A DNA stretch of 64,000 nucleotides, from assembly GCA_947650365.1 (NCBI GenBank), contig OX393551.1, forward strand, positions 93,904,697-93,968,696, read 5' to 3'. The notes beneath the pieces were generated by a model. That model was not told the origin of the DNA. It made no database searches and saw only the letters and a program-made list of their open reading frames with translations. This stretch comes from Chamaelirium japonicum. Lineage: Eukaryota; Streptophyta; Magnoliopsida; Liliales; Melanthiaceae. The translations under genes and the position numbers were made by a program. Positions within the stretch are counted from its first letter, which is position 1. Every line of letters begins with the position of its first letter. Of the stretch, positions 1 to 64,000 are shown piece after piece.

Positions 1-20
1 TGTTCGTTCTGATAACGTAT

Positions 21-152
21 TGTGAGATGGGAGAAAGAGAGAGCCATCAAACATGCCCCACTCTACAGGGGACATATATTATTTATAGGATAGGCCTAAG
101 CAATCTATGGAAAATCTTAATCCATGAGAGAGATCCGATGATAGACAGCCAT
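21..152 (-). mobile_element. LTR-like copy, U3 part to U5
   Basis: Read on the minus strand it runs from the inner U3 (ATCGGATC-type sequence) through the TATA box and R motif to a TG-bounded U5 end, directly next to a PBS-like site at 1-20. The outer U3 is absent. A reversed GA module follows at once. Confidence 0.7.
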
Positions 153-1057
153 TCTTCTTACTTCACACTTATACCCGTGGCGAATGGACTGGAGCAGGAC
201 TTCTTCTCTCTTCTATCTTTGTTTATCTCTCCGTTCTCTTATATCTTCTTCTTTCTTTTCTGTCTTCGTTTATCTCTCCGTTCTCTTCTCTCTTCTTCTC
301 ACTCTTATGTCTTTGTTTCTATCTTTGTTTTCTTATGACTGTCGGTTGGGCTCGACATGTTAGTGCTAATAACATTTTATGAGGTGGGAGAAAGCAAGAA
401 GAGAACAGAGAGATAAACACAGAGAGAATTATTAAATATTAAATTATCTTACAACACGTCATCAGTACGAACATGTTGAAGAAAGAAGAGAAAAGAGAGA
501 AGAGGGAAGAGAGAAGAAGTCCTGCAATCAATTAATCAGAATTTAAATCTCTTTTATAAATAATATTCATACCTAATCTATATTTATATCTCTTCTATCT
601 GCAATAAATTAAATATAGGTCTTTTTTCTTCTACTTCTCTTCATTCACCTCAACGTTAGAATTAGTTAAATAATCATATATCATAATAAGGGCACTATAA
701 TTTTTTTAATTAAGTTAATCGTTAAATTAAAACAAAGAGAGAAGAGAATTTATATGATAATCATAATAATGTTGAGATGATACTATTGAGAAGTGGAGTT
801 TTGGAATTTAGATTCCTTCTTACTTCACACATATACCCGTGGCCAATGGACTGGAGCAGAAGTTCTTCTCTCTTTGTTTATCTCTTCGTTCTCTTTTGTC
901 TTCTTCTATCTCTTATGTCATCATTTCTCTTTCCGTTTTCTTGTAACTGGTCGGCTGTGCTCGACATGTTCGTGCTGAAACGCATTGTGAGATAGAAGAT
1001 TGCTTATTTATTTTATTTATAGACTAGAGCAGGACTTCTCCTCTCTTCTTTCTTCAT

Positions 1058-1808
1058 TTATAATTTAATTAAAAAAAATAATCTCAACGTTATTATTATT
1101 ATCATAGTAATATTACTATAATTTTTTTAATTAAATTATTTATTTATTAAATTATTTTAATAATTTAAATAATTTAATAATTTAAATAATTTAATTATTA
1201 AGTATTTAGTAAAATAAATAATTTTTTTAATATTGAATAGATGATTAATTTAACTAATATACGAAGAAATATTATAGAAACCCTATTTATTAAATTATCA
1301 TAGTTTAACTTTTTTAAATTATAGTAATATTACTATGATAATCATTATTTCTTTAATTAGTTATTTAAATCATCTCAACATTATTATGATTATAAGAACA
1401 TATTTTTTTTAAATAAATTATTTATTTTTTTAAGTAAATAATCTATTTAATATATTTCTTCACTAAAAAAAATTTAATTAAAAATATATAATAATTAATA
1501 AATTAATTAATAAATTAATTTAATAAATTAATTATATAATTAAATAATTATTTCTTTATTTAATAATTGAAATATTTAAATAGTTACCTAATTGAATTAT
1601 TTAATAATATAATAATAATAAGTAAATAAAATAATAACTTTAATTAAATAACTAGATAATTTAATAATTAAGTAAATTAATTATTTTACTAAAAACTTAA
1701 TTATTTAAATTATTAAATTATTTTAAATATTTAATAATTAAAAAAATAATTAATTTAATTAAAAAAATTATAGTAACATTACTATGATAATCATAATAAC
1801 ATAGAGAT
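1058..1808. repeat. AT-rich island
   Basis: About 750 bp of A/T runs (TTTAAATAATT-like) with almost no G or C. It contains inverted TAGTAATATTACTATGATAATC-type segments near 1,095-1,135 and 1,318-1,350 and ends in a TTATAGTAACATTAC boundary. It matches the class of islands that precede the polypurine tract and LTR elsewhere, but here no LTR follows directly. No reading frame or RNA gene is visible. Confidence 0.7.
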
Positions 1809-1832
1809 GTCTGGTCAGTCCTAATTATTTAA

Positions 1833-2130
1833 AGGTAAGCTTACTTAGGACCTAAGCAATCTATGGGAAACCCTAATCAATGGGAAAGATCCGACGGTGG
1901 ATAGTGATCCGATAATTAGAGAGAGAAAAAGAGAGAAGGCGTCCTACTCCAGTCCATTCACCATGGTATAGGTGTGAAGTAAGAAGGATGACTGTCCACC
2001 GTCGGATCTCTCCCATGGATTAGGGTTTCCTATAGATTGTTTAAGTCCTAAGTAAGCTTACCCTATAAATAATATATTATTGTTTTAGAGTGGGGCATGT
2101 TTGACGGCTCTTTCTTTCTCCCACATCATA
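1833..2130. mobile_element. Inverted U3 pair around a GA module
   Basis: A minus-strand U3 piece (1,833-1,912), a short GA module (1,913-1,987) and a plus-strand U3-R-U5 (1,988-2,130) form a head-to-head arrangement. The plus copy is followed by a PBS-like site at 2,131-2,150. The same three-part arrangement with the same joints recurs at 3,228-3,517. Confidence 0.65.
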
Positions 2131-2796
2131 ACACGTTATTAGTATGAGCATGTCGAGCCCAGCCGACCAGTCGCAAGAAAATGAAGAGAGAAATGAAGAC
2201 AAAAGAGCAAGAAGAAGAGATAAGAGAACTGAGAGATAAATGAAGAGAAAAGAGAGAAGAAGTCCTGCTCCAGTTCATTAGCCACGAGTATAGGTGTGAA
2301 GTAAGAAATAATCTAAATTCCAAAACTCCTCAGAAAAGAGAGAAGAGAACAGAGAGATAAATAAAGAGAGAAGAGAGAAGAAGTCCTACTCTAGTCGATT
2401 GGTCACAGATATAGGTGTGAAGTAAAAAGGAATCTAATTAGGGTAGGGCATGTTTGACGGATCTCTCTTTCTCCTATCTCACAATACGTTATCAGTACGA
2501 ACATGTCGAGCCCAGCTGACCAGTCACAAGAAAACGGAGAGAGAAATAAAAAGAGAAGAGAGAAGAAGCCCTACTCCAGTCCATTAGCCACGGGTATAGG
2601 TGTGAAGTAGTATGAAGTAAGAATGAGTCTAAATTCTAAAACTCAACTTCTCAATAAATAATATAGGACCCCTTTTGGGTGGGGCATATTTGATGGCTCT
2701 CTCTTTTTTAAGCATGAACCTGAAATAATCATTGTTATTATAAATTTTCTTTAGGGTGGGGCACTATTATTTATGTCTATGTTCTCTCACTCCGTT

Positions 2797-3136
2797 TAAA
2801 TAATTAACTAATTATTTAATTATTTAAAAATAAAATAATAATTAAAGAAATAACTAATAAAATAAATTAATAAATTAATTATATAATTAAATCATTATTT
2901 ATTTATTGAATAATTTCAATAATTAAATAGTTACCTAATTTAATTATTTAATAATTAAATAATAATAAATAAACTATATAATAAATTTAATTAAATAATT
3001 AGATATTTAAATGATTAAATAAATTAATTATTTTACTAAAACCTAAATTATTAAATTATTTAATAATTAAATAAAATTTAAATTTAATTTAAAAAATTAT
3101 AGTAACATTAATATGATAATTATAATAACGTTGAGA
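2797..3136. repeat. AT-rich island
   Basis: About 340 bp of near-pure A/T, closing with the inverted boundary ATAACGTTGAGATAATAC followed by a GAGAAGTGG joint to a reversed GA module. The sequence resembles the second half of the 1,058-1,808 island. Confidence 0.65.
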
Positions 3137-3227
3137 TAATACTATTGAGAAGTGGAGTTTTCGAATTTAGATTTCTTCTTACTTCACACCTATACCCGTA
3201 ACCAATAGATTAGAGTAGGAATTCTTC

Positions 3228-3517
3228 TTACTTAGGGCCTATGCAATCTATGCGAAACCCTAATCTATGGAAGAGATCCGATGGTGAACAGCTATCCAAT
3301 AATTAGAAAGAGAAGAAGAGAAAAGAAGTCCAGCTCCAGTCCATTCGCCACGGGTATAGGTGTAAAGTAAGAAGGATGGTTATCTACCGTCGGATCTCTC
3401 CCATAGATTAGGTTTCCTATAGATTGCTTAGGTCCTAAGTAAGCCTACCATAAAAATAATATATTATCTCTTTAGGGTGAAGCACGTTTAATGGCTCTTT
3501 CTTTCTTCTATCTCACA
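3228..3517. mobile_element. Second copy of inverted U3 pair
   Basis: A minus U3 piece (3,228-3,300), a GA module and a plus U3-R-U5 (3,374-3,517) repeat the layout at 1,833-2,130, including the unusual AATTAGA joint after the minus U3. A PBS-like site follows at 3,518. Confidence 0.65.
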
Positions 3518-4129
3518 ACACGTTATCAGCATGAACAGATCAAGCCCAGCCGACCAGTCGCAAGAAAACAGAGAGAGAAACAAAGACAGAAGAGGGAGAG
3601 AAGAAGAGAGAAGAGAACGGAGAGATAAATAAAAAGGAAAGAGAAAAAAAGTCCTGTTCTAGTTCATTGGCACGACTAAAAAGAGATTAAATATGGAGCA
3701 GAAATAAAAATATATAAGTTAAATAATCTCTCCCATTCAGCACGAATATGTCGAGCCCAGCAAACCAGTCACAAGAAAATGGAGAGAGAAATAAAGACAG
3801 AAAAGAGAAAAGAGAACATAGAGACAAACGAAGAGAGAATAGACAAGAAGTCCTACTCTAATCCATTCGTCACGGCTATAGGTGTGAATTAAGAAGGAAT
3901 CTAAATTCCAAAACTCTAGTTCTTAATAATATAATTAAATCTTTCCATTCTTTTCTCTCTTCTTCTCTCTCTTTTATCATCTCTTCTCTCTTTGTTTTCT
4001 TGCAACTGGTCAGCTGGGCTCGATATGTTAGTACTGATAACGTGTTGTGAGATGGGAGAAAGAGAGAAAAGAACAGAGAGATAAACGAGGAGAGAAACGA
4101 AAAAAAGTCCTGCTTATGCCCTATGTAAT

Positions 4130-4195
4130 CTCCCAGGGATTAGGGTTTACCATAGATTTCTTAGGCCCAAAGTAATCTTACCTAATAAATAATAT
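4130..4195 (+). mobile_element. U3 fragment
   Basis: Telo-box, dyad and TATA region only, ending in a joint to ACCTGTGGCCTCTCC. Block C carries the same unusual joint on the other strand near 63,830-63,901, so the truncation predates the A/C duplication. Confidence 0.55.
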
Positions 4196-4273
4196 ACCTG
4201 TGGCCTCTCCAGTCTATTGGCTATGGGTATAGGTGTGAAGTAAGAATGAATATAAATTCCAAAACTCCACTTC

Positions 4274-4861
4274 TTAATATTTATACGACCCCTTTAGGGT
4301 GGGGCATATTTTATAGCTCTCTCTTTCTCCCATCTCACAACACGTTATCAGCATGAACATGTCGAGCCGAGCTGACCAGTCATAAGAAAACAGAGAGAGT
4401 AACGAAGACAGAAGTGAAGTTTTGGAATTTATATTATTTCTTTCTTTACACCTATGCCCGTGGCCAATAGACCAGAGCAGGACTTTTTCTCTCCTTTCTC
4501 TTTGTTTATCTCTCTGTTCTCTTCTTCTCTCTCTTCTGTCTTTGTTTCTTTCTCCGTTTTCTTATGACTGGTCGGCTGGACTAGATATGTTCGTGCTGAT
4601 AACGTGTTGTGAGATTAATTAAGTATAATAAATGAAGAGTCGATAGAGATCTGATGGGTCGTATAAATATTAAGAAGTGGAGTTTTGGAATTTAGCTTCC
4701 TTCTTACTTCATAACTATACCCATGGCCAATGGACTGGAGTAGGAGTTCTTTTCTCTTCTCTCTTTGTTTATCTCTCCGTTCTCTTCTCTCTTTTTTAAA
4801 AATTATATGACCCCTTTAGGGTCGGGCACGTTTGATGGCTCTCTCTTTCTCCCATCTCAAA
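4274..4861. mobile_element. R-U5 fragments with PBS-like sites
   Basis: Two plus-strand R-U5 pieces lacking U3 (4,274-4,339 and 4,801-4,861) are each followed by a PBS-like site. A reversed GA module and a minus PBS-like site (4,585-4,614) lie between them. A' has the same order from 30,504 to 31,076. Confidence 0.55.
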
Positions 4862-4975
4862 ACACATTATCAATACGAACATATCGAAGAGAAAAGAGGA
4901 AAGAAGTTTTGTAATTAATTAAATATTTATTTAATTAGATTCCATAGGGCTCGACTGTTCGTGCTGATAATATGT

Positions 4976-5200
4976 TGTGAGATAGGACAAAAAGAGAGCC
5001 GTCAAACGTGCCCCACCCTAAAAGGGTCATATTTTATTTATAGGGTTAGCTTACTTCGGGCCTAAGCAATCTATGGGAAACCCTAATCCATTAGAGAGAT
5101 CCGATGGTGGGCAGCCATCCAATCGAACGATCTTATAATAGTTATAATATTTTAAATTTTTTTTAAAAAAATATTAATTATTTTTAAAGCAAAAAATTTG
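4976..5200 (-). mobile_element. Nearly full LTR, outer end missing
   Basis: Runs from the TGTGAG end (element 3' end) through R, TATA, telo-box and the CGATCG-type U3 to the poly-A-like AGCAAAAAATT segment, where it passes straight into an AT island instead of ending in TGCCTCA. The A' counterpart at 31,188-31,405 has the same truncation. Confidence 0.7.
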
Positions 5201-5384
5201 TTTTTTTAAATTAATTATTTTACTAAAAACTTAATTTATAAATTTTTTTAATTATTAAATAATTTAAACGAAGATAAATAAGAGAGAAGAGAGAAGAAGT
5301 CCTACTCCAGTCCATTCGCCACGGGTATAGGTGTGAAGTAAAAAAAAATCTAAATTCTAAAACTTCACTTCTCAATAGTATTAT

Positions 5385-5593
5385 CTCAACATTACTATGA
5401 TTATCATAGTGAATTCTACTCTCTTCGTTTTAATTAAACTATTAATTTAATTAAAAAAATTATAGTAACAACACTCCACTTAATTATTATAGTAATAAAA
5501 TAAAGTGAGATGAGAGAAGATAATTAAATATTTATTTAGTTATTTAATTATTTAACTATTTAATTTATTAAATAATTAAATTAATTAAGTAAT
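5385..5593. repeat. Hairpin-capable AT segment before PPT
   Basis: Begins with CTCAATAGTATTATCTCAAC and holds partly inverted TTATCATAGT / ATTATAGTAAC segments, then a TTATTTAATTATTTAACT tract leading into the polypurine tract. Partners lie at 31,575-31,802 and, inverted, 62,437-62,665. Confidence 0.6.
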
Positions 5594-5612
5594 AGAAAGT
5601 AAAGAAAGAGGA
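5594..5612 (+). promoter_or_regulatory. Polypurine tract next to LTR
   Basis: A 19-bp, nearly all-purine run ends exactly where the LTR's TG begins. In LTR elements this position primes plus-strand DNA synthesis. The same tract stands before every LTR here that keeps its outer end (13,762, 29,308, 31,803, 38,565, 46,890; minus strand after 54,022 and 62,417). Confidence 0.65.
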
Positions 5613-5849
5613 TGAGGCATACTCAAATTTTTTGCTTCAAAAATATTTTACATTTTTCTTCAAAAAACTATAAAACATTACAACTATTGAGAGATCGTTC
5701 GATCGGATTGCTATCCACCGTAGGACCTCTCCTATGGATTCGGGTTTCTCGTAGATTGCTTAGGCCCTAAGTAAGCTGACCCTATAAATAATATACGACA
5801 CCTTTAGGGTGGGGCACACTTGACGGTTCTCTTTTTCTCCCATCTTACA
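5613..5849 (+). mobile_element. Full-length LTR, 237 bp
   Basis: Starts TGAGGCATACTC and ends TCTTACA, so it has TG...CA ends. Order inside: an AT-rich outer U3 with a TTTTTTGCTTCAAAAAT segment, GTTCGATCGG, a telo-box-like part, the dyad, TATAAATA at 5,783-5,790, then the CCTTTAGGGTGGGG motif and a CT-rich U5. It is preceded by a polypurine tract and followed by a PBS-like site, so it sits inside a tandem LTR-internal array rather than at an element end. Orthologous copies in A' and C are also 237 bp. Confidence 0.8.
5783..5790 (+). promoter_or_regulatory. TATA box of the LTR promoter
   Basis: TATAAATA lies about 65 bp before the LTR end in a CCCTATAAATAATATACGAC context. The same box is at 31,992-31,999, 38,753-38,760 and, on the minus strand, 53,846-53,853 and 62,240-62,247; the 13,781 LTR has a one-base variant at 13,950-13,957. 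Transcription would be expected to start in the following ACGACC segment (inference). Confidence 0.6.
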
Positions 5850-6278
5850 ATAGGTTATCAGTACGAACATATCGAGCCCAGCCGACCAGTCGTTAAAAAA
5901 AGAAGAGAGAAACGAAGACAGAAGAGAGAGAAGAAAACAGAGAGATAAACAAAGATAGAAGAGAGAAGAAGTCCCGCTCCAGTCCATTAGCCATAGGTAT
6001 AAGTATAAAGTAAGAAGAAATCTAAATTTGAAAACTCTACTTCTGTCTTCGTTTCTCTCTCCGTTTTTTTGTGATTGATCGGATAGGCTCGGTATATTCA
6101 TGCTGATAATATGTTATGAGATGGGAGAAAGAAAAAAGAGAATAGAAAGATAAACGAAGAGAGGAGAGAAAAGAAGTCCTGCTCTCTCTAGTTTAAAATA
6201 ATTTTCTACTATAAGAGAAAGAGAGAGAAATAAAGAAAACAGGAAGAGAAATTGGGAAAGAAACAAAAGATAACGTGT

Positions 6279-6479
6279 TATAAGATGGGAAAAAGAGAAA
6301 GCCATCAAATATGCCCTACCCTAAAGGGGTCGTATATTATTTATAAGGTAAGTATTATGAGATGGGAGAAAAAGAGAGTCATCAAACATGCCCTACCCTA
6401 AAGGGGTCAAATATTATTATTTATAGGGTAAGCTTACTTAGGGCCTAAACAATCTATGGGAAACCCTAATATATAGGAG
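6279..6479 (-). mobile_element. Double-R LTR fragment
   Basis: Two R-U5 pieces in tandem (6,279-6,352 and 6,355-6,479). Only the second, further from the PBS-like site, keeps the telo-box part of U3. The joint fuses the TATA-proximal sequence to the start of the PBS region. The same joint type is seen at 18,829, 32,525, 37,362, 54,999 and 61,505. Confidence 0.65.
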
Positions 6480-6829
6480 AAGAGAGAAATGAACGAAGAA
6501 ATTTAATTATATTATTTAGAAGTGAAGTTTTGGAATTTAGATTCCTTTTTAATTAAACTAAATATGCTATCAGCATGAACATATTGAGCCCAGCCGACCA
6601 GTCGCAAGAAAACGGAGAGAAAAACGAAGACAGAATTGGAGTTTTGGAATTTAGATTCTATCTTACTTTATACCTATACCCATGGTCAATGGACTAGAGC
6701 ATGACTTCTTCTCTCTTTATTTATCTCTCCATTCTCTTCTCTCTTCTTTTCTCTCTTTTGCCTTTGTTTCTATCTCCATTTTCTTACGACTGGTCGGCTT
6801 GGCTCGACATGTTCGTGCTGATAACGTGT

Positions 6830-6952
6830 TATGATTTTGGAGAAAAAGATAGAGTCATCAAACATGCCCTACCTTAAAGGGGTCATGTATTATTTATAGG
6901 GTACACTTACTTAGGGCTTAAGCAATCTATGGGAAATCCTAATCCATAGGAG
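6830..6952 (-). mobile_element. LTR-like copy, inner U3 to U5
   Basis: PBS-like site at 6,807-6,829 on its element-3' side. U3 stops at the CCATGG-like segment. A' equivalent: 33,073-33,192. Confidence 0.65.
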
Positions 6953-7457
6953 AAGAGAGAAGTGAACAGAGATATTTAATTATATTATTTAGAAGTGGTA
7001 TTTTTGAATTCAGATTCATTCTTATATTATTTCTATACCCATGGCCAATGTACTGGAGCAGGACTTCGTCTCTCTTCGTTTATCTCTCTATTTTCTTCTC
7101 TTGTCTTCCCTCCCTTCTGTATTCGTTTCTCTCTTCATTTTCTTATGACTGGTCGGCTAGGCTAGACATGTTCGTATAGATAACGTGTTGTGTGATCGGA
7201 GAAAGAGAGATCCATTAAACGTGCCTTATCATCAGGGGTCATATAAAAATTAAGAAGTGGAGTTTTGGAATTTTGATTCCTTCTTACTTCAAATCTATAC
7301 CCGTGGCCAATGGACTGGAGCAGGACTTCTTCTCTCTTCTATCTTCGTTTATCTCTCCGTTCTTTTCTTTCTTCTTCTCTCTCTTTTGTCTTCGTTTCTC
7401 TCTCCGTTTTCTTACGACTGGTCAGCTGGGCTTGACATGTTCGTGCTGATAACATAT

Positions 7458-7580
7458 TATAAGATGGGATAAAGAGAGAGTCGTCAAATGTGCCCCACCT
7501 TAAAAGGGTCGTATTTTATTTATAGGGTAAATATACTTAGGGCATAAGCAATCTTTGGGAAACCCTAATCCATGGGAGAA
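7458..7580 (-). mobile_element. LTR-like copy, inner U3 to U5
   Basis: Follows a complete reversed leader and GA module (7,255-7,457). U3 stops at the CCATGG segment and is joined to a GAGATTTAATTATATT spacer. A' equivalent: 33,693-33,811. Confidence 0.65.
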
Positions 7581-8147
7581 TAGAGAAGAGAAATGAGAGA
7601 TTTAATTATTTTTTTGAGAAGTGGAGTTTTGGAATTTAGATTTCTTCTTACTTCACACCTATACCCGTGGTGAATGGACTGAACTAGGACTTCTTCTCTC
7701 TTCTCTCTTCGTTTATCTCTTCGTTCTCTTCTTACTTGTCATAACAAATTATCAGCACAAACATGTCGAGCCCAGCCGACCAGTCATAAGAAAGCGGAGA
7801 GAGAAACAAAGACAGAAGTAAGAGAAGAAGAGAGAAGAGAACGAAGAGATAAACGAAGAAAGAAGAGAGAAGAAGTCATGCTCCAGTCCATTGGCCACGG
7901 GTATAGGTGTGAAGTAAGAATGAATCTAAATTTCAAAACTCCATACAAGAGAGAGAAGAAGAGATAAGAGAATGGAGGGATAAATAAAGTAAAAAGAGAA
8001 GAAGTCCTAATCCAGTCCATTGGCCATGGGTATAGGTGTGAAGTAAGAAGGAATCTAAATTCCAAAACTCCATTTCTATCTTTGTTTCTCTCTCTGTTTT
8101 CTTGTGATCGGTCAGTTGGGCTTGATATTTTCGTACTGATAACGTAT

Positions 8148-8273
8148 TATAAGATAGGAGAAAGAGAGAGCCATCAAACGTGCCCCTTCCTAAAGGGGTC
8201 GTATATTATTTATAGGGTAAGAAATCTGTAGGAAATCCAAATCCATAGGAGAGATCCAACAGAGGACAGCCAT
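8148..8273 (-). mobile_element. LTR-like copy with internal U3 gap
   Basis: Reaches the GACAGCC part of U3 but lacks the dyad segment. The A' copy at 34,380-34,524 keeps the dyad region. Confidence 0.6.
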
Positions 8274-8561
8274 CCTTCTTACTGCATATCTAAACTCATG
8301 GCTAATGGACTTGAGCATGACTTCTTCTCTTTTCTCTCTTCATTTATCTCTTCGTTATCTTCTCTCTTTTTCTCTCTCTGCTGTCTTTGTTTCTCTCTCC
8401 ATTTTTTGTGACTAGACGGCTGGGCACGACATGTTCATACTGATAACGTGTCGTGAGATGAGAGAAGAAGAGAGAAGAAAACGGAGAGATAAACGAAGAG
8501 AGAAGAGAAAAGGAGTCTTGCTCCATTCTATTGGCTACGGGTATAGTTGTAAAGTATAAAG

Positions 8562-8705
8562 GATGGCTGTCCACCGTCGGATATCTCCTATGGATTAGGA
8601 TTTCCTATAAATTGCTTAGGCCCTAAGGAAGCTTACCCTATAAATAATATACGACCCTTTTAGGGTGGGGCATGTTTGATGGCTCTCTCTTTCTCCCATC
8701 TCATA
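8562..8705 (+). mobile_element. LTR-like copy, U3 part to U5
   Basis: Starts at GATGGCTGTCC directly after a GA-module tail, the same joint as at 1,988. It faces the minus copy at 8,148-8,273 across one GA module. In A' only its U3 part survives (34,826-34,899). Confidence 0.65.
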
Positions 8706-9263
8706 ACACGTTATAAGTACGAACATGTCGAGCCCAGCTGACCAGTCACAAAAAAACGGAGAGAGAAATGAAGATAGAAGGGGTGTTTAGGAATTTAGAT
8801 TCCTTCTTACGTTATATTTATACCCGTGGCCAATGGACTGGAGTAGGACTTCTCTCTTCTCTCTTTATTTATCTCTTTTTTCTCTTCTCACTTCTTATCT
8901 CTCTTATGTAGAGTTTTAGAATTTAGATTCCTTCTTACTTTACAACTATACATGTGGCCAATGGACTGGAGCAGGAGTTCTTTTATCTTTCCTCTTCATT
9001 TATCTCTCTGTTATCTTCTCTCTCTTCTATCATTATTTCTCTCTCCGTTTTTTTATGACTAGTCGGTTGGGCTCGACATGTTCATATTGATAACGTGTTG
9101 TAAGAAGAAAGAAGAGAACAGAGAGACAAACGAAGAGAGAAGAGAGAAGAAGTCCTGTTTCAGTCCATTCGCCATGAATATAGGTGTATAGTAAGAAGGA
9201 ATCTAAATTCAAAAACTCCACTTCTTAATAATATAATTAAATCTTCCCATTTTCTTTTCTCTT

Positions 9264-9384
9264 CGTCTATGGATTAGGGTTTCCCATATATTGCTTAGGC
9301 CCTAAGTAAGCTTTCCCTATAAATAATATACGAACCCTTTAGGGTGGGGCATGTTTGACGGCTCTCCTTTTCTCTCATCTCACA
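9264..9384 (+). mobile_element. LTR-like copy, inner U3 to U5
   Basis: Preceded by the AATATAATTAAATC spacer and a CT-rich run; followed by a PBS-like site and leader to 9,455. A' equivalent: 35,450-35,571. Confidence 0.65.
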
Positions 9385-10058
9385 ATATGTTGCCAGCACG
9401 AATATGTCGAGCCCAGCTGACCAGTCGTAAGAAAACAGAAAGAGAAACGAAGACAGAGTGGAGTTTTGGTATTTAGATTCCTTCTTACTTCACACTTATA
9501 CCCTTGACCAATGGACTGGAGCAGGATATCTTCTCTCTTCTCTCTTTATTTATCTCTTTGTTCTCTTCTTGCTTCTTATCTCTCTTATGTCTTCGGTAAA
9601 CTCCACTTCTTCTCTATATAAACGAATAGAGAAACGAAGACAGAAGAGAAGGAAAAAGAGAGAAGAAAATGGAGAGATAAATGAAGAGAGAAGAAAGAAG
9701 AAGTCCTGCTCTAGTCCATTGGTCACGGGTATAGGTGTATAGTTCTCTCTTTTCTCTTTATTTATCTCTCCGTTCTCTTCTCGCTTTTTATCTCTCTTCT
9801 GTCTTCGTTAAACTCCTCTTATTCTCTCAATAAACGAATAGAGAAATGTAGACAGAATTCAGAGAAGAAGAGAAAAAAGAAATGAGAGATAAACGAAGAG
9901 AGAAGAGTGAAGAATTCCTGCTCTAGTCTGTTGGCCACGGGTATAGGTGTGAAGTAAGAAGGAATTAAAATTCCAAAACTCTACTTCTGTTTTTGTTTCT
10001 CTTTTTGTTTTCTTGCGACTGGTCAGCTGGGCTCAACATGTTCGTGCTGATAAAGTGT

Positions 10059-10166
10059 TATGAGATGGGAGAAAGAAAGAGCCGTCAAACGTGCCCCACC
10101 CTAAAGGGGTCATATATTATTTATGGAGTAAGTTTACTTAGGTCCTAAGCAATCTAATCCATAGGA
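10059..10166 (-). mobile_element. LTR-like copy, inner U3 to U5
   Basis: The AAACCCTAA part is shortened to CTAATCC compared with its A' equivalent at 36,245-36,365. Leader and PBS-like site lie at 10,000-10,058. Confidence 0.6.
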
Positions 10167-11222
10167 GAAGAGAGAAAAGAATGGAGAGATTCAATTATAT
10201 TGTTTAGAAGTGGTTTTTTGGAATTTAGCTTCCTTCTTACTTCACACCTATACCCATGGCGAATGGACTGGAGTAGTACTTCTTCTCTCTTCTTTTTTCA
10301 TTTATCTTTCCCCTCTCTTTTCTCTTCTCTTTTTTTTCTCACAACTCGTTATCAGCATGAACATATCGAGTCCAGCCGATCAGTCACAAGAAACCGGACA
10401 AAGAAGCGAAGACAGAAGAGAGAGAAGAGTGAAGAGAATAGAAAGATAAATAATTTAAATAATATATTTAAATTATTTAGTTAAATTCTAAATAGTGGTC
10501 GGCTGGGCTCGACATGTTCATGCTGATAACTATTGTGAGTAAGGAGAAGAAGATCGAAGAGAATGAAGAGATAAACGAAGAAAGAAGAGAGAAGAAGTCC
10601 TGCTCCAGTCCATTATCCATGGGTATAGGTGTTAAGTAAGAAGGAATCTAAATTCCAAAACTCCACTTCTTAATGATATAGTTAAATCTCTCTGTTTTCT
10701 TCTCTCTTCTCCCATAGAGTTGGGTTTCTTATTTAATGGCTCTCTCTTTCTTCCATCTCATAATATGTTATCAGCACGAACATGTCGAGCCCATTCGACC
10801 AGTCGTAAGAAAAACAGAGAGAAAAACGAAGACAAAAGAAGAGAGAAGAGAACGGAGAGCTAAACAAAGATAGAAGAGAGAACTTCACACCTATACCTAT
10901 GGCCAATGGACTAAAGCAGGACTTTTTCTCTCTTCTCTCTTTGTTTATCTCTCTGTTCTTTTCTCTCTTCTGTCTTTATTTCTCTCTCTGTTTATTAAGA
11001 AAAGAAGTTGATTTTAACGAAGACAGAAGAGAAAGAAGAAGAGAATGGAGAGATAAATGAAAAGGGAAGAGAGAAGAACTCTTGCTCAAGTCAATTGGCA
11101 ATGGGTATAGGTGTGAAGTAAGAAAGAATCTAAATTTCAAAACTCCATTTCTGTCTTTGTTTTTCTATCCATTTTCTTGTGATGGGTCAGCTGGGTTTGA
11201 CATGTTCGTGCTTAAAATATAT

Positions 11223-11345
11223 TATGAGATGAGCGAAAGAGAGAGAGCTGTCAAACATGTCCCACCCTAAAGGGGTCGTATATTATTTATAAGGTAATCT
11301 TACTTAGGGCCTAAGTAATCTATGGGAAAACCAAATCCATGGGAG
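11223..11345 (-). mobile_element. LTR-like copy, inner U3 to U5
   Basis: Lies in the 1.4-kb part of block A (about 10,720-12,150) that is missing from A'. The inverted block C keeps a copy at 56,541-56,661. Confidence 0.6.
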
Positions 11346-11396
11346 AAGATAGAAAAGAACGGCGAGATTTAATTATATTATTGAGAAGTGAAGTTT

Positions 11397-11538
11397 TCTC
11401 AATAGTATCATCTCAATGTTATTACGATTATCATAGTATCTCTTCTCTCTTCGTTTTAATTAAACAATTAATTTAATTAAAAAAATTATAGTAACATTAC
11501 TATGATAATCATAATAACGTTGAGAAGATACGATTGAG
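11397..11538. repeat. AT-centred imperfect palindrome
   Basis: Left arm 11,397-11,440 (CTCAATAGTATCATCTCAAT...) and right arm about 11,497-11,538 are inverted repeats of about 40 bp around an AT-rich loop with a short CTCTTCTCTCTTCG insert. As RNA or single-stranded DNA it could fold into a hairpin. Block C counterpart: 56,344-56,488. Confidence 0.6.
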
Positions 11539-11686
11539 AAGTGGAGTTTTGAAATTTAGTTTCCTTCTTACTTCATACCTATACCCATAGCGAATGGACT
11601 GGAGCATGACTTACTCTCTCTTCTCTTTTCGTTTATCTCCCCGTTCTCTTCTCTCATCTTCTATTTTTGTTTCTCTCTCCGTTTTC

Positions 11687-11779
11687 AAATATGCCCTACT
11701 CTAAAGGGGTCGTATATTATTTATAGGGTAAGCTTACTTAGTGCCTAAGCAATCTATGGTAAACCCTAATCCATGGGAG
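11687..11779 (-). mobile_element. LTR-like copy lacking U5 end
   Basis: Joined directly to leader sequence (GTTTTC|AAATATGCCC), so the U5 end and the PBS-like site are missing. C counterpart: 56,021-56,141, which keeps both. Confidence 0.55.
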
Positions 11780-12021
11780 AAGATAGAAGAGAACGGAAAG
11801 ATTTAATTATATTATTGAGAAGTAGAGTTTTGAAATTTAGATTCCTTCTTACTTCACACATATACCCAGGGCCAATGGACTAGAATAGGACTTCTTCTCT
11901 CTTCTTTCTTCGTTTATCTCTTCATTCTCTTCTCTCTTCTTCTCTCTCTTATGTCTTTGTTTCTCTCTCCATTTTCTTGCGACTGGTCGCTAGGCTCGAC
12001 ATGTTCGTACTGATAACGTGT

Positions 12022-12154
12022 TATGAGATAAGAGAAAGAGAGAGCCGCTAAGCATGCCCCACCCTAAAGGGGTTATATATTATTTATAGGATAAGCTTAC
12101 TTAGGGACTAAGTAATCTATAGAAAACCCTAATCTATGGGAGAGATCCGACGGT
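12022..12154 (-). mobile_element. LTR-like copy, U3 part to U5
   Basis: Ends in GATCCGACGGT and passes into the scar at 12,163-12,230. It matches 55,486-55,623 in C. The GA module before it is the empty-site equivalent of the MITE insertion in C: positions about 11,840-11,850 read CACATATACCCAGGG without an insert. Confidence 0.65.
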
Positions 12155-12162
12155 ATATCTCT

Positions 12163-12230
12163 TAATATTTGAACTTAGGGCCTAAGCAATTCGGGTGTGC
12201 CACTTCTTATTATCGAGCCCAGCTGACCAG
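12163..12230. mobile_element. U3 scar fused to leader
   Basis: A short minus-strand U3 piece jumps from the dyad (TAGGGCCTAAGCAA) to the outer LTR end (TTCGGGTGTGCCA) and is then joined to plus-strand leader (CGAGCCCAGCTGACCAGTC). The middle of U3 is absent. The same scar occurs at about 36,930-36,995 and, inverted, 55,430-55,495. Confidence 0.55.
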
Positions 12231-12591
12231 TCGTATCTCTCTCTTCTGTCTTTGTTTATCTCTTCGTTCTATTCTCTCTTCTTCTCTCTCTTCTATGGAG
12301 TTTTAGAATTTAGATTCCTTCTTACTTTACACCTTTACCCATGGTGAATGGATTGGAGAAGGACTTCTTTTCTCTTCTCTCTTTGGAGAAATGAGAAAGA
12401 AGAAGAAAAAAAAACAGAGAGATAAATAAAGAGAGAAGAAAGAAGAAGTCCTGCTCCAGTCCATTGACCCTAGGTATAGGTGTGAAGTAAGAAGGAATCT
12501 AAACTCCAAAACTCCTCTTCTGTCTTTGTTTCTCTCTCTATTTTCTTGTGACAGGTCGGTTGGGCTCGATATGTTCGTGTTGATAATGTGT

Positions 12592-12710
12592 TGTGAGATG
12601 GGAGAAAGAGAGAGCCGTAAACGTGCCCCACCTTAAAGGGGTCGTATATTATTTATAGGGTAAGCTTACTTAGGGCCTAAGCAATCTATCGGAAACCCTA
12701 ATCCATAGGA
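12592..12710 (-). mobile_element. LTR-like copy, inner U3 to U5
   Basis: A single R unit here, whereas the matching places in A' (37,362-37,557) and C (54,999-55,195) hold two R units in tandem. Confidence 0.6.
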
Positions 12711-12749
12711 AAAAAGAAAAGAAAACAGAGAAATTTAATTATATTATAT

Positions 12750-12945
12750 GACCCCTTTAGGGTGGAGCAGGTTTGACGACTCTCTCTTTCTCACATCTCA
12801 CAACACGTTAATTAGTAAGTTTAATTATTAAATTATTAAATTATTTAAATTATCTAATAATTAAATAAATAATTAATTTAATTAAAAAAATTATAGTAAT
12901 ATTATTATGATAATCATAATAACGTTGAGATGATACTATTGAGAA
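12750..12945. repeat. R-U5 fragment and AT island
   Basis: A plus R-U5 piece (12,750-12,799) ends in a PBS-like start, ACACGTTAATTAGTAA, that turns into AT-rich sequence closing at the ATAACGTTGAGATGATAC boundary. A' and C carry the same fusion at 37,600-37,760 and 54,835-54,990. Confidence 0.55.
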
Positions 12946-13339
12946 GTGAAGTTTTGGAATTTAGATTCCTTCTTACTTCACACCTATAATTATGGCAATA
13001 ATCACTTATATATAATTAAATATTTATAAGGTAAGCTTACTAGTTAAGAGAATTGATTTAATAATTATTTAAATAAATAATTAATACGACCCCTTTAGGG
13101 TGGGGCACGTTCGATCGGATAGTTGTCCATCGTTGGATCTCTTCCATGGATTAGGGTTTCCCATAGATTGCTTAGGCCCTAAGTAAACTTACCCTATAAA
13201 TAATAAATGACCCTTTTGGGTGAGGCACGTTTGACAACTCTCTCTTTCTTTCATCTTACAACGCATTATCAGCACGAACATGTCGAGCCCAACCGACCAG
13301 TCACAAGAAAACAGAGAGAGAAACGAAGACAGAAGAGAG

Positions 13340-13761
13340 AGAAGAAGATATAGTTAAAAAATTAATAATTTTAATAAATTTATTATGTAATTAATTAATT
13401 AAACTTTTTTTTATTAAATTATAAAATATTAATCAAAGTAAATAAAAAAATTTATTATTTAATTAAGTAATAAAATAAAATAATAATTCAATTATTATTT
13501 ACTTATTATTTAAATAATAGATTAATTTTTTGAATATATAAATAATAAAATATTTTTTTAAATAACCTAATTTTTTAAAATAATCAAATTAATATTTATT
13601 TATTTTAATATTTAAATATTAAATATATTATTTAATATTTATTTATTAAATATATATATTATTTAATATTTATTTAAATATTAAATATATATAGTTAATT
13701 AAATATTTATTTATTTATTTAACTATTTAATTTATTAAATTAATTAAATTAATTAAATAAT
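13340..13761 (+). repeat. AT-rich internal region
   Basis: About 420 bp, nearly all A/T, between leader and polypurine tract of the compact element. It contains TTATTATTTAA runs and an ATTAAATATATATA segment. No frame or structured RNA is seen. Counterparts are 38,180-38,564 and, inverted, 54,043-54,420. Confidence 0.65.
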
Positions 13762-13780
13762 AGGAAGTAAAGAAGGAAGG

Positions 13781-14016
13781 TGAGGCACACCCGAATTTTT
13801 TGCTTTAAAAATAATTTATATTTTTCTTTAAAAATTTTAAAATATTATAACTGTTATGAGATCGTTCGATCGGATGGCTGTCCACCATTGGATCTCTTCC
13901 TTGGATTCGGGTTTCCTATTGATTGCTTAGGCCCTATGTAAGCTTACCCTATAAATTATATATGACCCTTTTTGGGTGGAGCATGTTTGATGGCTCTTTC
14001 TTTCTCCCATATCACA
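13781..14016 (+). mobile_element. Full-length LTR, 236 bp
   Basis: TGAGGCACACCCG start, ATATCACA end. Carries ATCGTTCGATCGG, a TATA-like TATAAATT at 13,950-13,957 and a TTTTTGGGTGGAGC version of the R motif. Its counterparts in A' (38,584) and C (53,787) have the same length. Confidence 0.8.
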
Positions 14017-14742
14017 ACACATTATCAGCACAAATATGTCGAGCCCAACTAACTGGTCATAAGAAAATGAAGAGAGAAACAAAGACAGAAAAGAGAGTAG
14101 ATAAAAGAAGAGAACGAAGAGATAAATAAAGAGAAAAGAGAGAAGTCATGCTCCAGTCCATTCACTATGGGTATAAGTATAAAGTAAGAAAGAATCTAAA
14201 TTCTATAACTCAACTTCTTAATATTTATATGACCCCTTTAGGGTGGGGCACATTTAACGGCTTTCTTTTTCTCCATCACACAATACGTTATCAGCATGAA
14301 TATATCGAGCCCAGCCGACCAGTCATAAGAAAACAGAGAGAGAAAGGAAGACAGAAGAGAGAAGAGAATGCAGAGATAAACGAAGAGAGAAGATAGAAGA
14401 AGTCATGCTCCAACCTATTGGCCATGGGTATAGGTGTGAAGTAAGAAGAAATCTAATTAGGGTAGGGCATATTTGATGGCTCTCTCTTTCTCACATCTCA
14501 CAATACGTTATCAGCAAGAATATGTCGAGCTTAACCGACCAATCATAAGAAAACAGAGAGAGAAACGAAGACAGAAGAGAAAAAAGAAAAAAGAAGAAAA
14601 CAGAGAGATAAATAAATAGGGGAGAGAGAAGAAGTCCTGCTCTAGTCTATTCGCCATAGGTATAGGTGTGTAGTAAGAAAGAATCTAAATTCTAAACTCC
14701 ACTTCTCAATAATATAATTAAATCTCTCTGTTCTTTTCTCTC

Positions 14743-14865
14743 TTCTCCCATGGATTAAGGTTTACCATAGATTGCTTAGGCCCTAAGTAAGCTTACCCTA
14801 TAAATAAAATATGACCCCATTAGGGTAGGGCATGTTTGACCGCTCTTTCTTTCTCCCATCTTATA
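14743..14865 (+). mobile_element. LTR-like copy, inner U3 to U5
   Basis: Comes after two R-only units with PBS-like sites near 14,280 and 14,500. It is followed by a leader and the conserved GAATTAATTATTTAAATAG interruption. Counterparts: 39,561-39,681 and, inverted, 52,929-53,047. Confidence 0.65.
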
Positions 14866-15433
14866 AAACATCATCAGCACGAACATATCTGCCCAGCCAA
14901 CCAGTCATAAGAAAATAGAGAGAGAAATGAAGACAGAAGAGAGAGAACAGAACTGAGAATTAATTATTTAAATAGTCCCTTCTCATATGGGTATAGGTGT
15001 GTAGTAAGAAGGAACCTAAAGTCCAAAACTCCACAAAAGAGAGAGAAGAAAAGAGAAGAGAACAGAGAGATAAATGAAGAAAGAAGAGAGAAAAAGTCCT
15101 GCTCCAGCCCATTGGCCACGGGTATAGGTATGATATAAGAAATAATCTAAATTCCAAAACTCCACTTTTCAATATTTATACGACCCCTTTAGGGTAGGGC
15201 ATGTTCTTTATCAGTACGAACATATCGAGCCCAGCCGACCAGTTATAAGAAAACGGAGAGAGAAACGAAGACAAAGAAGAGATAAAAGAACATAGAGATA
15301 AACAATGAGAGAAGAGAGAAGAAGTCCTGCTCCAGTCTATTGGCCACGAGTATAGGTGTGAAGTAAGAAGGAATCTAAATTCTAAAACTCTACTTTTTAA
15401 TAAGATAATTAAATATCTTCATTCTCTTCTTTC

Positions 15434-15554
15434 TTCTCCCATGGATTAGGGTTTTCCATAAATTGCTTAGGCCCTAAGTAAGCTTCCCTATAAATAATAT
15501 ACGATCCCTTTAGATGTGGCACGTTTGACGACTCTCTCTTTCTCTTATCTTACA
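15434..15554 (+). mobile_element. LTR-like copy, inner U3 to U5
   Basis: The R motif is degraded (CCCTTTAGATGTGGC). It is followed by a PBS-like site and leader. C counterpart: 52,196-52,312. A' has already diverged at this point. Confidence 0.6.
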
Positions 15555-15949
15555 ATACATTATCAGCATGAATATGTCGAGCCCAGCCAACCAATCACAA
15601 GAAAACGAAAAAAGAAACGAAGACAGAAGAGAGAGAAGAAGAAAGAAGAGAACAGAGATATAAACAAAGATAGAAGAGAGAAGAAGTTCTGCTCTAGTCC
15701 ATTGCTATCCAATCGAATGATCTCATTACAGTTGTATTATTTTAAAAAATTTTAAAGAAAAATATAAATTATTTTAATTATAAAAAACTCATTGGCAATC
15801 TATTGAGAGAAGAAGAGAGAAGAGAACGGTGAGATAAACAAAGAGAGAAGAAAGAAGAAGTCCTGCTCCAGTACATTCGCCACGGGTGTAGGTGTGAAGT
15901 AAGAAGGAATTTAAATTTCAAAACTCTACTTCTCAATAGTATCATCCCA

Positions 15950-16155
15950 AAGTTATTATAATTATCATAGTAATGTTACTATAATTTTTTTAATTAAATT
16001 AATTATTTATTTACTTATTAAATAATTAAATAATTTAAATAATTTATTAACTAATTTTTTGGTAAAATAATTAATTTATTTAATTATTCAATTATCTAGT
16101 TATTTAATTAAATTTATTATTTTATTTATTTATTATTATTATATTATTAATTAGT
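15950..16155. repeat. AT-rich island
   Basis: Opens with AGTATCATCCCAAAGTTATT and continues as TTTAATTATT-like runs. It is cut by a short R-like scrap (GTTTGACGACACTATG) before a new plus LTR copy. It marks the change from block A to the middle mosaic. Confidence 0.6.
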
Positions 16156-16217
16156 ATGTTTGACGACACTATGCTACTTCTCAATAATATAATTAAATCT
16201 ATCCATTCTCTTTCCTA

Positions 16218-16344
16218 TTCTCCCATGGATTAGGGTTTCCCATAGATTGCTTAGGCCCTAAGTAAGCTTACCCTATAAATAATATATGATCCCTTTAGGG
16301 TGGGGCACGTTTGATGCACGACTCTCCCTTTCTCCCATCTCACA
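16218..16344 (+). mobile_element. LTR-like copy, inner U3 to U5
   Basis: Includes the intact CCCATGGATTAGGG part, the dyad and TATAAATA. Followed by a PBS-like site and leader ending GACAGAAG at about 16,418, then a reversed GA module. Confidence 0.65.
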
Positions 16345-16609
16345 ATAAGTTATCAGCACGAACATATCGAGCCCAGCCGACCAGTCGCAAAAAAACAGAA
16401 AGAGAAACGAAGACAGAAGTAGAGTTCCAGAATTTAAATTCTTTCTTACTTTATAGTTATACCCATGGTCAATGCACTAGAGCAGGGATTCTTCTCTCTT
16501 ATCTCTTTGTTTATCTCTCCATTCTCTTCCCACTCTTTTTTCTTCGTTTCTCTCTCAGTTTTCTTATGACTAGTCGACTAGGCTCGACATGTTCGTCCTG
16601 ATAACATAT

Positions 16610-16729
16610 TGTGAGATGGGAGAAAGGGAGAGCCATCAAACGTGCCCTACCCTAAAGGGGTTGTATATTATTTATAGGGTAAGCTTACTTAGGGCCTAAG
16701 ATATCTATGGAAAACCCTAATCAATAGAA
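16610..16729 (-). mobile_element. LTR-like copy, inner U3 to U5
   Basis: Paired head-to-head with the plus copy at 16,218-16,344 across one leader and GA module, so two TATA boxes about 0.4 kb apart point toward each other. Confidence 0.65.
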
Positions 16730-17014
16730 GAAGAGATAAGAGAATAAAGAGATTTAATTATATTATTGAGAAGTAGAGTTTGAAATTTAGATTCCTTCTT
16801 ACTTCACACCTATACCCATGGCTAATGGACTAGAGCATAAATTTTTCTCTCTTCTTTATTTATTTATCTCTTCGCTTTCTTCTCTCGTCTTCTCTCTTTG
16901 TTTCTCTCTCCGTTTTTTTGTGACTGGTCGGCTGGGCTCGATATGTTTGTGCTGATAACGTGTTGTGTTATAGGAGAAAAAGAGAGCCGTCAAATATGCC
17001 TTAAAACTCCACTT

Positions 17015-17341
17015 GTCAATAGTATCATCTCAATATTATTATGATTATCAAAGTAATATTACTATAATTTTTTTAATTAAATTAATTATTTATTTAATTA
17101 TTAAATTATTTAAATAATTAAATAATTAATTTTTTAATAAAATAAATAAATAATTTAATTATTTAATTATCTAGTTATTTAATTAAATTTATTATTTTAT
17201 TTATTATTATTATTAATATATTTAATAATTAAATTTGATAACTATTTAATTATTTAAATTATTAAATAACTAAATAATAATTTAAAATATTTAAATAATT
17301 TAAAAAAATATTTAATTAATATTTAAAAAATATTTAATTAT
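17015..17341. repeat. AT-rich island
   Basis: Starts with CAATAGTATCATCTCAATATT and ends in AAAAAATATTTAATTATAAA, where it runs straight into the U3 of the next plus LTR without a polypurine tract or the outer LTR end. Confidence 0.6.
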
Positions 17342-17519
17342 AAAATATTACAACTGTTATGAGATCCTTCGATCGGATAGCTGTCCACCATCGGATCTCT
17401 CCCTTGGATTAGTGCTTCCTATAGTTTGCTTAGGCACTAAGTAAGCTTAACTTATAAATAATATACAACTCCTTTAGGGTTGGACACGTTTGACGGCTCC
17501 CTCTTTCTCCTATTTCACA
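17342..17519 (+). mobile_element. LTR-like copy, most of U3 to U5
   Basis: Begins at AAATATTACAACTG, about 60 bp inside the LTR. A PBS-like site and a long leader plus GA module (17,520-17,690) follow. Confidence 0.65.
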
Positions 17520-17734
17520 ACACGTTATCAGCACGAATATATCGAGCCCAGCCGACCAGTCCTAAGAAAACGGAGAAAGAAACGAAGGCAAAAGAGAGAG
17601 AAGAAGAGAGAAGAGAACAGAGAGATAAACGAAAAGAGAAGAGAGAAGAAGTCCTGCTCTAGTCCATTGGCTATGGGTATAGGTGTGAATTAAAATAACT
17701 AATTAATTATTTAATAACTAATTAGGGCTGACCA

Positions 17735-17890
17735 ATCGTTCGATCAGATGGCTGTCCACCATCGAATCTCTCCTATAGATTAGGATTTCTAATAGATTAC
17801 TTAGACCCTAAGTAAGCTTTCTCTATAAATAATATATGACCCCTTTAGGGTGGGGTACGTTTGACGGCTCTCTCTTTCTCCCATCTCACA
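17735..17890 (+). mobile_element. LTR-like copy, U3 part to U5
   Basis: Starts at ATCGTTCGATCAG after an unrelated-looking AT spacer (TAACTAATTAGGGCTGACCA). It is the first unit of the tandem stretch that runs to about 18,700. Confidence 0.65.
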
Positions 17891-18700
17891 ACACATTATC
17901 ATCACGAACATGTCGAGCCCAACCGACCAGTCACAAGAAAACGGAGAGAGAAACAAAGACAGCAAATAAAGAAGAAGAGAGAAAAGAATGAAGAGATAAA
18001 CGAAGAGAGAAGAAGTCCTGCTCCAATCTATTGGCAATGGGTATAGGTGTGAAGTAAAAAGGAATCTAAATTGCAAAACTCCACTTCTCAATATTAATAG
18101 TACCCCTTTAGGGTGGGGTACGTTTGATGGCTCTTTATTTCTCCCATCTCACAACACGTTAGCTTCATGAACATGTCAAGCCCAGCCGATTAGTCATAAG
18201 AAAACGGAGAGAGAAACGAAGACAAAAGAGAAAGAAGAAGAGAAAAGAGAACGGAGAGATAAACAAAGTAAGAAGAGGAAAGAAGTCCTATTCCAGTCCA
18301 TTGGCCATGGGTTTAGGTGTGAAGTAAGAAGGAATCTAAATTCCAAAACACCACTGCTTAATATTTATACGATCCCTTTAGGGCAGGGCATATTTGATTG
18401 CTCTCTCTTTCTCTCATCTTACAATACATTATTAGTATGAACATGTTGAGCCTAGCCAATCAGTCACAAGAAAATAAAGAGAGGAACGAAGACAGATAAG
18501 AGAGAAGAAGAGAGAAGAGAACAGAAAGATAAACGAAGAGAAATAAGAGAAGAAGTCCTGCTCTAGTCCATTGGCCACTGGTATAGGTATGAAGTAAGAT
18601 AGAATCTAAATTCCAAAACTCTACAGAAGAGCAAGAAGAAGAAAGAAGAGAACATAGAGATAAATAAAGAGAGAAGAGAGAAGAAGTCATGCTCTAGTCG
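17891..18700 (+). repeat. Tandem units of about 270 bp
   Basis: Three PBS-like sites in the same orientation at about 17,891, 18,154 and 18,424, each followed by leader and GA module and separated by R-U5 pieces without U3 (18,090-18,153 and 18,361-18,423). Spacing is about 265-270 bp. This is the cleanest head-to-tail tandem arrangement in the window. The last unit carries two GA modules in a row. Confidence 0.6.
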
Positions 18701-18828
18701 ATTAGCCACGGGTATAGGTGTGAAGTAAGACAGAATCTAAATTCCAAAACTCCACTTCTGTCTTCGTTTCTCTCTCTATTTTCTTACGACTGGTTGGTGG
18801 GCTTGACATGTTCGTACTGATAACATGT

Positions 18829-19001
18829 TATGAGATGGAAGAAAGAGAGAGCCATCAAACGAGCCCCACCCTAAAGGGGTCATATATAATTTATAGGGTA
18901 AATTATGAGATAGGAGAAAGAGAGAGCCGTGAAATATGCCCCAACCTAAAAGGGTCGTATATTATTTATAGGGTAAGCTTACTTAGGACCTACGAAATCT
19001 A
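18829..19001 (-). mobile_element. Double-R LTR fragment
   Basis: R-U5 units at 18,829-18,902 and 18,904-19,001; only the second has the dyad. The joint GGGTAAATTATGAG is the same kind as in block A. Confidence 0.6.
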
Positions 19002-19161
19002 TTGAGAAGTAAAGTTTTGGAATTTAGATTCTTTCTTACTTCACACCAATACCCATGGCCAATGGACTGGAGTAGGACTTCTTCTCTCTTCTCTCTTTGT
19101 TTACCTCTCTGTTCTCTTCTCTCTTATTTTCTATCTTCTGTCTTCATTTCTCTCTCTATTT

Positions 19162-19227
19162 TATTATTTATAGGGTAAACTTACTTAGGGCCTAAGCTAT
19201 CTATGGGAAACCCTAATCCATGGGAGA
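19162..19227 (-). mobile_element. U3 fragment
   Basis: TATA, dyad and telo-box only. It is fused on its R side to leader sequence (CTCTCTATTTT|ATTATTTATAGGG), so R, U5 and PBS are missing. Confidence 0.5.
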
Positions 19228-19610
19228 AAAGAGAAGAGAACGGAGATAGAAGAGAATGAATAGATTAAATTATATTATTGAGAAGTGGAGTTTTGGAATT
19301 TAGATTTCTTCTTACTTTGCATATATACCCGTGGCCAATGGACTGGAGCAGGACTTCTTCTCTCTTCTATGTTTATTTATCTCTTCGTTATCTTCTCTCT
19401 TCTTCTGTGGAGTTTTGGAATTTAGATTCCTTCTTACTTCACACCTATACCCATGGCCAATGGACTAGAGCAGAACTTCTTCTTTCTTCGTTTATCTCTT
19501 CGTTCTCTTCTTTCTTCTTCTCTCTCTTCTGTCTTTGTTTCTCTATCAGTTTTTTTATGACTGATCGACTGGGCTCGATATGTTCGTGCAAAAAACGTAT
19601 TGTGAGATAA

Positions 19611-19848
19611 GAGATTGCTTTTTTTTTTAATTTATTTCAATTAATATTTCTTTAAATATTATAAAGTATATAATTTCTTTAAATATTTAAATAGTATCAT
19701 CTCATTGTTATTTTTTAAATATTTAATTATAAAACATTACAATTGATATAAGATCATTCGATCGGATGGCTGTCCATCGTCGGATCTCTCCTATGGATAA
19801 GGGTTTTCCATAGATTGCTTAGGCTCTAAGTAAGCTTACCCTATAAAT
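19611..19848. repeat. Inverted AT segment plus U3 piece
   Basis: 19,611-19,705 is the reverse complement of the AT segment near 27,895-28,000 in B1, including TTTAAATATTATAAAGTATAT. It is joined to a plus U3 piece (about 19,734-19,848) that stops at TATAAATATTTAAC. Together they are a small inverted copy of a B-block joint. Confidence 0.55.
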
Positions 19849-19926
19849 ATTTAACTATATTTAATTAATTATCACCATGAGTATAGTTGTGAAGTAAGAA
19901 GGAATCTAAATTCCAAAACTCTACTT

Positions 19927-20067
19927 CTCAACAGTATTATCTCAACGTCATTATGATTATCATAGTAATATTACTATAATTTTTTTAATTCAATTAATCA
20001 TATAAAATGAAGAGAATTTTGGAATTTACTATGATAATCGTAATAACGTTAAGATGATACTATTGAG
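19927..20067. repeat. AT-centred imperfect palindrome
   Basis: Arms of about 40 bp (19,927-19,970 and 20,025-20,067) are inverted copies around an AATTCAATTAATCATATAAA loop. GA modules in opposite orientation lie on both sides, so the larger structure is an inverted repeat of about 400 bp. Confidence 0.6.
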
Positions 20068-20832
20068 AAGTGGAGGTTTGGAATTTAGATTCCTTCTTTC
20101 TTCACACCTATACTCATGGCCAATGGACTAGAGCAGGAATTCTTCTCTTTTATCTTTTCGTTTATCTCTCAGTTATCTTCTCTCTTATTTTCTCTCTTCT
20201 GTCTTCGTTTCTCTCTCCGTTTTCTAGTGACTGGTCAGGTGGGCTTGACATGTTCGTACTAATAACGTGTTGTGAGAAGGGAGAAAGAGAGCTGTTAAAA
20301 GTGCCCCACCCTAAAGGGGTCGCATAAATATTGAGAAGTAAAGTTTTAGAATTTAGATTCCTTCTTACTTCACACCTATACCCATGGACAATGGACTGGA
20401 GCAGGACTTCTTCTCTCTTCTTTTTTTGTTTATCTCTCCATTTTCTTCTCTTTTCTTCTCTCTCTTCTATCTTCATTTCTCTCTCTGTTTTCTTGTGACT
20501 GGTCGGCTAGGATAGACATGTTCGTGCTGATAACGTATTGTGAGATGGGAGAAATAAAGAGATATCAAATAGGCCTCTCACTAAAGGGGTCATATAAATA
20601 TTGAGAAGTAGAGTTTTGTAATTTAGATTCTTTCTTACTTTATGTCTATACCTGTGGCCAATGGACGAGAGCTGGATTTCTTCTCTCTTCTCTCTTTATT
20701 TATTTCTTCATTCTTTTCTCTCTTCTCACCTTTCTTTTGTTTTTGTTTCTCTTTCTATTTTCTTGTGACTGGTCGGTTGAGCTCGACATGTTCGTGCTGA
20801 TAATGTGTTGTGAGATAGGACAAAGAGATGGG

Positions 20833-20897
20833 AGAGATCCGACGGGTCGTATAAATAATATATGAATATAGAAGAGATTCGACGGGTCATATAAATA
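20833..20897. repeat. Short tandem duplication, 41-bp step
   Basis: GAGATCCGACGGGTCGTATA (20,833) recurs with two changes at 20,874 (GAGATTCGACGGGTCATATA). It joins a U3 edge to an R edge, a fusion related to the one near 4,650 and 30,860. Confidence 0.5.
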
Positions 20898-21800
20898 TTA
20901 AAAAGTAGAGATGGGATAAGAAGTCCTACTCCAGTCCATTGGCCACAGGTATAGGTGTGAAGTAAGAAGGAATCTAAATTCCCAAACTCCACAAAAGAGA
21001 GAGAAAAAGAGATAAGAGAACGGAGAAATAAATGAACACAGAAAAGAAAGAAGAAGAGAGAAGAGAACGGAGAGATAAACGAAGAGAGAAGAGAGAAGAA
21101 GTCCTGATTCAATCCATTGGCAACGGGTATAGGTATAAAGTAAGAAGGGATCTAAATTCTAAAACTCCACAAAAGAGAGAGAAGAGAATAGAGAGATAAA
21201 TAAAGAGAGAATAAAGAAGCTCCAATCAATTGGCCACGGGTATAGGTATAATGTATGAAGGAATCGAAATTCTAAAACTCTACTTCTGTCTTCGTTTCTC
21301 TCTCGGTTTTCTTGTGACTGGTCGGTTGGGCTCGATATTATCATACTGATAATGTGTTATGTGATGGAAGAAAGAGAGAGCCGTCAAATGTGCCCTACCC
21401 TAATGGGGTCGTACAAATATTGAGAAGTGGAGTTTTGGAATTTAGATTCGTTCTTACTTCACATCTCTATCCATGGCTAATGGACTGGAGTAGGACTTCT
21501 TATCTCTTTTCTCTTCATTTATCTTTTTATTCTCTCCTTTTTTTTTCTCTCTCTTTATTCTTCATTTCTTTCTCTATTTTCTTGTGACTGGTCGGTTGGG
21601 CTCGACATGTTCATGCTTATAATATGTTGTGAGAAGAGAAAAGAAGAGAGAAGAGAATCAAGAGATAAACGAAGAGAGAAAAGAGAAGAAGTCCTTCTCC
21701 AGTCCACTCACCACGGGTATTAGTATGAAGTAAAAAGGAATTTAAATTCCAAAACTCCACTGCTTAATAATATAATTAAATCTCTCTGTTCTCTTATCTC

Positions 21801-21922
21801 TTCTCCTACGGATTAGGGTTTCCCATCGATTGCTAGGCCCTAACTAAGTTTACCTTATAAATAATATATAACCCCTTTAGGGTAGGGTACGTTTGACGGC
21901 TCTCTCTTTCTTCCATCTTACA
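21801..21922 (+). mobile_element. LTR-like copy, inner U3 to U5
   Basis: Preceded by the AATATAATTAAATC spacer; followed by a PBS-like site with the leader CATGTCGAGCCCAGCCGACC and then a reversed GA module. Confidence 0.65.
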
Positions 21923-22197
21923 ACACATTATCAGCACGACCATGTCGAGCCCAGCCGACCAGTTACAAGAAAATGGATAGAAAAACAAAGACAAGTGTGG
22001 AGTTTTGGAATTTAGATTCCTTCTTACTTCACATCTATACCCGTGGCCAATAGACTGGATCAGGACTTCATCTCACTTCTCTCTTCATTTATCTCTTTGT
22101 TCTCTTCTCTCTTATTCTCTCTTCTCTATCTTCATTTTTCTCTCTATTTTCTTGCGACTAGTTGGTTGGGCTCGACATGTTCGTGCTGATAACGTGT

Positions 22198-22307
22198 TTA
22201 AAGATGAGAGAAAGAGAGAGCCGTCAGACATGCCCCACCCTAAAGGGGTCATATATTATTTATAGGATAACCTTACTTAAGGCCTAAACAATCTATTGGA
22301 AACCTAA
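22198..22307 (-). mobile_element. LTR-like copy, inner U3 to U5
   Basis: Head-to-head with the copy at 21,801-21,922. The telo-box is broken (AAACCTAAAATAATT) where it enters an AT segment. Confidence 0.6.
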
Positions 22308-22490
22308 AATAATTTAAAAATAGTATCATCTCAATATCTAAATATATTAAATAGATATTTAAATTATTAAATCTGGACAGGAGCAGGACATAAATAATTT
22401 AAAAACCAAATTAAATATCTCAATGTATATTAACTAATTATTTATGATATTTAAATAATTAAATAGAACAAGCTTATATTTAATATTATA
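22308..22490. repeat. AT-rich spacer, partly unique
   Basis: Contains AGTATCATCTCAATATC, a GGACAGGAGCAGGACAT scrap of the GA module and AT runs. The combination is not seen elsewhere in the window. It joins directly to a short leader end (ATAAAGACAGAATTGAG). Confidence 0.45.
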
Positions 22491-22989
22491 AATAAAGACA
22501 GAATTGAGAGGAGAACGAAAAGATAAACAAAGATAGAAGAGAGAAGAAGTCCTACTCCAGTCTATTGGCCACGGGTATCGGTGTGAAGTAAGAAGGAATC
22601 TAAATTCCAAAACTCCATAGAAAAAAGAAAAGAAGGGAGAAGCGAATGTAGAGATAAATGAAGACAGAAGATAGAAGAAGTCCTGCTTCAGTCCATTGGC
22701 CACGGGTATAGGTGTGAAGTAAGAAGGAATCTAAATTCTAAAACTCTACTTATGTCTTTATTTCTCTCTCTGTTTTCTTGTGACTGGTCGGTTGGGCTCG
22801 ACATGTTTGTACTGATAGCGTGTTGTGAGATGGGAGAAAGAGAGAGGCGTCGAATGTTCCCCACCCTAACGGGGTCGTATAAATATTAAGAAGTTAAGTT
22901 TTAGAATTTAGATTCCTTCTTACTTCACATCTATACCCGTGGCCAATGGACTAGAGCAGGACCCTTCTCTCTCAGTTCTCTTCCCTCTT

Positions 22990-23110
22990 CTCCTATGGAT
23001 TTGTGTTTCCCATAGATTGCTTAGGCCCTAGGTAAGCTTACCCTATAAATAATATAAGACCCCTTTAGGGTAGGGCATATTTGACGACACTCTCTTTCTT
23101 CCATCTCATA
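22990..23110 (+). mobile_element. LTR-like copy, inner U3 to U5
   Basis: Complete dyad, TATAAATA and R motif. Preceded by a shortened reversed GA module joined at GGACCCTTCTCTCTCAG. Confidence 0.65.
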
Positions 23111-24141
23111 ATATGTTATCAGTACGAATATATCGAGCCCAGTCAACCAGTCACAAGAAAACGAAGAGAGAAACAAAGACAGAAGAGAGAGAAGAAAAGA
23201 GAAGAGAATGGAGAGATAAACAAAGAGAGAAGAGAGAATTAGTCCTGCTCAAATCCATTTGTCATGGGTATAAGTATGAAGTAAGAGGGAATCTAAATTC
23301 TAAAACTCTATTACTTAATAATATCATCTCAATATTAATATAATTATCATAATAAATTCCAAAACTCTCTTTGTTTTAATTAAATGATTAATTTAATTAA
23401 AAAATTTATAGTAACATTATCAGTACGAAAAGAGAAGAAGTCTTACTCAAGTTCATTAGCCACAGGCATAGATATGAAGTAAGAAGGAATCTAAATTCTA
23501 AAAATCCACTTCTTAATATTTAAACGATCCCTTTAGGGTAGGGCACGTCTAACGGCTCTCTCTTTCTTCCATCTCACAACATATTATCAGTACACACATG
23601 TCGAGCCCAGCCTACCAGTTATAAGAAAATAGAGAGAGAAATGAAGACAGAAAAAAGATAAGAAGAGAGAAAATAAAACAAAGAGAGAAACAAAGATAAA
23701 AGAGAGAGAAGAAGAGAGAAGAGAATAAAGAGATAAACAAAGAGAGAAGAGAGAAGAAGTCCTATTCCAGTCCTTTGGCCATGGGTATAGGAGTGAAGTA
23801 AGAAGGAATCTAAATTCCAAAACTTAACTTCTTAATATTTATATGACCCCTTCAGGGTGGGGCATATTTGATGGCTCTTTCATTCTCCTATCTCACAACA
23901 CGTTATCAGTACGAACATGTCAAGCCCAGCCGACCAGTCACAAGAAAACGAAGAGAGAAAAAGATATAGAAGAGAGAGTAAAAGAGAAAAGAGAATAGAT
24001 AGATAAATGAAAGGAGAAGAGAGAAGAAGTCTTGCTCTAGTCTATTGGCCACAGGTATAGATGTGAAGTATGAAAGAATCTAAATTCCCAAACTCTACTT
24101 CTCAATAATATAATTAATTCTTTCCATTCTCTTCTCTTTTC

Positions 24142-24268
24142 TCTCATGGATTAGGGTTTCCCATAGATTGCTTAGGCCCTAAGTATGCTTACCTTATAAA
24201 TAATAAATAATATATAATCCTTTTAGGGTGGGGTATGTTTAACGGCTCTTCCTTTCTCCCATCTCACA
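24142..24268 (+). mobile_element. LTR-like copy with doubled TATA-side step
   Basis: The TATA region reads TATAAATAATAAATAATATA, a small local duplication. PBS-like site and leader follow to about 24,342. Confidence 0.65.
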
Positions 24269-26374
24269 ACACGTTATCAGCACAAATATGTCGAGCCCAG
24301 CCGACCAGTCGTAAGAAAACGGAAAGAGAAACGAAGACAGAAGTAGAGTTTTGGAATTTAGATTCCTTCTTACTTCATACCTAAACCCGTGGCCAATGGA
24401 CTGGAGTAGGACTACTTCTCTCTTTTCTCTTCATTTATCTCTCTGTTTTGTTCTCTCATCTTCTATCTCTTCTGTCTGTGTTTCTCTCTCCATTTTCTTG
24501 TAACTGGTCGGCTGGGCTCGACATGTTCGTGCTTATAACGTGTTGTGAGATGGGAGAAAGAGAGAGCCGTTACACGTCCCCTCCCTAAAGGGCTCGTATA
24601 AATATTAAGAAGTAGAGTTTTGGAATTTAGATTCCTTCTTACGTCACACATATACCTATGGCCAATGAACTAAAGCAGGACTTCTTCTCTCTTCTCTCTT
24701 CATTTATCTTTCCGTTCTCTTCTCTCTTTTTCCCTCTCTTCTATCTTCATTACTTTCTCTATTTTCTTGTGACTGGTTGGTTGGGCTCGACATGTTCATT
24801 CTGATAACATATTATAAGAAGAGAGAAGAGAACCTAAATAAAATATTTAAATTCTCTAGTTTTAATAATTAAATTAGTCTGTCCTCATCTTCTCTCTCTT
24901 CAGTAGAGTTTTGGAATTTAGATTTCTTATTACATCACACCTAAACCTGTGGCCAATGGACTAGAGCAGGACTTCTCATCTCTCTTTATTTATCTTTTAG
25001 TTCTCTTCTCTCTTCTTCTCCTTTCTCTTCTCTCTTTTTTGGAGTTTTGGAATTTAGATTCCTTCTTACTTCATATTTATACCCGTGGCCAATGGACTAG
25101 AGCAGGACTTCTTATCCCCTTCTTTTTTTGTTTATCTCTCCGTTCTCTTCTCTCTTCTACCTAAATATTTTAATTAAATAATATAATTATTTAATTAAGA
25201 GAGAAACAAAGACAGAAGAGAGAGAAGAAGAGAGAAGAGAAAGGAGAGATAAACAGCAGGACTTCTTCTCTCTTCTCTTTTCATTTATCTCTATGTTCTC
25301 TTCTCAATTCTTCTCTCTCTTCTCTATTATCTTTTCTCTTCTTCTCTTTCATCTGTGAAGTTTTGGAATTTAGATTCCTTCCTACTTCACATCTATACCC
25401 ATGGCCAATGAACTGGAGCAGGACTTCTTCTCCCCTTCTTTCTTCGTTTATCTCTCCGTTCTCTTCTCTCTTCTACTTAAATAATTTAATTAAATAATAT
25501 AATTATTTAATTAAAAGAGAAACAAAGACAAAAGAGAGAGAAGAAGAGAGATGAGAACAGTCCATTGGCCACGGGTATAAGTGTAAAGTAATAAGGAATC
25601 TAAATTTCAAAACTCCATAAAAGAGAGAGAAGATAAGGATAGACTTCTATTTAATTTTTAAAATTATAGAGAATTATATTATTTTATTTAGGTTCTCTTC
25701 TCTCTTCTTACAACACATTATCAGCATGAACATGTCGAGCCCAACTGACTAGTCAGAAGAAAATAGAGAGAGAAATAAAGATATAAGAGAGAGAAAAGAA
25801 CGGAGAGATAAACAAAGAGAGAAGAGATAAGATATCCTGCACCAGTCCATTCCTCACGGGTATAGGTGTGAAGTAAAAAGGACTCTAAATTCCAAAACTC
25901 CACTTCTTAATATTTATATGACCCCTTTAGAGTGTGGCACGTATGACGGCTCTCTCTTTCTCCTATCTCATAACACATTATCAACACGAACATATCATGC
26001 CCAGTCGACCAATCACAAGAAAACAGAGAGAGAAACAAAGACATAAGAGAGAGAAGAGAGAAGAGGACATAGAGATAAAAGAAGAGAGAAGAAAGAAGAA
26101 GTCCTGCTCAAGTCCATTGGCCATGGGTATTGATATGAAATAAGAAGGAATCTAAATTCAAAAACTCCATAGAAGAAAGAAAAGAAGAGAGAAGAGAATG
26201 GAGAGATAAATAAAGAGAGAAGAGAGAAGAAGTCCTACTCCAATCCATAGGCTATGGGTATAGGTGTGAAGTAAGAAGGAATCTAAATTCCAAAACATCA
26301 CTTCTATCTTTATTTCTCTCTTCGTTTTCTACGATTGGTTAGCTGGGCTCGAAATATTCGTACTGATAATGTAT

Positions 26375-26501
26375 TATGAGATAAGAGAAAGAGAGAGTCA
26401 TCAAACATGCCCCATCCTAAAGTGGTCATAAATTATTTATTATTTATAGGGTAAGCATACTTAGGACCTAAAGAATCTATGGGAATCCCTAATCCATGGG
26501 A
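26375..26501 (-). mobile_element. LTR-like copy, inner U3 to U5
   Basis: The TATA region carries an ATTATTT triplication that is shared with 44,017-44,143 in B2 and, altered, 50,026-50,153 in B3. Confidence 0.65.
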
Positions 26502-27205
26502 AAAAAGAAAAGAAAATGGTGAGCGTAAATTATATTATTGAGAAGTGGAGTTTTGAAATTTAGATTACTTCTTACTTCATACCTAGACCCGTAGTTAATT
26601 GACTGGAGCAAGACTTCTTCTCTCTTCTGTCTTCTTTTATCTCTTCATTCTCTTATTTCTTGTTCTCTCTCTTCTGTCTTCGTTTCTCTCTCTGTTTTCT
26701 TATGATTGGTCGGTTGGGCTATATATGTTCATGCTGATAACAAATTGTGATATAGAAGAAAAAAGGAGCCATCAAATGTGCCCCACCCTAAAGGGGTCAT
26801 ATAAATATTAAGAAGTAAATTTATATTCCTTCTTACTTCACACCTATACCCATGGCCAATGGACTGGAGTAGGACTTCTTCTTTCTTTGTTTTTCTTTTC
26901 GTTCTCTTCTCTATTCTTCTCTCTCTCTTCTATCTTCGTTTCTCTCTCCGTTTCCTCTTCTCTCTTTTTCTCTCTCCTCTGTCTTTGTTTCTCTCTCCAT
27001 TTTCTGGTGACTGGTAGGCTGGGCTCAATATGTTCATATTGATAATATATTGTGAGGTAGAAGAAAAGGAGATCTATCAAATATGCCCCACCCTAAAGGT
27101 GTCATATAAATATTGAGAAGTGGAGTTTTGTAATTTAGATTCCTTCTTACTTCATACCTATACCCGTGGCTAATGGACTGGAGCAGGACTTCGTCTCTTT
27201 TTGTG

Positions 27206-27315
27206 CTGATAATATTACTATAATTTTTTTAAATAAATTATTCATTTAATTAAAATAAAGAGAGTTTTGGAATTTACTATGATAATTATAATAACATTGA
27301 GATGATACTATTGAG
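27206..27315. repeat. AT half-palindrome
   Basis: Fuses the PBS-like core (GTGCTGATAATATTACTATA) to an AT segment that ends in the inverted ATAACATTGAGATGATACTA boundary. The fusion is repeated at 44,850-44,965 and 50,852-50,967. Confidence 0.55.
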
Positions 27316-27413
27316 AAATGGAGTTTTAGAATTTAGATTCCTTCTTTTCATTTCTCTCTCCATTTTCTTACGACTGGTCTGCTGGGCTCGACATGTTCGT
27401 GCTGATAACGTAT

Positions 27414-27534
27414 TATGAGATGGGAGAAAAAAAGAGCCATCAAACATGCCCCACCCTAAAGGGGTCGTATATTATTTATAGGGTATGCTTACCTAGGGCC
27501 TAAGTAATCTATGGGAAACCCTAATCCATAGGAG
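27414..27534 (-). mobile_element. LTR-like copy, inner U3 to U5
   Basis: Good R motif, dyad and AAACCCTAATCC. Partners: 41 kb (40,949-41,068), B2 (45,163-45,284) and B3 (51,171-51,291). Confidence 0.65.
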
Positions 27535-27689
27535 AAGAGATTGGAGAGATTTAATTATATTATTATGAAGTAGAGTTTTGGATTTTAGATTCCTTCTTAC
27601 TTCACACATATACCTCTGGTGAATAGACTAGAGTAAGACTTCTCTTTTCTCTCTTCATTTATCTCTCCGTTCTCTTCTCTCTTCTCACA

Positions 27690-27707
27690 ACACGTTATCA
27701 GCACGAA
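27690..27707 (+). promoter_or_regulatory. PBS-like site, near-consensus
   Basis: ACACGTTATCAGCACGAA, one of the cleanest copies of the site that follows the U5 CACA end in dozens of units. Its core CGTTATCAGCACGA is complementary to the anticodon loop and 5' stem region of plant tRNA-Ile (GTGCTAATAACG recalled from known plant tRNA-Ile(AAU)), apart from C opposite the wobble base, where inosine would pair. That suggests priming by an internal tRNA part rather than the 3' CCA end. The tRNA identity is inference. Confidence 0.5.
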
Positions 27708-28249
27708 CATATCGAGCCCAACCGACCATTCACAAAAAAACAGTGCGAGAAATAAAGACAGAAGAGAGGGAAGAAGAGAGAAGAGAATAGAGAGATAAAT
27801 GAAAAGAGATGAAGAGAAATAAAATATTTTTTATGCTCATAAATTTATATAAATTATTTAATAATTATGTAATATTTTATAAATAAATATTTAAATAATA
27901 ACATTAAGATGATACTATTTGAATATTTAAAGAAATAATATACTTTATAATATTTAAAGAAATATTAATTAAAATAAATAAAATAAATAAGCAATCTCCT
28001 ATCTCACAACACATTATCAGCACGAACATGTCAAGCCCAGCAGACCAGTCACAAAAAAACAAAGAGAGAAACGAAGACAGAAGTGAGAGAAGGAGAGAGA
28101 AGAGAATGGAGAGATAAACAAAGAGAGAAGAAAGAAGAAGTAATGATCCAGTCCATTCAACATGAGTATAGGTGTAAAGTAAGAAGGAATCTAAATTCCA
28201 AAACTCCACTTCTCAATAATATAATTAAATCTCTCCATTATTTTCTCTC

Positions 28250-28372
28250 TTCTCCTATAGATTTGGGTTTCCTATAGATTGTTTAGGTTTTAAGTAAACT
28301 TACCCTATAAATAATAAACGACCCCTTTAGGGTGCGGTACATATGACGGCTCTCACTTTCTTTCATCATATA
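28250..28372 (+). mobile_element. LTR-like copy, 5' LTR of longer unit
   Basis: Followed by a PBS-like site, leader, two GA modules, an AT island, a polypurine tract and the LTR at 29,327. This gives a unit of about 1.25 kb, LTR to LTR, longer than the compact form at 13,109. D counterpart: 41,781-41,901. Confidence 0.65.
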
Positions 28373-28707
28373 ATATGTTATTAGTATGAACATATCGAGC
28401 CAAGCCGACCAGTTACAAGAAAATGGAGAGAAAAACAAAGACAGAAGAGAGAGAAGAAGAAAGAAGAGAACGAAAAGATAAATAAAGAGAGAAAAGATAT
28501 GAAGTCCTGCTCCAGTCCATTTGCTATGGGTATAGATGTGAAGTAAGAAGGAATCTAAATTCCAAAACTCCACGGAAGAGAGAAAATAAGAGAGAAGATA
28601 ATAGAGCAAAAAATAAAAAGAGAAGAGAGAAGTAGTCCTGCTTAAGCCTATTGGCCACGGGTATAGGTGTAAAGTAAGAAGAAATCTAAATTCCAAAACT
28701 CCACTTC

Positions 28708-29307
28708 TCAATAGTATCATTTCAACGTTATTATGATTATCATAGTAATATTACTATAATTTTTTTAATTAAATTAATCATTTATTTAATTATTAAATAA
28801 TTTAAGTAATTTAATAATTAATTTTTTAGTAAAATAAATAAATTTTTAAGTTATTTAATTATTTTATTTATTTATTATTATTATATTAATAAATTATTAA
28901 ATTAAGTATTAATTTAATTATTTAAATTAATAAATAAAGAAATATGAATTTAATTATATTATTTGTTTATTTATTTATTTTATTAGTTATTTCTTACATT
29001 ATTATTTTATTTTTAATTATTTAAATAATAATCACTTATTGAAATATTTAAAAACTTAATTAGTGAAGAAATATATTAAATATATTATTTACTCAAATAA
29101 ATAAGTAATTTAATTATTAAATAATTTTATAGTTAAATAAATAATAATAAAATAAATTATTATATAATTAAATAATTATTTTATTAAATTATAAAATATT
29201 AATTGAAATTAATAAAAAATTAATTATTTAGTTAAGTAATAAAATTAAAAAATAATTCTATAACTATTTACTTATTATTTAAATAATTAGTTAATTATTT
29301 AAATAAT
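28708..29307 (+). repeat. AT-rich internal region, long form
   Basis: About 600 bp from the CTCAATAGTATCATTTCAACG boundary to the polypurine tract, including TTAGTGAAGAAATATATTAA, which is also found in the 46,100-46,889 island (and, inverted, near 1,430-1,470). Fully non-coding. Confidence 0.65.
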
Positions 29308-29326
29308 AGGAAGTAAAGAAGGAAGA
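29308..29326 (+). promoter_or_regulatory. Polypurine tract next to LTR
   Basis: AGGAAGTAAAGAAGGAAGA runs directly into the LTR's TG. Same position and sequence class as at 13,762-13,780. Confidence 0.6.
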
Positions 29327-29562
29327 TGAGGTAATCCAAATTTTTTATTTTAAAAATAAATTATATTTTTCTTCAAAAAAATTTAAAACATTACAACTGT
29401 TATGAGATTGTTCGATAGGATGGCTATCCACCGTTTGATCTCTCCCATGGATTATGATTTTCTATATATTGCTTAGGCCCTAAGTAAGCTTACCCTATAA
29501 ATAATATACGACCACTTTTCCATAGATTGCTTAGGCCTTAAGTAAGCTTACTCTATAAAGAA
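29327..29562 (+). mobile_element. Full U3 fused to a second U3 piece
   Basis: Starts TGAGGTAATCC; U3 and TATA are intact to 29,519, then a second dyad-TATA piece (29,520-29,562) begins and stops without R or U5. B2 has the same fusion, with R and U5 retained, at 46,909-47,200. Confidence 0.65.
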
Positions 29563-29564
29563 TA

Positions 29565-30400
29565 CTCCACTTTTGTCTTCGTTTATCTCTCCGTTCTCTT
29601 CTCTCTTCTTTTCTCTTTTCTTTTCTCTTTTCTGTGTAGTTTTGGAATTTAGATTCCTTCTTAATTCACATATATACCCGTGGCGAATGGACTAGAGTAG
29701 TACTTCTTCTCTCTTTATTTATCTATATGTTATCTTCTCTCTTCTTCTCTCTTTTCTGTCTTCGTTTCTTTCTTAATTAAATAATTATATTATTTAATTA
29801 AATTATTTAGGTAGAAGAGAAAAAAGAACAATCAGATAAACGAAGAGAGAAGGGGAGAAGAAGTCCTACTCCAGTCCATTCGCCATGGGTATAGGTGTAA
29901 ATTAAAAAGGAATCTAAATTTCAAAACTCCACAGAAAAGAGAGAAGAAGGAAGAAGAGAACAGAGATGAGAGAGAAGAATAGAGAAGAGTGCATAGAGAT
30001 AAACAAAGAGAGAGAATAGAAGAAGTCCTACTCCATTCCATTAGCCACGGGTATAGGTGTGAAGTAATAAGGAATCTAAATTCCCCAACTCCACAGAAAA
30101 GAGAGAAGACGAGGATAGGCTTCTTTTTAATTATTAAAACTAGAGAGATTTATATTATTTTATTTAGATTCTCTTTTATCTTCTTATAGCATGTTATCAG
30201 CACAAATATATCAAGCCTAACCGACTAGTCATAAAAAAACAGAGAGTGAAACAAAGACAGAAGAGAGAGAAAAAGAGAAGAGAACGGAGAGATAAATGAC
30301 GAGAGAAAAGAGAAGAAGTCCTACTCCAGTCCATTGGCCATGGGTTTAGATGTGAAGTAAGAAGAAATTTAAATTCCAAAACTCTATACCTATACCCTTG
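29565..30400. repeat. Partial repeat E of B-block start
   Basis: Matches 42,735-43,560 in B2 and, with extra copies, 47,636-49,560 in B3: a GTCTTCGTTTATCTC joint, a TTAATTAAATAATTATATTA spacer near 29,772-29,815, and the ATTATTTTATTTAGATTCTC joint at 30,155-30,175. It therefore begins a second B unit directly after B1. A short disordered stretch (30,385-30,500) follows. Confidence 0.6.
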
Positions 30401-31187
30401 GCTAATTGACTGGAGTAGGACTTTTTCTTTTCTCTCTCTTTTCTCCCATGGATTATTTCCCAATTGATTGGAGCAGGACTTCTTCTCTTTTCTCCCATGA
30501 ATATATGACCCTTTTAGGGTGGGGCATGTTTGATGGCTCTCTCTTTCTCCTATCTCACAACACGTTATCGGCACGAATATGTCGAGCCTAGCCGACCAGC
30601 CATAAGAAAACGGAGAGAGAAACAAAGACAGAAGTAGAGTTTTGGAGTTTATATTCTTTCTTACTTTACACCTATACCCGTGACAAATAGACTGGAGCAC
30701 GACTTCTTCTCTCTTTTCTATTCGTTTATCTCTCCGTTATCTTCTCTATTCTGTCTTTGTTTCTCTCTCTATTTTCTTGTGACTGGTCGGCTGGACTTAA
30801 CATATTCGTGCTGATAACGTATTATGAGATTAAATAAGTATAATAAATAAAGAGATGGTAGAGATCCGATGGGTCCAATAAATATTGAGAAGTGGAGTTT
30901 TAGAATTTAGCTTTCTTCTTACTTCATACATATACCCGTGGCCAATGGATTGGAGCAAGAGTTTTATTTTCTTCTCTCTTTGTTTATCTTTCTATTCTTT
31001 TCTCTCTTCTTTAAAGAATATACGACCCCTTTAGGGTGGGGCACGTTTGACGACTCTCTCTTTCTCCCATCTCACAATACGTTATCAGTACGAACATATC
31101 GAAGAGAAAAGAGAGAAGTACTTTAATCAATTAATTATTTATTTAGTTAGATTCCAAGGTGCTCGATATATTTATACTATAATATAG

Positions 31188-31405
31188 TTTGAGATGGGAG
31201 AAATAAAGCCGTCAAACATGCCCTACCCAAAAGGGGTCGTATATTATTTATAGGGTAAGCTTACTTATGGCCTAAGCAATCTATAGGAAACCCTAATCCA
31301 TGGGAGAGATCCGACGGTGGGCAGTCATCCGATCGAACGATCTCATAACAGTTATAATGTTTTAAATTTTTTTAAAAAATATTAATTATTTTAATAGCAA
31401 AAAAT
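31188..31405 (-). mobile_element. Nearly full LTR, outer end missing
   Basis: Counterpart of 4,976-5,200, truncated at the same AGCAAAAAATT point and followed by the same AT island to about 31,480. Confidence 0.7.
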
Positions 31406-31821
31406 TTATTTATTTAAATTAATTATTTTACTAAAAACTTAATTTATAAATTTTTAAATTATTAAATAATTTAAACAAAGACAAATAAGAGAGAAGATAG
31501 AAGAAGTCCTGCTCCAGTCTATTCACCACGAGTATAGGTATGAAGTAAAAAGGAATCTAAATTCAAAACCTCCACTTCTCAATAGTATCATCTCAACGTT
31601 ATTATGATTATCATAGTAAATTCTCTTCTCTTTTCATTTTAATATAATGATTAATTTAATTAAAAAAATTATAGTAACAATACTCCACTTAATTATCATA
31701 GTAATAAAATAATATAAGAAGAAAGAAGATAATTAAATATTTATTTAATTATTTAATTATTTAACTATTTAATTTATTAAATAATTAAATTAATTAAATA
31801 ATAGGAAGTAAAAAAAGAAGA

Positions 31822-32058
31822 TGAGGCACACTAGAATTTTTTGTTTTAAAAATATTTTTCATTTTTCTTTAAAAAAATATAAAATATTACAACTATTTTG
31901 ATATCATTCGATCGGATGGCTGTCCACCGACGGATCTCTCCCATGGATTAGGGTTTCTCGTAGATTGCTTAGGCCCTAAGTAAACTTACCCTATAAATAA
32001 TATACGATACCGTTAGCATGGGGCACGCTTGACGACCCTCTTTTTCTCCCATCTTACA
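31822..32058 (+). mobile_element. Full-length LTR, 237 bp
   Basis: TGAGGCACACTAG start and ATCTTACA end; polypurine tract at 31,803-31,821; TATAAATA at 31,992-31,999; CCATGGATTAGGGTTT telo-box intact. The R motif is altered (CCGTTAGCATGGGGC). Confidence 0.8.
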
Positions 32059-32524
32059 ACACGTTATCAGTACGAATATGTCGAGCCCAGCCGACCAGTC
32101 GCAAAAAAACAAAGAGAGAAACAAAGACAAAAGAGAATGAAGAGAACTAAGAGATAAACGAAGATAGAAGAGAGAAGAAGTCCCGCTTCAGTCCATTGGC
32201 CATGGGTATAGGTGTGAAGTAAGAAGGAATTTAAATTCGAAAACTCTACTTTTGTCTTCGTTTCTCTCTTCGTTTTCTTTTGACTGGTCGACTAGGCTCG
32301 ATATATTCATACTGATAACATATTATGAGATGGAAAAAAGAGAGAAGTGAACAAAGAGATAAACAAAGAGAGAAGAGAGAAAAAGTCCTGTTCTCTCTAG
32401 TTTAAAATAATTTTCTATCTCTTTTCTATCAATACTTATTTATTTTATTTTATACTATAAAATAAAGAAAGAGAAACAAAGATAACGAGGAGAGAAACAG
32501 GGAAAGAAACAAAAGATAACGTGT

Positions 32525-32720
32525 TATGAGATGGGAGAAAGAGAGAACCGTTAAACGTGCCCTACCCTAAAGGGGTGGTATATTATTTATAGGGTAAGTG
32601 TTATAAGATGGGAGAAAGAGAGAGCCGTCAAATGTGCCCTACCCTAAAGGGGTCGAATATTATTTATAGGGTAAGCTTACTTAGGGCCTAAGCAATCTAT
32701 GAGAAACACTAATCCATGGG
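32525..32720 (-). mobile_element. Double-R LTR fragment
   Basis: Units at 32,525-32,598 and 32,602-32,720. It follows an unusual A-rich leader stretch (GGAAAGAAACAAAAGATAAC) that is also in A at 6,255-6,275 and, inverted, C near 61,735-61,760. Confidence 0.65.
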
Positions 32721-33072
32721 AAAAGAGAGTAGAGAATGGAGAGATTTAATTATATTTTTGAGAACTAGAGTTTTGAAATTTAGATTCCTTCTTAATTAAA
32801 CTAGATATGTTATAAGCATGAACATATCGAGCCTAGCCGACCAGTTGTAAGAAAATGGAGAGAGAAACGAAGATAGACGTGGAGTTTTGGAATTTAGATT
32901 CCATCTTACTTCACACCTATATCCGTGGCCAATAGATTAGAGCATGACTTCTTCTCTCTTCATTTATCACTTCATTCTCTTCTCTCTTCTTCTCTCTATT
33001 CTTTCTTCGTTTCTCTCTTCATTTTCTTACGACTGGTCTGCTGGGCTCGACATGTTTGTGCATATAACTTGT

Positions 33073-33192
33073 TATGATATGGGAGAAAAAAAGAGCCGTC
33101 AAACATGCCCCACCCTAAAGTGGTCATGTATTATTTATAGGGTACGCTTACTTAAGGCCTAAGCAATTTATAGGAAACCCTAATCCATAGGA
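33073..33192 (-). mobile_element. LTR-like copy, inner U3 to U5
   Basis: Counterpart of 6,830-6,952. Dyad changed to CTTAAGGCCTAAG; telo-box AAACCCTAATCC intact. Confidence 0.6.
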
Positions 33193-33692
33193 GAAGAGAA
33201 AATAGAACAGCGATATATAATTATATTATTGAGAAATAGAGTTTTGGAATTCAGATTCCTTCTAACTTTAAACCTATACCCGTGGCCAATGGATTGGAGC
33301 AAGACTTCTTCTCTCTTCGTTTACCTCTCTGTTCTTTTCTCTTTTTTTCTCTCTTCTATCTTTGTTTCTCTGTCCATTTTCTTGAGACTGGTCGGCTGTG
33401 CTCTACATGTTCGTATAGATAACGTTTTATGAAATGGAAGAAAGAGCTGTCAAACGTACCCCACAATAAAGGGGTCGTATAAATATTAAGAAGTGGAGTT
33501 TTGGAATTTAGATTCCTTCTTACTTCAAACCTATACCCGTGGCAATGGACTAGAGCAGGACTTCTTCTCTTTTCTATCTTTGTTTATCTATTAATTCTCT
33601 TATCTCTTCTTCTCTCTCTTCTGTCTTCGTTTCTCTCTCCATTTTCTTGCGACTGGTCGGCCGGACTCGACATGTTCGTACTGATAACGTGT

Positions 33693-33811
33693 TATGAGAT
33701 AGGATAAAAAGAAAGTCGTTAAACGTGCCCTACCCTAAAGGGGTCATATATTATTTATAGGGTAAGCTTACTTAGAGCCTAACCAATCTATAGGAAACCC
33801 TAATCCATGGC
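33693..33811 (-). mobile_element. LTR-like copy, inner U3 to U5
   Basis: Counterpart of 7,458-7,580. Keeps the TATA box and telo-box. The GA module before it has CAATGGACTAGAG in reverse sense. Confidence 0.6.
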
Positions 33812-34379
33812 AGAAGAGATAAAAAACCAAAGAGATTTAATTATATTATTGAGAAGTATAGTTTTAGAATTTTGATTCATTCATACCTCATACATATACC
33901 ATGGCGAATGGACTGAATTAGAACTTTTTCTCTCTTCTCTTTGTTTATCTCTCCGTTTTATTCTCACTTGTCATAATATATTATTAGCACGAACATATCG
34001 AGCCCAACCGACCGATCATAAGAAAATGGAGAGAGAAACAAAGACAGAAGTGAGAGAAGAAGAGAAAAGAGAATAGAGAGATAAACAAAGAGAGAAGAGA
34101 GAAGATTTCCTGCTCCAGTCCATTAGCCACAGGTATAGGTGTGAAGTAAGAATGAATTTAAATTCCAAAACTCCATAGAAGAGAGAAGAAGAGAGAAGAG
34201 AACGGAGAGATAAATGAAGTAAGAAGAAAGAAAAAGTCCTGCTCCAATCCATTGGCCACGGCTATAAGTGTGAAGTCAAAAGGAATCTAAATTCAAAACC
34301 TTCATTTCTATCTTTGTTTCTCTCTCTGTTTTCTTGTGACTGGTCGGCTGGGCTTGATATTTTTGTATTGATAACATGT

Positions 34380-34524
34380 TCAGAGATGAGAGAAAGGGAA
34401 AGTTGTCAAACGTGCCCCTCCCTAAAGGGGTCATATATTATTTATAAGAAAAGCTTAATTAGGGCTAAAGCAATCTATGGGAAATCCAAATCCATAGGAG
34501 AGATCCAATGGTGGACATCCATCC
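34380..34524 (-). mobile_element. LTR-like copy, U3 part to U5
   Basis: Extends to GGTGGACATCCATCC, then meets a GA module and a plus U3 piece (34,826-34,899) that jumps from AGTAAGCT into TATCAGTATGAAC, skipping TATA, R and U5. Confidence 0.6.
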
Positions 34525-35449
34525 TTCTTACAACACACCTAAACCTATGGCCAATGGACTTGAGCATGACTTTTTTTCTTTTTTCTTTTTTCTTTTCTTT
34601 CTTTGTTTATCTCTTTATTCTCTTCTCTCTTCTTCTCTCTCTGCTGACTTTGTTTCTCTCTCCGTTTTCTTGTGACTGGTCGACTGGGCATAATATGTTC
34701 ATACTGATAACGTGTTATGAGATAAAAGAAAAAGAGAGAAGAGAACAGAGAGATAAACAAAGAAAGAAGAGAGAAGAAGTCTTACTTAATTCTTTTGGCC
34801 ACGGGTATTGGTGTATAGTAAGAAGGATGGCTGTCCATCGTCGGATCTCTCCTATGGATTAGGATTTCCTATAGATTACTTAGGCCCTAAGTAAGCTTAT
34901 CAGTATGAACATATTGAGCCCAGATGACCAGTCACAAGAAAATGGAGAGAGAAACGAAGACAGAATTGGAGTTTAGGAATTTAGATTCCTTCTTACTTCA
35001 CACCTATACCCGTGGCCAATGAACTGGAATAGGACTTCTTTTCTCTTCTCTCTTTATTTATCTCTTCGTTCTCTTCTCTCTTCTTATCTCTCTTCTGTGG
35101 AAATTTGGAATTTAGATTCCTTTTACTTTACAGCTATACCCATGGCCAATGGACCAGAGCAGGACTTCTTCTCTCTTCTCTCTTCGTTTATCTCTCTGTT
35201 ATCTTCTCTCTCTCTATAATCATTTCTCTCTCTGTTTTCTTGTGACTGGTTGGTTGGGCTCAATATGTTCGTATTGATAATATGTTGTGAGAAGAGAGAA
35301 GAGAACTAAGAGATAAACAAAAAGACAAGAGAGACAAAGTCCAGTTCTAGTCCATTCGCAATGGGTATAGGTCTGAAGTAAGAATGAACCTAAAAGCCAA
35401 AACTCCACTTCTTAATAATATAATTAAATCTCTTTGTTCTCTTCTCTCT

Positions 35450-35571
35450 TCTTCTATGGATTATGGTTTCCTATAGATTGCATAGTATCTAAGTAAGCTT
35501 ACTCTATAAATAATATACGACCTTTTTAGGGTGCGGCACGTTTGATGGCTCTCTCTTTTTCCCATCTCATA
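35450..35571 (+). mobile_element. LTR-like copy, inner U3 to U5
   Basis: Counterpart of 9,264-9,384. Dyad lost (CATAGTATCTAAGTAAGC). PBS-like site reads ATACTTTATCAACATGAA. Confidence 0.6.
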
Positions 35572-36244
35572 ATACTTTATCAACATGAATATGTCGAGTC
35601 CAGCCGACCAATCACAAGAAACAGTGAGAGAAATAAAGATAGAAGTGGAGTTTTGGAATTTAGATTCCTTCTTACTTCACACCTATACCCATGGCCAATG
35701 GACTGGAGCAGGACATCTTCTCTCTTCTTACTTTATTTATCTCTCTGTTATTTTCTCACTTTTTATCTCTCTTCTGTCTTCGTTAAAACTCCACTTCTTC
35801 TCTCTATAAATGGATAGAGAAATGAAGATAGAAGAATAAGAAGAAGAGAGAAGAGAATGGAGAGATAAATAAAGAGAGAAGAGGGAAGAAGTCCTACTCC
35901 AGTCCATTGGCCACGAGTATAGGTATGAAGCTCTCTTTTCTCTCTTTATTTATCTCTCAATTCTCTTATCACTTCTTATGTCTCTTCTGTCTTCGTTGGA
36001 CTCCTCTTCTTCTCTCAATAAACAGATAGAGAAATGTAGACAGAAGTGAAAGAAGAAGAGAAAAGGAATGGATAGATAAACGAAGAGAGTAGAAAGAAAA
36101 AGTCCTACTCCAGTCTATTGGTCACGGGTATAGGTGAGAAGTAAGATAGAATCTAAATTCCAATACTCCACTTCTGTCATCGTTTCTCTTTCAGTTTTCT
36201 TACGACTGGTCAGCTGGGCTCGATATGTTCGTACTGATAACGTG

Positions 36245-36365
36245 TTATTAGATGGGAGAAAGGAAGAGCCGTCAAACGTGCACCACCCTAAAGGGTTCAT
36301 ATATTATTTATAGGGTAAGCTTACTTAGGTCCTAAGCAATCTATGGGAAACCCTAATCTATAGGA
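36245..36365 (-). mobile_element. LTR-like copy, inner U3 to U5
   Basis: Counterpart of 10,059-10,166 with the telo-box retained. Two GA modules with differing sub-repeats precede it, as in A. Confidence 0.6.
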
Positions 36366-37361
36366 GAAGCGAGAAAAGAATGAAGAGATTTAATTATATT
36401 TTTTAGAAGTGGTGTTTTGGAATTTAGATTCTATCTTACTTCACACCTTTACCCATGGCAAATGGACTAGAGCATTACTTCTTCTCTATTCTTTCTTTAT
36501 TTATCTCTCCCTTCTTTTCTTTCTTCTTCTCTCTTCTCACAACTCGTTATCAGCACGAATATATCGAGCCCAGCCGACTAGTCACAAGAAACCGGAGAAA
36601 GAAACAAAGACAGAAGAGAGAGAAGAAGAGAGAAGAGAATAGAGAGATAAATAATTTAAATAATATATTTAAATAATTTAGTTAAGTTCTAAATAGTGGT
36701 CGGCTGGACTTGATATATTCATGCTGATAACATGTTGTGAGAAAAAAGAAGAAGAAAGAAAAGAATGGAGAGATAATAGAAGAAAGAAGAGAGAAGAAGT
36801 CTTGCTCCAGTCCATTATCCATGGGTACATGTGTTAAGTAAGAAGAAATCTAAATTACAAAACTCTACTTCTTAATAATATAATTAAATCTCTCTGTTTA
36901 CTTCTCGCTTCTCCCATGGATTAGGGTATCTCTTAATATTTGAACTTAGGGTCTAAGCAATTCGGGTGTGCCACTTCTTACTATTGAGCCCAGCCGACCA
37001 GTCATATCTCTCTCTTCTGTCTTTGTTTATCTCTTCGTTCTATTCTCTCTTCTTCTCTCTCTTCTATGGAGTTTTGGAATTTAGATTACTTCTTACTTCA
37101 TACCTGTACCCATAGCGAATGGATTGGAGAAATACTTCTTTTCTCTTCTCTCTTCGGAGAGATAAGAGAGAAGAAGAAAGAAAATAACAGAGAGATAAAT
37201 AAAGAGAGAAGAGAGAAGTCTTGCTCCAGTCCATTGACCAAGGGTATAAGTGTGAAGTAAGAAGGAATCTAAATTCCAAAACTCCTCTTTTGTCTTCGTT
37301 TCTCTCTCCATTTTCTTGTGACTGGTCGGCTGGGCTAAATATTATTGTACTGATAACATAT

Positions 37362-37557
37362 TGTGAGATGGGAGAAAAAAAGGGCCAGTAAATGTGCCCT
37401 ACTCTAAAGGGGTCATATATTATTTATAGGGTAAGTGATGTGAGATGAGAGAAAGAGTGAGCCGTCAAATGTGCCCCACCTTAAAGTGGTCGTTTATTAT
37501 TTATAGGGTAAGCTTACTTATAGCCTAAGCAATCTTTGGGAAACCCTAATCCATGGG
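37362..37557 (-). mobile_element. Double-R LTR fragment
   Basis: Units at 37,362-37,436 and 37,438-37,557. Block A has only one unit here, while C has two (54,999-55,195), so A probably lost one. Confidence 0.6.
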
Positions 37558-37649
37558 AGAAGAGAGAAGAGAACGAAGAGATTTAATTATATTATACGAC
37601 CCCTTTAGGGTGGAGCAAGTTTGATGGCTCTCTCATTCTCCCATCTCAC

Positions 37650-37925
37650 AACACGTTAATTAGTAAACTTAATTATTAAATTATTTAAATTATTTAATAA
37701 ATAAATAAATAAATAATTTAATTAAAAAATTATAGTAATATTACTATGATAATCATAATAACGTTGAGATGATACTATTAAGAAGTGGAGTTTTAGAATT
37801 TAAATTCCTTCTTACTTTATACCTATACCCGTGGCGATAATCAATTATATATAATTAAATATTTATAAGCTAGGCTTACTAATTAAGAGAATTGATTTAA
37901 TAATTATTTAAATAAACGATTAATA
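37650..37925. repeat. AT island with truncated GA module
   Basis: An AT segment (37,650-37,760), a reversed GA-module tail cut at CCCGTGGCGATAATC, then TTATATATAATTAAATATTT and AATAATTATTTAAATAAACG before the compact element. Equal layout in A at 12,810-13,090. Confidence 0.6.
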
Positions 37926-37949
37926 CGACCCATTTAGGGTGGGGCACGA

Positions 37950-38819
37950 TAGATCGGATGGTTGTCCACCATCGGATCTCTCCCATGGATTAAGGTTTTC
38001 CATAGATTGCTTAGGCCCTAAGTAAGCTTACTATATAAATAATATACTATCCCTTTAGGGTGGGGCACGTTTGATGGCTCACCCTTTCTTCAATCTCAAA
38101 ACACATTATCAGTACGAACATGTCGAGCCCAACCGACCAGTCACAAAAAAACGGAGAGAGAAATAAAGAAAGAAGAGAGAGCAGAAGATATAGTTCAAAA
38201 AATAATAATTTAAATAAATTACCATGTAATTAAATAATTAAAAACAAATATTAAATTATGAAATATTAATTGAAATAAATAAAAAAATTAATTATTTAAT
38301 TATATAATAAAATATAATAATAATTTAATAACTATTTACTTATTATTTAAATAATAAGGTAATTATTTGAATATATAAATAATAAAATGTTTTTTTAAAT
38401 AACATAATTTTTTTTAAAATAATCAAATTAATATTATTTATTTTATTATTTAAATAATGAATAAATTATTTAAATAATTTAAATATTTATTTATATAGAA
38501 TATAAATATTTATTTAATTATTTAATTATTTAATTTATTAAAAAAATTAAATTAATTAAATAATAGGAAGTAAAGAAGGAAGATAAAGCACACCTAAATT
38601 TTTTGCTTTAAAAAGAATTTATATTTTTCTTTAAAAAATTAAAAATATTACAACTGTTTTGAGATCGTTCGATCGGATGGCTGTCGACCTTCTGATCTCT
38701 CCCATGGATTAGGATTTCCTATAGATTGCTTAGGCTCTAAGTAAGCTTACCCTATAAATAATATATGACCCCTTTTGGGTGGAGCACGTTTGATGGATTT
38801 CTTTTTCTTTCATCTCACA
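37950..38819 (+). mobile_element. Compact non-coding LTR element, copy 2
   Basis: Left LTR lacking outer U3 (37,950-38,100), PBS-like site, leader, AT internal region (38,180-38,564), polypurine tract (38,565-38,583) and full right LTR (38,584-38,819, 236 bp, start mutated to TAAAGCACACC). The left-edge joint is the same as in A, so this copy arose by block duplication rather than transposition. Confidence 0.7.
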
Positions 38820-39560
38820 ACACGTTATCAGTATGAACATGTCGTGCCCAACCGATCAGTCACAAGAAAATAGAGAGAAACGAAGAAAAGAAGAGAGAGA
38901 AGCAAAAAGAAGAGAACAGAGAAATAAATAAAGAAAGAAGAGAGAAGAAGTCAAATTCTAGTCCATTCACCACTGGTATAAGTATAAAGTAAGAAAGAAT
39001 CTAAATTCCAAAACTCCACTTCTCAATATCTATATGACCCCTTCAGGGTGGGGTACATTTGACGGCTCACTTTTTCTTCATCCCAAAACACGTTATTAGC
39101 ACGAACATACCGAGCCCAACCGACCAGTCACAAGAAAACAGAGAGAGAAAGGAAAATAGAAGAGAGAGAAGAAGAGAGAAGACATGGGGAAATAAACAAA
39201 GAGAGAAGATAGAAGAAGTCCTGTTCCAATCCATTGGCCACTGGTATAGGTATGAAGTAAGAAGAAATCTAATTAGCGTGGGGCGAATTTGATGACTCTC
39301 TTTTTCTCCTATCTTACAACTTATTATCAGCATGAATATATCGAGCCCAGCTGACCAGTCATAAGAAAACAGAAAGAGAAACGAAGACAGAAGAGAAAGA
39401 AGAAGAAAGAAGAAAACAGAGAGATAAACGAATAGAGCAAAGAGAAGAAGTCATGATCCAGTCCATTCGCCATGGGTATAGGTATGAAATAAGAAGGAAT
39501 CTAAATTCCAAAACTCCACTTCTTAATAATATAATTAAATCTCTCCGTTCTCTTCTCTCT

Positions 39561-39681
39561 TTCCCATGGATTAGGGTTTTTCATAGATTGCTTAGGCCCT
39601 AAGTAAGCTTACCCTATAAATAAAATATGACCCCTTTAGGGTGGGGCATGTTTGACGGCTCTCTCTTTCTCCTATCTAATA
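39561..39681 (+). mobile_element. LTR-like copy, inner U3 to U5
   Basis: Clean CCATGGATTAGGG, dyad, TATAAATA and R motif. Followed by a short leader and the GAATTAATTATTTAAATAG interruption at 39,774-39,795. Confidence 0.65.
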
Positions 39682-40323
39682 ATATATTATCAGCACGAAT
39701 ATATCTTGCCTAACCGACTAGTCACAAGAAAACGATGAAAGAAACAAAGACAAAAGAGAGAGAAAAGAATAAAGAATTAATTATTTAAATAGTCTCTTCT
39801 CACACGGGTATAGGTGTGAAGTAAGAAGGAATCTAAATTCTAAAACTCCACAAAAGAGAGAGAAGAAAAGAGAAGAGAATGAAGAGATAAATGAAAAAAG
39901 AAGAGAGAAGAAGTCCTACTCCAGTCTATTGGCCACGGGTATAGGTGTAAAGTAAGAAAGAATCTAAATTCTATAACTCCACTTTTCAATATTTATTCAA
40001 CCCTTTTAGGGTGGGGTACGTTTGATGACTCTCTTTTTCTCCCATCTCACAACACTTTATCAACACGAACATGTCGAGCCCCGTCGACCAGTCATAAGAA
40101 AATGATGAGAGAAACGAAGACAAAAAAGAAAGAAGAAGAGAGAAGAGAACAGAGATATAAACAAAGAGAGAAGAGAGAAGCCCTTCTCCAGTCTATTGGC
40201 CACGGGTATAGGTGTGAAGTAAGAAGGAATCTAAATTCTAAAACTCTACTTCTGTCTTCATTTCTCTTTCCGTTTTCTTGCGACTGGTCGGCTGGGCTCG
40301 ATATATTCGTACAGATAACGTGT

Positions 40324-40441
40324 TGTGAAATAGGAGAAAGAGAGTCATCAAACGTACCCCACCCTAAAGAGGTCGTATATTATTTATAGGGTAAGCTTAT
40401 TTAGGGCCTAAGCAATCTATAGAAAACCCTAATCCATGGGA
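40324..40441 (-). mobile_element. LTR-like copy, inner U3 to U5
   Basis: Sits at the A'/D change. Telo-box AAACCCTAATCC and the CCATGGG edge are intact. Confidence 0.6.
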
Positions 40442-40948
40442 GAAGAGATAAGAGAACGGAGAGATTTAATTATATTATTAAGAAATAAAGTTTTAGAATT
40501 TAGATTCCTTCTTACTTCATATTTATACCCGTGGCCAATGGACTTCATCACGACTTCTTCTCTCTTCGTTTATCTCTCTATTCTTTTCTCTGTTCTTTTC
40601 TCTCTTTTGTCTTTGTTTTTCTCTCTCTTTTCTTGTGACTGGTCGGCTGGGCTCAATATGTTTGTGCTGATAACGTGTTGTGAGATGTGAAAAAGAGAGA
40701 GACGTCAAACATGCCCCACCTTAAAGGAGTCATATAAATATTTAGAAGTGGTGTTTTGAAATTTAGATTCCTTCTTACTTCACACCTATACCCGTGGCCA
40801 ATGGACTAAAGCAGGAATTCTTCCCTATTCTCTCTTTGTTTATCTCTCTCTTCTCTTCTCTCTTCTCCTCTCTCTTCTGTCTTTGGTTCTCTCTCCGTTT
40901 TCTTATGACTGGTCGATTGGGCTCAATTTGCTCATATTGATAACGTGT

Positions 40949-41068
40949 TGTGCGATGAGGGATAGAGAGAGTCATCAAATATGCTCCACCTTAAAAGAGT
41001 CGTATAGTATTTATAGGGTAAGATTACTTAGGACCTAAACAATCTATCGAAAATGCTAATCTATGGGA
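40949..41068 (-). mobile_element. LTR-like copy, inner U3 to U5
   Basis: More decayed than its B1 partner at 27,414-27,534: the telo-box reads AAATGCTAATC and the R motif CCTTAAAAGAG. Confidence 0.55.
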
Positions 41069-41780
41069 GAAGAGAGAAGAGAACGAAGAGATTTAACTAT
41101 ATTAATTAGAAGTGGAGTTTTAGAATTTAGATTTCTTCTTACTTCACACCTATACCCATAGCGAATGGACTGGAGTGGGACTTCTTCTCTCTTCTCTCTT
41201 CGTTTATCTCTCTATTCTCTTCTCTATTCTTCTCTCTTCTCACTACACGTTATCAGCACAAACATGTCGAGCCCAGTTGACCAGTCACAAGAAAACGATG
41301 TAAGAAACAAAGACAGAAAAGTAAGAATAAGAGAAAGGCGAACGGAAAGATAAATAAAGAGAAAAGAAGATAAATAAAAAAAATTCATACTCATAAATTT
41401 ATATAAATTATTTAAATATTTAAATAATAACATTGAGATGATACTATTTAAATATTTAAAGAAAAAATATATTTTATAATAATTAAGAAAATATTAATTA
41501 AAATATATAAAATAAATAAGCAATCTCCTATCTCATAACACGTTCTCAGTACGAACATGTCGAGCCCACCGGACCAGTCACAAGAAAACAGAGAGAGAAA
41601 TAAAGACAGAAGTGAGAGAAGTAGAGACAAGAGAATGGAGAGATAAATAAAAAGAGAAGAGAGAAGAAGACCTACTCCAGTCCATTCACCACGGTTATAG
41701 GTGTGAAGTAAGAAGAAATCTAAATTCCAATAATACACATCTCAATAATATAATTAGATCTCTCCGTTATCTTCTCTCTT

Positions 41781-41901
41781 CTCCCATGTGTTAGGGTTTC
41801 CTATAGATTGCTTAGGCCCTAAGTAAGCTTCTCCTATAAATAATATATAACCCCTTTCGGGTAGGGCACATTTGACGGCTCTCTCTTTCTCCCATCTCAC
41901 A
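41781..41901 (+). mobile_element. LTR-like copy, inner U3 to U5
   Basis: R motif CCCCTTTCGGGTAGGGC. PBS-like site and leader follow, then two GA modules and the AT island, as in B1. Confidence 0.65.
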
Positions 41902-42239
41902 ATATATTATCAACACGAACATGTCAAACCCAGCCGACCAGTCATAAGAAAATAGAAAGAAAAATAAAGACAGAAGAGAGAGTAGAAAAGAAGAGAACAA
42001 AGAGATAAACAAAGAGAGAAGAGAGAAAAAGTCCTACTCCAATCCATTGGCCACAGGTATATGTGTGAAATAAGAAGGAATCTAAATTCCAAAACTCTAC
42101 AGAAGAGAGAGAAGAAGAGAGAAAAGAACGGAGAGATAAATGAAGAGAAAAGAAAGAAGAAGTCCTACTCAAGTCCATTGGCCATGGGTATAGGTGTGAA
42201 TAAAGAATGAATCTAAATTTCAAAACTCTACTTCTCAAT

Positions 42240-42600
42240 AGTATCATCTTAACGTTATTATGATTATCATAATAATGTTACAATAACTTTTTTAAATAAA
42301 TTAATTATTTATTTAAATATTAAATAATTTAATAGTTTAAAAAATTTATTAAATAATATTTTAGTATAATAATTAATTTATTTACTTATTTAAATATTTA
42401 ATTAAATTTATTATTTTATTTATTTATTTATTATTATATTATTAAATAATTAAATAAGGTAAATATTTAATTATTTAAATTAATAAATAAATAAATAATG
42501 ATTAAATTATATATTTAATTAATTATTGTTTTATTAGTTATTTTATAAAATTTTATTTTATTTTTAAATAATTAAATAATTAGTTAATTAGTTAATTAAT
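42240..42600 (+). repeat. AT-rich island, truncated
   Basis: Begins with AGTATCATCTTAACGTTATT like 28,708 but stops after about 360 bp at TTAGTTAATTAATTATTTTA, joining a GA module (AAAATTCCACAGAAG). The polypurine tract and LTR found in B1 are missing. Confidence 0.6.
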
Positions 42601-44016
42601 TATTTTAAAATTCCACAGAAGAAAGAAAAAAAGCGAAGATAACGGAAAGATAAATGGAGAGAGAATAAGTCCTGCTCCAGTCCATTATCCATGGGTATAG
42701 GTGTAAAGTAAGAAGGAATCTAAATTCCAAAACTCCACTTCTGTCATCGTTCATCTCTTCGTTCTCTTCTCATTTCTTCTCTCTCTTCTGTGTAGTTTTG
42801 AAATTTAGATTCCTTCTTACTTCACACTTATATCTGTGGCAAATGGACTGGAGTAGGACTTCCACTATCTTCTCTCTTTGTTTATCTCTTCATTATCTTC
42901 TCTCTTCTTCTCTCTCTTCTGTCTTTGTTTCTCTCTTAATTAAATAATTATATTATTTAATTAAATTATTTAGGTAGAAGGGATAAGAGAATAGAGAGTT
43001 AAACCAAGAGAGAAGGGGAGAAGAAGTCATGCTCTAGTCCATTGGCCACAAGTATAGGTACGAAGTAAGAAGGAATCTAAATTCCAAAACTCCACAGACG
43101 AGAGAAAATAAGAGAGAAGGGAATAGAGAAGAGAGAGAAGAATAGAGAAGAGAATATAGAGATAAACGAAAAGAGAAGAGAGAAAAAGTCTTACTCTAGT
43201 CCATTGGCCACGGGTATAAGCGTAAAGTAAAAGGGATTCTAAATTCCAAAACTCGACAAAAGATAGAGAAGATAAGGACAGACTTCTATTTATTTATTAA
43301 AACTAGAGAGATTTAAAATATTTTATTTAGGCTCCCTTCTCTCTTCTAACAACACGTTATCAGCTTGAACATGTCGAGTCCAACCGATTAGTCACAAGAA
43401 AACAGAGAGAGAAATAAAGACAGAAGAGAGAGAAAAAAAGAGAAAAGAATAGAGAGATAAACAAAGAGAGAAGAGATAAGAAGTCCTGCTCCAGTCATTC
43501 GCCATGGGTATAGGTGTGAAGTAAGAAGGAATCTAAATTCTAAAACTCCACTTTTTAATATTTATACAACCCCTATAGGGTGCGGCACGGTGACGGTTCT
43601 CTCTTTCTCCCATCTCACAACACGTTATTAGTACGAATATATCGTGCCCAGTAGACCAGTCAAAAGAAAACGGAGAGAGAAACAAAGACAGAAGAGAGAA
43701 GAAGAAAGAAGAGGACGGAGAGATAAACGAAGAAAGAAGAAGTCCTACCCAAGTCTATTGACCATGGGTATAGGTATGAAGTAAGAAGGAATCTAAATTC
43801 AAAAACTCCATAGAAAAGAAAGAAGAAGAGAAAAGGGAATGAAGAGATAAATGAAATAAGAAGAGAAAAGAAGTCCTACTCCAAGTCATTAGCTATGGGT
43901 ATAGGTGTGAAGTAAGAAGGAATCAAAATTCCAAAACTTCACTTTTGTCTTTGTTTCTTAATCCGTTTTCATACGACTGGTCAGTTGGGCTCAACATATT
44001 CGTGCTGATAACGTGT

Positions 44017-44143
44017 TGTGAGATGAGAGAAAAAGAGAGTCATCAAACGTGCCCCACCCTAAAGGGGTCATAAATTATTTATTATTTATAGGGTATGTAT
44101 ACTTTTGGCCTAAGCAATCTATGGTAAACCCTAATCCGTGGGA
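44017..44143 (-). mobile_element. LTR-like copy, inner U3 to U5
   Basis: Shares the ATTATTT-expanded TATA region with 26,375-26,501. The dyad is damaged (ACTTTTGGCCTAAGC). Confidence 0.6.
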
Positions 44144-45162
44144 AAAGAGAGAAAAGAATGGCGAGAGTAAATTATATTATTAAGAAGTGGAGTTTTGGAA
44201 TTTAGATTACTTCTTACTTCATGTATAAACCCGTAGTTAATGGACTGGAGTAGAACTTCTTCTCTCTTCTGTATTCGTTTATCTTTCCATTCTCTTCTCT
44301 CTTATTCTCTCTTCTTACTTTGTTACTCTCTCCGTTTTCTTGTAACTGGCAGCTGGGCTCGACATGTTCCTGCTGATAATGTATTGTGAGATGGGAGAAT
44401 GATAAAGCCGTCAAATGTGCCCTACCCTAAAGGGATCGTATAAATATTAAGATGTTGAGTTTTGGAATTTAGATTCCTTCATACTTCACACCTATACCCG
44501 TGGCCAATGGCCTGGAGCAGGACTTCTTCTCTCTTCGTTTATCCTTTCGTTCTCTTCTCTCTTTTTCTCACTCTTCTAATGTCTATTCTCTCTCCGTTTT
44601 CTCTTCTTTCTTTTTCTCTCTCTTCTGTCTTTATTTTTCTCTTTGTTTTCTTGTGACTGGTAGGCTAGGCTCGACATATTCGTATAGATAATGTGTTGTG
44701 AGGTGGAATAAAAAGAGATCCATAAAATATGCCCCTTCCTAAAGGTATCATATAAATATTAAGAAGTAAAATTTTGTAATTTAGATTCCTTCTTACTTCA
44801 CAGCTATACCCATGGCTAATGGACTAGAGTAGGACTTCTTCTCTTTTCATGCTGATAATGTAACTATAATTTTTTAAATTAAAATAATTGTTTAATTAAA
44901 ACGAAGAGAGTTTTGGAATTTACTATGATAATCATAATAAAATTGAGATGGTACTAATGAGAAGTGGATTTTTGGAATTTAGATTTTTTCTAACATCACA
45001 CCTATACCCATGGTGAATGGATTAGAGCAGGACTTCTTATCTTTTCTCACTTTATTTATCTATCTATTCTCTTCTCTTTTATTTTCTCTTTTGTCTTTGT
45101 TTCTCTTTCTGTTTTCTTACAACTCCTCGGTTGGACTCGATATGTTCGTGTTAAAAACGTAT

Positions 45163-45284
45163 TGTGAGATAGGAGAAAGAGAGAGCAGCTAAATATGCCC
45201 CACCCTAAAGGGGTCGTATATTATTTATAGGGTAAGCTTACTTAGGGCCTAAGCAATCTATAGGAAACCTTAATCTATGGGAGA
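45163..45284 (-). mobile_element. LTR-like copy, inner U3 to U5
   Basis: Good R, TATA and dyad. Telo-box changed to AAACCTTAATC. Confidence 0.6.
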
Positions 45285-46099
45285 AGAGAGAAGAGAATAA
45301 AGAGATTTAATTATATTATTGAGAAGTAGAGTTTTGGAATTTAGATTCCTTCTTACTTTACACCTATACCCTTGGCGAATGGACTGGAGTAAGACTTCTC
45401 TCTTCTCTTATTATTTATCTTTCTATTTTATTCTCTCTTCTCACAATACATTATCAGTATGAAAATATCGAGCCCAGCCGACCAGTCACAAGAAAACGAT
45501 ACGAGAAACAAAGACAAAAGAGAGAAAAGAAGAGAGAAGAGAACGGAAAGATAAATGAAGAAGAAGAAGAGAAATAAAATATTTTTCATGCTCGTAAATT
45601 TATATAAACTATTTAATAATTATGTAATGTTTTATAATTTAATATTTAAATAATAACATTGAGATGATACTATTTAAATATTTAAAGAAACGATATACCT
45701 TATAATATTTAAAGAAATAATAATTGAAATAAATAAAATACATAAGTAATCTCCCATCTCACAATATGTTATCAGTCCAAACATATCGAGCCCAGTAGAC
45801 CAGTCTCAGAAAAACATAAAAAGAAACAAAAACAGAAGAGATTGAAGGAGTGAGAAGAGAACGGAGAGATAAAAAAAAGAGAGAAGAGAGAAGAAGTCCT
45901 GCTCAAATCCATTCGCCACAGGTATAGATGTGAAGTAAGAAGGAATCTAAATTTCATAACTCCACAGAAGATATAGAATAAGAGAGAAGAGAACAGAGCG
46001 ATAAATGAAGAGAGAATAAAGAAGAAGTCTTGCTCAAGACCATTAGCTAGGGGTATTGGTGTGAAGTAAGAAGGAATCTAAATTCCAAAACTCCACTTC

Positions 46100-46889
46100 T
46101 CAATAGTATTATCTCTACATTATTATGATTATCATAGTAATGTTATTAATTTTTTTTTTTTAAATTTATCATTTATTTAATTATTATATAATTTAATAAT
46201 TAAAATAATTTTATAATTAATTTCTGAGTAAAAAATTTCATTTTTAACTTATTTAATTATTTAGTTGATTTATTTATTATTATATTACTAAATAATTAAA
46301 TTTTAAAACAATTTAATTATTTAAATTATTAAATAAAGAAATATTGATTTAATATTATAATTAATTAATTAATTTATTTTATAAGTTATTTTTTAAAATA
46401 TTATTTTATTTTTAAATAATGAAATAATTAGTTAATTATTTAAATATTTAAAACCTTATTTAGTGAATAAATATATTAAATATAATATTTACTAAAAAAA
46501 AATAATTTAATTATTAAATAATTTTATTATTAATAAATAATGATAAAATAAATAATTATATCATTATATAATTAAATAATTAATTTATTAAATTTTTAAA
46601 TATTAATTAAAAAAAATATATTTATTTAATTAAGTAATAGAATTAAAAAATAATTCAATAACTATTTACTTATTATTTTAATAATTAGTTAATTATTTGA
46701 CTATATAAATAATAAAATAATTTTTTAAAAAATATAATATTTTTTAAAATAAATAAATAATTTTTTTTATTTTAATATTTAAATAATAAATAATTTAGTT
46801 ATATAATTATATAGATACTTAAATATTTATTTAATTATTTAATTATTTAATAATTTAATTTATTAAACTAATTAAATTAATTAAATATT
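46100..46889 (+). repeat. AT-rich internal region, longest
   Basis: About 790 bp of almost pure A/T between the CTCAATAGTATTATCTCTAC boundary and the polypurine tract. It contains TTAGTGAATAAATATATTAA, as in B1. It is the largest island with an intact LTR joint; no frame or RNA gene. Confidence 0.65.
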
Positions 46890-46908
46890 AGGATGTAAAG
46901 AAGTAAGA

Positions 46909-47200
46909 TGAATAACCTGAATTTTTATCTTAAAAATAATTTATATTTTTCTTTAAAATAATTTAAAACATTACTACTGTTATAAGATCGTTCGATAGGA
47001 TGGCTATCTACCGTCGGATCTTTCCCAAGGATTATGGTTTCCCATAGAATGTTTAGGCCCTAAGTAAGCTTACCCTATAAATAATATACGACCCATTTCC
47101 TATAGATTGCTTAGTCCCTAAGTAAGCTTACACTATAAATAATATATGACCCCTTTAGGGTGGGGAACGTTTGACAGCTCTCTTTTTTTCCTATCTAACT
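46909..47200 (+). mobile_element. LTR with duplicated promoter segment
   Basis: Starts TGAATAACC after a polypurine-like run. U3 continues to a first TATA box near 47,080, then a second dyad-plus-TATA segment (47,099-47,145) leads into R and U5. Two TATAAATA boxes lie about 60 bp apart. B1 carries the same fusion in a shorter form (29,327-29,562). Confidence 0.65.
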
Positions 47201-50025
47201 ACACGTTATCAGTACGAACATATAGAGCCCAACCGACCAGACAACAAAAAACGGAGAGAGAAATGAAGACAGAAGAGAGAAGAGAACGAAGAGATAAACG
47301 AAAAGAGAAGAGAGAAGAAGTCCTACTCCAGTCCATTGCCATGGGTATAGGTATGAAGTAAAAAGGAATCTAAATTCCAAAACTCCACTTTTCAATAATA
47401 AAATTAAATCTCTCTATTCTTTTCTTTTTCCCACCTCATAATATGTTATCAGCACGAAAATATCGAGCCCAGCCGACCAGTCATAAAAAAACCAAGAAAG
47501 AAACAAAGATCGAAGAGAGAGAAGAAAAAAGAGAACGGGGAGATAAATAAAGAGAGAAGAGAGAAGAAGTCCTGCTCCAGTCCATTGTCCACGGGTATAG
47601 GTATGAAGTAAGATGAAATCAAAATTCCAAAACTCCACTTCTATCGTCGTTTATCTCTCCGTTCTCTTCTCTCTCCTTCTCTCTCTTCTGTGTAATTTTA
47701 GAATTTTTATTCATTTTTACTTCACACCTATACCCATGGTGAATGGACTAGAGCAGGACTTCTTCTCTCTTTTCTCTTTATTTATCTTTCTGTTCTTTTC
47801 TCTCTTCTTATCTCTCTTCTATCTTAGTTTCTTTCTCAATTAAATAATTATATTATTTAATTAAATTATTTAGGTAAAAGTGAGAAGAGAACAGAGAGAT
47901 AAACGAAGAGAGAAAGGGAGAAGAAGTCTTGCACCAGTCTATTGGCCACGGGTATAGGTATGAAGTAAGAAGGAATCTAAATTCCAAAACTCCACTTCTA
48001 TCTTTGTTTGTCTCTCCGTTCTCTTATCTATTCTTCTCTCTCTTTTGTGTAGTATTAGAATTTAGATTCCTTCTTACTTCACACCTATACCCATGGCGAA
48101 TGGACTGGAGTAAGACTTTTTCTCTCTTCTCTCTTTATTTATCTCTCTGTTCTTTTTTCTCTTCTTCTCTCTCTTCTGTCTTAGTTTCTCTCTCAATTAA
48201 ATAATTATATTATTTAATTAAATAAAAAAAGGTAAAAGAGAGAAGAGAACGGAGAGATAAACAAAGTAAGAAGAGAGAAGAAGTCCTACTCCAGTCCATT
48301 AGCCATGGTTATAAGGGTAAAGTAAGATTGAATCTAAATTCCAAAACTCCACAGAAAAGAGAGGAGAAAATAAAAAAGAACGGAGCGATAAACGAAAAGA
48401 GAAGAAGTCGTGCTCCAGTCCATTGACCATGGGTATAGGTGTAAAGTAAGAAGGAATTTAAATTTAAAATCTCTACAAAAAAAAGAGGAGAACAGAGAAA
48501 AAAATTAAGAGATAAACAAAGAGAAAAGAGAGAAGAAGTCCTGCTCCAGTCCATTGGCCATGGGTATAGGTGTAAAGTAAAAAGGAATCTAAATTTCAAA
48601 ACTCTACAGAAAAGAGAGGAGAAAAGTGAAGAGAATGAAGAGATAAATAAAGAGAGAAGAGAGAAGAAGTCATGCTCCAGTCCATTGTCCATGGATATAG
48701 GTGTGACGTAAGAATGAAGCTAAATTCCAAAACTCCACTTCATTCTTTGTTTATCTCTCCGTTCTCTTCTCTCTTCTTCTCTCTTTTTTGTATAGTTTTA
48801 GAATTTAGATTCCTTCTGACTTCACACCTATACCCATGGAAATTGGACTGGAGCATGACTTTTTCTCTCTTCTCTCCTTATTTATCTCTCTTTTCTCTTA
48901 TTTTTTCTTTTCTCTCTTCTATCTTAGTTTCTCTCTTAATTAAATAATTATATTATTTAATTAAATTATTTAGGTAGAAGAGAGAAGAGAACGGAGAGAT
49001 AAATGAAGAAAGAAAGGGAGAAGAAGTCTTGCTCCAGTTCATTGGCCATGGGTATAGGTATGAAGTCAGAAAGAATCTAAATTACAAAACTCCACAGTAG
49101 AGAGAGAAGAAGAAAGAAGAGAATGGAGAAAAGAGGGAAGAATCAAGATGAGAACATATAGATAAACAAAGAGAGAAGAAAGAAGAAGTCCTGCTCTAGT
49201 CTATTGGCTACGAGTATAGGTGTGAATTAATAAGGAATGTAAATTCCGAAATTTCACAGAAGAAAGAAAAGATAAGGACATAGTTCTATTTAATTATTAA
49301 AACTAGAGAGATTTATATTATTTTATTTAGGTTCTCTTCTTTCTTCCCACAACACGTTACCAGCACGAACATATCGAGCCTCACTGACTAGTCATAAGAA
49401 AACGGAGAGAGAAACAAAATCAAAAGAGAGAGAAAAAGAGAGAAGAGAATGAAGAGATAAATGAAGAGGGAAGAGAGAAGAAGTCCGGCTCCAATCCATT
49501 AGCCACGGGTATATGTGTGAAGTAAGAAGTAATTTAAATTCCAAAACTCTACTTCTCAATATTTATACGACCTCTTTTGGGTAGGGCACGTGTGACGGCT
49601 CTCTCTTTCTCCCATCTCACAACACGTTATCAGTATGAACATGTCGAGCTCAGCCGACCAGTTATAAGAAAATAGATAGAGAAACAAAGACAGAAGAGAA
49701 AAGAAGAGAGAAGAGAATGGAAAGATAAACAAAAAAAGAAGAGAGAAGAAGTCCTACTCCAGTCCATTGGCCACGGGTATAGGTGTGAAGTAAGAAGGAA
49801 TATAAATTCAAAAACTCAATATAAGAGAGAGAAGAAGAAAGAAGAGAATGGAGAGATAAATAAAAAAAGCAGAGAGAAGAAGTCCTGCTCCAGTTCATTG
49901 GCCATGGATATAGGTGTGAAGTAAAAAGGAATCTAAACTCCAAAACTTTACTTATGTCTTTGTTTCTCTCTCTATTTTTTTACGACTGGTCAGCTGAGCT
50001 CGACATGTTCAAACAGATAATGTGT

Positions 50026-50153
50026 TGTGAGATAGGTAAAAGAGAAAGCCATCAAACATGACTAACCCTAAAGGGGTCGTATATTATTTATTATTATTAG
50101 AGTAAGCTTACTTAGGGTCTAAGCAATCTATGGGAATCCCTAATCTATGGGAG
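50026..50153 (-). mobile_element. LTR-like copy, inner U3 to U5
   Basis: TATA region expanded to ATTATTTATTATTATTAG. Telo-box changed to GAATCCCTAATC, as in 26,375-26,501. Confidence 0.6.
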
Positions 50154-51170
50154 AAGAGAGAAGAGAATAGAGAGATTTAATTATATTATTGAGAAATAGA
50201 GTTTTTGAATTTAGATTACTTTTTAGTTCACACTTAGACCCGTGGCCATTGGACTGGAGTAGGACTTCTTCTCTCTTCTTTCTTTGTTTATCTCTCCATT
50301 CTCTTCTCTTTTGTTCTCTCTCTTCTAATTTCATTTCTCTCTCCGTTTTCTTGTGACTGATCGGCTGGGCTCGACATGTTTGCACTGATATCGTGTTGTG
50401 AGATAGGAGAAAAAGAAAGCCGTCAAATATGCACCACCCTAAAGGGGTCATATAATTATTGAGAAGTTGAATTTTGGAATTTAGATTCCTTCTAAGTACT
50501 CCACACCTATATTTGTGGCTAATGGACAGGAGCAGGACTTCTTCTCTCTTCGTTTATATCTTTATTCTCTTCTCTCTTCCTCTCTCTCTTCTGTTTTCGT
50601 TTCTTTCTTTATTTTCTCTTCTCTTTTCTTCTCTCTCTTCTGTCTTCATTTCCTTAATTTGACTAGTAGGCTGGGCTTGACATATTCGTACAGATAACGT
50701 ATTGTGAGGTGGAAGAAAAAGAGAGCCGTCAAACGTGCTCCACCCTAAAAGGGTCATATCAATATTGAGAAGTGGAGTTTTGTAATTTAGATTCCTTCTT
50801 ACTTCACACCTATACCCATGGCCAATGGACTGGAGCAGGACTTCTTCTTCTTTCGTGCTGATAATGTTACTATAATTTTTTTAATTAAATTAATCATTTA
50901 ATTAAAATAAAGAGAGTTTTGGAATTTACTATGATAATCATAATAATGTTGAGATGATACTATTAAGAAGTGAAGTTTTGGAATTTAGATTCCTTTTTAC
51001 TTTACACTTATACCCATGGCGAATGGTCTGGAGCAGGACTTCTTTTATCTTTTCTCTTCGTTTATCTCTCTATTCTTTTCTCTTTTCTTCTCTCTCTTCT
51101 ATCTTCGTTTCTCTCTTCGTTTTCTTGCGACTGGTCGACTAGGCACGACATGTTTGTGCTGCTAATGAAT

Positions 51171-51291
51171 TGTGAGATGGGAGAAAGTGAGAGCCATCAA
51201 ACATGCCCCACCCTAAAGGGGTCATATATTATTTATAGGGTAAGCTTTCTTAGGGCCTAAGGAATCTATGGGTAATCCTAATCCATGGGAG
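51171..51291 (-). mobile_element. LTR-like copy, inner U3 to U5
   Basis: Clean CACCCTAAAGGGG, TATA box and near-perfect dyad. Partner of 27,414 and 45,163. Confidence 0.6.
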
Positions 51292-52195
51292 AAGAGAGAA
51301 GAGAATGGAGATATTTAATAATATTATTGAGAAGTGGAGTTTTGAAATTTTGATTCCTTCTTACTTCACTCCTATACCCTTGGCGATTGGACTGGAGTAA
51401 GACTTATTCTCTCTTTTCTCTTTATTTATCTCTTTATTCTCTTCTCTCTTCGCATAACACGTTATCAGCACGAACATATCGAGCCCAGCCGACCAGTCCC
51501 AAGAAAACGATGCGAGAAACGAAGACAAAAGAGAGAGAAGAGAACATAGAGATAAATGAAGAGAGAAGAAGAGAAATAAAATATTTTTTATGCTCATAAA
51601 TTTATATAAATTATTTAATAAATATAAAATATTTTATAATTGAATATTTAAATATTAACATTAAGATAATACTATTTAAATATTTAAAAAATAATATACT
51701 TTATAATATTTAAAAAAATATTAATTGATATAAATAAAATAAATATACAATCTCCCATCTCACAACACGTTATCAGTACGAAAATGTCAAACCCAATGGA
51801 CGAGTCATAAAAAAAGGAGAGAGAAACGAAGATAGAAGAGAGAAAAAGAGGGAGAAGAGAACGGAGAGATAAACGAAGAGATAAGATAGAAGAAGTCTTG
51901 CTCCAGTCCATTCAGCATGGGTATAGGTGTGAAGTAAGATAGAATCAAAATTCCAAAACTCCACATCTCAATGAATTTTTTGCTATAAAAATAATTAATA
52001 ATTTTTTTAAAAAAAGTTTAAAACAATACAACTATTATAAGATCGTTCGATCGGATGGCAATGGACTGGAGCAAGACTTCTTCTATCTTCTATCTCCGTT
52101 TATATCTTTGTTCTTTTCTCTCTTTTGTCCTTGTTTCTCTTTCTATTTTTTGTGATTGGTCAACTGGGTTCGACATATTTGTGCTGATAACGTGT

Positions 52196-52312
52196 TATAA
52201 GATGGGAGAAAGAGAGAGTCGTCAAACATGCCCCATCTAAAGGGGTCGTATATTATTTATAGGGTAAGCTTACTTAGGGCCTAAGAATTCTATGGGAAAC
52301 CCTAATCCATGG
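52196..52312 (-). mobile_element. LTR-like copy, inner U3 to U5
   Basis: Inverted counterpart of 15,434-15,554. R motif shortened (CCCCATCTAAAGGGG); telo-box intact. Confidence 0.6.
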
Positions 52313-52928
52313 GAGAAGAAAGAAGAGAATGAAAAGATTTAATTATATTATTGAGAAGTGGAGTTTTGGAATTTAGATTCCTTCTTACTTCACAACTATA
52401 CCCGTAACTAATAGACTGGAGCAAGACTTCTTCTTTCTTCTTTCATTGTTTATCTCTATATTCTCTTCTCTCTTCTTCTCTCTCTTTTGTCTTCGTTTCT
52501 CTTTCCATTTTCTTATGACTGGTCGGCTGGGCTCAACATGTTCGTATTGATAAAGTATTATGAGATGGGAGAAAGAGAGAGTCATCAAATATGCCCCACC
52601 CTAAATGGGTCGTATAAATATTAAAAAGTGGAATTTTGGAATTTAGATTCTTTCTTACTTCGTACCTATGCCCGTGGCCAATAGACTGGAGCAGGACTTC
52701 TTCTCTTTTCTCTCTTCATTTATCTCTCCGTTCTCTTCTCTTTTCTTCTCTCTTTTGTGGAGTTTTGGAATTTAGATTCCTTCTTACTTCACACCTATAC
52801 CCATATAAGAAGAGACTATTTAAATAATTATATCTTAGTTCTCTTCTCTCTCTCTTCTGTCTTTGTTTCTCTCTCTGTTTTCTTATGACTGGTCGGTAGG
52901 GCTAGACATGTTTGTGCTGATAATATTT

Positions 52929-53047
52929 TGTAAGATGGGAGAAAGAGAGAGCCGCCAAACGAGCCCTACCCTAAAGGGGTCATATTTTATTTATCGGGTA
53001 AGCTTACTTAGGGCCTAAGCAATCTATGGTAAACCCTAATCCATAGA
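52929..53047 (-). mobile_element. LTR-like copy, inner U3 to U5
   Basis: Inverted counterpart of 14,743-14,865. TATA side reads TTTTATTTATCGGG. Confidence 0.6.
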
Positions 53048-53786
53048 AGAAAAGAGAAGAGAATGGAGAGCTTTAATTATTTTATTAAGATGTGGAGTTT
53101 TAGAATTTAGATTCCTTCTTACTACACACCTATACCCATAGTGAATAGACTGGATCAGGACTTCTTCTCTCTTCTCTATTCATTTATCTCTCTGTTTTCT
53201 TCTCGGTTCTTCTCTCTCTTCTGTCTTTGTTTCTCTCTTTGTTTTTTTATGACTAGTCGGTTAGGCTCGATATATTCGTGCTGATAATGTGTTGTAAGAT
53301 GGGAGAAAGAGAGAGCTATCAAACATGCCCCACCCTAATTAGATTTCTTCTTACTTCACACCTATACCCATGGCCAATAGGTTGGAGTAGGACTTCTTCT
53401 ATCTTTTCTCTTCGTTTATCTCCCTGTTCTCTTCTCTCTTCTTTTATTTCTTCTGTCTTCCTTTCTCTTACTATTTTTTTATGATTAGTCGGCTAGGATC
53501 GACATGTTCGTGTTGATAACGTATTATGTGATAGAGAAAAAGAGAGCCGTCAAACGTGCCCTACCCTAAAGGGGTCATATAAAGATTGAGAAATGGAGTT
53601 TTGAAATTTAGATTCTTTCTTACATTATACTTATATCGGAGGTTAATGGACTAGAGCTGGACTACTTCATTCTTTATTTATCTCCCTGTTTTCTTCTTTT
53701 TTCTTCTCTCTCTTCTGTCTTCGTTTCTCTCTCCGTTTTCTTGTGAGTGGTCGGCTGGGCTCGATATGTTCATGCTGATAACGTAT

Positions 53787-54022
53787 TGTGAGATGGGAGA
53801 AAGAGAGAGCCATCAAATGTGCTCCACCCTAAAGGAGTCGTATATTATTTATAGAATAAGCTTACTTAGGGCCTAAGCAATCTAAAAGAAACCCTAATCC
53901 ATGGGAGAGATCCGACGGTGGACAACCATCTGATCGAATGATCTTATAACAGTTGTAATATTTTAAATTTTTTAAAGAAAAATATAAATTATTTTTAAAG
54001 CAAAAAATTCGGGTGTGCCTCA
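53787..54022 (-). mobile_element. Full-length LTR, 236 bp
   Basis: On the plus strand it runs from TGTGAGATGGG to GGGTGTGCCTCA. Minus TATA box at 53,846-53,853; telo-box AAACCCTAATCC; GATCGAATGATC in U3. The polypurine tract lies immediately beyond the LTR (54,023-54,042 as CT-rich plus strand). Confidence 0.8.
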
Positions 54023-54420
54023 TCTTTCTTTTTTACTTCCTATTATTTAATTAATTTAATTATTTTAATAAATTAAATAGTTAAATAATTAAATAAATAT
54101 TTAATTATCTATATAACTAAATATTTAAATTATTTAAATAATTTATTTATTATTTAAATTTTAAAATAAATAAATATTAATTTGATTATTTTAAAAAAAT
54201 TAAGTTATTTAAAAAATTATTTTATGATTTATATATTTAAAAAATTAATTTATTATTTAAATAAAAAGAAAATAGTTATTGAATTATTATTTTATTTTAT
54301 TACTTAATTAAATAATTAATTTTTTTATTTATTTTAATTAATATTTCATAATTTAATAAAAAAAATTAAATATTTAATTACATAACAAATTTTTTAAAAT
54401 TATTATTTTTTAACTATATC
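54023..54420 (-). repeat. PPT and AT internal region, inverted
   Basis: Polypurine tract (complement of 54,023-54,042), then about 380 bp of A/T matching 13,340-13,761, ending in TTTTAACTATATCATC next to the leader. Forms the internal part of the third compact element copy (53,787-54,658). Confidence 0.65.
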
Positions 54421-54506
54421 ATCTTCTCTCTCTTCTGTCTTCGTTTCTCTCTCCGTTTTCTTTTGACTGGTCGGTTAGGCTCGATATGTTCACGCTGATA
54501 ATGCGT

Positions 54507-54658
54507 TATGAGAAGGAAGAAAGAGAGAGCTATCAAACGTGCCCCACCCTAAAGGGCTTGTATATTATTTATAGGGTAAACTTACTTAGGGCCTAAGCAA
54601 TCTATGAAAAACCCTAAACCATGGGAGAGATCCGATGGTGGACAGCCATCCGATCAAA
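54507..54658 (-). mobile_element. Left LTR of compact element, copy 3
   Basis: Lacks outer U3 and is joined at CCGATCAAACGTGCCCC to an R scrap, the same joint as at 13,108 in A. The PBS-like site is at 54,485-54,506. Confidence 0.65.
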
Positions 54659-54689
54659 CGTGCCCCACCCTAAAGGGGTCATATTAATC

Positions 54690-54990
54690 ATTTATTTAAA
54701 TAATTATTGAATTAATTCTCTTAATTAGTAAACTTACCTTATAAATATTTAATTATATATAATTGATTATCGCCATGGGTAAAGGTGTGAAGTAAGAATG
54801 AATCTAAATTCCAAAACTCCACTTCTCAATAGTATTATCTCAATATTATTATGATTATCATTGTAATGTTACTATAATTTTTTAAATTAAATTAATTAAT
54901 TATTTAATTATTAAATAATTTAAATAATTTAATAATTATGTTTACTGATTAACGTGTTGTGAGATGGGAGAAAGAGAGAGCCGTCAAACT
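54690..54990. repeat. AT island with truncated GA module
   Basis: Inverted counterpart of 12,800-13,095, containing AATTATATATAATTGATTAT, a short GA-module tail and the AGTATTATCTCAATATTATT boundary. Confidence 0.6.
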
Positions 54991-54998
54991 TCTCTCTT

Positions 54999-55195
54999 CA
55001 CCCATGGATTAGGATTTCCCATAGATTGCTTAGGCCCTAAGTAAGCTTACCCTATAAATAATGTACGACTCCTTTAGGGTGGGGCACATATACTGCTCTC
55101 TCTTTCTCTCATCTCATAACACTTATCCTATAAATAATATATGACCCCTTTAGGGTGGGGCACGTTTGACGGCTCTCTCTTTCTCCCATGTCACA
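54999..55195 (+). mobile_element. Double-R LTR fragment
   Basis: First unit 54,999-55,115 with telo-box, dyad and TATAAATA, joined through ATAACACTTATCC to a second TATA-R-U5 unit (55,124-55,195) followed by a PBS-like site. Two TATA boxes 75 bp apart point the same way. Confidence 0.65.
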
Positions 55196-55485
55196 ATACA
55201 TTGTCAGCACGAATATATCAAGCCCAGCTGACCAGTCGCAAGAAAACAGAGAGAGAAACAAAGACAGAAGAGGAGTTTTGGAATTTAGATTCCTTCTTAC
55301 TTCACACCTATACCCATGGTCAATGGACTGGAGCAGGACTTCTTCTCCACAAAAGAGAGAGAAGAAGAGAAAAGAGAATGAAGATATAAATAAAGACAGA
55401 AGAGAGAGATACGACTGGTCGGCTGGGCTCGATAGTAAGAAGTGGCACACCCGAATTGCATAAGCCATAAGTTCAAATATTAAAT

Positions 55486-55623
55486 GATACACCGTCGAAT
55501 CTCACCCATAGATTAGGGTTTCCCATAGATTACTTAGGCTCTAAGTAAGCTTACACAATAAATAATATACGACCCCTTTAGGGTGGGGCATGTTTAACGG
55601 CTCTCTCTTTCTCCCATCTCACA
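55486..55623 (+). mobile_element. LTR-like copy, U3 part to U5
   Basis: Inverted counterpart of 12,022-12,154. Preceded by the scar 55,430-55,485 (GTGGCACACCCGAATTGC). PBS-like site ACACGTTATCTGCACGAA follows. Confidence 0.65.
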
Positions 55624-55776
55624 ACACGTTATCTGCACGAACATGTCGAGCCCAGCGACAAGTCGCAAGAAAACAGAGAGAATAACAAAGACAGAAAAGA
55701 TAGAAGAAGAGAGAAGAGAATAGAGAGACAAACAAAGATAGAAGAGAGAAGAAGGCCTCCATTGGCCATGGGTATA

Positions 55777-55936
55777 CACTACACCAAAACAGACAATTTG
55801 TAACGGTCAATTAGTAACGGTTGTAACAAAAAGTGTTACAAATATTTGTAACGCCATATTCCTAACGATTTTTTTGTGTTACTAAACATTTTTATAACAG
55901 TTGGCTGTGTTACTAAATCCTGATTTTGGTGTAGTG
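55777..55936. mobile_element. CACTA-like MITE, 160 bp
   Basis: Perfect 13-bp terminal inverted repeats CACTACACCAAAA / TTTTGGTGTAGTG, with weaker similarity continuing inward. Flanked by the 3-bp direct repeat ATA (55,774-55,776 and 55,937-55,939), as expected for CACTA-superfamily elements. Inside are several GTAAC/GTTAC motifs in both orientations (for example 55,800-55,804, 55,813-55,817, 55,835-55,839). There is no coding capacity, so it needs a transposase from elsewhere. It interrupts a GA module at GGTATA|GTTATGAAG, a site intact in dozens of other copies. It is the only sequence here clearly unrelated to the LTR family. Confidence 0.9.
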
Positions 55937-56020
55937 ATAGTTATGAAGTAAGAAGAAATCTAAATTCCAAAATTCAACTTCTCAATAATATAATTAAATC
56001 TCTCCATTCTCTTCTCTCTT

Positions 56021-56141
56021 GTCCTATGAATTAGGGTTTCCCATATATTGCTTAGGCACTAAGTAAGCGTACCCTTTAAATAATATACGACCCCTTTAGG
56101 GTGGGGTATAGTTCTTGGCTCTTTCTTTCTCCCATCTCATA
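56021..56141 (+). mobile_element. LTR-like copy, inner U3 to U5
   Basis: First LTR copy to the right of the MITE. R motif intact but U5 altered (GGGTATAGTTCTTGGC). Confidence 0.6.
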
Positions 56142-56343
56142 ATACGTTATCAGCACGAACATGTCGAGCCCAGCCGACTAGTCATAAGAAAACAGAGAGA
56201 GAAACAAAGATAGAAGAGAGAGAAGATGAGAGATAAGAACGAAGAGATAAACGAAAAGAGAAGAGAGAAGAAGTCATGCTCCAGTCCATTCACCATGGGT
56301 ATAGATATGAAGTAAGAAGGCATCTAAATTTTAAAACATCACT

Positions 56344-56488
56344 TCTTAATGTTATCTTCTCAACGTTATTATGATTATCATAGTAATGTTACTATAATTT
56401 TTTTAATTAAATTAATTGTTTGATTAAAACAAAGAGAGACGAGAATTTACTATGATAATCGTAATAACATTGAGATGATACTATTGAG
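56344..56488. repeat. AT-centred imperfect palindrome
   Basis: Arms TTATCTTCTCAACGTTATTA and the inverse near 56,450-56,488 around an AATTAAATTAATTGTTTGAT loop. Inverted counterpart of 11,397-11,538. Confidence 0.6.
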
Positions 56489-56540
56489 AAAACTCCAATT
56501 CTCAGTAATATAATTAAATCTCTCCGTTCTCTTCTATCTT

Positions 56541-56661
56541 CTCCCATGGATTAGGTTTTTCCATAGATTGCTTAGGCCCTAAGTAAGCTTACTTTATAAA
56601 TAATATACTATCCTTTTAGGGTGGGGCACGTTTAATGACTCTCTCTTTCTCCCATATCATA
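56541..56661 (+). mobile_element. LTR-like copy, inner U3 to U5
   Basis: Dyad, TATA and R motif well kept. Counterpart of 11,223-11,345. The leader is followed by a reversed GA module and an inverted duplicate of its CTTCGTTAAA end. Confidence 0.6.
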
Positions 56662-57138
56662 ATACGTTATCTGTACGAACATGTCGAGCCCAGCCGACCC
56701 ATCATAAGAAAATAGATAGAAACACGAAGACAGAAGTGGAGTTTTGAAATTTAGATTCCTTCTTACTTCACACCTATGCCCATGACCAATTGACTGGAGC
56801 AGGACTTCTACTCTCTTCTCTCTTTATTTATCTGTCCATTCTCTTTTCTCTTCTTCTCTCTCTTTTGTCTTCGTTAAATTTCACTTCTTTTCTCAATAGA
56901 CGAAGAGAGAAACGAAGACAAAAGAGAGAGAAAAAGAGAGAAAAAAATAGATAGATAAACGAAGAGAATAGAAAAGAAGTCCTGCTCCAGTCCATTGGAT
57001 ATGGATATAGGTGTGAAGTTCTCTCTTCTATCTTCGTTTATCTCTCCGTTCTCTTCTCTCTTCTTTTTTCTTTGTTTGTCTCTCTATTTTTCTTATTACT
57101 AGTCGACTGGGCTCGACATGTTCGTGCTGATAACGTAT

Positions 57139-57260
57139 TATGAGATGGGAGAAAGTGAGAGCCGTCAAATGTACTCCACCCTAAAGGGGTCGTATATTAT
57201 TTATAGGGTAAACTTACATAGGGCCTTAGTAATCTATGAGAAACCCTAATCCATGGGAGA
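57139..57260 (-). mobile_element. LTR-like copy, inner U3 to U5
   Basis: TATTATTTATAGGG and AAACCCTAATCCATGGG intact. Between it and the next plus copy at 57,803 lies an AT scrap (57,480-57,520, AATATATTATTTAAATTATT) also seen at 10,447-10,480 and 36,650-36,680. Confidence 0.6.
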
Positions 57261-57802
57261 AGAGAGAAGAGAACGGAGAAATTTAATTATATTATTGAGA
57301 AGTGGAGTTTTGGAATTTAGATTCGTTTTTACATAACATCTATACCCATTGATAATGGACTTGAGGAGGACTTCTTCTCTCTTCTTTCTTCATTTATCTC
57401 TCCATTCTCTTATCTCTTCTTCTCTTTACTCACAACACGTTATCAGCATGAACATGTCGAGCCCAGCAGACCACCATTTAGAATTTAACTAAATTATTTA
57501 AATATATTATTTAAATTATTTATCTCTTTTTTCTCTTATCTCTTTTTCTCTTTCTTCTGTCTTTATTTCTCTCTCCGGTTTTTGGTGACTGGTCGGCTGG
57601 GCTCAATATGTTCGTGCTGATAACAAGTTGTGAGAAAAAATAAGAAGAGAGAAAAGAAGGGAGAGATAAACCAGGAAAGAAGTGAGAAGACGTACGACTC
57701 TAGTCCATTCACCACGGGTATAGGTGTGAAGTAAGAAGGAATTTAAATTCCAAAACTCTACTTTTAAATAATATAATTAAATCTCTCCATTCTCTTCTAT
57801 CT

Positions 57803-57924
57803 TCTTCCATGGATTAAGGTTTCCTTTAAAATGCTTAGGACCTAAGTAAGCTTACCCTATAAATAATATACGACCCCTTTAGGGTGGGGCATGTTTAACG
57901 GCTCTTTCTTTCTTCCATCTCGTA
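57803..57924 (+). mobile_element. LTR-like copy, inner U3 to U5
   Basis: Counterpart of 10,059-10,166 in A. Clean TATAAATAATATACGACC and R motif; U5 end changed to CTCGTA. Confidence 0.6.
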
Positions 57925-58588
57925 ACATGTTATCAGCACGAACATGTCATGCCCTGCTGACCAGTCACAAAAAAAGAGAAAGAGAAACGAAGATAGAAGT
58001 AGAGTTTTGGAATTTAAATTCCTTCTTACTTCACACCTATACCTATGGCCAATAGCCTAGAGAAGGACTTCTTCACTCTTCTCTTCGTTTATCTCTCCGT
58101 TCTCTTTTCTCTTCTTCCCACACTTCTATCTATGTTTCTCTATCTGTTTATTGACAGAAGAAGAGGAGTTTAACAAAGATAAAAGAGAGATAAGAAGTGA
58201 GAAGAGAATGGAGAGATAAATAAAGAGGAAAGAGAGAACTTCACACCTATACCCGTGGCCAATGGACTGGAGTAGAACTTCTTCTCTCTTCTCTTCGTTT
58301 ATCTCTCCGTTTTCTTCTCTCTTTTTCTTTCTCTTCTGTCTTCGTTTCTCTATCCGTTTATATAGAGAAGAAGTGGAGTTTAACAAAGACAGAAGAGAGA
58401 TAAGAAGCAAGAAGAGAACAAAGAGATAAATGAAGAGAGAAGATATCTTGCTCCAGTCCATTGGCCAAGGGTATAAGCGTGAAGTAAGAAAGAATCTAAA
58501 TACCAAAACTCCACTTCTGTCTTTATTTCTCTTACTGTTTTCTTAAGACTGGTTAGCTGGGCCCGACATATACGTACTGATAACATGT

Positions 58589-58709
58589 TATAAAATGGGA
58601 GAAAAAAATTTGTCAAACGTGCCCCACCCTAAAGAGGTCGTATATTATTTATAGGGAAAGCTTACTTAGGGCCTAAGCAATCTATGGGAAACCCTAATCC
58701 ATAGACGAA
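58589..58709 (-). mobile_element. LTR-like copy, inner U3 to U5
   Basis: Counterpart of 9,264-9,384. CTTACTTAGGGCCTAAGC and telo-box intact; U5 shortened. Confidence 0.6.
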
Positions 58710-59261
58710 GAGACAAGAGAATTGAGAGATTTAATTATATTATTGAGAAGTGGAGTTTTGGAATTTAGGTTCCTTCTTACTTCACACATATATCCATGGC
58801 GAATGGACTGGAACATGACTTCTTCTTTCTTCTCTCTTTATTTGTCTCTCTGTTCTCTTCTCTCTTCTAACAATACGTTATCAACATGAACATGTCGAGC
58901 CCAACCGACCACTCACAAGAAAACAAAGAGAGAAATGTTGATAGAAGAGAGAGAAGATAACAGAGAGATAAACGAAGAGAGAAGAAGTCCTGCTCCAATC
59001 CATTGGCCACGCGTATAGCTGTAAAGTAAGAAGAAATCTAAATTCTAAAACTCCACATAAGAGAGATAAGAAGAGAAAAGAGAAAATAGAGATAAATGAA
59101 GAGAGAAAAGAGAAGAAGTCCTACTCCGGTCCATTGGCCATGGGTATAGGTGTGACGTAAGAAGGAATCTAAATTCCTAAACTCCACTTCTATCTTCCTT
59201 TCTCTTTCCCTTTTCTTGTGACTAGTCGGCTAGGCTCGATATATTCATACTGATAATGTAT

Positions 59262-59405
59262 TATGAGATGGAAGAAAGAGAGAGTCGTCAAACATGCCCC
59301 ACCCTAAAAGGGTCGTATATTATTTATAGGGTAAGCTTACTTAGGGCCTAAGTAATCTATAGGAAATCCTAACCATGGGAGAGATCCGACTGTGGACCGT
59401 CATCC
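59262..59405 (-). mobile_element. LTR-like copy, U3 part to U5
   Basis: Extends to GACTGTGGACCGTCATCC and meets a GA module. Counterpart of 8,562-8,705. With 59,693-59,836 it forms an inverted pair. Confidence 0.6.
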
Positions 59406-59692
59406 TTTTTAATTCACACCTATACCCATGGCCAATAGAATGGAGCAAGACTTCTTCTCTCTTCTCTCTTCGTTTATCTCTCCATTCTCTTCTTTCTTTT
59501 TCTTCCATCTCACAATACATTATCAGCACAAACATGTCGTGCCCAATCGACAAGTCATAAGAAAACAAAAAGAAAAACAAAGACAACAGAGAGAGAAGAA
59601 GAGAGAAGAGAACGAAGAGATAAACAAAGAGAGAAATGATAAGAAGTCCTGCTCAAGTCCATTGGCCACGGGTTTAGGTGTGCAGTAAGAAA

Positions 59693-59836
59693 GATGGCTA
59701 TTCACCATCGGATCTCTCCCATGGATTTGGGCTTCCCATAGATTTCTTTGGCCCTCAGTAAGCTTACCCTAAAAATAATATACGACCCCTTTAGGGAGGG
59801 GCACGTTTGACGGCTCTCTCTTTCTCCCATCTCATA
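59693..59836 (+). mobile_element. LTR-like copy, U3 part to U5
   Basis: Counterpart of 8,148-8,273, but with the dyad region present, so the gap in A arose after duplication. Confidence 0.6.
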
Positions 59837-60407
59837 ACACGTTATCAGCACGAAAATATAGAGCACAGCCGACCAGTCACAAAAAAACGGAGAGAGAAAC
59901 GAAGATAGAAATAGAGTTTTGGAATTTAGATTCCTTCTTACTTCACACCTATACCCGTGGCTAATGGATTGGAGTAGGACTTCTTCTCTCTTATTACTTC
60001 ATTTATCTCTCCATTCTCTTATCTCTTCTTCACTCTCTTCTATAGAGTTTCAGAATTTAGATTCATTCTTACTTCACACCTATACCCGTGGCCAATGGAC
60101 TAGAGCAGGACTTCTTCTCTTTTCTCTCTTCGTTTATTTCTTTGTTCTTTTCTCTCTTCTTCTCTCACTTCTGTCTTTGTTTCTCTCTCTGTTTTCTTAT
60201 GACTGGTCGGCTGGGCTCGATATATTCGTACTGATAATATATTATGACAAGTAAGAATAGAATGAAGAGATAAACGAAGCGAGAAGAAAGAAGAAGTCTG
60301 GCTTTAGTCCATTTGCCACGGGTATAGGTGTGAAGTAAGAAGATATCTAAATTCCAAAACTCAACTTCCCAATAATATAATTAAATCTCTCATTTCTCTT
60401 TTCCCTT

Positions 60408-60528
60408 CTCCCATGGATTAGGGTTTTCCATAAATTACTTAGGCCCCAATTAAGCTTACTCTATAAATAATATATGACCCCTTTAGGGTGGGGCATGTTT
60501 GATGACTCTCTCTTTGTCCCATCTCATA
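60408..60528 (+). mobile_element. LTR-like copy, inner U3 to U5
   Basis: Counterpart of 7,458-7,580. CCATGGATTAGGGTTTTCC and R motif good. Confidence 0.6.
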
Positions 60529-61033
60529 ATATGTTTTTAGTACGAACATGTCGAGCCCATCCGACCAGTCGCAAGAAAACGGAGAGAAAAACAAAGACAG
60601 AATAGAGAGAAGAAGAAAGAAAAGAATGGAGAGATAAACGAAGATAGAAGAGAGAAGAAGTCCTGCTCCAGTCCATTGGTCACGGGTATAGATTTGAAGT
60701 AAAAAAGAATCTAAATTCCAAAACTCCACTTCTTAATATTTGTACGACCCGTTTATGGTGGGGTATATTTAACGGCTCTCTCTGTCTCCCATCTCACAAC
60801 ACGTTATCTATATGAACATGTTGAGCCCAGCCGACCTGTCATAAAAAAATGGAGAAAGAAACGAAGACAGAAGAGAGAGAAGAATAGAGAAGAGAACAGA
60901 GAGATAAATAAAGAGAGAAGAAGTCTTGCTCCAGTACATTGGCTATGGGTATAGGTTTGAAGTAAGAAGGAATCTAAATTCCAAAACTCCACTTCTCAAT
61001 AATATAATTAAATATCTCTGTTCTCTTCTCTCT

Positions 61034-61156
61034 TCTCCTATGGATTAGGATTTTCCATAGATTGCTTTGGCCCTAAGTAAGCAACCCTAAAAATAATACA
61101 TGACCCCTTTAGGGTAGGGCATGTTTGACTACTCTATCTCTTTCTCCCATATCATA
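61034..61156 (+). mobile_element. LTR-like copy, inner U3 to U5
   Basis: Counterpart of 6,830-6,952. TATA weakened (AACCCTAAAAATAATACA). Confidence 0.6.
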
Positions 61157-61504
61157 ACACGTTATCAGCATGAACATGTCAAGCCCAGCCGACCAGTTGC
61201 AAGAAAATGGAGAGAGAAACAAAGACAGAAGAGAAAGAAGAAGAGAGAAGATAATGAAGAGATAAATAAAGAGAGATGAAGTCATACTCCAGTCCATTGG
61301 CTATGGGTATAGGTGTAAAGTAAGATGGAATCTAAATTCCAAAACTCTACTTCTGTCTACGTTTCTCTCTCCATTTTCTTACGACTGGTCGGCTGGGCTC
61401 GATATGTTCGTGCTGATAACATATCTAGTTTAATTAAGAAGGAATCTAAATTCCCAAACTCCACTTCTCAATAATAAATTAAATTTTTTCATTCTTTTCT
61501 CTCT

Positions 61505-61702
61505 TCTCCTATGGATTAGGGTTTTCCATAAATTACTTAGGCCCTAAGAAAGCTTATCCTATAAATAATATTCGACCCCTTTAAGGTAGGGCATATTTGA
61601 CGGCTCTCTCTTTCTCCCATCTCACAATACTTACCCTATAAATAATATACGACCCCTTTAGGGTAGGGCACGTTTGACGGCTCTCTCTTTCTCCCATCTT
61701 AT
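61505..61702 (+). mobile_element. Double-R LTR fragment
   Basis: Units 61,505-61,626 and 61,631-61,702, joined as CTCACAATACTTACCCTATA. It shows directly that the joint runs from the PBS start into the TATA-proximal U3. Confidence 0.65.
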
Positions 61703-62180
61703 AATACGTTATCTTTTGTTTCTCTCCCCATTTCTCTCTACGTTTTCTTTGTTTCTCTCTCTTTCTCTTATAGTATAAAATAAAATAAATAAGTATTGAT
61801 AGAAAAGAGATAAAAAATTATTTTAAAATAGAGAGAGCAGGACTTTTTCTCTCTTCTCTTTTCGTTTATCTCTCCATTCTCTTCCCTCTTTCTCCTATCT
61901 TATAACATGTTATCAGCACGAGCATATCGACCCTAGCCGAGCAAACGTAAGAAAACAGAGAGAGAAACGAAGATAGAAGTAGAGTTTTTAAATTTAGATT
62001 TCTTCTTACTTCAAACTTATACCCATGGCTAATGGACGGGAGCGGGACTTCTTCTCTCTTCTATCTTCGTTTATCTCTCCATTCTCTTCTCTCTTCTTCT
62101 CTCTCTTCTTTATTCGTTTCTCTCTCGGTTTTTTTTGCGATTGGTCGGCTAGGCTCGATATGTTCGTGCTAATAACGTAT

Positions 62181-62417
62181 TGTAAGATGGGAGAAAAAGA
62201 GGGCCATCAAGCGTGCCCCACCCTAAAGGTGTCGTATATTATTTATAGGGTAAGCTTACATAGGGCATAAGCAATCTATGAGAAACCGTAATTTATATGA
62301 GAGGTCCGACGGTGGACAGCCATCCGATCGAACGATCTCACAACAGTTTTAATGTTTTATATTTTTTTAAAGAAAAATGTAAAATATTTTTAAAGCAAAA
62401 AATTTGAGTGTGCCTCA
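62181..62417 (-). mobile_element. Full-length LTR, 237 bp
   Basis: Plus strand TGTAAGATGGG to GTGTGCCTCA. Minus TATA box at 62,240-62,247; GATCGAACGATCTCAC in U3. Polypurine tract beyond it (62,418-62,436) and a TTATTTAATTGATTT island follow. Confidence 0.8.
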
Positions 62418-62831
62418 TCTTCTTTCTTTACTTCCGATTATTTAATTGATTTAATAAATTAATAAAATAAAAAGTTAAATAATTAAATAATTAAATAAAT
62501 ATTTAATTATCTTCTCTCTCCTCACTTTATTTTATTACTATGATAATTAAGTGGAGTGTTATTACTATGATATTTTTAATTAAAATAATCATTTAATTAA
62601 AATATAGAGAGAAGAGAATTTCCTATGATAATCATAGTAACGTTGAGATGATACTATTGAAAAGTGGAGTTTTAGAATTTAGATTCCTTTTTACTTCACA
62701 CCTATACCCGTGGCGAATGAACTGGAGCAGGACTTCTTCTCTCTTCTCTCTTATTTATCTTCGTTTAAATTATTTATTAATTTAAAAAATTTATAAATTA
62801 AGTTTTTAATAAAATAATTTATTTAAATAAA

Positions 62832-63057
62832 CAAATTTTTTTCTTTAAAAGTAATTAATATTTTTAAAAAAAAAAAATTAAAATATTATAATTGTTATGA
62901 GATCGTTCGATCGGATGGCTACCTACCATCGGATCTCTTCTATGGATTAGGGTTTCCTATAGATTGCTTAGGCCCTAAGTAAGATTACCCTATAAATAAT
63001 ATACGACCCTTTTAGGGTGGGGCACGTTTGACGACTCTCTTTTTCTCCCATCTCACA
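62832..63057 (+). mobile_element. Nearly full LTR, outer end missing
   Basis: Inverted counterpart of 4,976-5,200 with the same missing outer end, entering from AAACAAATTTTTTTCTTTAA. GATCGTTCGATCGG, telo-box, dyad, TATAAATA and R motif are all present. Confidence 0.7.
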
Positions 63058-63837
63058 ATATATTATCAGCACAAACATGTCGAGCCCCATAGAATCTAAT
63101 TAAATAAATATTTAATTGATTACATAACTTCTTCTCTCTTCTCTCTTCGACATGTTCATACTGATAACATGTTATGAGATAGGAGAAAGAGAGAGCCGTT
63201 AAACGTGCCCCACCCTAAAGGGGTCGTATATTCTTTAAAAAAAAGAAAAGAGAACGGAGAGATAAACGAAGAGAGAAGAACTCCTGCTCTAATTCATTGG
63301 CCACGGGTATAAGTATGAAGTAAGAAGGAAGCTAAATTCCAAAGCTCTACTTCTCAATATTTATACAACCCATCAGATCTCTAAAATCTCTTCATTTATT
63401 ATACTTATTTAATCTTACAACACGTTATCAGCACGAACATATCAAGCTCAGCCGGCTAGTCATAAGAAAACGGAAAGAGAAATGAAAATAGAAGAAAGAA
63501 CGGAAGAGAGAAGAGAACGGAGAGATAAACAAAAAAAAAAGAGAAGAAGTCCTGCTCCAGTCCATTGGCCATGAGTATAGGTATGAAGTAAGAAAGAATA
63601 TAAATTCCAAAACTCCACTTCTATCTTCGTTTCTTTCTCTATTTTCTTATGACTGATCGGCTCGGCTCGATATGTTCGTGCTGATAACGTGTTATGAGAT
63701 GGGAGAAAGAGAGAGCTATCAAATATACCTCACCCTAAAGGGGTCGTATAAATATTAAGAAGTAGAGTTTTGGAATTTACATTCCTTCTTAATTCACACC
63801 TATACCCGTGGCTAATGGACTGGAGAGGCTACAGGTA

Positions 63838-63901
63838 TATTATTTATTGGGTAAGATTACTTAGGGCCTAAGCAATCTACGGTAAACCCTAATCCATGGG
63901 A
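63838..63901 (-). mobile_element. U3 fragment at window end
   Basis: TATA, dyad and telo-box (AAACCCTAATCCATGGG) joined to a cut GA module at GGAGAGGCTACAGG. Matches 4,130-4,195 in A. A plus PBS-like site closes the window (63,984-64,000). Confidence 0.55.
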
Positions 63902-64000
63902 AATTACTTAGGGCTAAAGCAGGACTTCTTCTCGCTTCTCTCCTCATTTATCCCATTGTTCTTTTCTCTCTTTCTCCCATCTCACAACACGTTATCAGTA

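Follow-up and report, generated by a model that had tools for sequence, protein, structure and literature searches.

In alpha satellite, a monomer of roughly 171 bp is repeated head to tail. The array described here resembles it in carrying diverged lower-level copies within nearly identical higher-level units; unlike alpha satellite, it switches strand constantly and its units measure tens to hundreds of kilobases. Ape subterminal heterochromatic caps consist of the pCht satellite with segmental-duplication spacers, and virtually identical copies occur on non-homologous chromosomes, which was ascribed to ectopic recombination (PMC12154684). Both systems are arrays broken by spacers with near-identical copies assigned to non-homologous chromosomes; the base array here, however, is itself scrambled and of mixed orientation, and its spacer carries gypsy pieces. 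In plants, satellites of Lathyrus sativus originated from short tandem arrays that lie within LTR retrotransposons (PMC7004042). Both cases concern short plant repeats in long arrays, perhaps of retroelement origin, whereas the modules here are not head-to-tail and come without an identified parent element. In Eleusine indica, subtelomeric rearrangement alters the copy number of a gene, an example of plant subtelomeres generating structural variation (PMC10421919), as may apply here; no gene was recognised in our sequence, however, by reading frames and three domain scans. The titles and abstract openings of the literature searched yielded no published description of this array.

The window, i.e., the whole stretch of 64,000 nucleotides that was analysed, lies on scaffold C3 of a genome of 1.52 Gb with plant-type telomeres. 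We consider it quite probable that the window is a superunit of a hierarchical mixed-orientation array, whose blocks arose by recombination-dependent replication and whose macro-units spread by ectopic exchange.

Modules and blocks of the window

The window is built of short modules in both orientations, with local runs of about 131, 210, 270 and 357 bp. It is not a head-to-tail array of a constant monomer, as strand switches are frequent and tandem runs are short only. The following features were distinguished.

1-64000, no strand: window as one superunit, 174 marker-module copies with 84 strand switches
4032-15794, plus strand: block A, by self-BLAST and chaining; homology to C resumes leftward to about 2,950
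30502-40253, plus strand: block A', direct copy of A, 84-85% identity, by self-BLAST and chaining
51969-64000, minus strand: block C, inverted relative to A and A' and 84-87% identical to them in long pieces, by self-BLAST and chaining
7387-9455, no strand: palindrome in A, 2.1 kb, 80% self-complementary
58515-60602, no strand: corresponding palindrome in C, 79%
17833-18619, plus strand: 270-bp unit in local tandem array, 2.9 copies, 81%
47522-48352, plus strand: 357-bp unit in local tandem array, 2.3 copies, 86%
42602-45966, plus strand: left member of a direct pair, 82.5% to the right member, about 6 kb apart; no close match found in the C5 stretch
48593-51965, plus strand: right member of the direct pair, matching C5 inside a 6.8-kb piece at 89.6%
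25559-27345, plus strand: repeated segment, again at 43,198-44,991 (84.4%) and 49,198-50,998 (82.1%)
27352-29054, plus strand: repeated segment, again at 40,887-42,610 (79.9%)

Self-BLAST aligned A with C in inverted orientation over 6.8 kb (4032-10732 versus 64000-57236, 86.9%), A' with C likewise over 4.4 kb (30502-34899 versus 63750-59332, 85.6%) and A directly with A' over 4.4 kb (4282-8635 versus 30502-34899, 84.4%), and additional pieces extended the block matches to 15794, 40253 and 51969. The stretches between the blocks are also related to each other. Collinear chains reached 9.6 kb for A-A', 11.7 kb for A-C and 9.75 kb for A'-C. On the wrong strand, A-A' and A-C gave chains of 5.4 and 5.6 kb composed of 24 and 23 short pieces; across 552 pairings of 10-kb windows, placed every 2 kb on both strands and including the true pairs, the median chain was 4.75 kb. 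The 510 self-matches of 500 bp or more had a mean identity of 76%, and the six of 3 kb or more a mean of 84.8%.

The strand order of the marker modules, present in 29 copies in A, 26 in A' and 29 in C, agreed with these alignments. The edit distance was 4 between A and A' (one of 5000 shuffles as low), 4 between A and inverted C (0/5000) and 5 between A' and inverted C (11/5000); comparing A with C without inversion gave a distance of 10, and 3089 of the 5000 shuffles were as low. Together, the chain and strand-order controls ruled out chance resemblance of modules as the source of the block match. They confirmed the claim of the earlier note that an 11-12 kb block is present three times with one copy inverted; the copies are collinear at 84-87%, and matched segments are far more alike than unrelated modules. 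The equal lengths that the note gives, without coordinates, for two triples of full LTRs (237 and 236 bp) would be expected of homologous copies. For the main alignments, the block edges proposed at 4,025, 15,800, 30,504, 40,240 and 51,965 were accurate to within about 15 bp, whereas 64,000 is the window end only: block C runs beyond it, up to about 65,293, with the gypsy-bearing spacer next. Since A-C homology continues past two of the edges, these are not all the clean duplication ends they had been taken for. The window and the C57 and C5 stretches contain no N, and the inner block joints lie in gapless sequence; a single 47-kb alignment to contig C57 covers window 8,555-55,546 and thereby crosses both joints of A' as well as the right-hand edge of A and the inner edge of C.

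The earlier reading of the modules as LTRs was not supported as stated. No match with at most one mismatch to one primer-binding site was found, homology edges lie at many positions with no single fixed edge, and no retroelement domain was detected in the three window reading frames scanned, of 30 listed. Column profiles around seven motifs showed conservation fading on both sides without a clean unit edge. The modules carry a TATA-like box, one form of which occurs 88 times when up to 3 mismatches are allowed. The window yielded no tRNA genes, no Rfam families at gathering scores and no coding product recognised by reading frames and three domain scans; a sub-threshold Pfam match to a holin among the three window reading frames was taken for chance.

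Copies elsewhere in the genome

In each genome search 40 candidates were scored, so that all genome counts are lower bounds. The window is collinear with C57 (98.4% in the main piece) and, in rearranged form, with C5:0.26-0.33 Mb (about 91%), where the C part is changed: it is broken at window 59,658, the outer portion being located beyond the spacer. C57 lacks window 7,605-8,554 (950 bp, in the A palindrome), and the joint there shows microhomology of about 2 bp. A young LTR insertion beside the window shows a 5-bp target duplication, and its site is empty in C57. Comparison of the palindrome arms between C5 and C57 gave identities of 91.9-93.6%, which do not discriminate which arm corresponds to which. 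Segmental duplications are usually defined by at least 1 kb and at least 90% identity; A, A' and C, at 84-87%, fall below this cut, whereas the window versus C57 lies above it.

Trees of the corresponding segments, as the earlier note had proposed, were calculated for A, A' and C from three loci. All inner branches received 100/100 (6/6 in the tree of nine rows, 5/5 in that of eight); in the first tree, C5 was represented in class C by the outer copy beyond the spacer, and the second tree had no C row for C5. Sequences grouped by block class and not by locus, which places the triplication before the separation of the loci. Large scrambled blocks were duplicated, one in inverted orientation, and this part of the earlier account stands. 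By these comparisons, however, the triplication is not peculiar to the window's locus, and the statement that the locus itself grew fails, as the blocks also occur at C57 and C5; a purely local duplication was rejected on the same grounds. "Three-copy" likewise applies to a single level only, and the hierarchy has further copies elsewhere (40 or more scored matches with each of four probes).

To the right of the window on C3, past the spacer, which contains a gypsy gag (PF03732, 5.8e-06), samples show the window again in inverted orientation: those at +84, +94, +124 and +134 kb correspond to window 56.5, 46.4, 12.7 and 2.8 kb, in inverted order. Identity in this far arm is 93% next to the spacer and drops to 87% at greater distance. 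Two of the 20 C3 samples matched nothing, both inside the presumed inverted arm, one gave a weak 68% match to the spacer only and one matched the spacer alone; on C5, 5/20 samples had no array similarity. All ten full-length spacer-junction matches among the 40 scored had the window-350 marker 57.7-79.1 kb away in the right orientation, which puts the superunit's two ends 58-79 kb apart at ten places; a 91-kb pairing on C171 was left out of the count, as that junction already had its partner at 58 kb. Direct copies on C3 at 92.76, 92.94 and 93.12 Mb, about 180 kb apart, were 98.8-99.2% identical over 600 bp. Sampling 20 kb past the match to window 4,025 hit window 23.0-27.3 kb on the expected strand at 20/20 loci, taken from the 40 scored.

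At one sample, eight loci were 98.3-99.8% identical over 1.05-1.2 kb: five on chromosome scaffolds C5, C6 and C7 (the starts of all three, the end of C7, and C5 at 83.7 Mb) and three on the unplaced contigs C32, C44 and C77. All eight had a partial junction match at 171-181 kb, and seven an inverted partner 648-703 kb off. By markers, these are macro-units of 0.65-0.87 Mb with inverted partner copies; they were compared at markers and short samples, between which continuity is inferred. Partner copies at three loci were 99.5-99.7% identical across loci and 94.6-94.8% identical to the first C5 copy (576 bp). Identities of partner and direct copies are BLAST values, and global values of about 55%, obtained with loci in opposite orientation, were set aside. 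Higher-level units are thus more alike than lower ones: 84-87% for blocks, about 91-98% for superunits and 98.3-99.8%, at the one sample, for macro-units.

One probe had 22 scored matches on chromosome scaffolds, of which 13 are no more than 2 Mb, and 21 no more than 15 Mb, away from a scaffold end. For the window this distance is 6.2 Mb. Five of the 12 chromosome-size scaffolds start with N. C8, C9, C11 and C12 were absent among the matches listed, with 40 scored per search. As far as the scaffolds are right, the eight loci are near-identical copies on non-homologous chromosomes; scaffold placement is uncertain and is the main caveat on interchromosomal copying. Some of the near-identical macro-units could be haplotypes of one locus, yet a diploid could accommodate eight copies only with four loci or more.

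Possible origin of the array

One might regard the window as a cluster that grew in place from nested LTR insertions and solo LTRs, with the blocks representing two local segmental duplications. The TATA-like box would fit, and real retroelements adjoin the window, namely the gypsy gag in the spacer and the young LTR insertion. We nevertheless hold this origin to be very unlikely: the blocks are common to C57 and C5 and predate their separation, dozens of copies exist elsewhere, and the modules show neither a match to the one primer site compared nor a single fixed edge. As a locus-specific history it is ruled out by the block trees. Least of all do we expect an assembly artefact, in which collapsed or misjoined satellite contigs created false block and interchromosomal copies, even though scaffolds beginning with N, the location of 18 of the 40 scored matches of the first probe on unplaced contigs, and the round-number sizes of some contigs (C57, 1,675,000; C20, 2,670,000) might suggest it. 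The blocks differ by 13-16% and are joined gap-free in stretches differing by about 1.6% (C57) and 9% (C5), and C57 lacks both the retrotransposon insertion and the 950 bp present in C3. Misassembly as the source of the three blocks was rejected from this comparison.

Plain satellite evolution by unequal crossing-over alone, with the blocks as ordinary higher-order repeats, is a more serious candidate but still an unlikely one. Direct repeats at about 6, 26 and 180 kb and the presence in C5 of one member of the 6-kb pair are consistent with it. Inverted copies are not produced by unequal crossing-over between direct repeats alone, however, and the frequent strand switches, the kilobase palindromes, the inverted block and the sampled inverted superunit argue against it. 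A further possibility, which we regard as rather improbable, is that the macro-unit, a scrambled array containing a partial inverted copy of itself, is copied between chromosomes as a unit, representing selfish knob-like heterochromatin propagated by inverted-repeat-driven break-induced replication, perhaps with meiotic drive. Such copying would be fast enough to make copies on different chromosomes more alike than the two copies of a single locus.

For the superunit of a hierarchical array, which we favour, the blocks would have been duplicated and inverted via recombination-dependent replication with template switching, in an array rich in templates of both orientations. Divergence of the copies would then have accumulated, and later, probably recently, ectopic recombination or break-induced replication would have carried whole macro-units from one chromosome to another. 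No breakpoint bears a clear signature of one mechanism. The array would most likely behave as heterochromatin.

The array represents a layered record in which nested levels of different age lie within one array, with inverted copies at several scales, and the steps of array building can therefore be ordered. This allows asking whether plant chromosomes exchange repeat blocks of very large size, as reported for African apes.

Block homology within the window

Self-alignment of the window bore out the proposal of an earlier note that a block of 11-12 kb is present in three copies, one of them inverted, and the long pieces shared among the copies were 84-87% identical.

Features found by self-alignment (window positions)
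4,032-15,794, + strand: block A
30,502-40,253, + strand: block A', direct copy
51,969-64,000 within the window, inverted: block C
42,602-45,966 with 48,593-51,965: long repeat pair between blocks, 82.5%
25,559-27,345 with 43,198-44,991: long repeat pair between blocks, 84.4%
27,352-29,054 with 40,887-42,610: long repeat pair between blocks, 79.9%

The ends of the main alignments lay at most ~15 bp from the block edges proposed in that note, but C runs past the window end to ~65.3 kb. The homology between A and C, after a gap, picks up again left of A as far as ~2.95 kb, and the blocks are not closed units. In total, 99.2% of window positions fall within some self-match with an E value of at most 1e-10, at a median depth of 130, and self-matches of at least 500 bp cover 95.3%. 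Since the whole window is built of related modules, long chance chains had to be controlled for. Collinear chains of the true block pairs extended over 9.6-11.7 kb, compared to 5.4 and 5.6 kb, made of many short pieces, when these blocks were compared on the wrong strand and a background median of 4.75 kb (552 pairings of 10-kb windows, true pairs counted in), demonstrating that matched segments exceed background similarity. The strand order of one marker module was concordant among the blocks and discordant for A versus un-inverted C.

Local tandem runs of modules of ~131, 210, 270 and 357 bp were observed, and one marker module is present in 174 copies with 84 strand switches along the array. 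The modules had been taken for LTRs, which was not confirmed: homology breaks fall at many places, and one primer-site motif was absent from the window with up to one mismatch allowed. Neither tRNA genes nor Rfam families at gathering scores were matched in the window, and its 30 reading frames of at least 100 codons (longest, 214 codons) look like translations of modules.

Corresponding loci and the inverted arm

The window lies at C3:93,904,697-93,968,696. Contig C57 matched almost all of it as three pieces, at 97.2, 98.4 and 98.9%; the interruptions are a 950-bp segment that C57 lacks and a short gap around 55.7 kb. The absent segment (window 7605-8554) lies inside a palindrome in block A that measures 2.1 kb, and the joint shows microhomology of ~2 bp. 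Pieces of C5:0.26-0.33 Mb matched at 89.6-93.0%, apart from window 42.6-47.6 kb, for which the best matches in C5 reach just 82-83%, and the C part, which breaks off at window 59,658 and resumes beyond the spacer in opposite orientation.

Trees were calculated for two block segments from the C3, C57 and C5 loci; for C5, block C is represented in the first tree by the copy on the far side of the spacer and has no row in the second. Copies clustered by block class, with 100/100 support at every inner branch of both trees. This grouping by block class and not by locus shows that the triplication predates the separation of the window, C57 and C5 loci.

The spacer right of the window carries a gypsy gag domain. 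In C3 it also contains a young LTR insertion with 2.33-kb ends 98.5% identical and a 5-bp target duplication; the corresponding site in C57 is empty.

Feature right of the window (C3)
L026:4647 to L049:4683 (two sequence stretches of the assembly), from ~4.6 kb to ~14.7 kb past the right window end: LTR retrotransposon insertion of young age

Past the C3 spacer the order of the window is inverted: successive samples map to window positions falling from 56.5 to 2.0 kb. Their identity is 93% close to the spacer and 87% at greater distance, and inside this series two samples matched nothing. Along C3:93.76-94.15 Mb, 16 of 20 samples matched the array, the other four comprising one spacer match, one weak spacer match and two without any match. 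Along C5:0.2-1.02 Mb, array or spacer was matched by 15 of 20. Both arms are present close to the spacer in C57 and C5. In C5, truncated and full arm have swapped places, which suggests an inversion between the arms, arm identities being non-discriminating here.

Macro-units across the assembly

The assembly comprises 1.52 Gb, and its scaffold C3 has telomere repeats of the plant type at its beginning. For each probe 40 matches were scored, so that all genome counts are lower bounds. The probe from window position 4,025 yielded at least 40 matches, all 40 scored being full length; 22 lay on chromosome-size scaffolds (eight of the 12), and for 13 of these 22 matches the scaffold end was no more than 2 Mb away. 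Ten of 40 scored matches to the spacer-junction probe were full length, and all ten sit 57.7-79.1 kb from a window-350 marker in the right orientation. Sampling 20 kb further on at 20 of the 40 scored window-4,025 loci showed all 20 still collinear with the window.

The sampled loci divide into families. One comprises eight loci (starts of C5, C6 and C7, end of C7, C5 at 83.7 Mb, and unplaced contigs C32, C44 and C77), which are 98.3-99.8% identical at the sample 20 kb on. In all eight the junction is matched in part at 171-181 kb; seven have an inverted partner 648-703 kb away, and in five the junction is matched again at 805-869 kb. Partner copies at C5 start, C6 start and C5 at 83.0 Mb are 99.5-99.7% identical across loci, whereas each is just 94.6-94.8% identical to the first copy of C5. 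The C5 and C6 macro-units are near-identical yet carry two compensating size differences. At 385 kb in both scaffolds, the distance between a marker and the first probe is ~7.3 kb shorter in C5 than in C6, and the next marker agrees again. A further marker revealed direct copies on C3 at 92.76, 92.94 and 93.12 Mb, the first copies being 98.8-99.2% identical over 600 bp; this ~180-kb spacing adds another direct period to the array. Each of the three has a second match ~37.4 kb on.

The first 300 bases of C8, C9, C12, C16, C20 and C43 (stretches L074, L075, L078, L082, L084 and L086) did not match the window's array. They open with a short repeat of ~23 bp (GTACGATCCATTCTAATTCATTC-like), perhaps another terminal or centromeric satellite.

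Probable mode of array growth

The array has nested levels with rising identity and inverted copies at several scales. Near-identity between scaffolds, whose placement is uncertain, is known at markers and samples, between which we infer the macro-units to be continuous. As the array offers similar templates in both orientations everywhere, broken replication forks probably restart on wrong templates, resulting in direct and inverted block copies; in a later step, whole macro-units would be exchanged or copied between different chromosomes. For ape subterminal caps, PMC12154684 reports virtually identical copies on non-homologous chromosomes, with ectopic recombination as the suggested cause. 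The array probably works in a similar way; with telomere proximity and a heterochromatic state only putative for it, we do not claim that it belongs to this class. The C5 layout, whose C part differs from that of the window, slightly lowers confidence in the best explanation, but a nested array built by block copying and inversion, followed by interchromosomal spread of macro-units, is likely as a whole.
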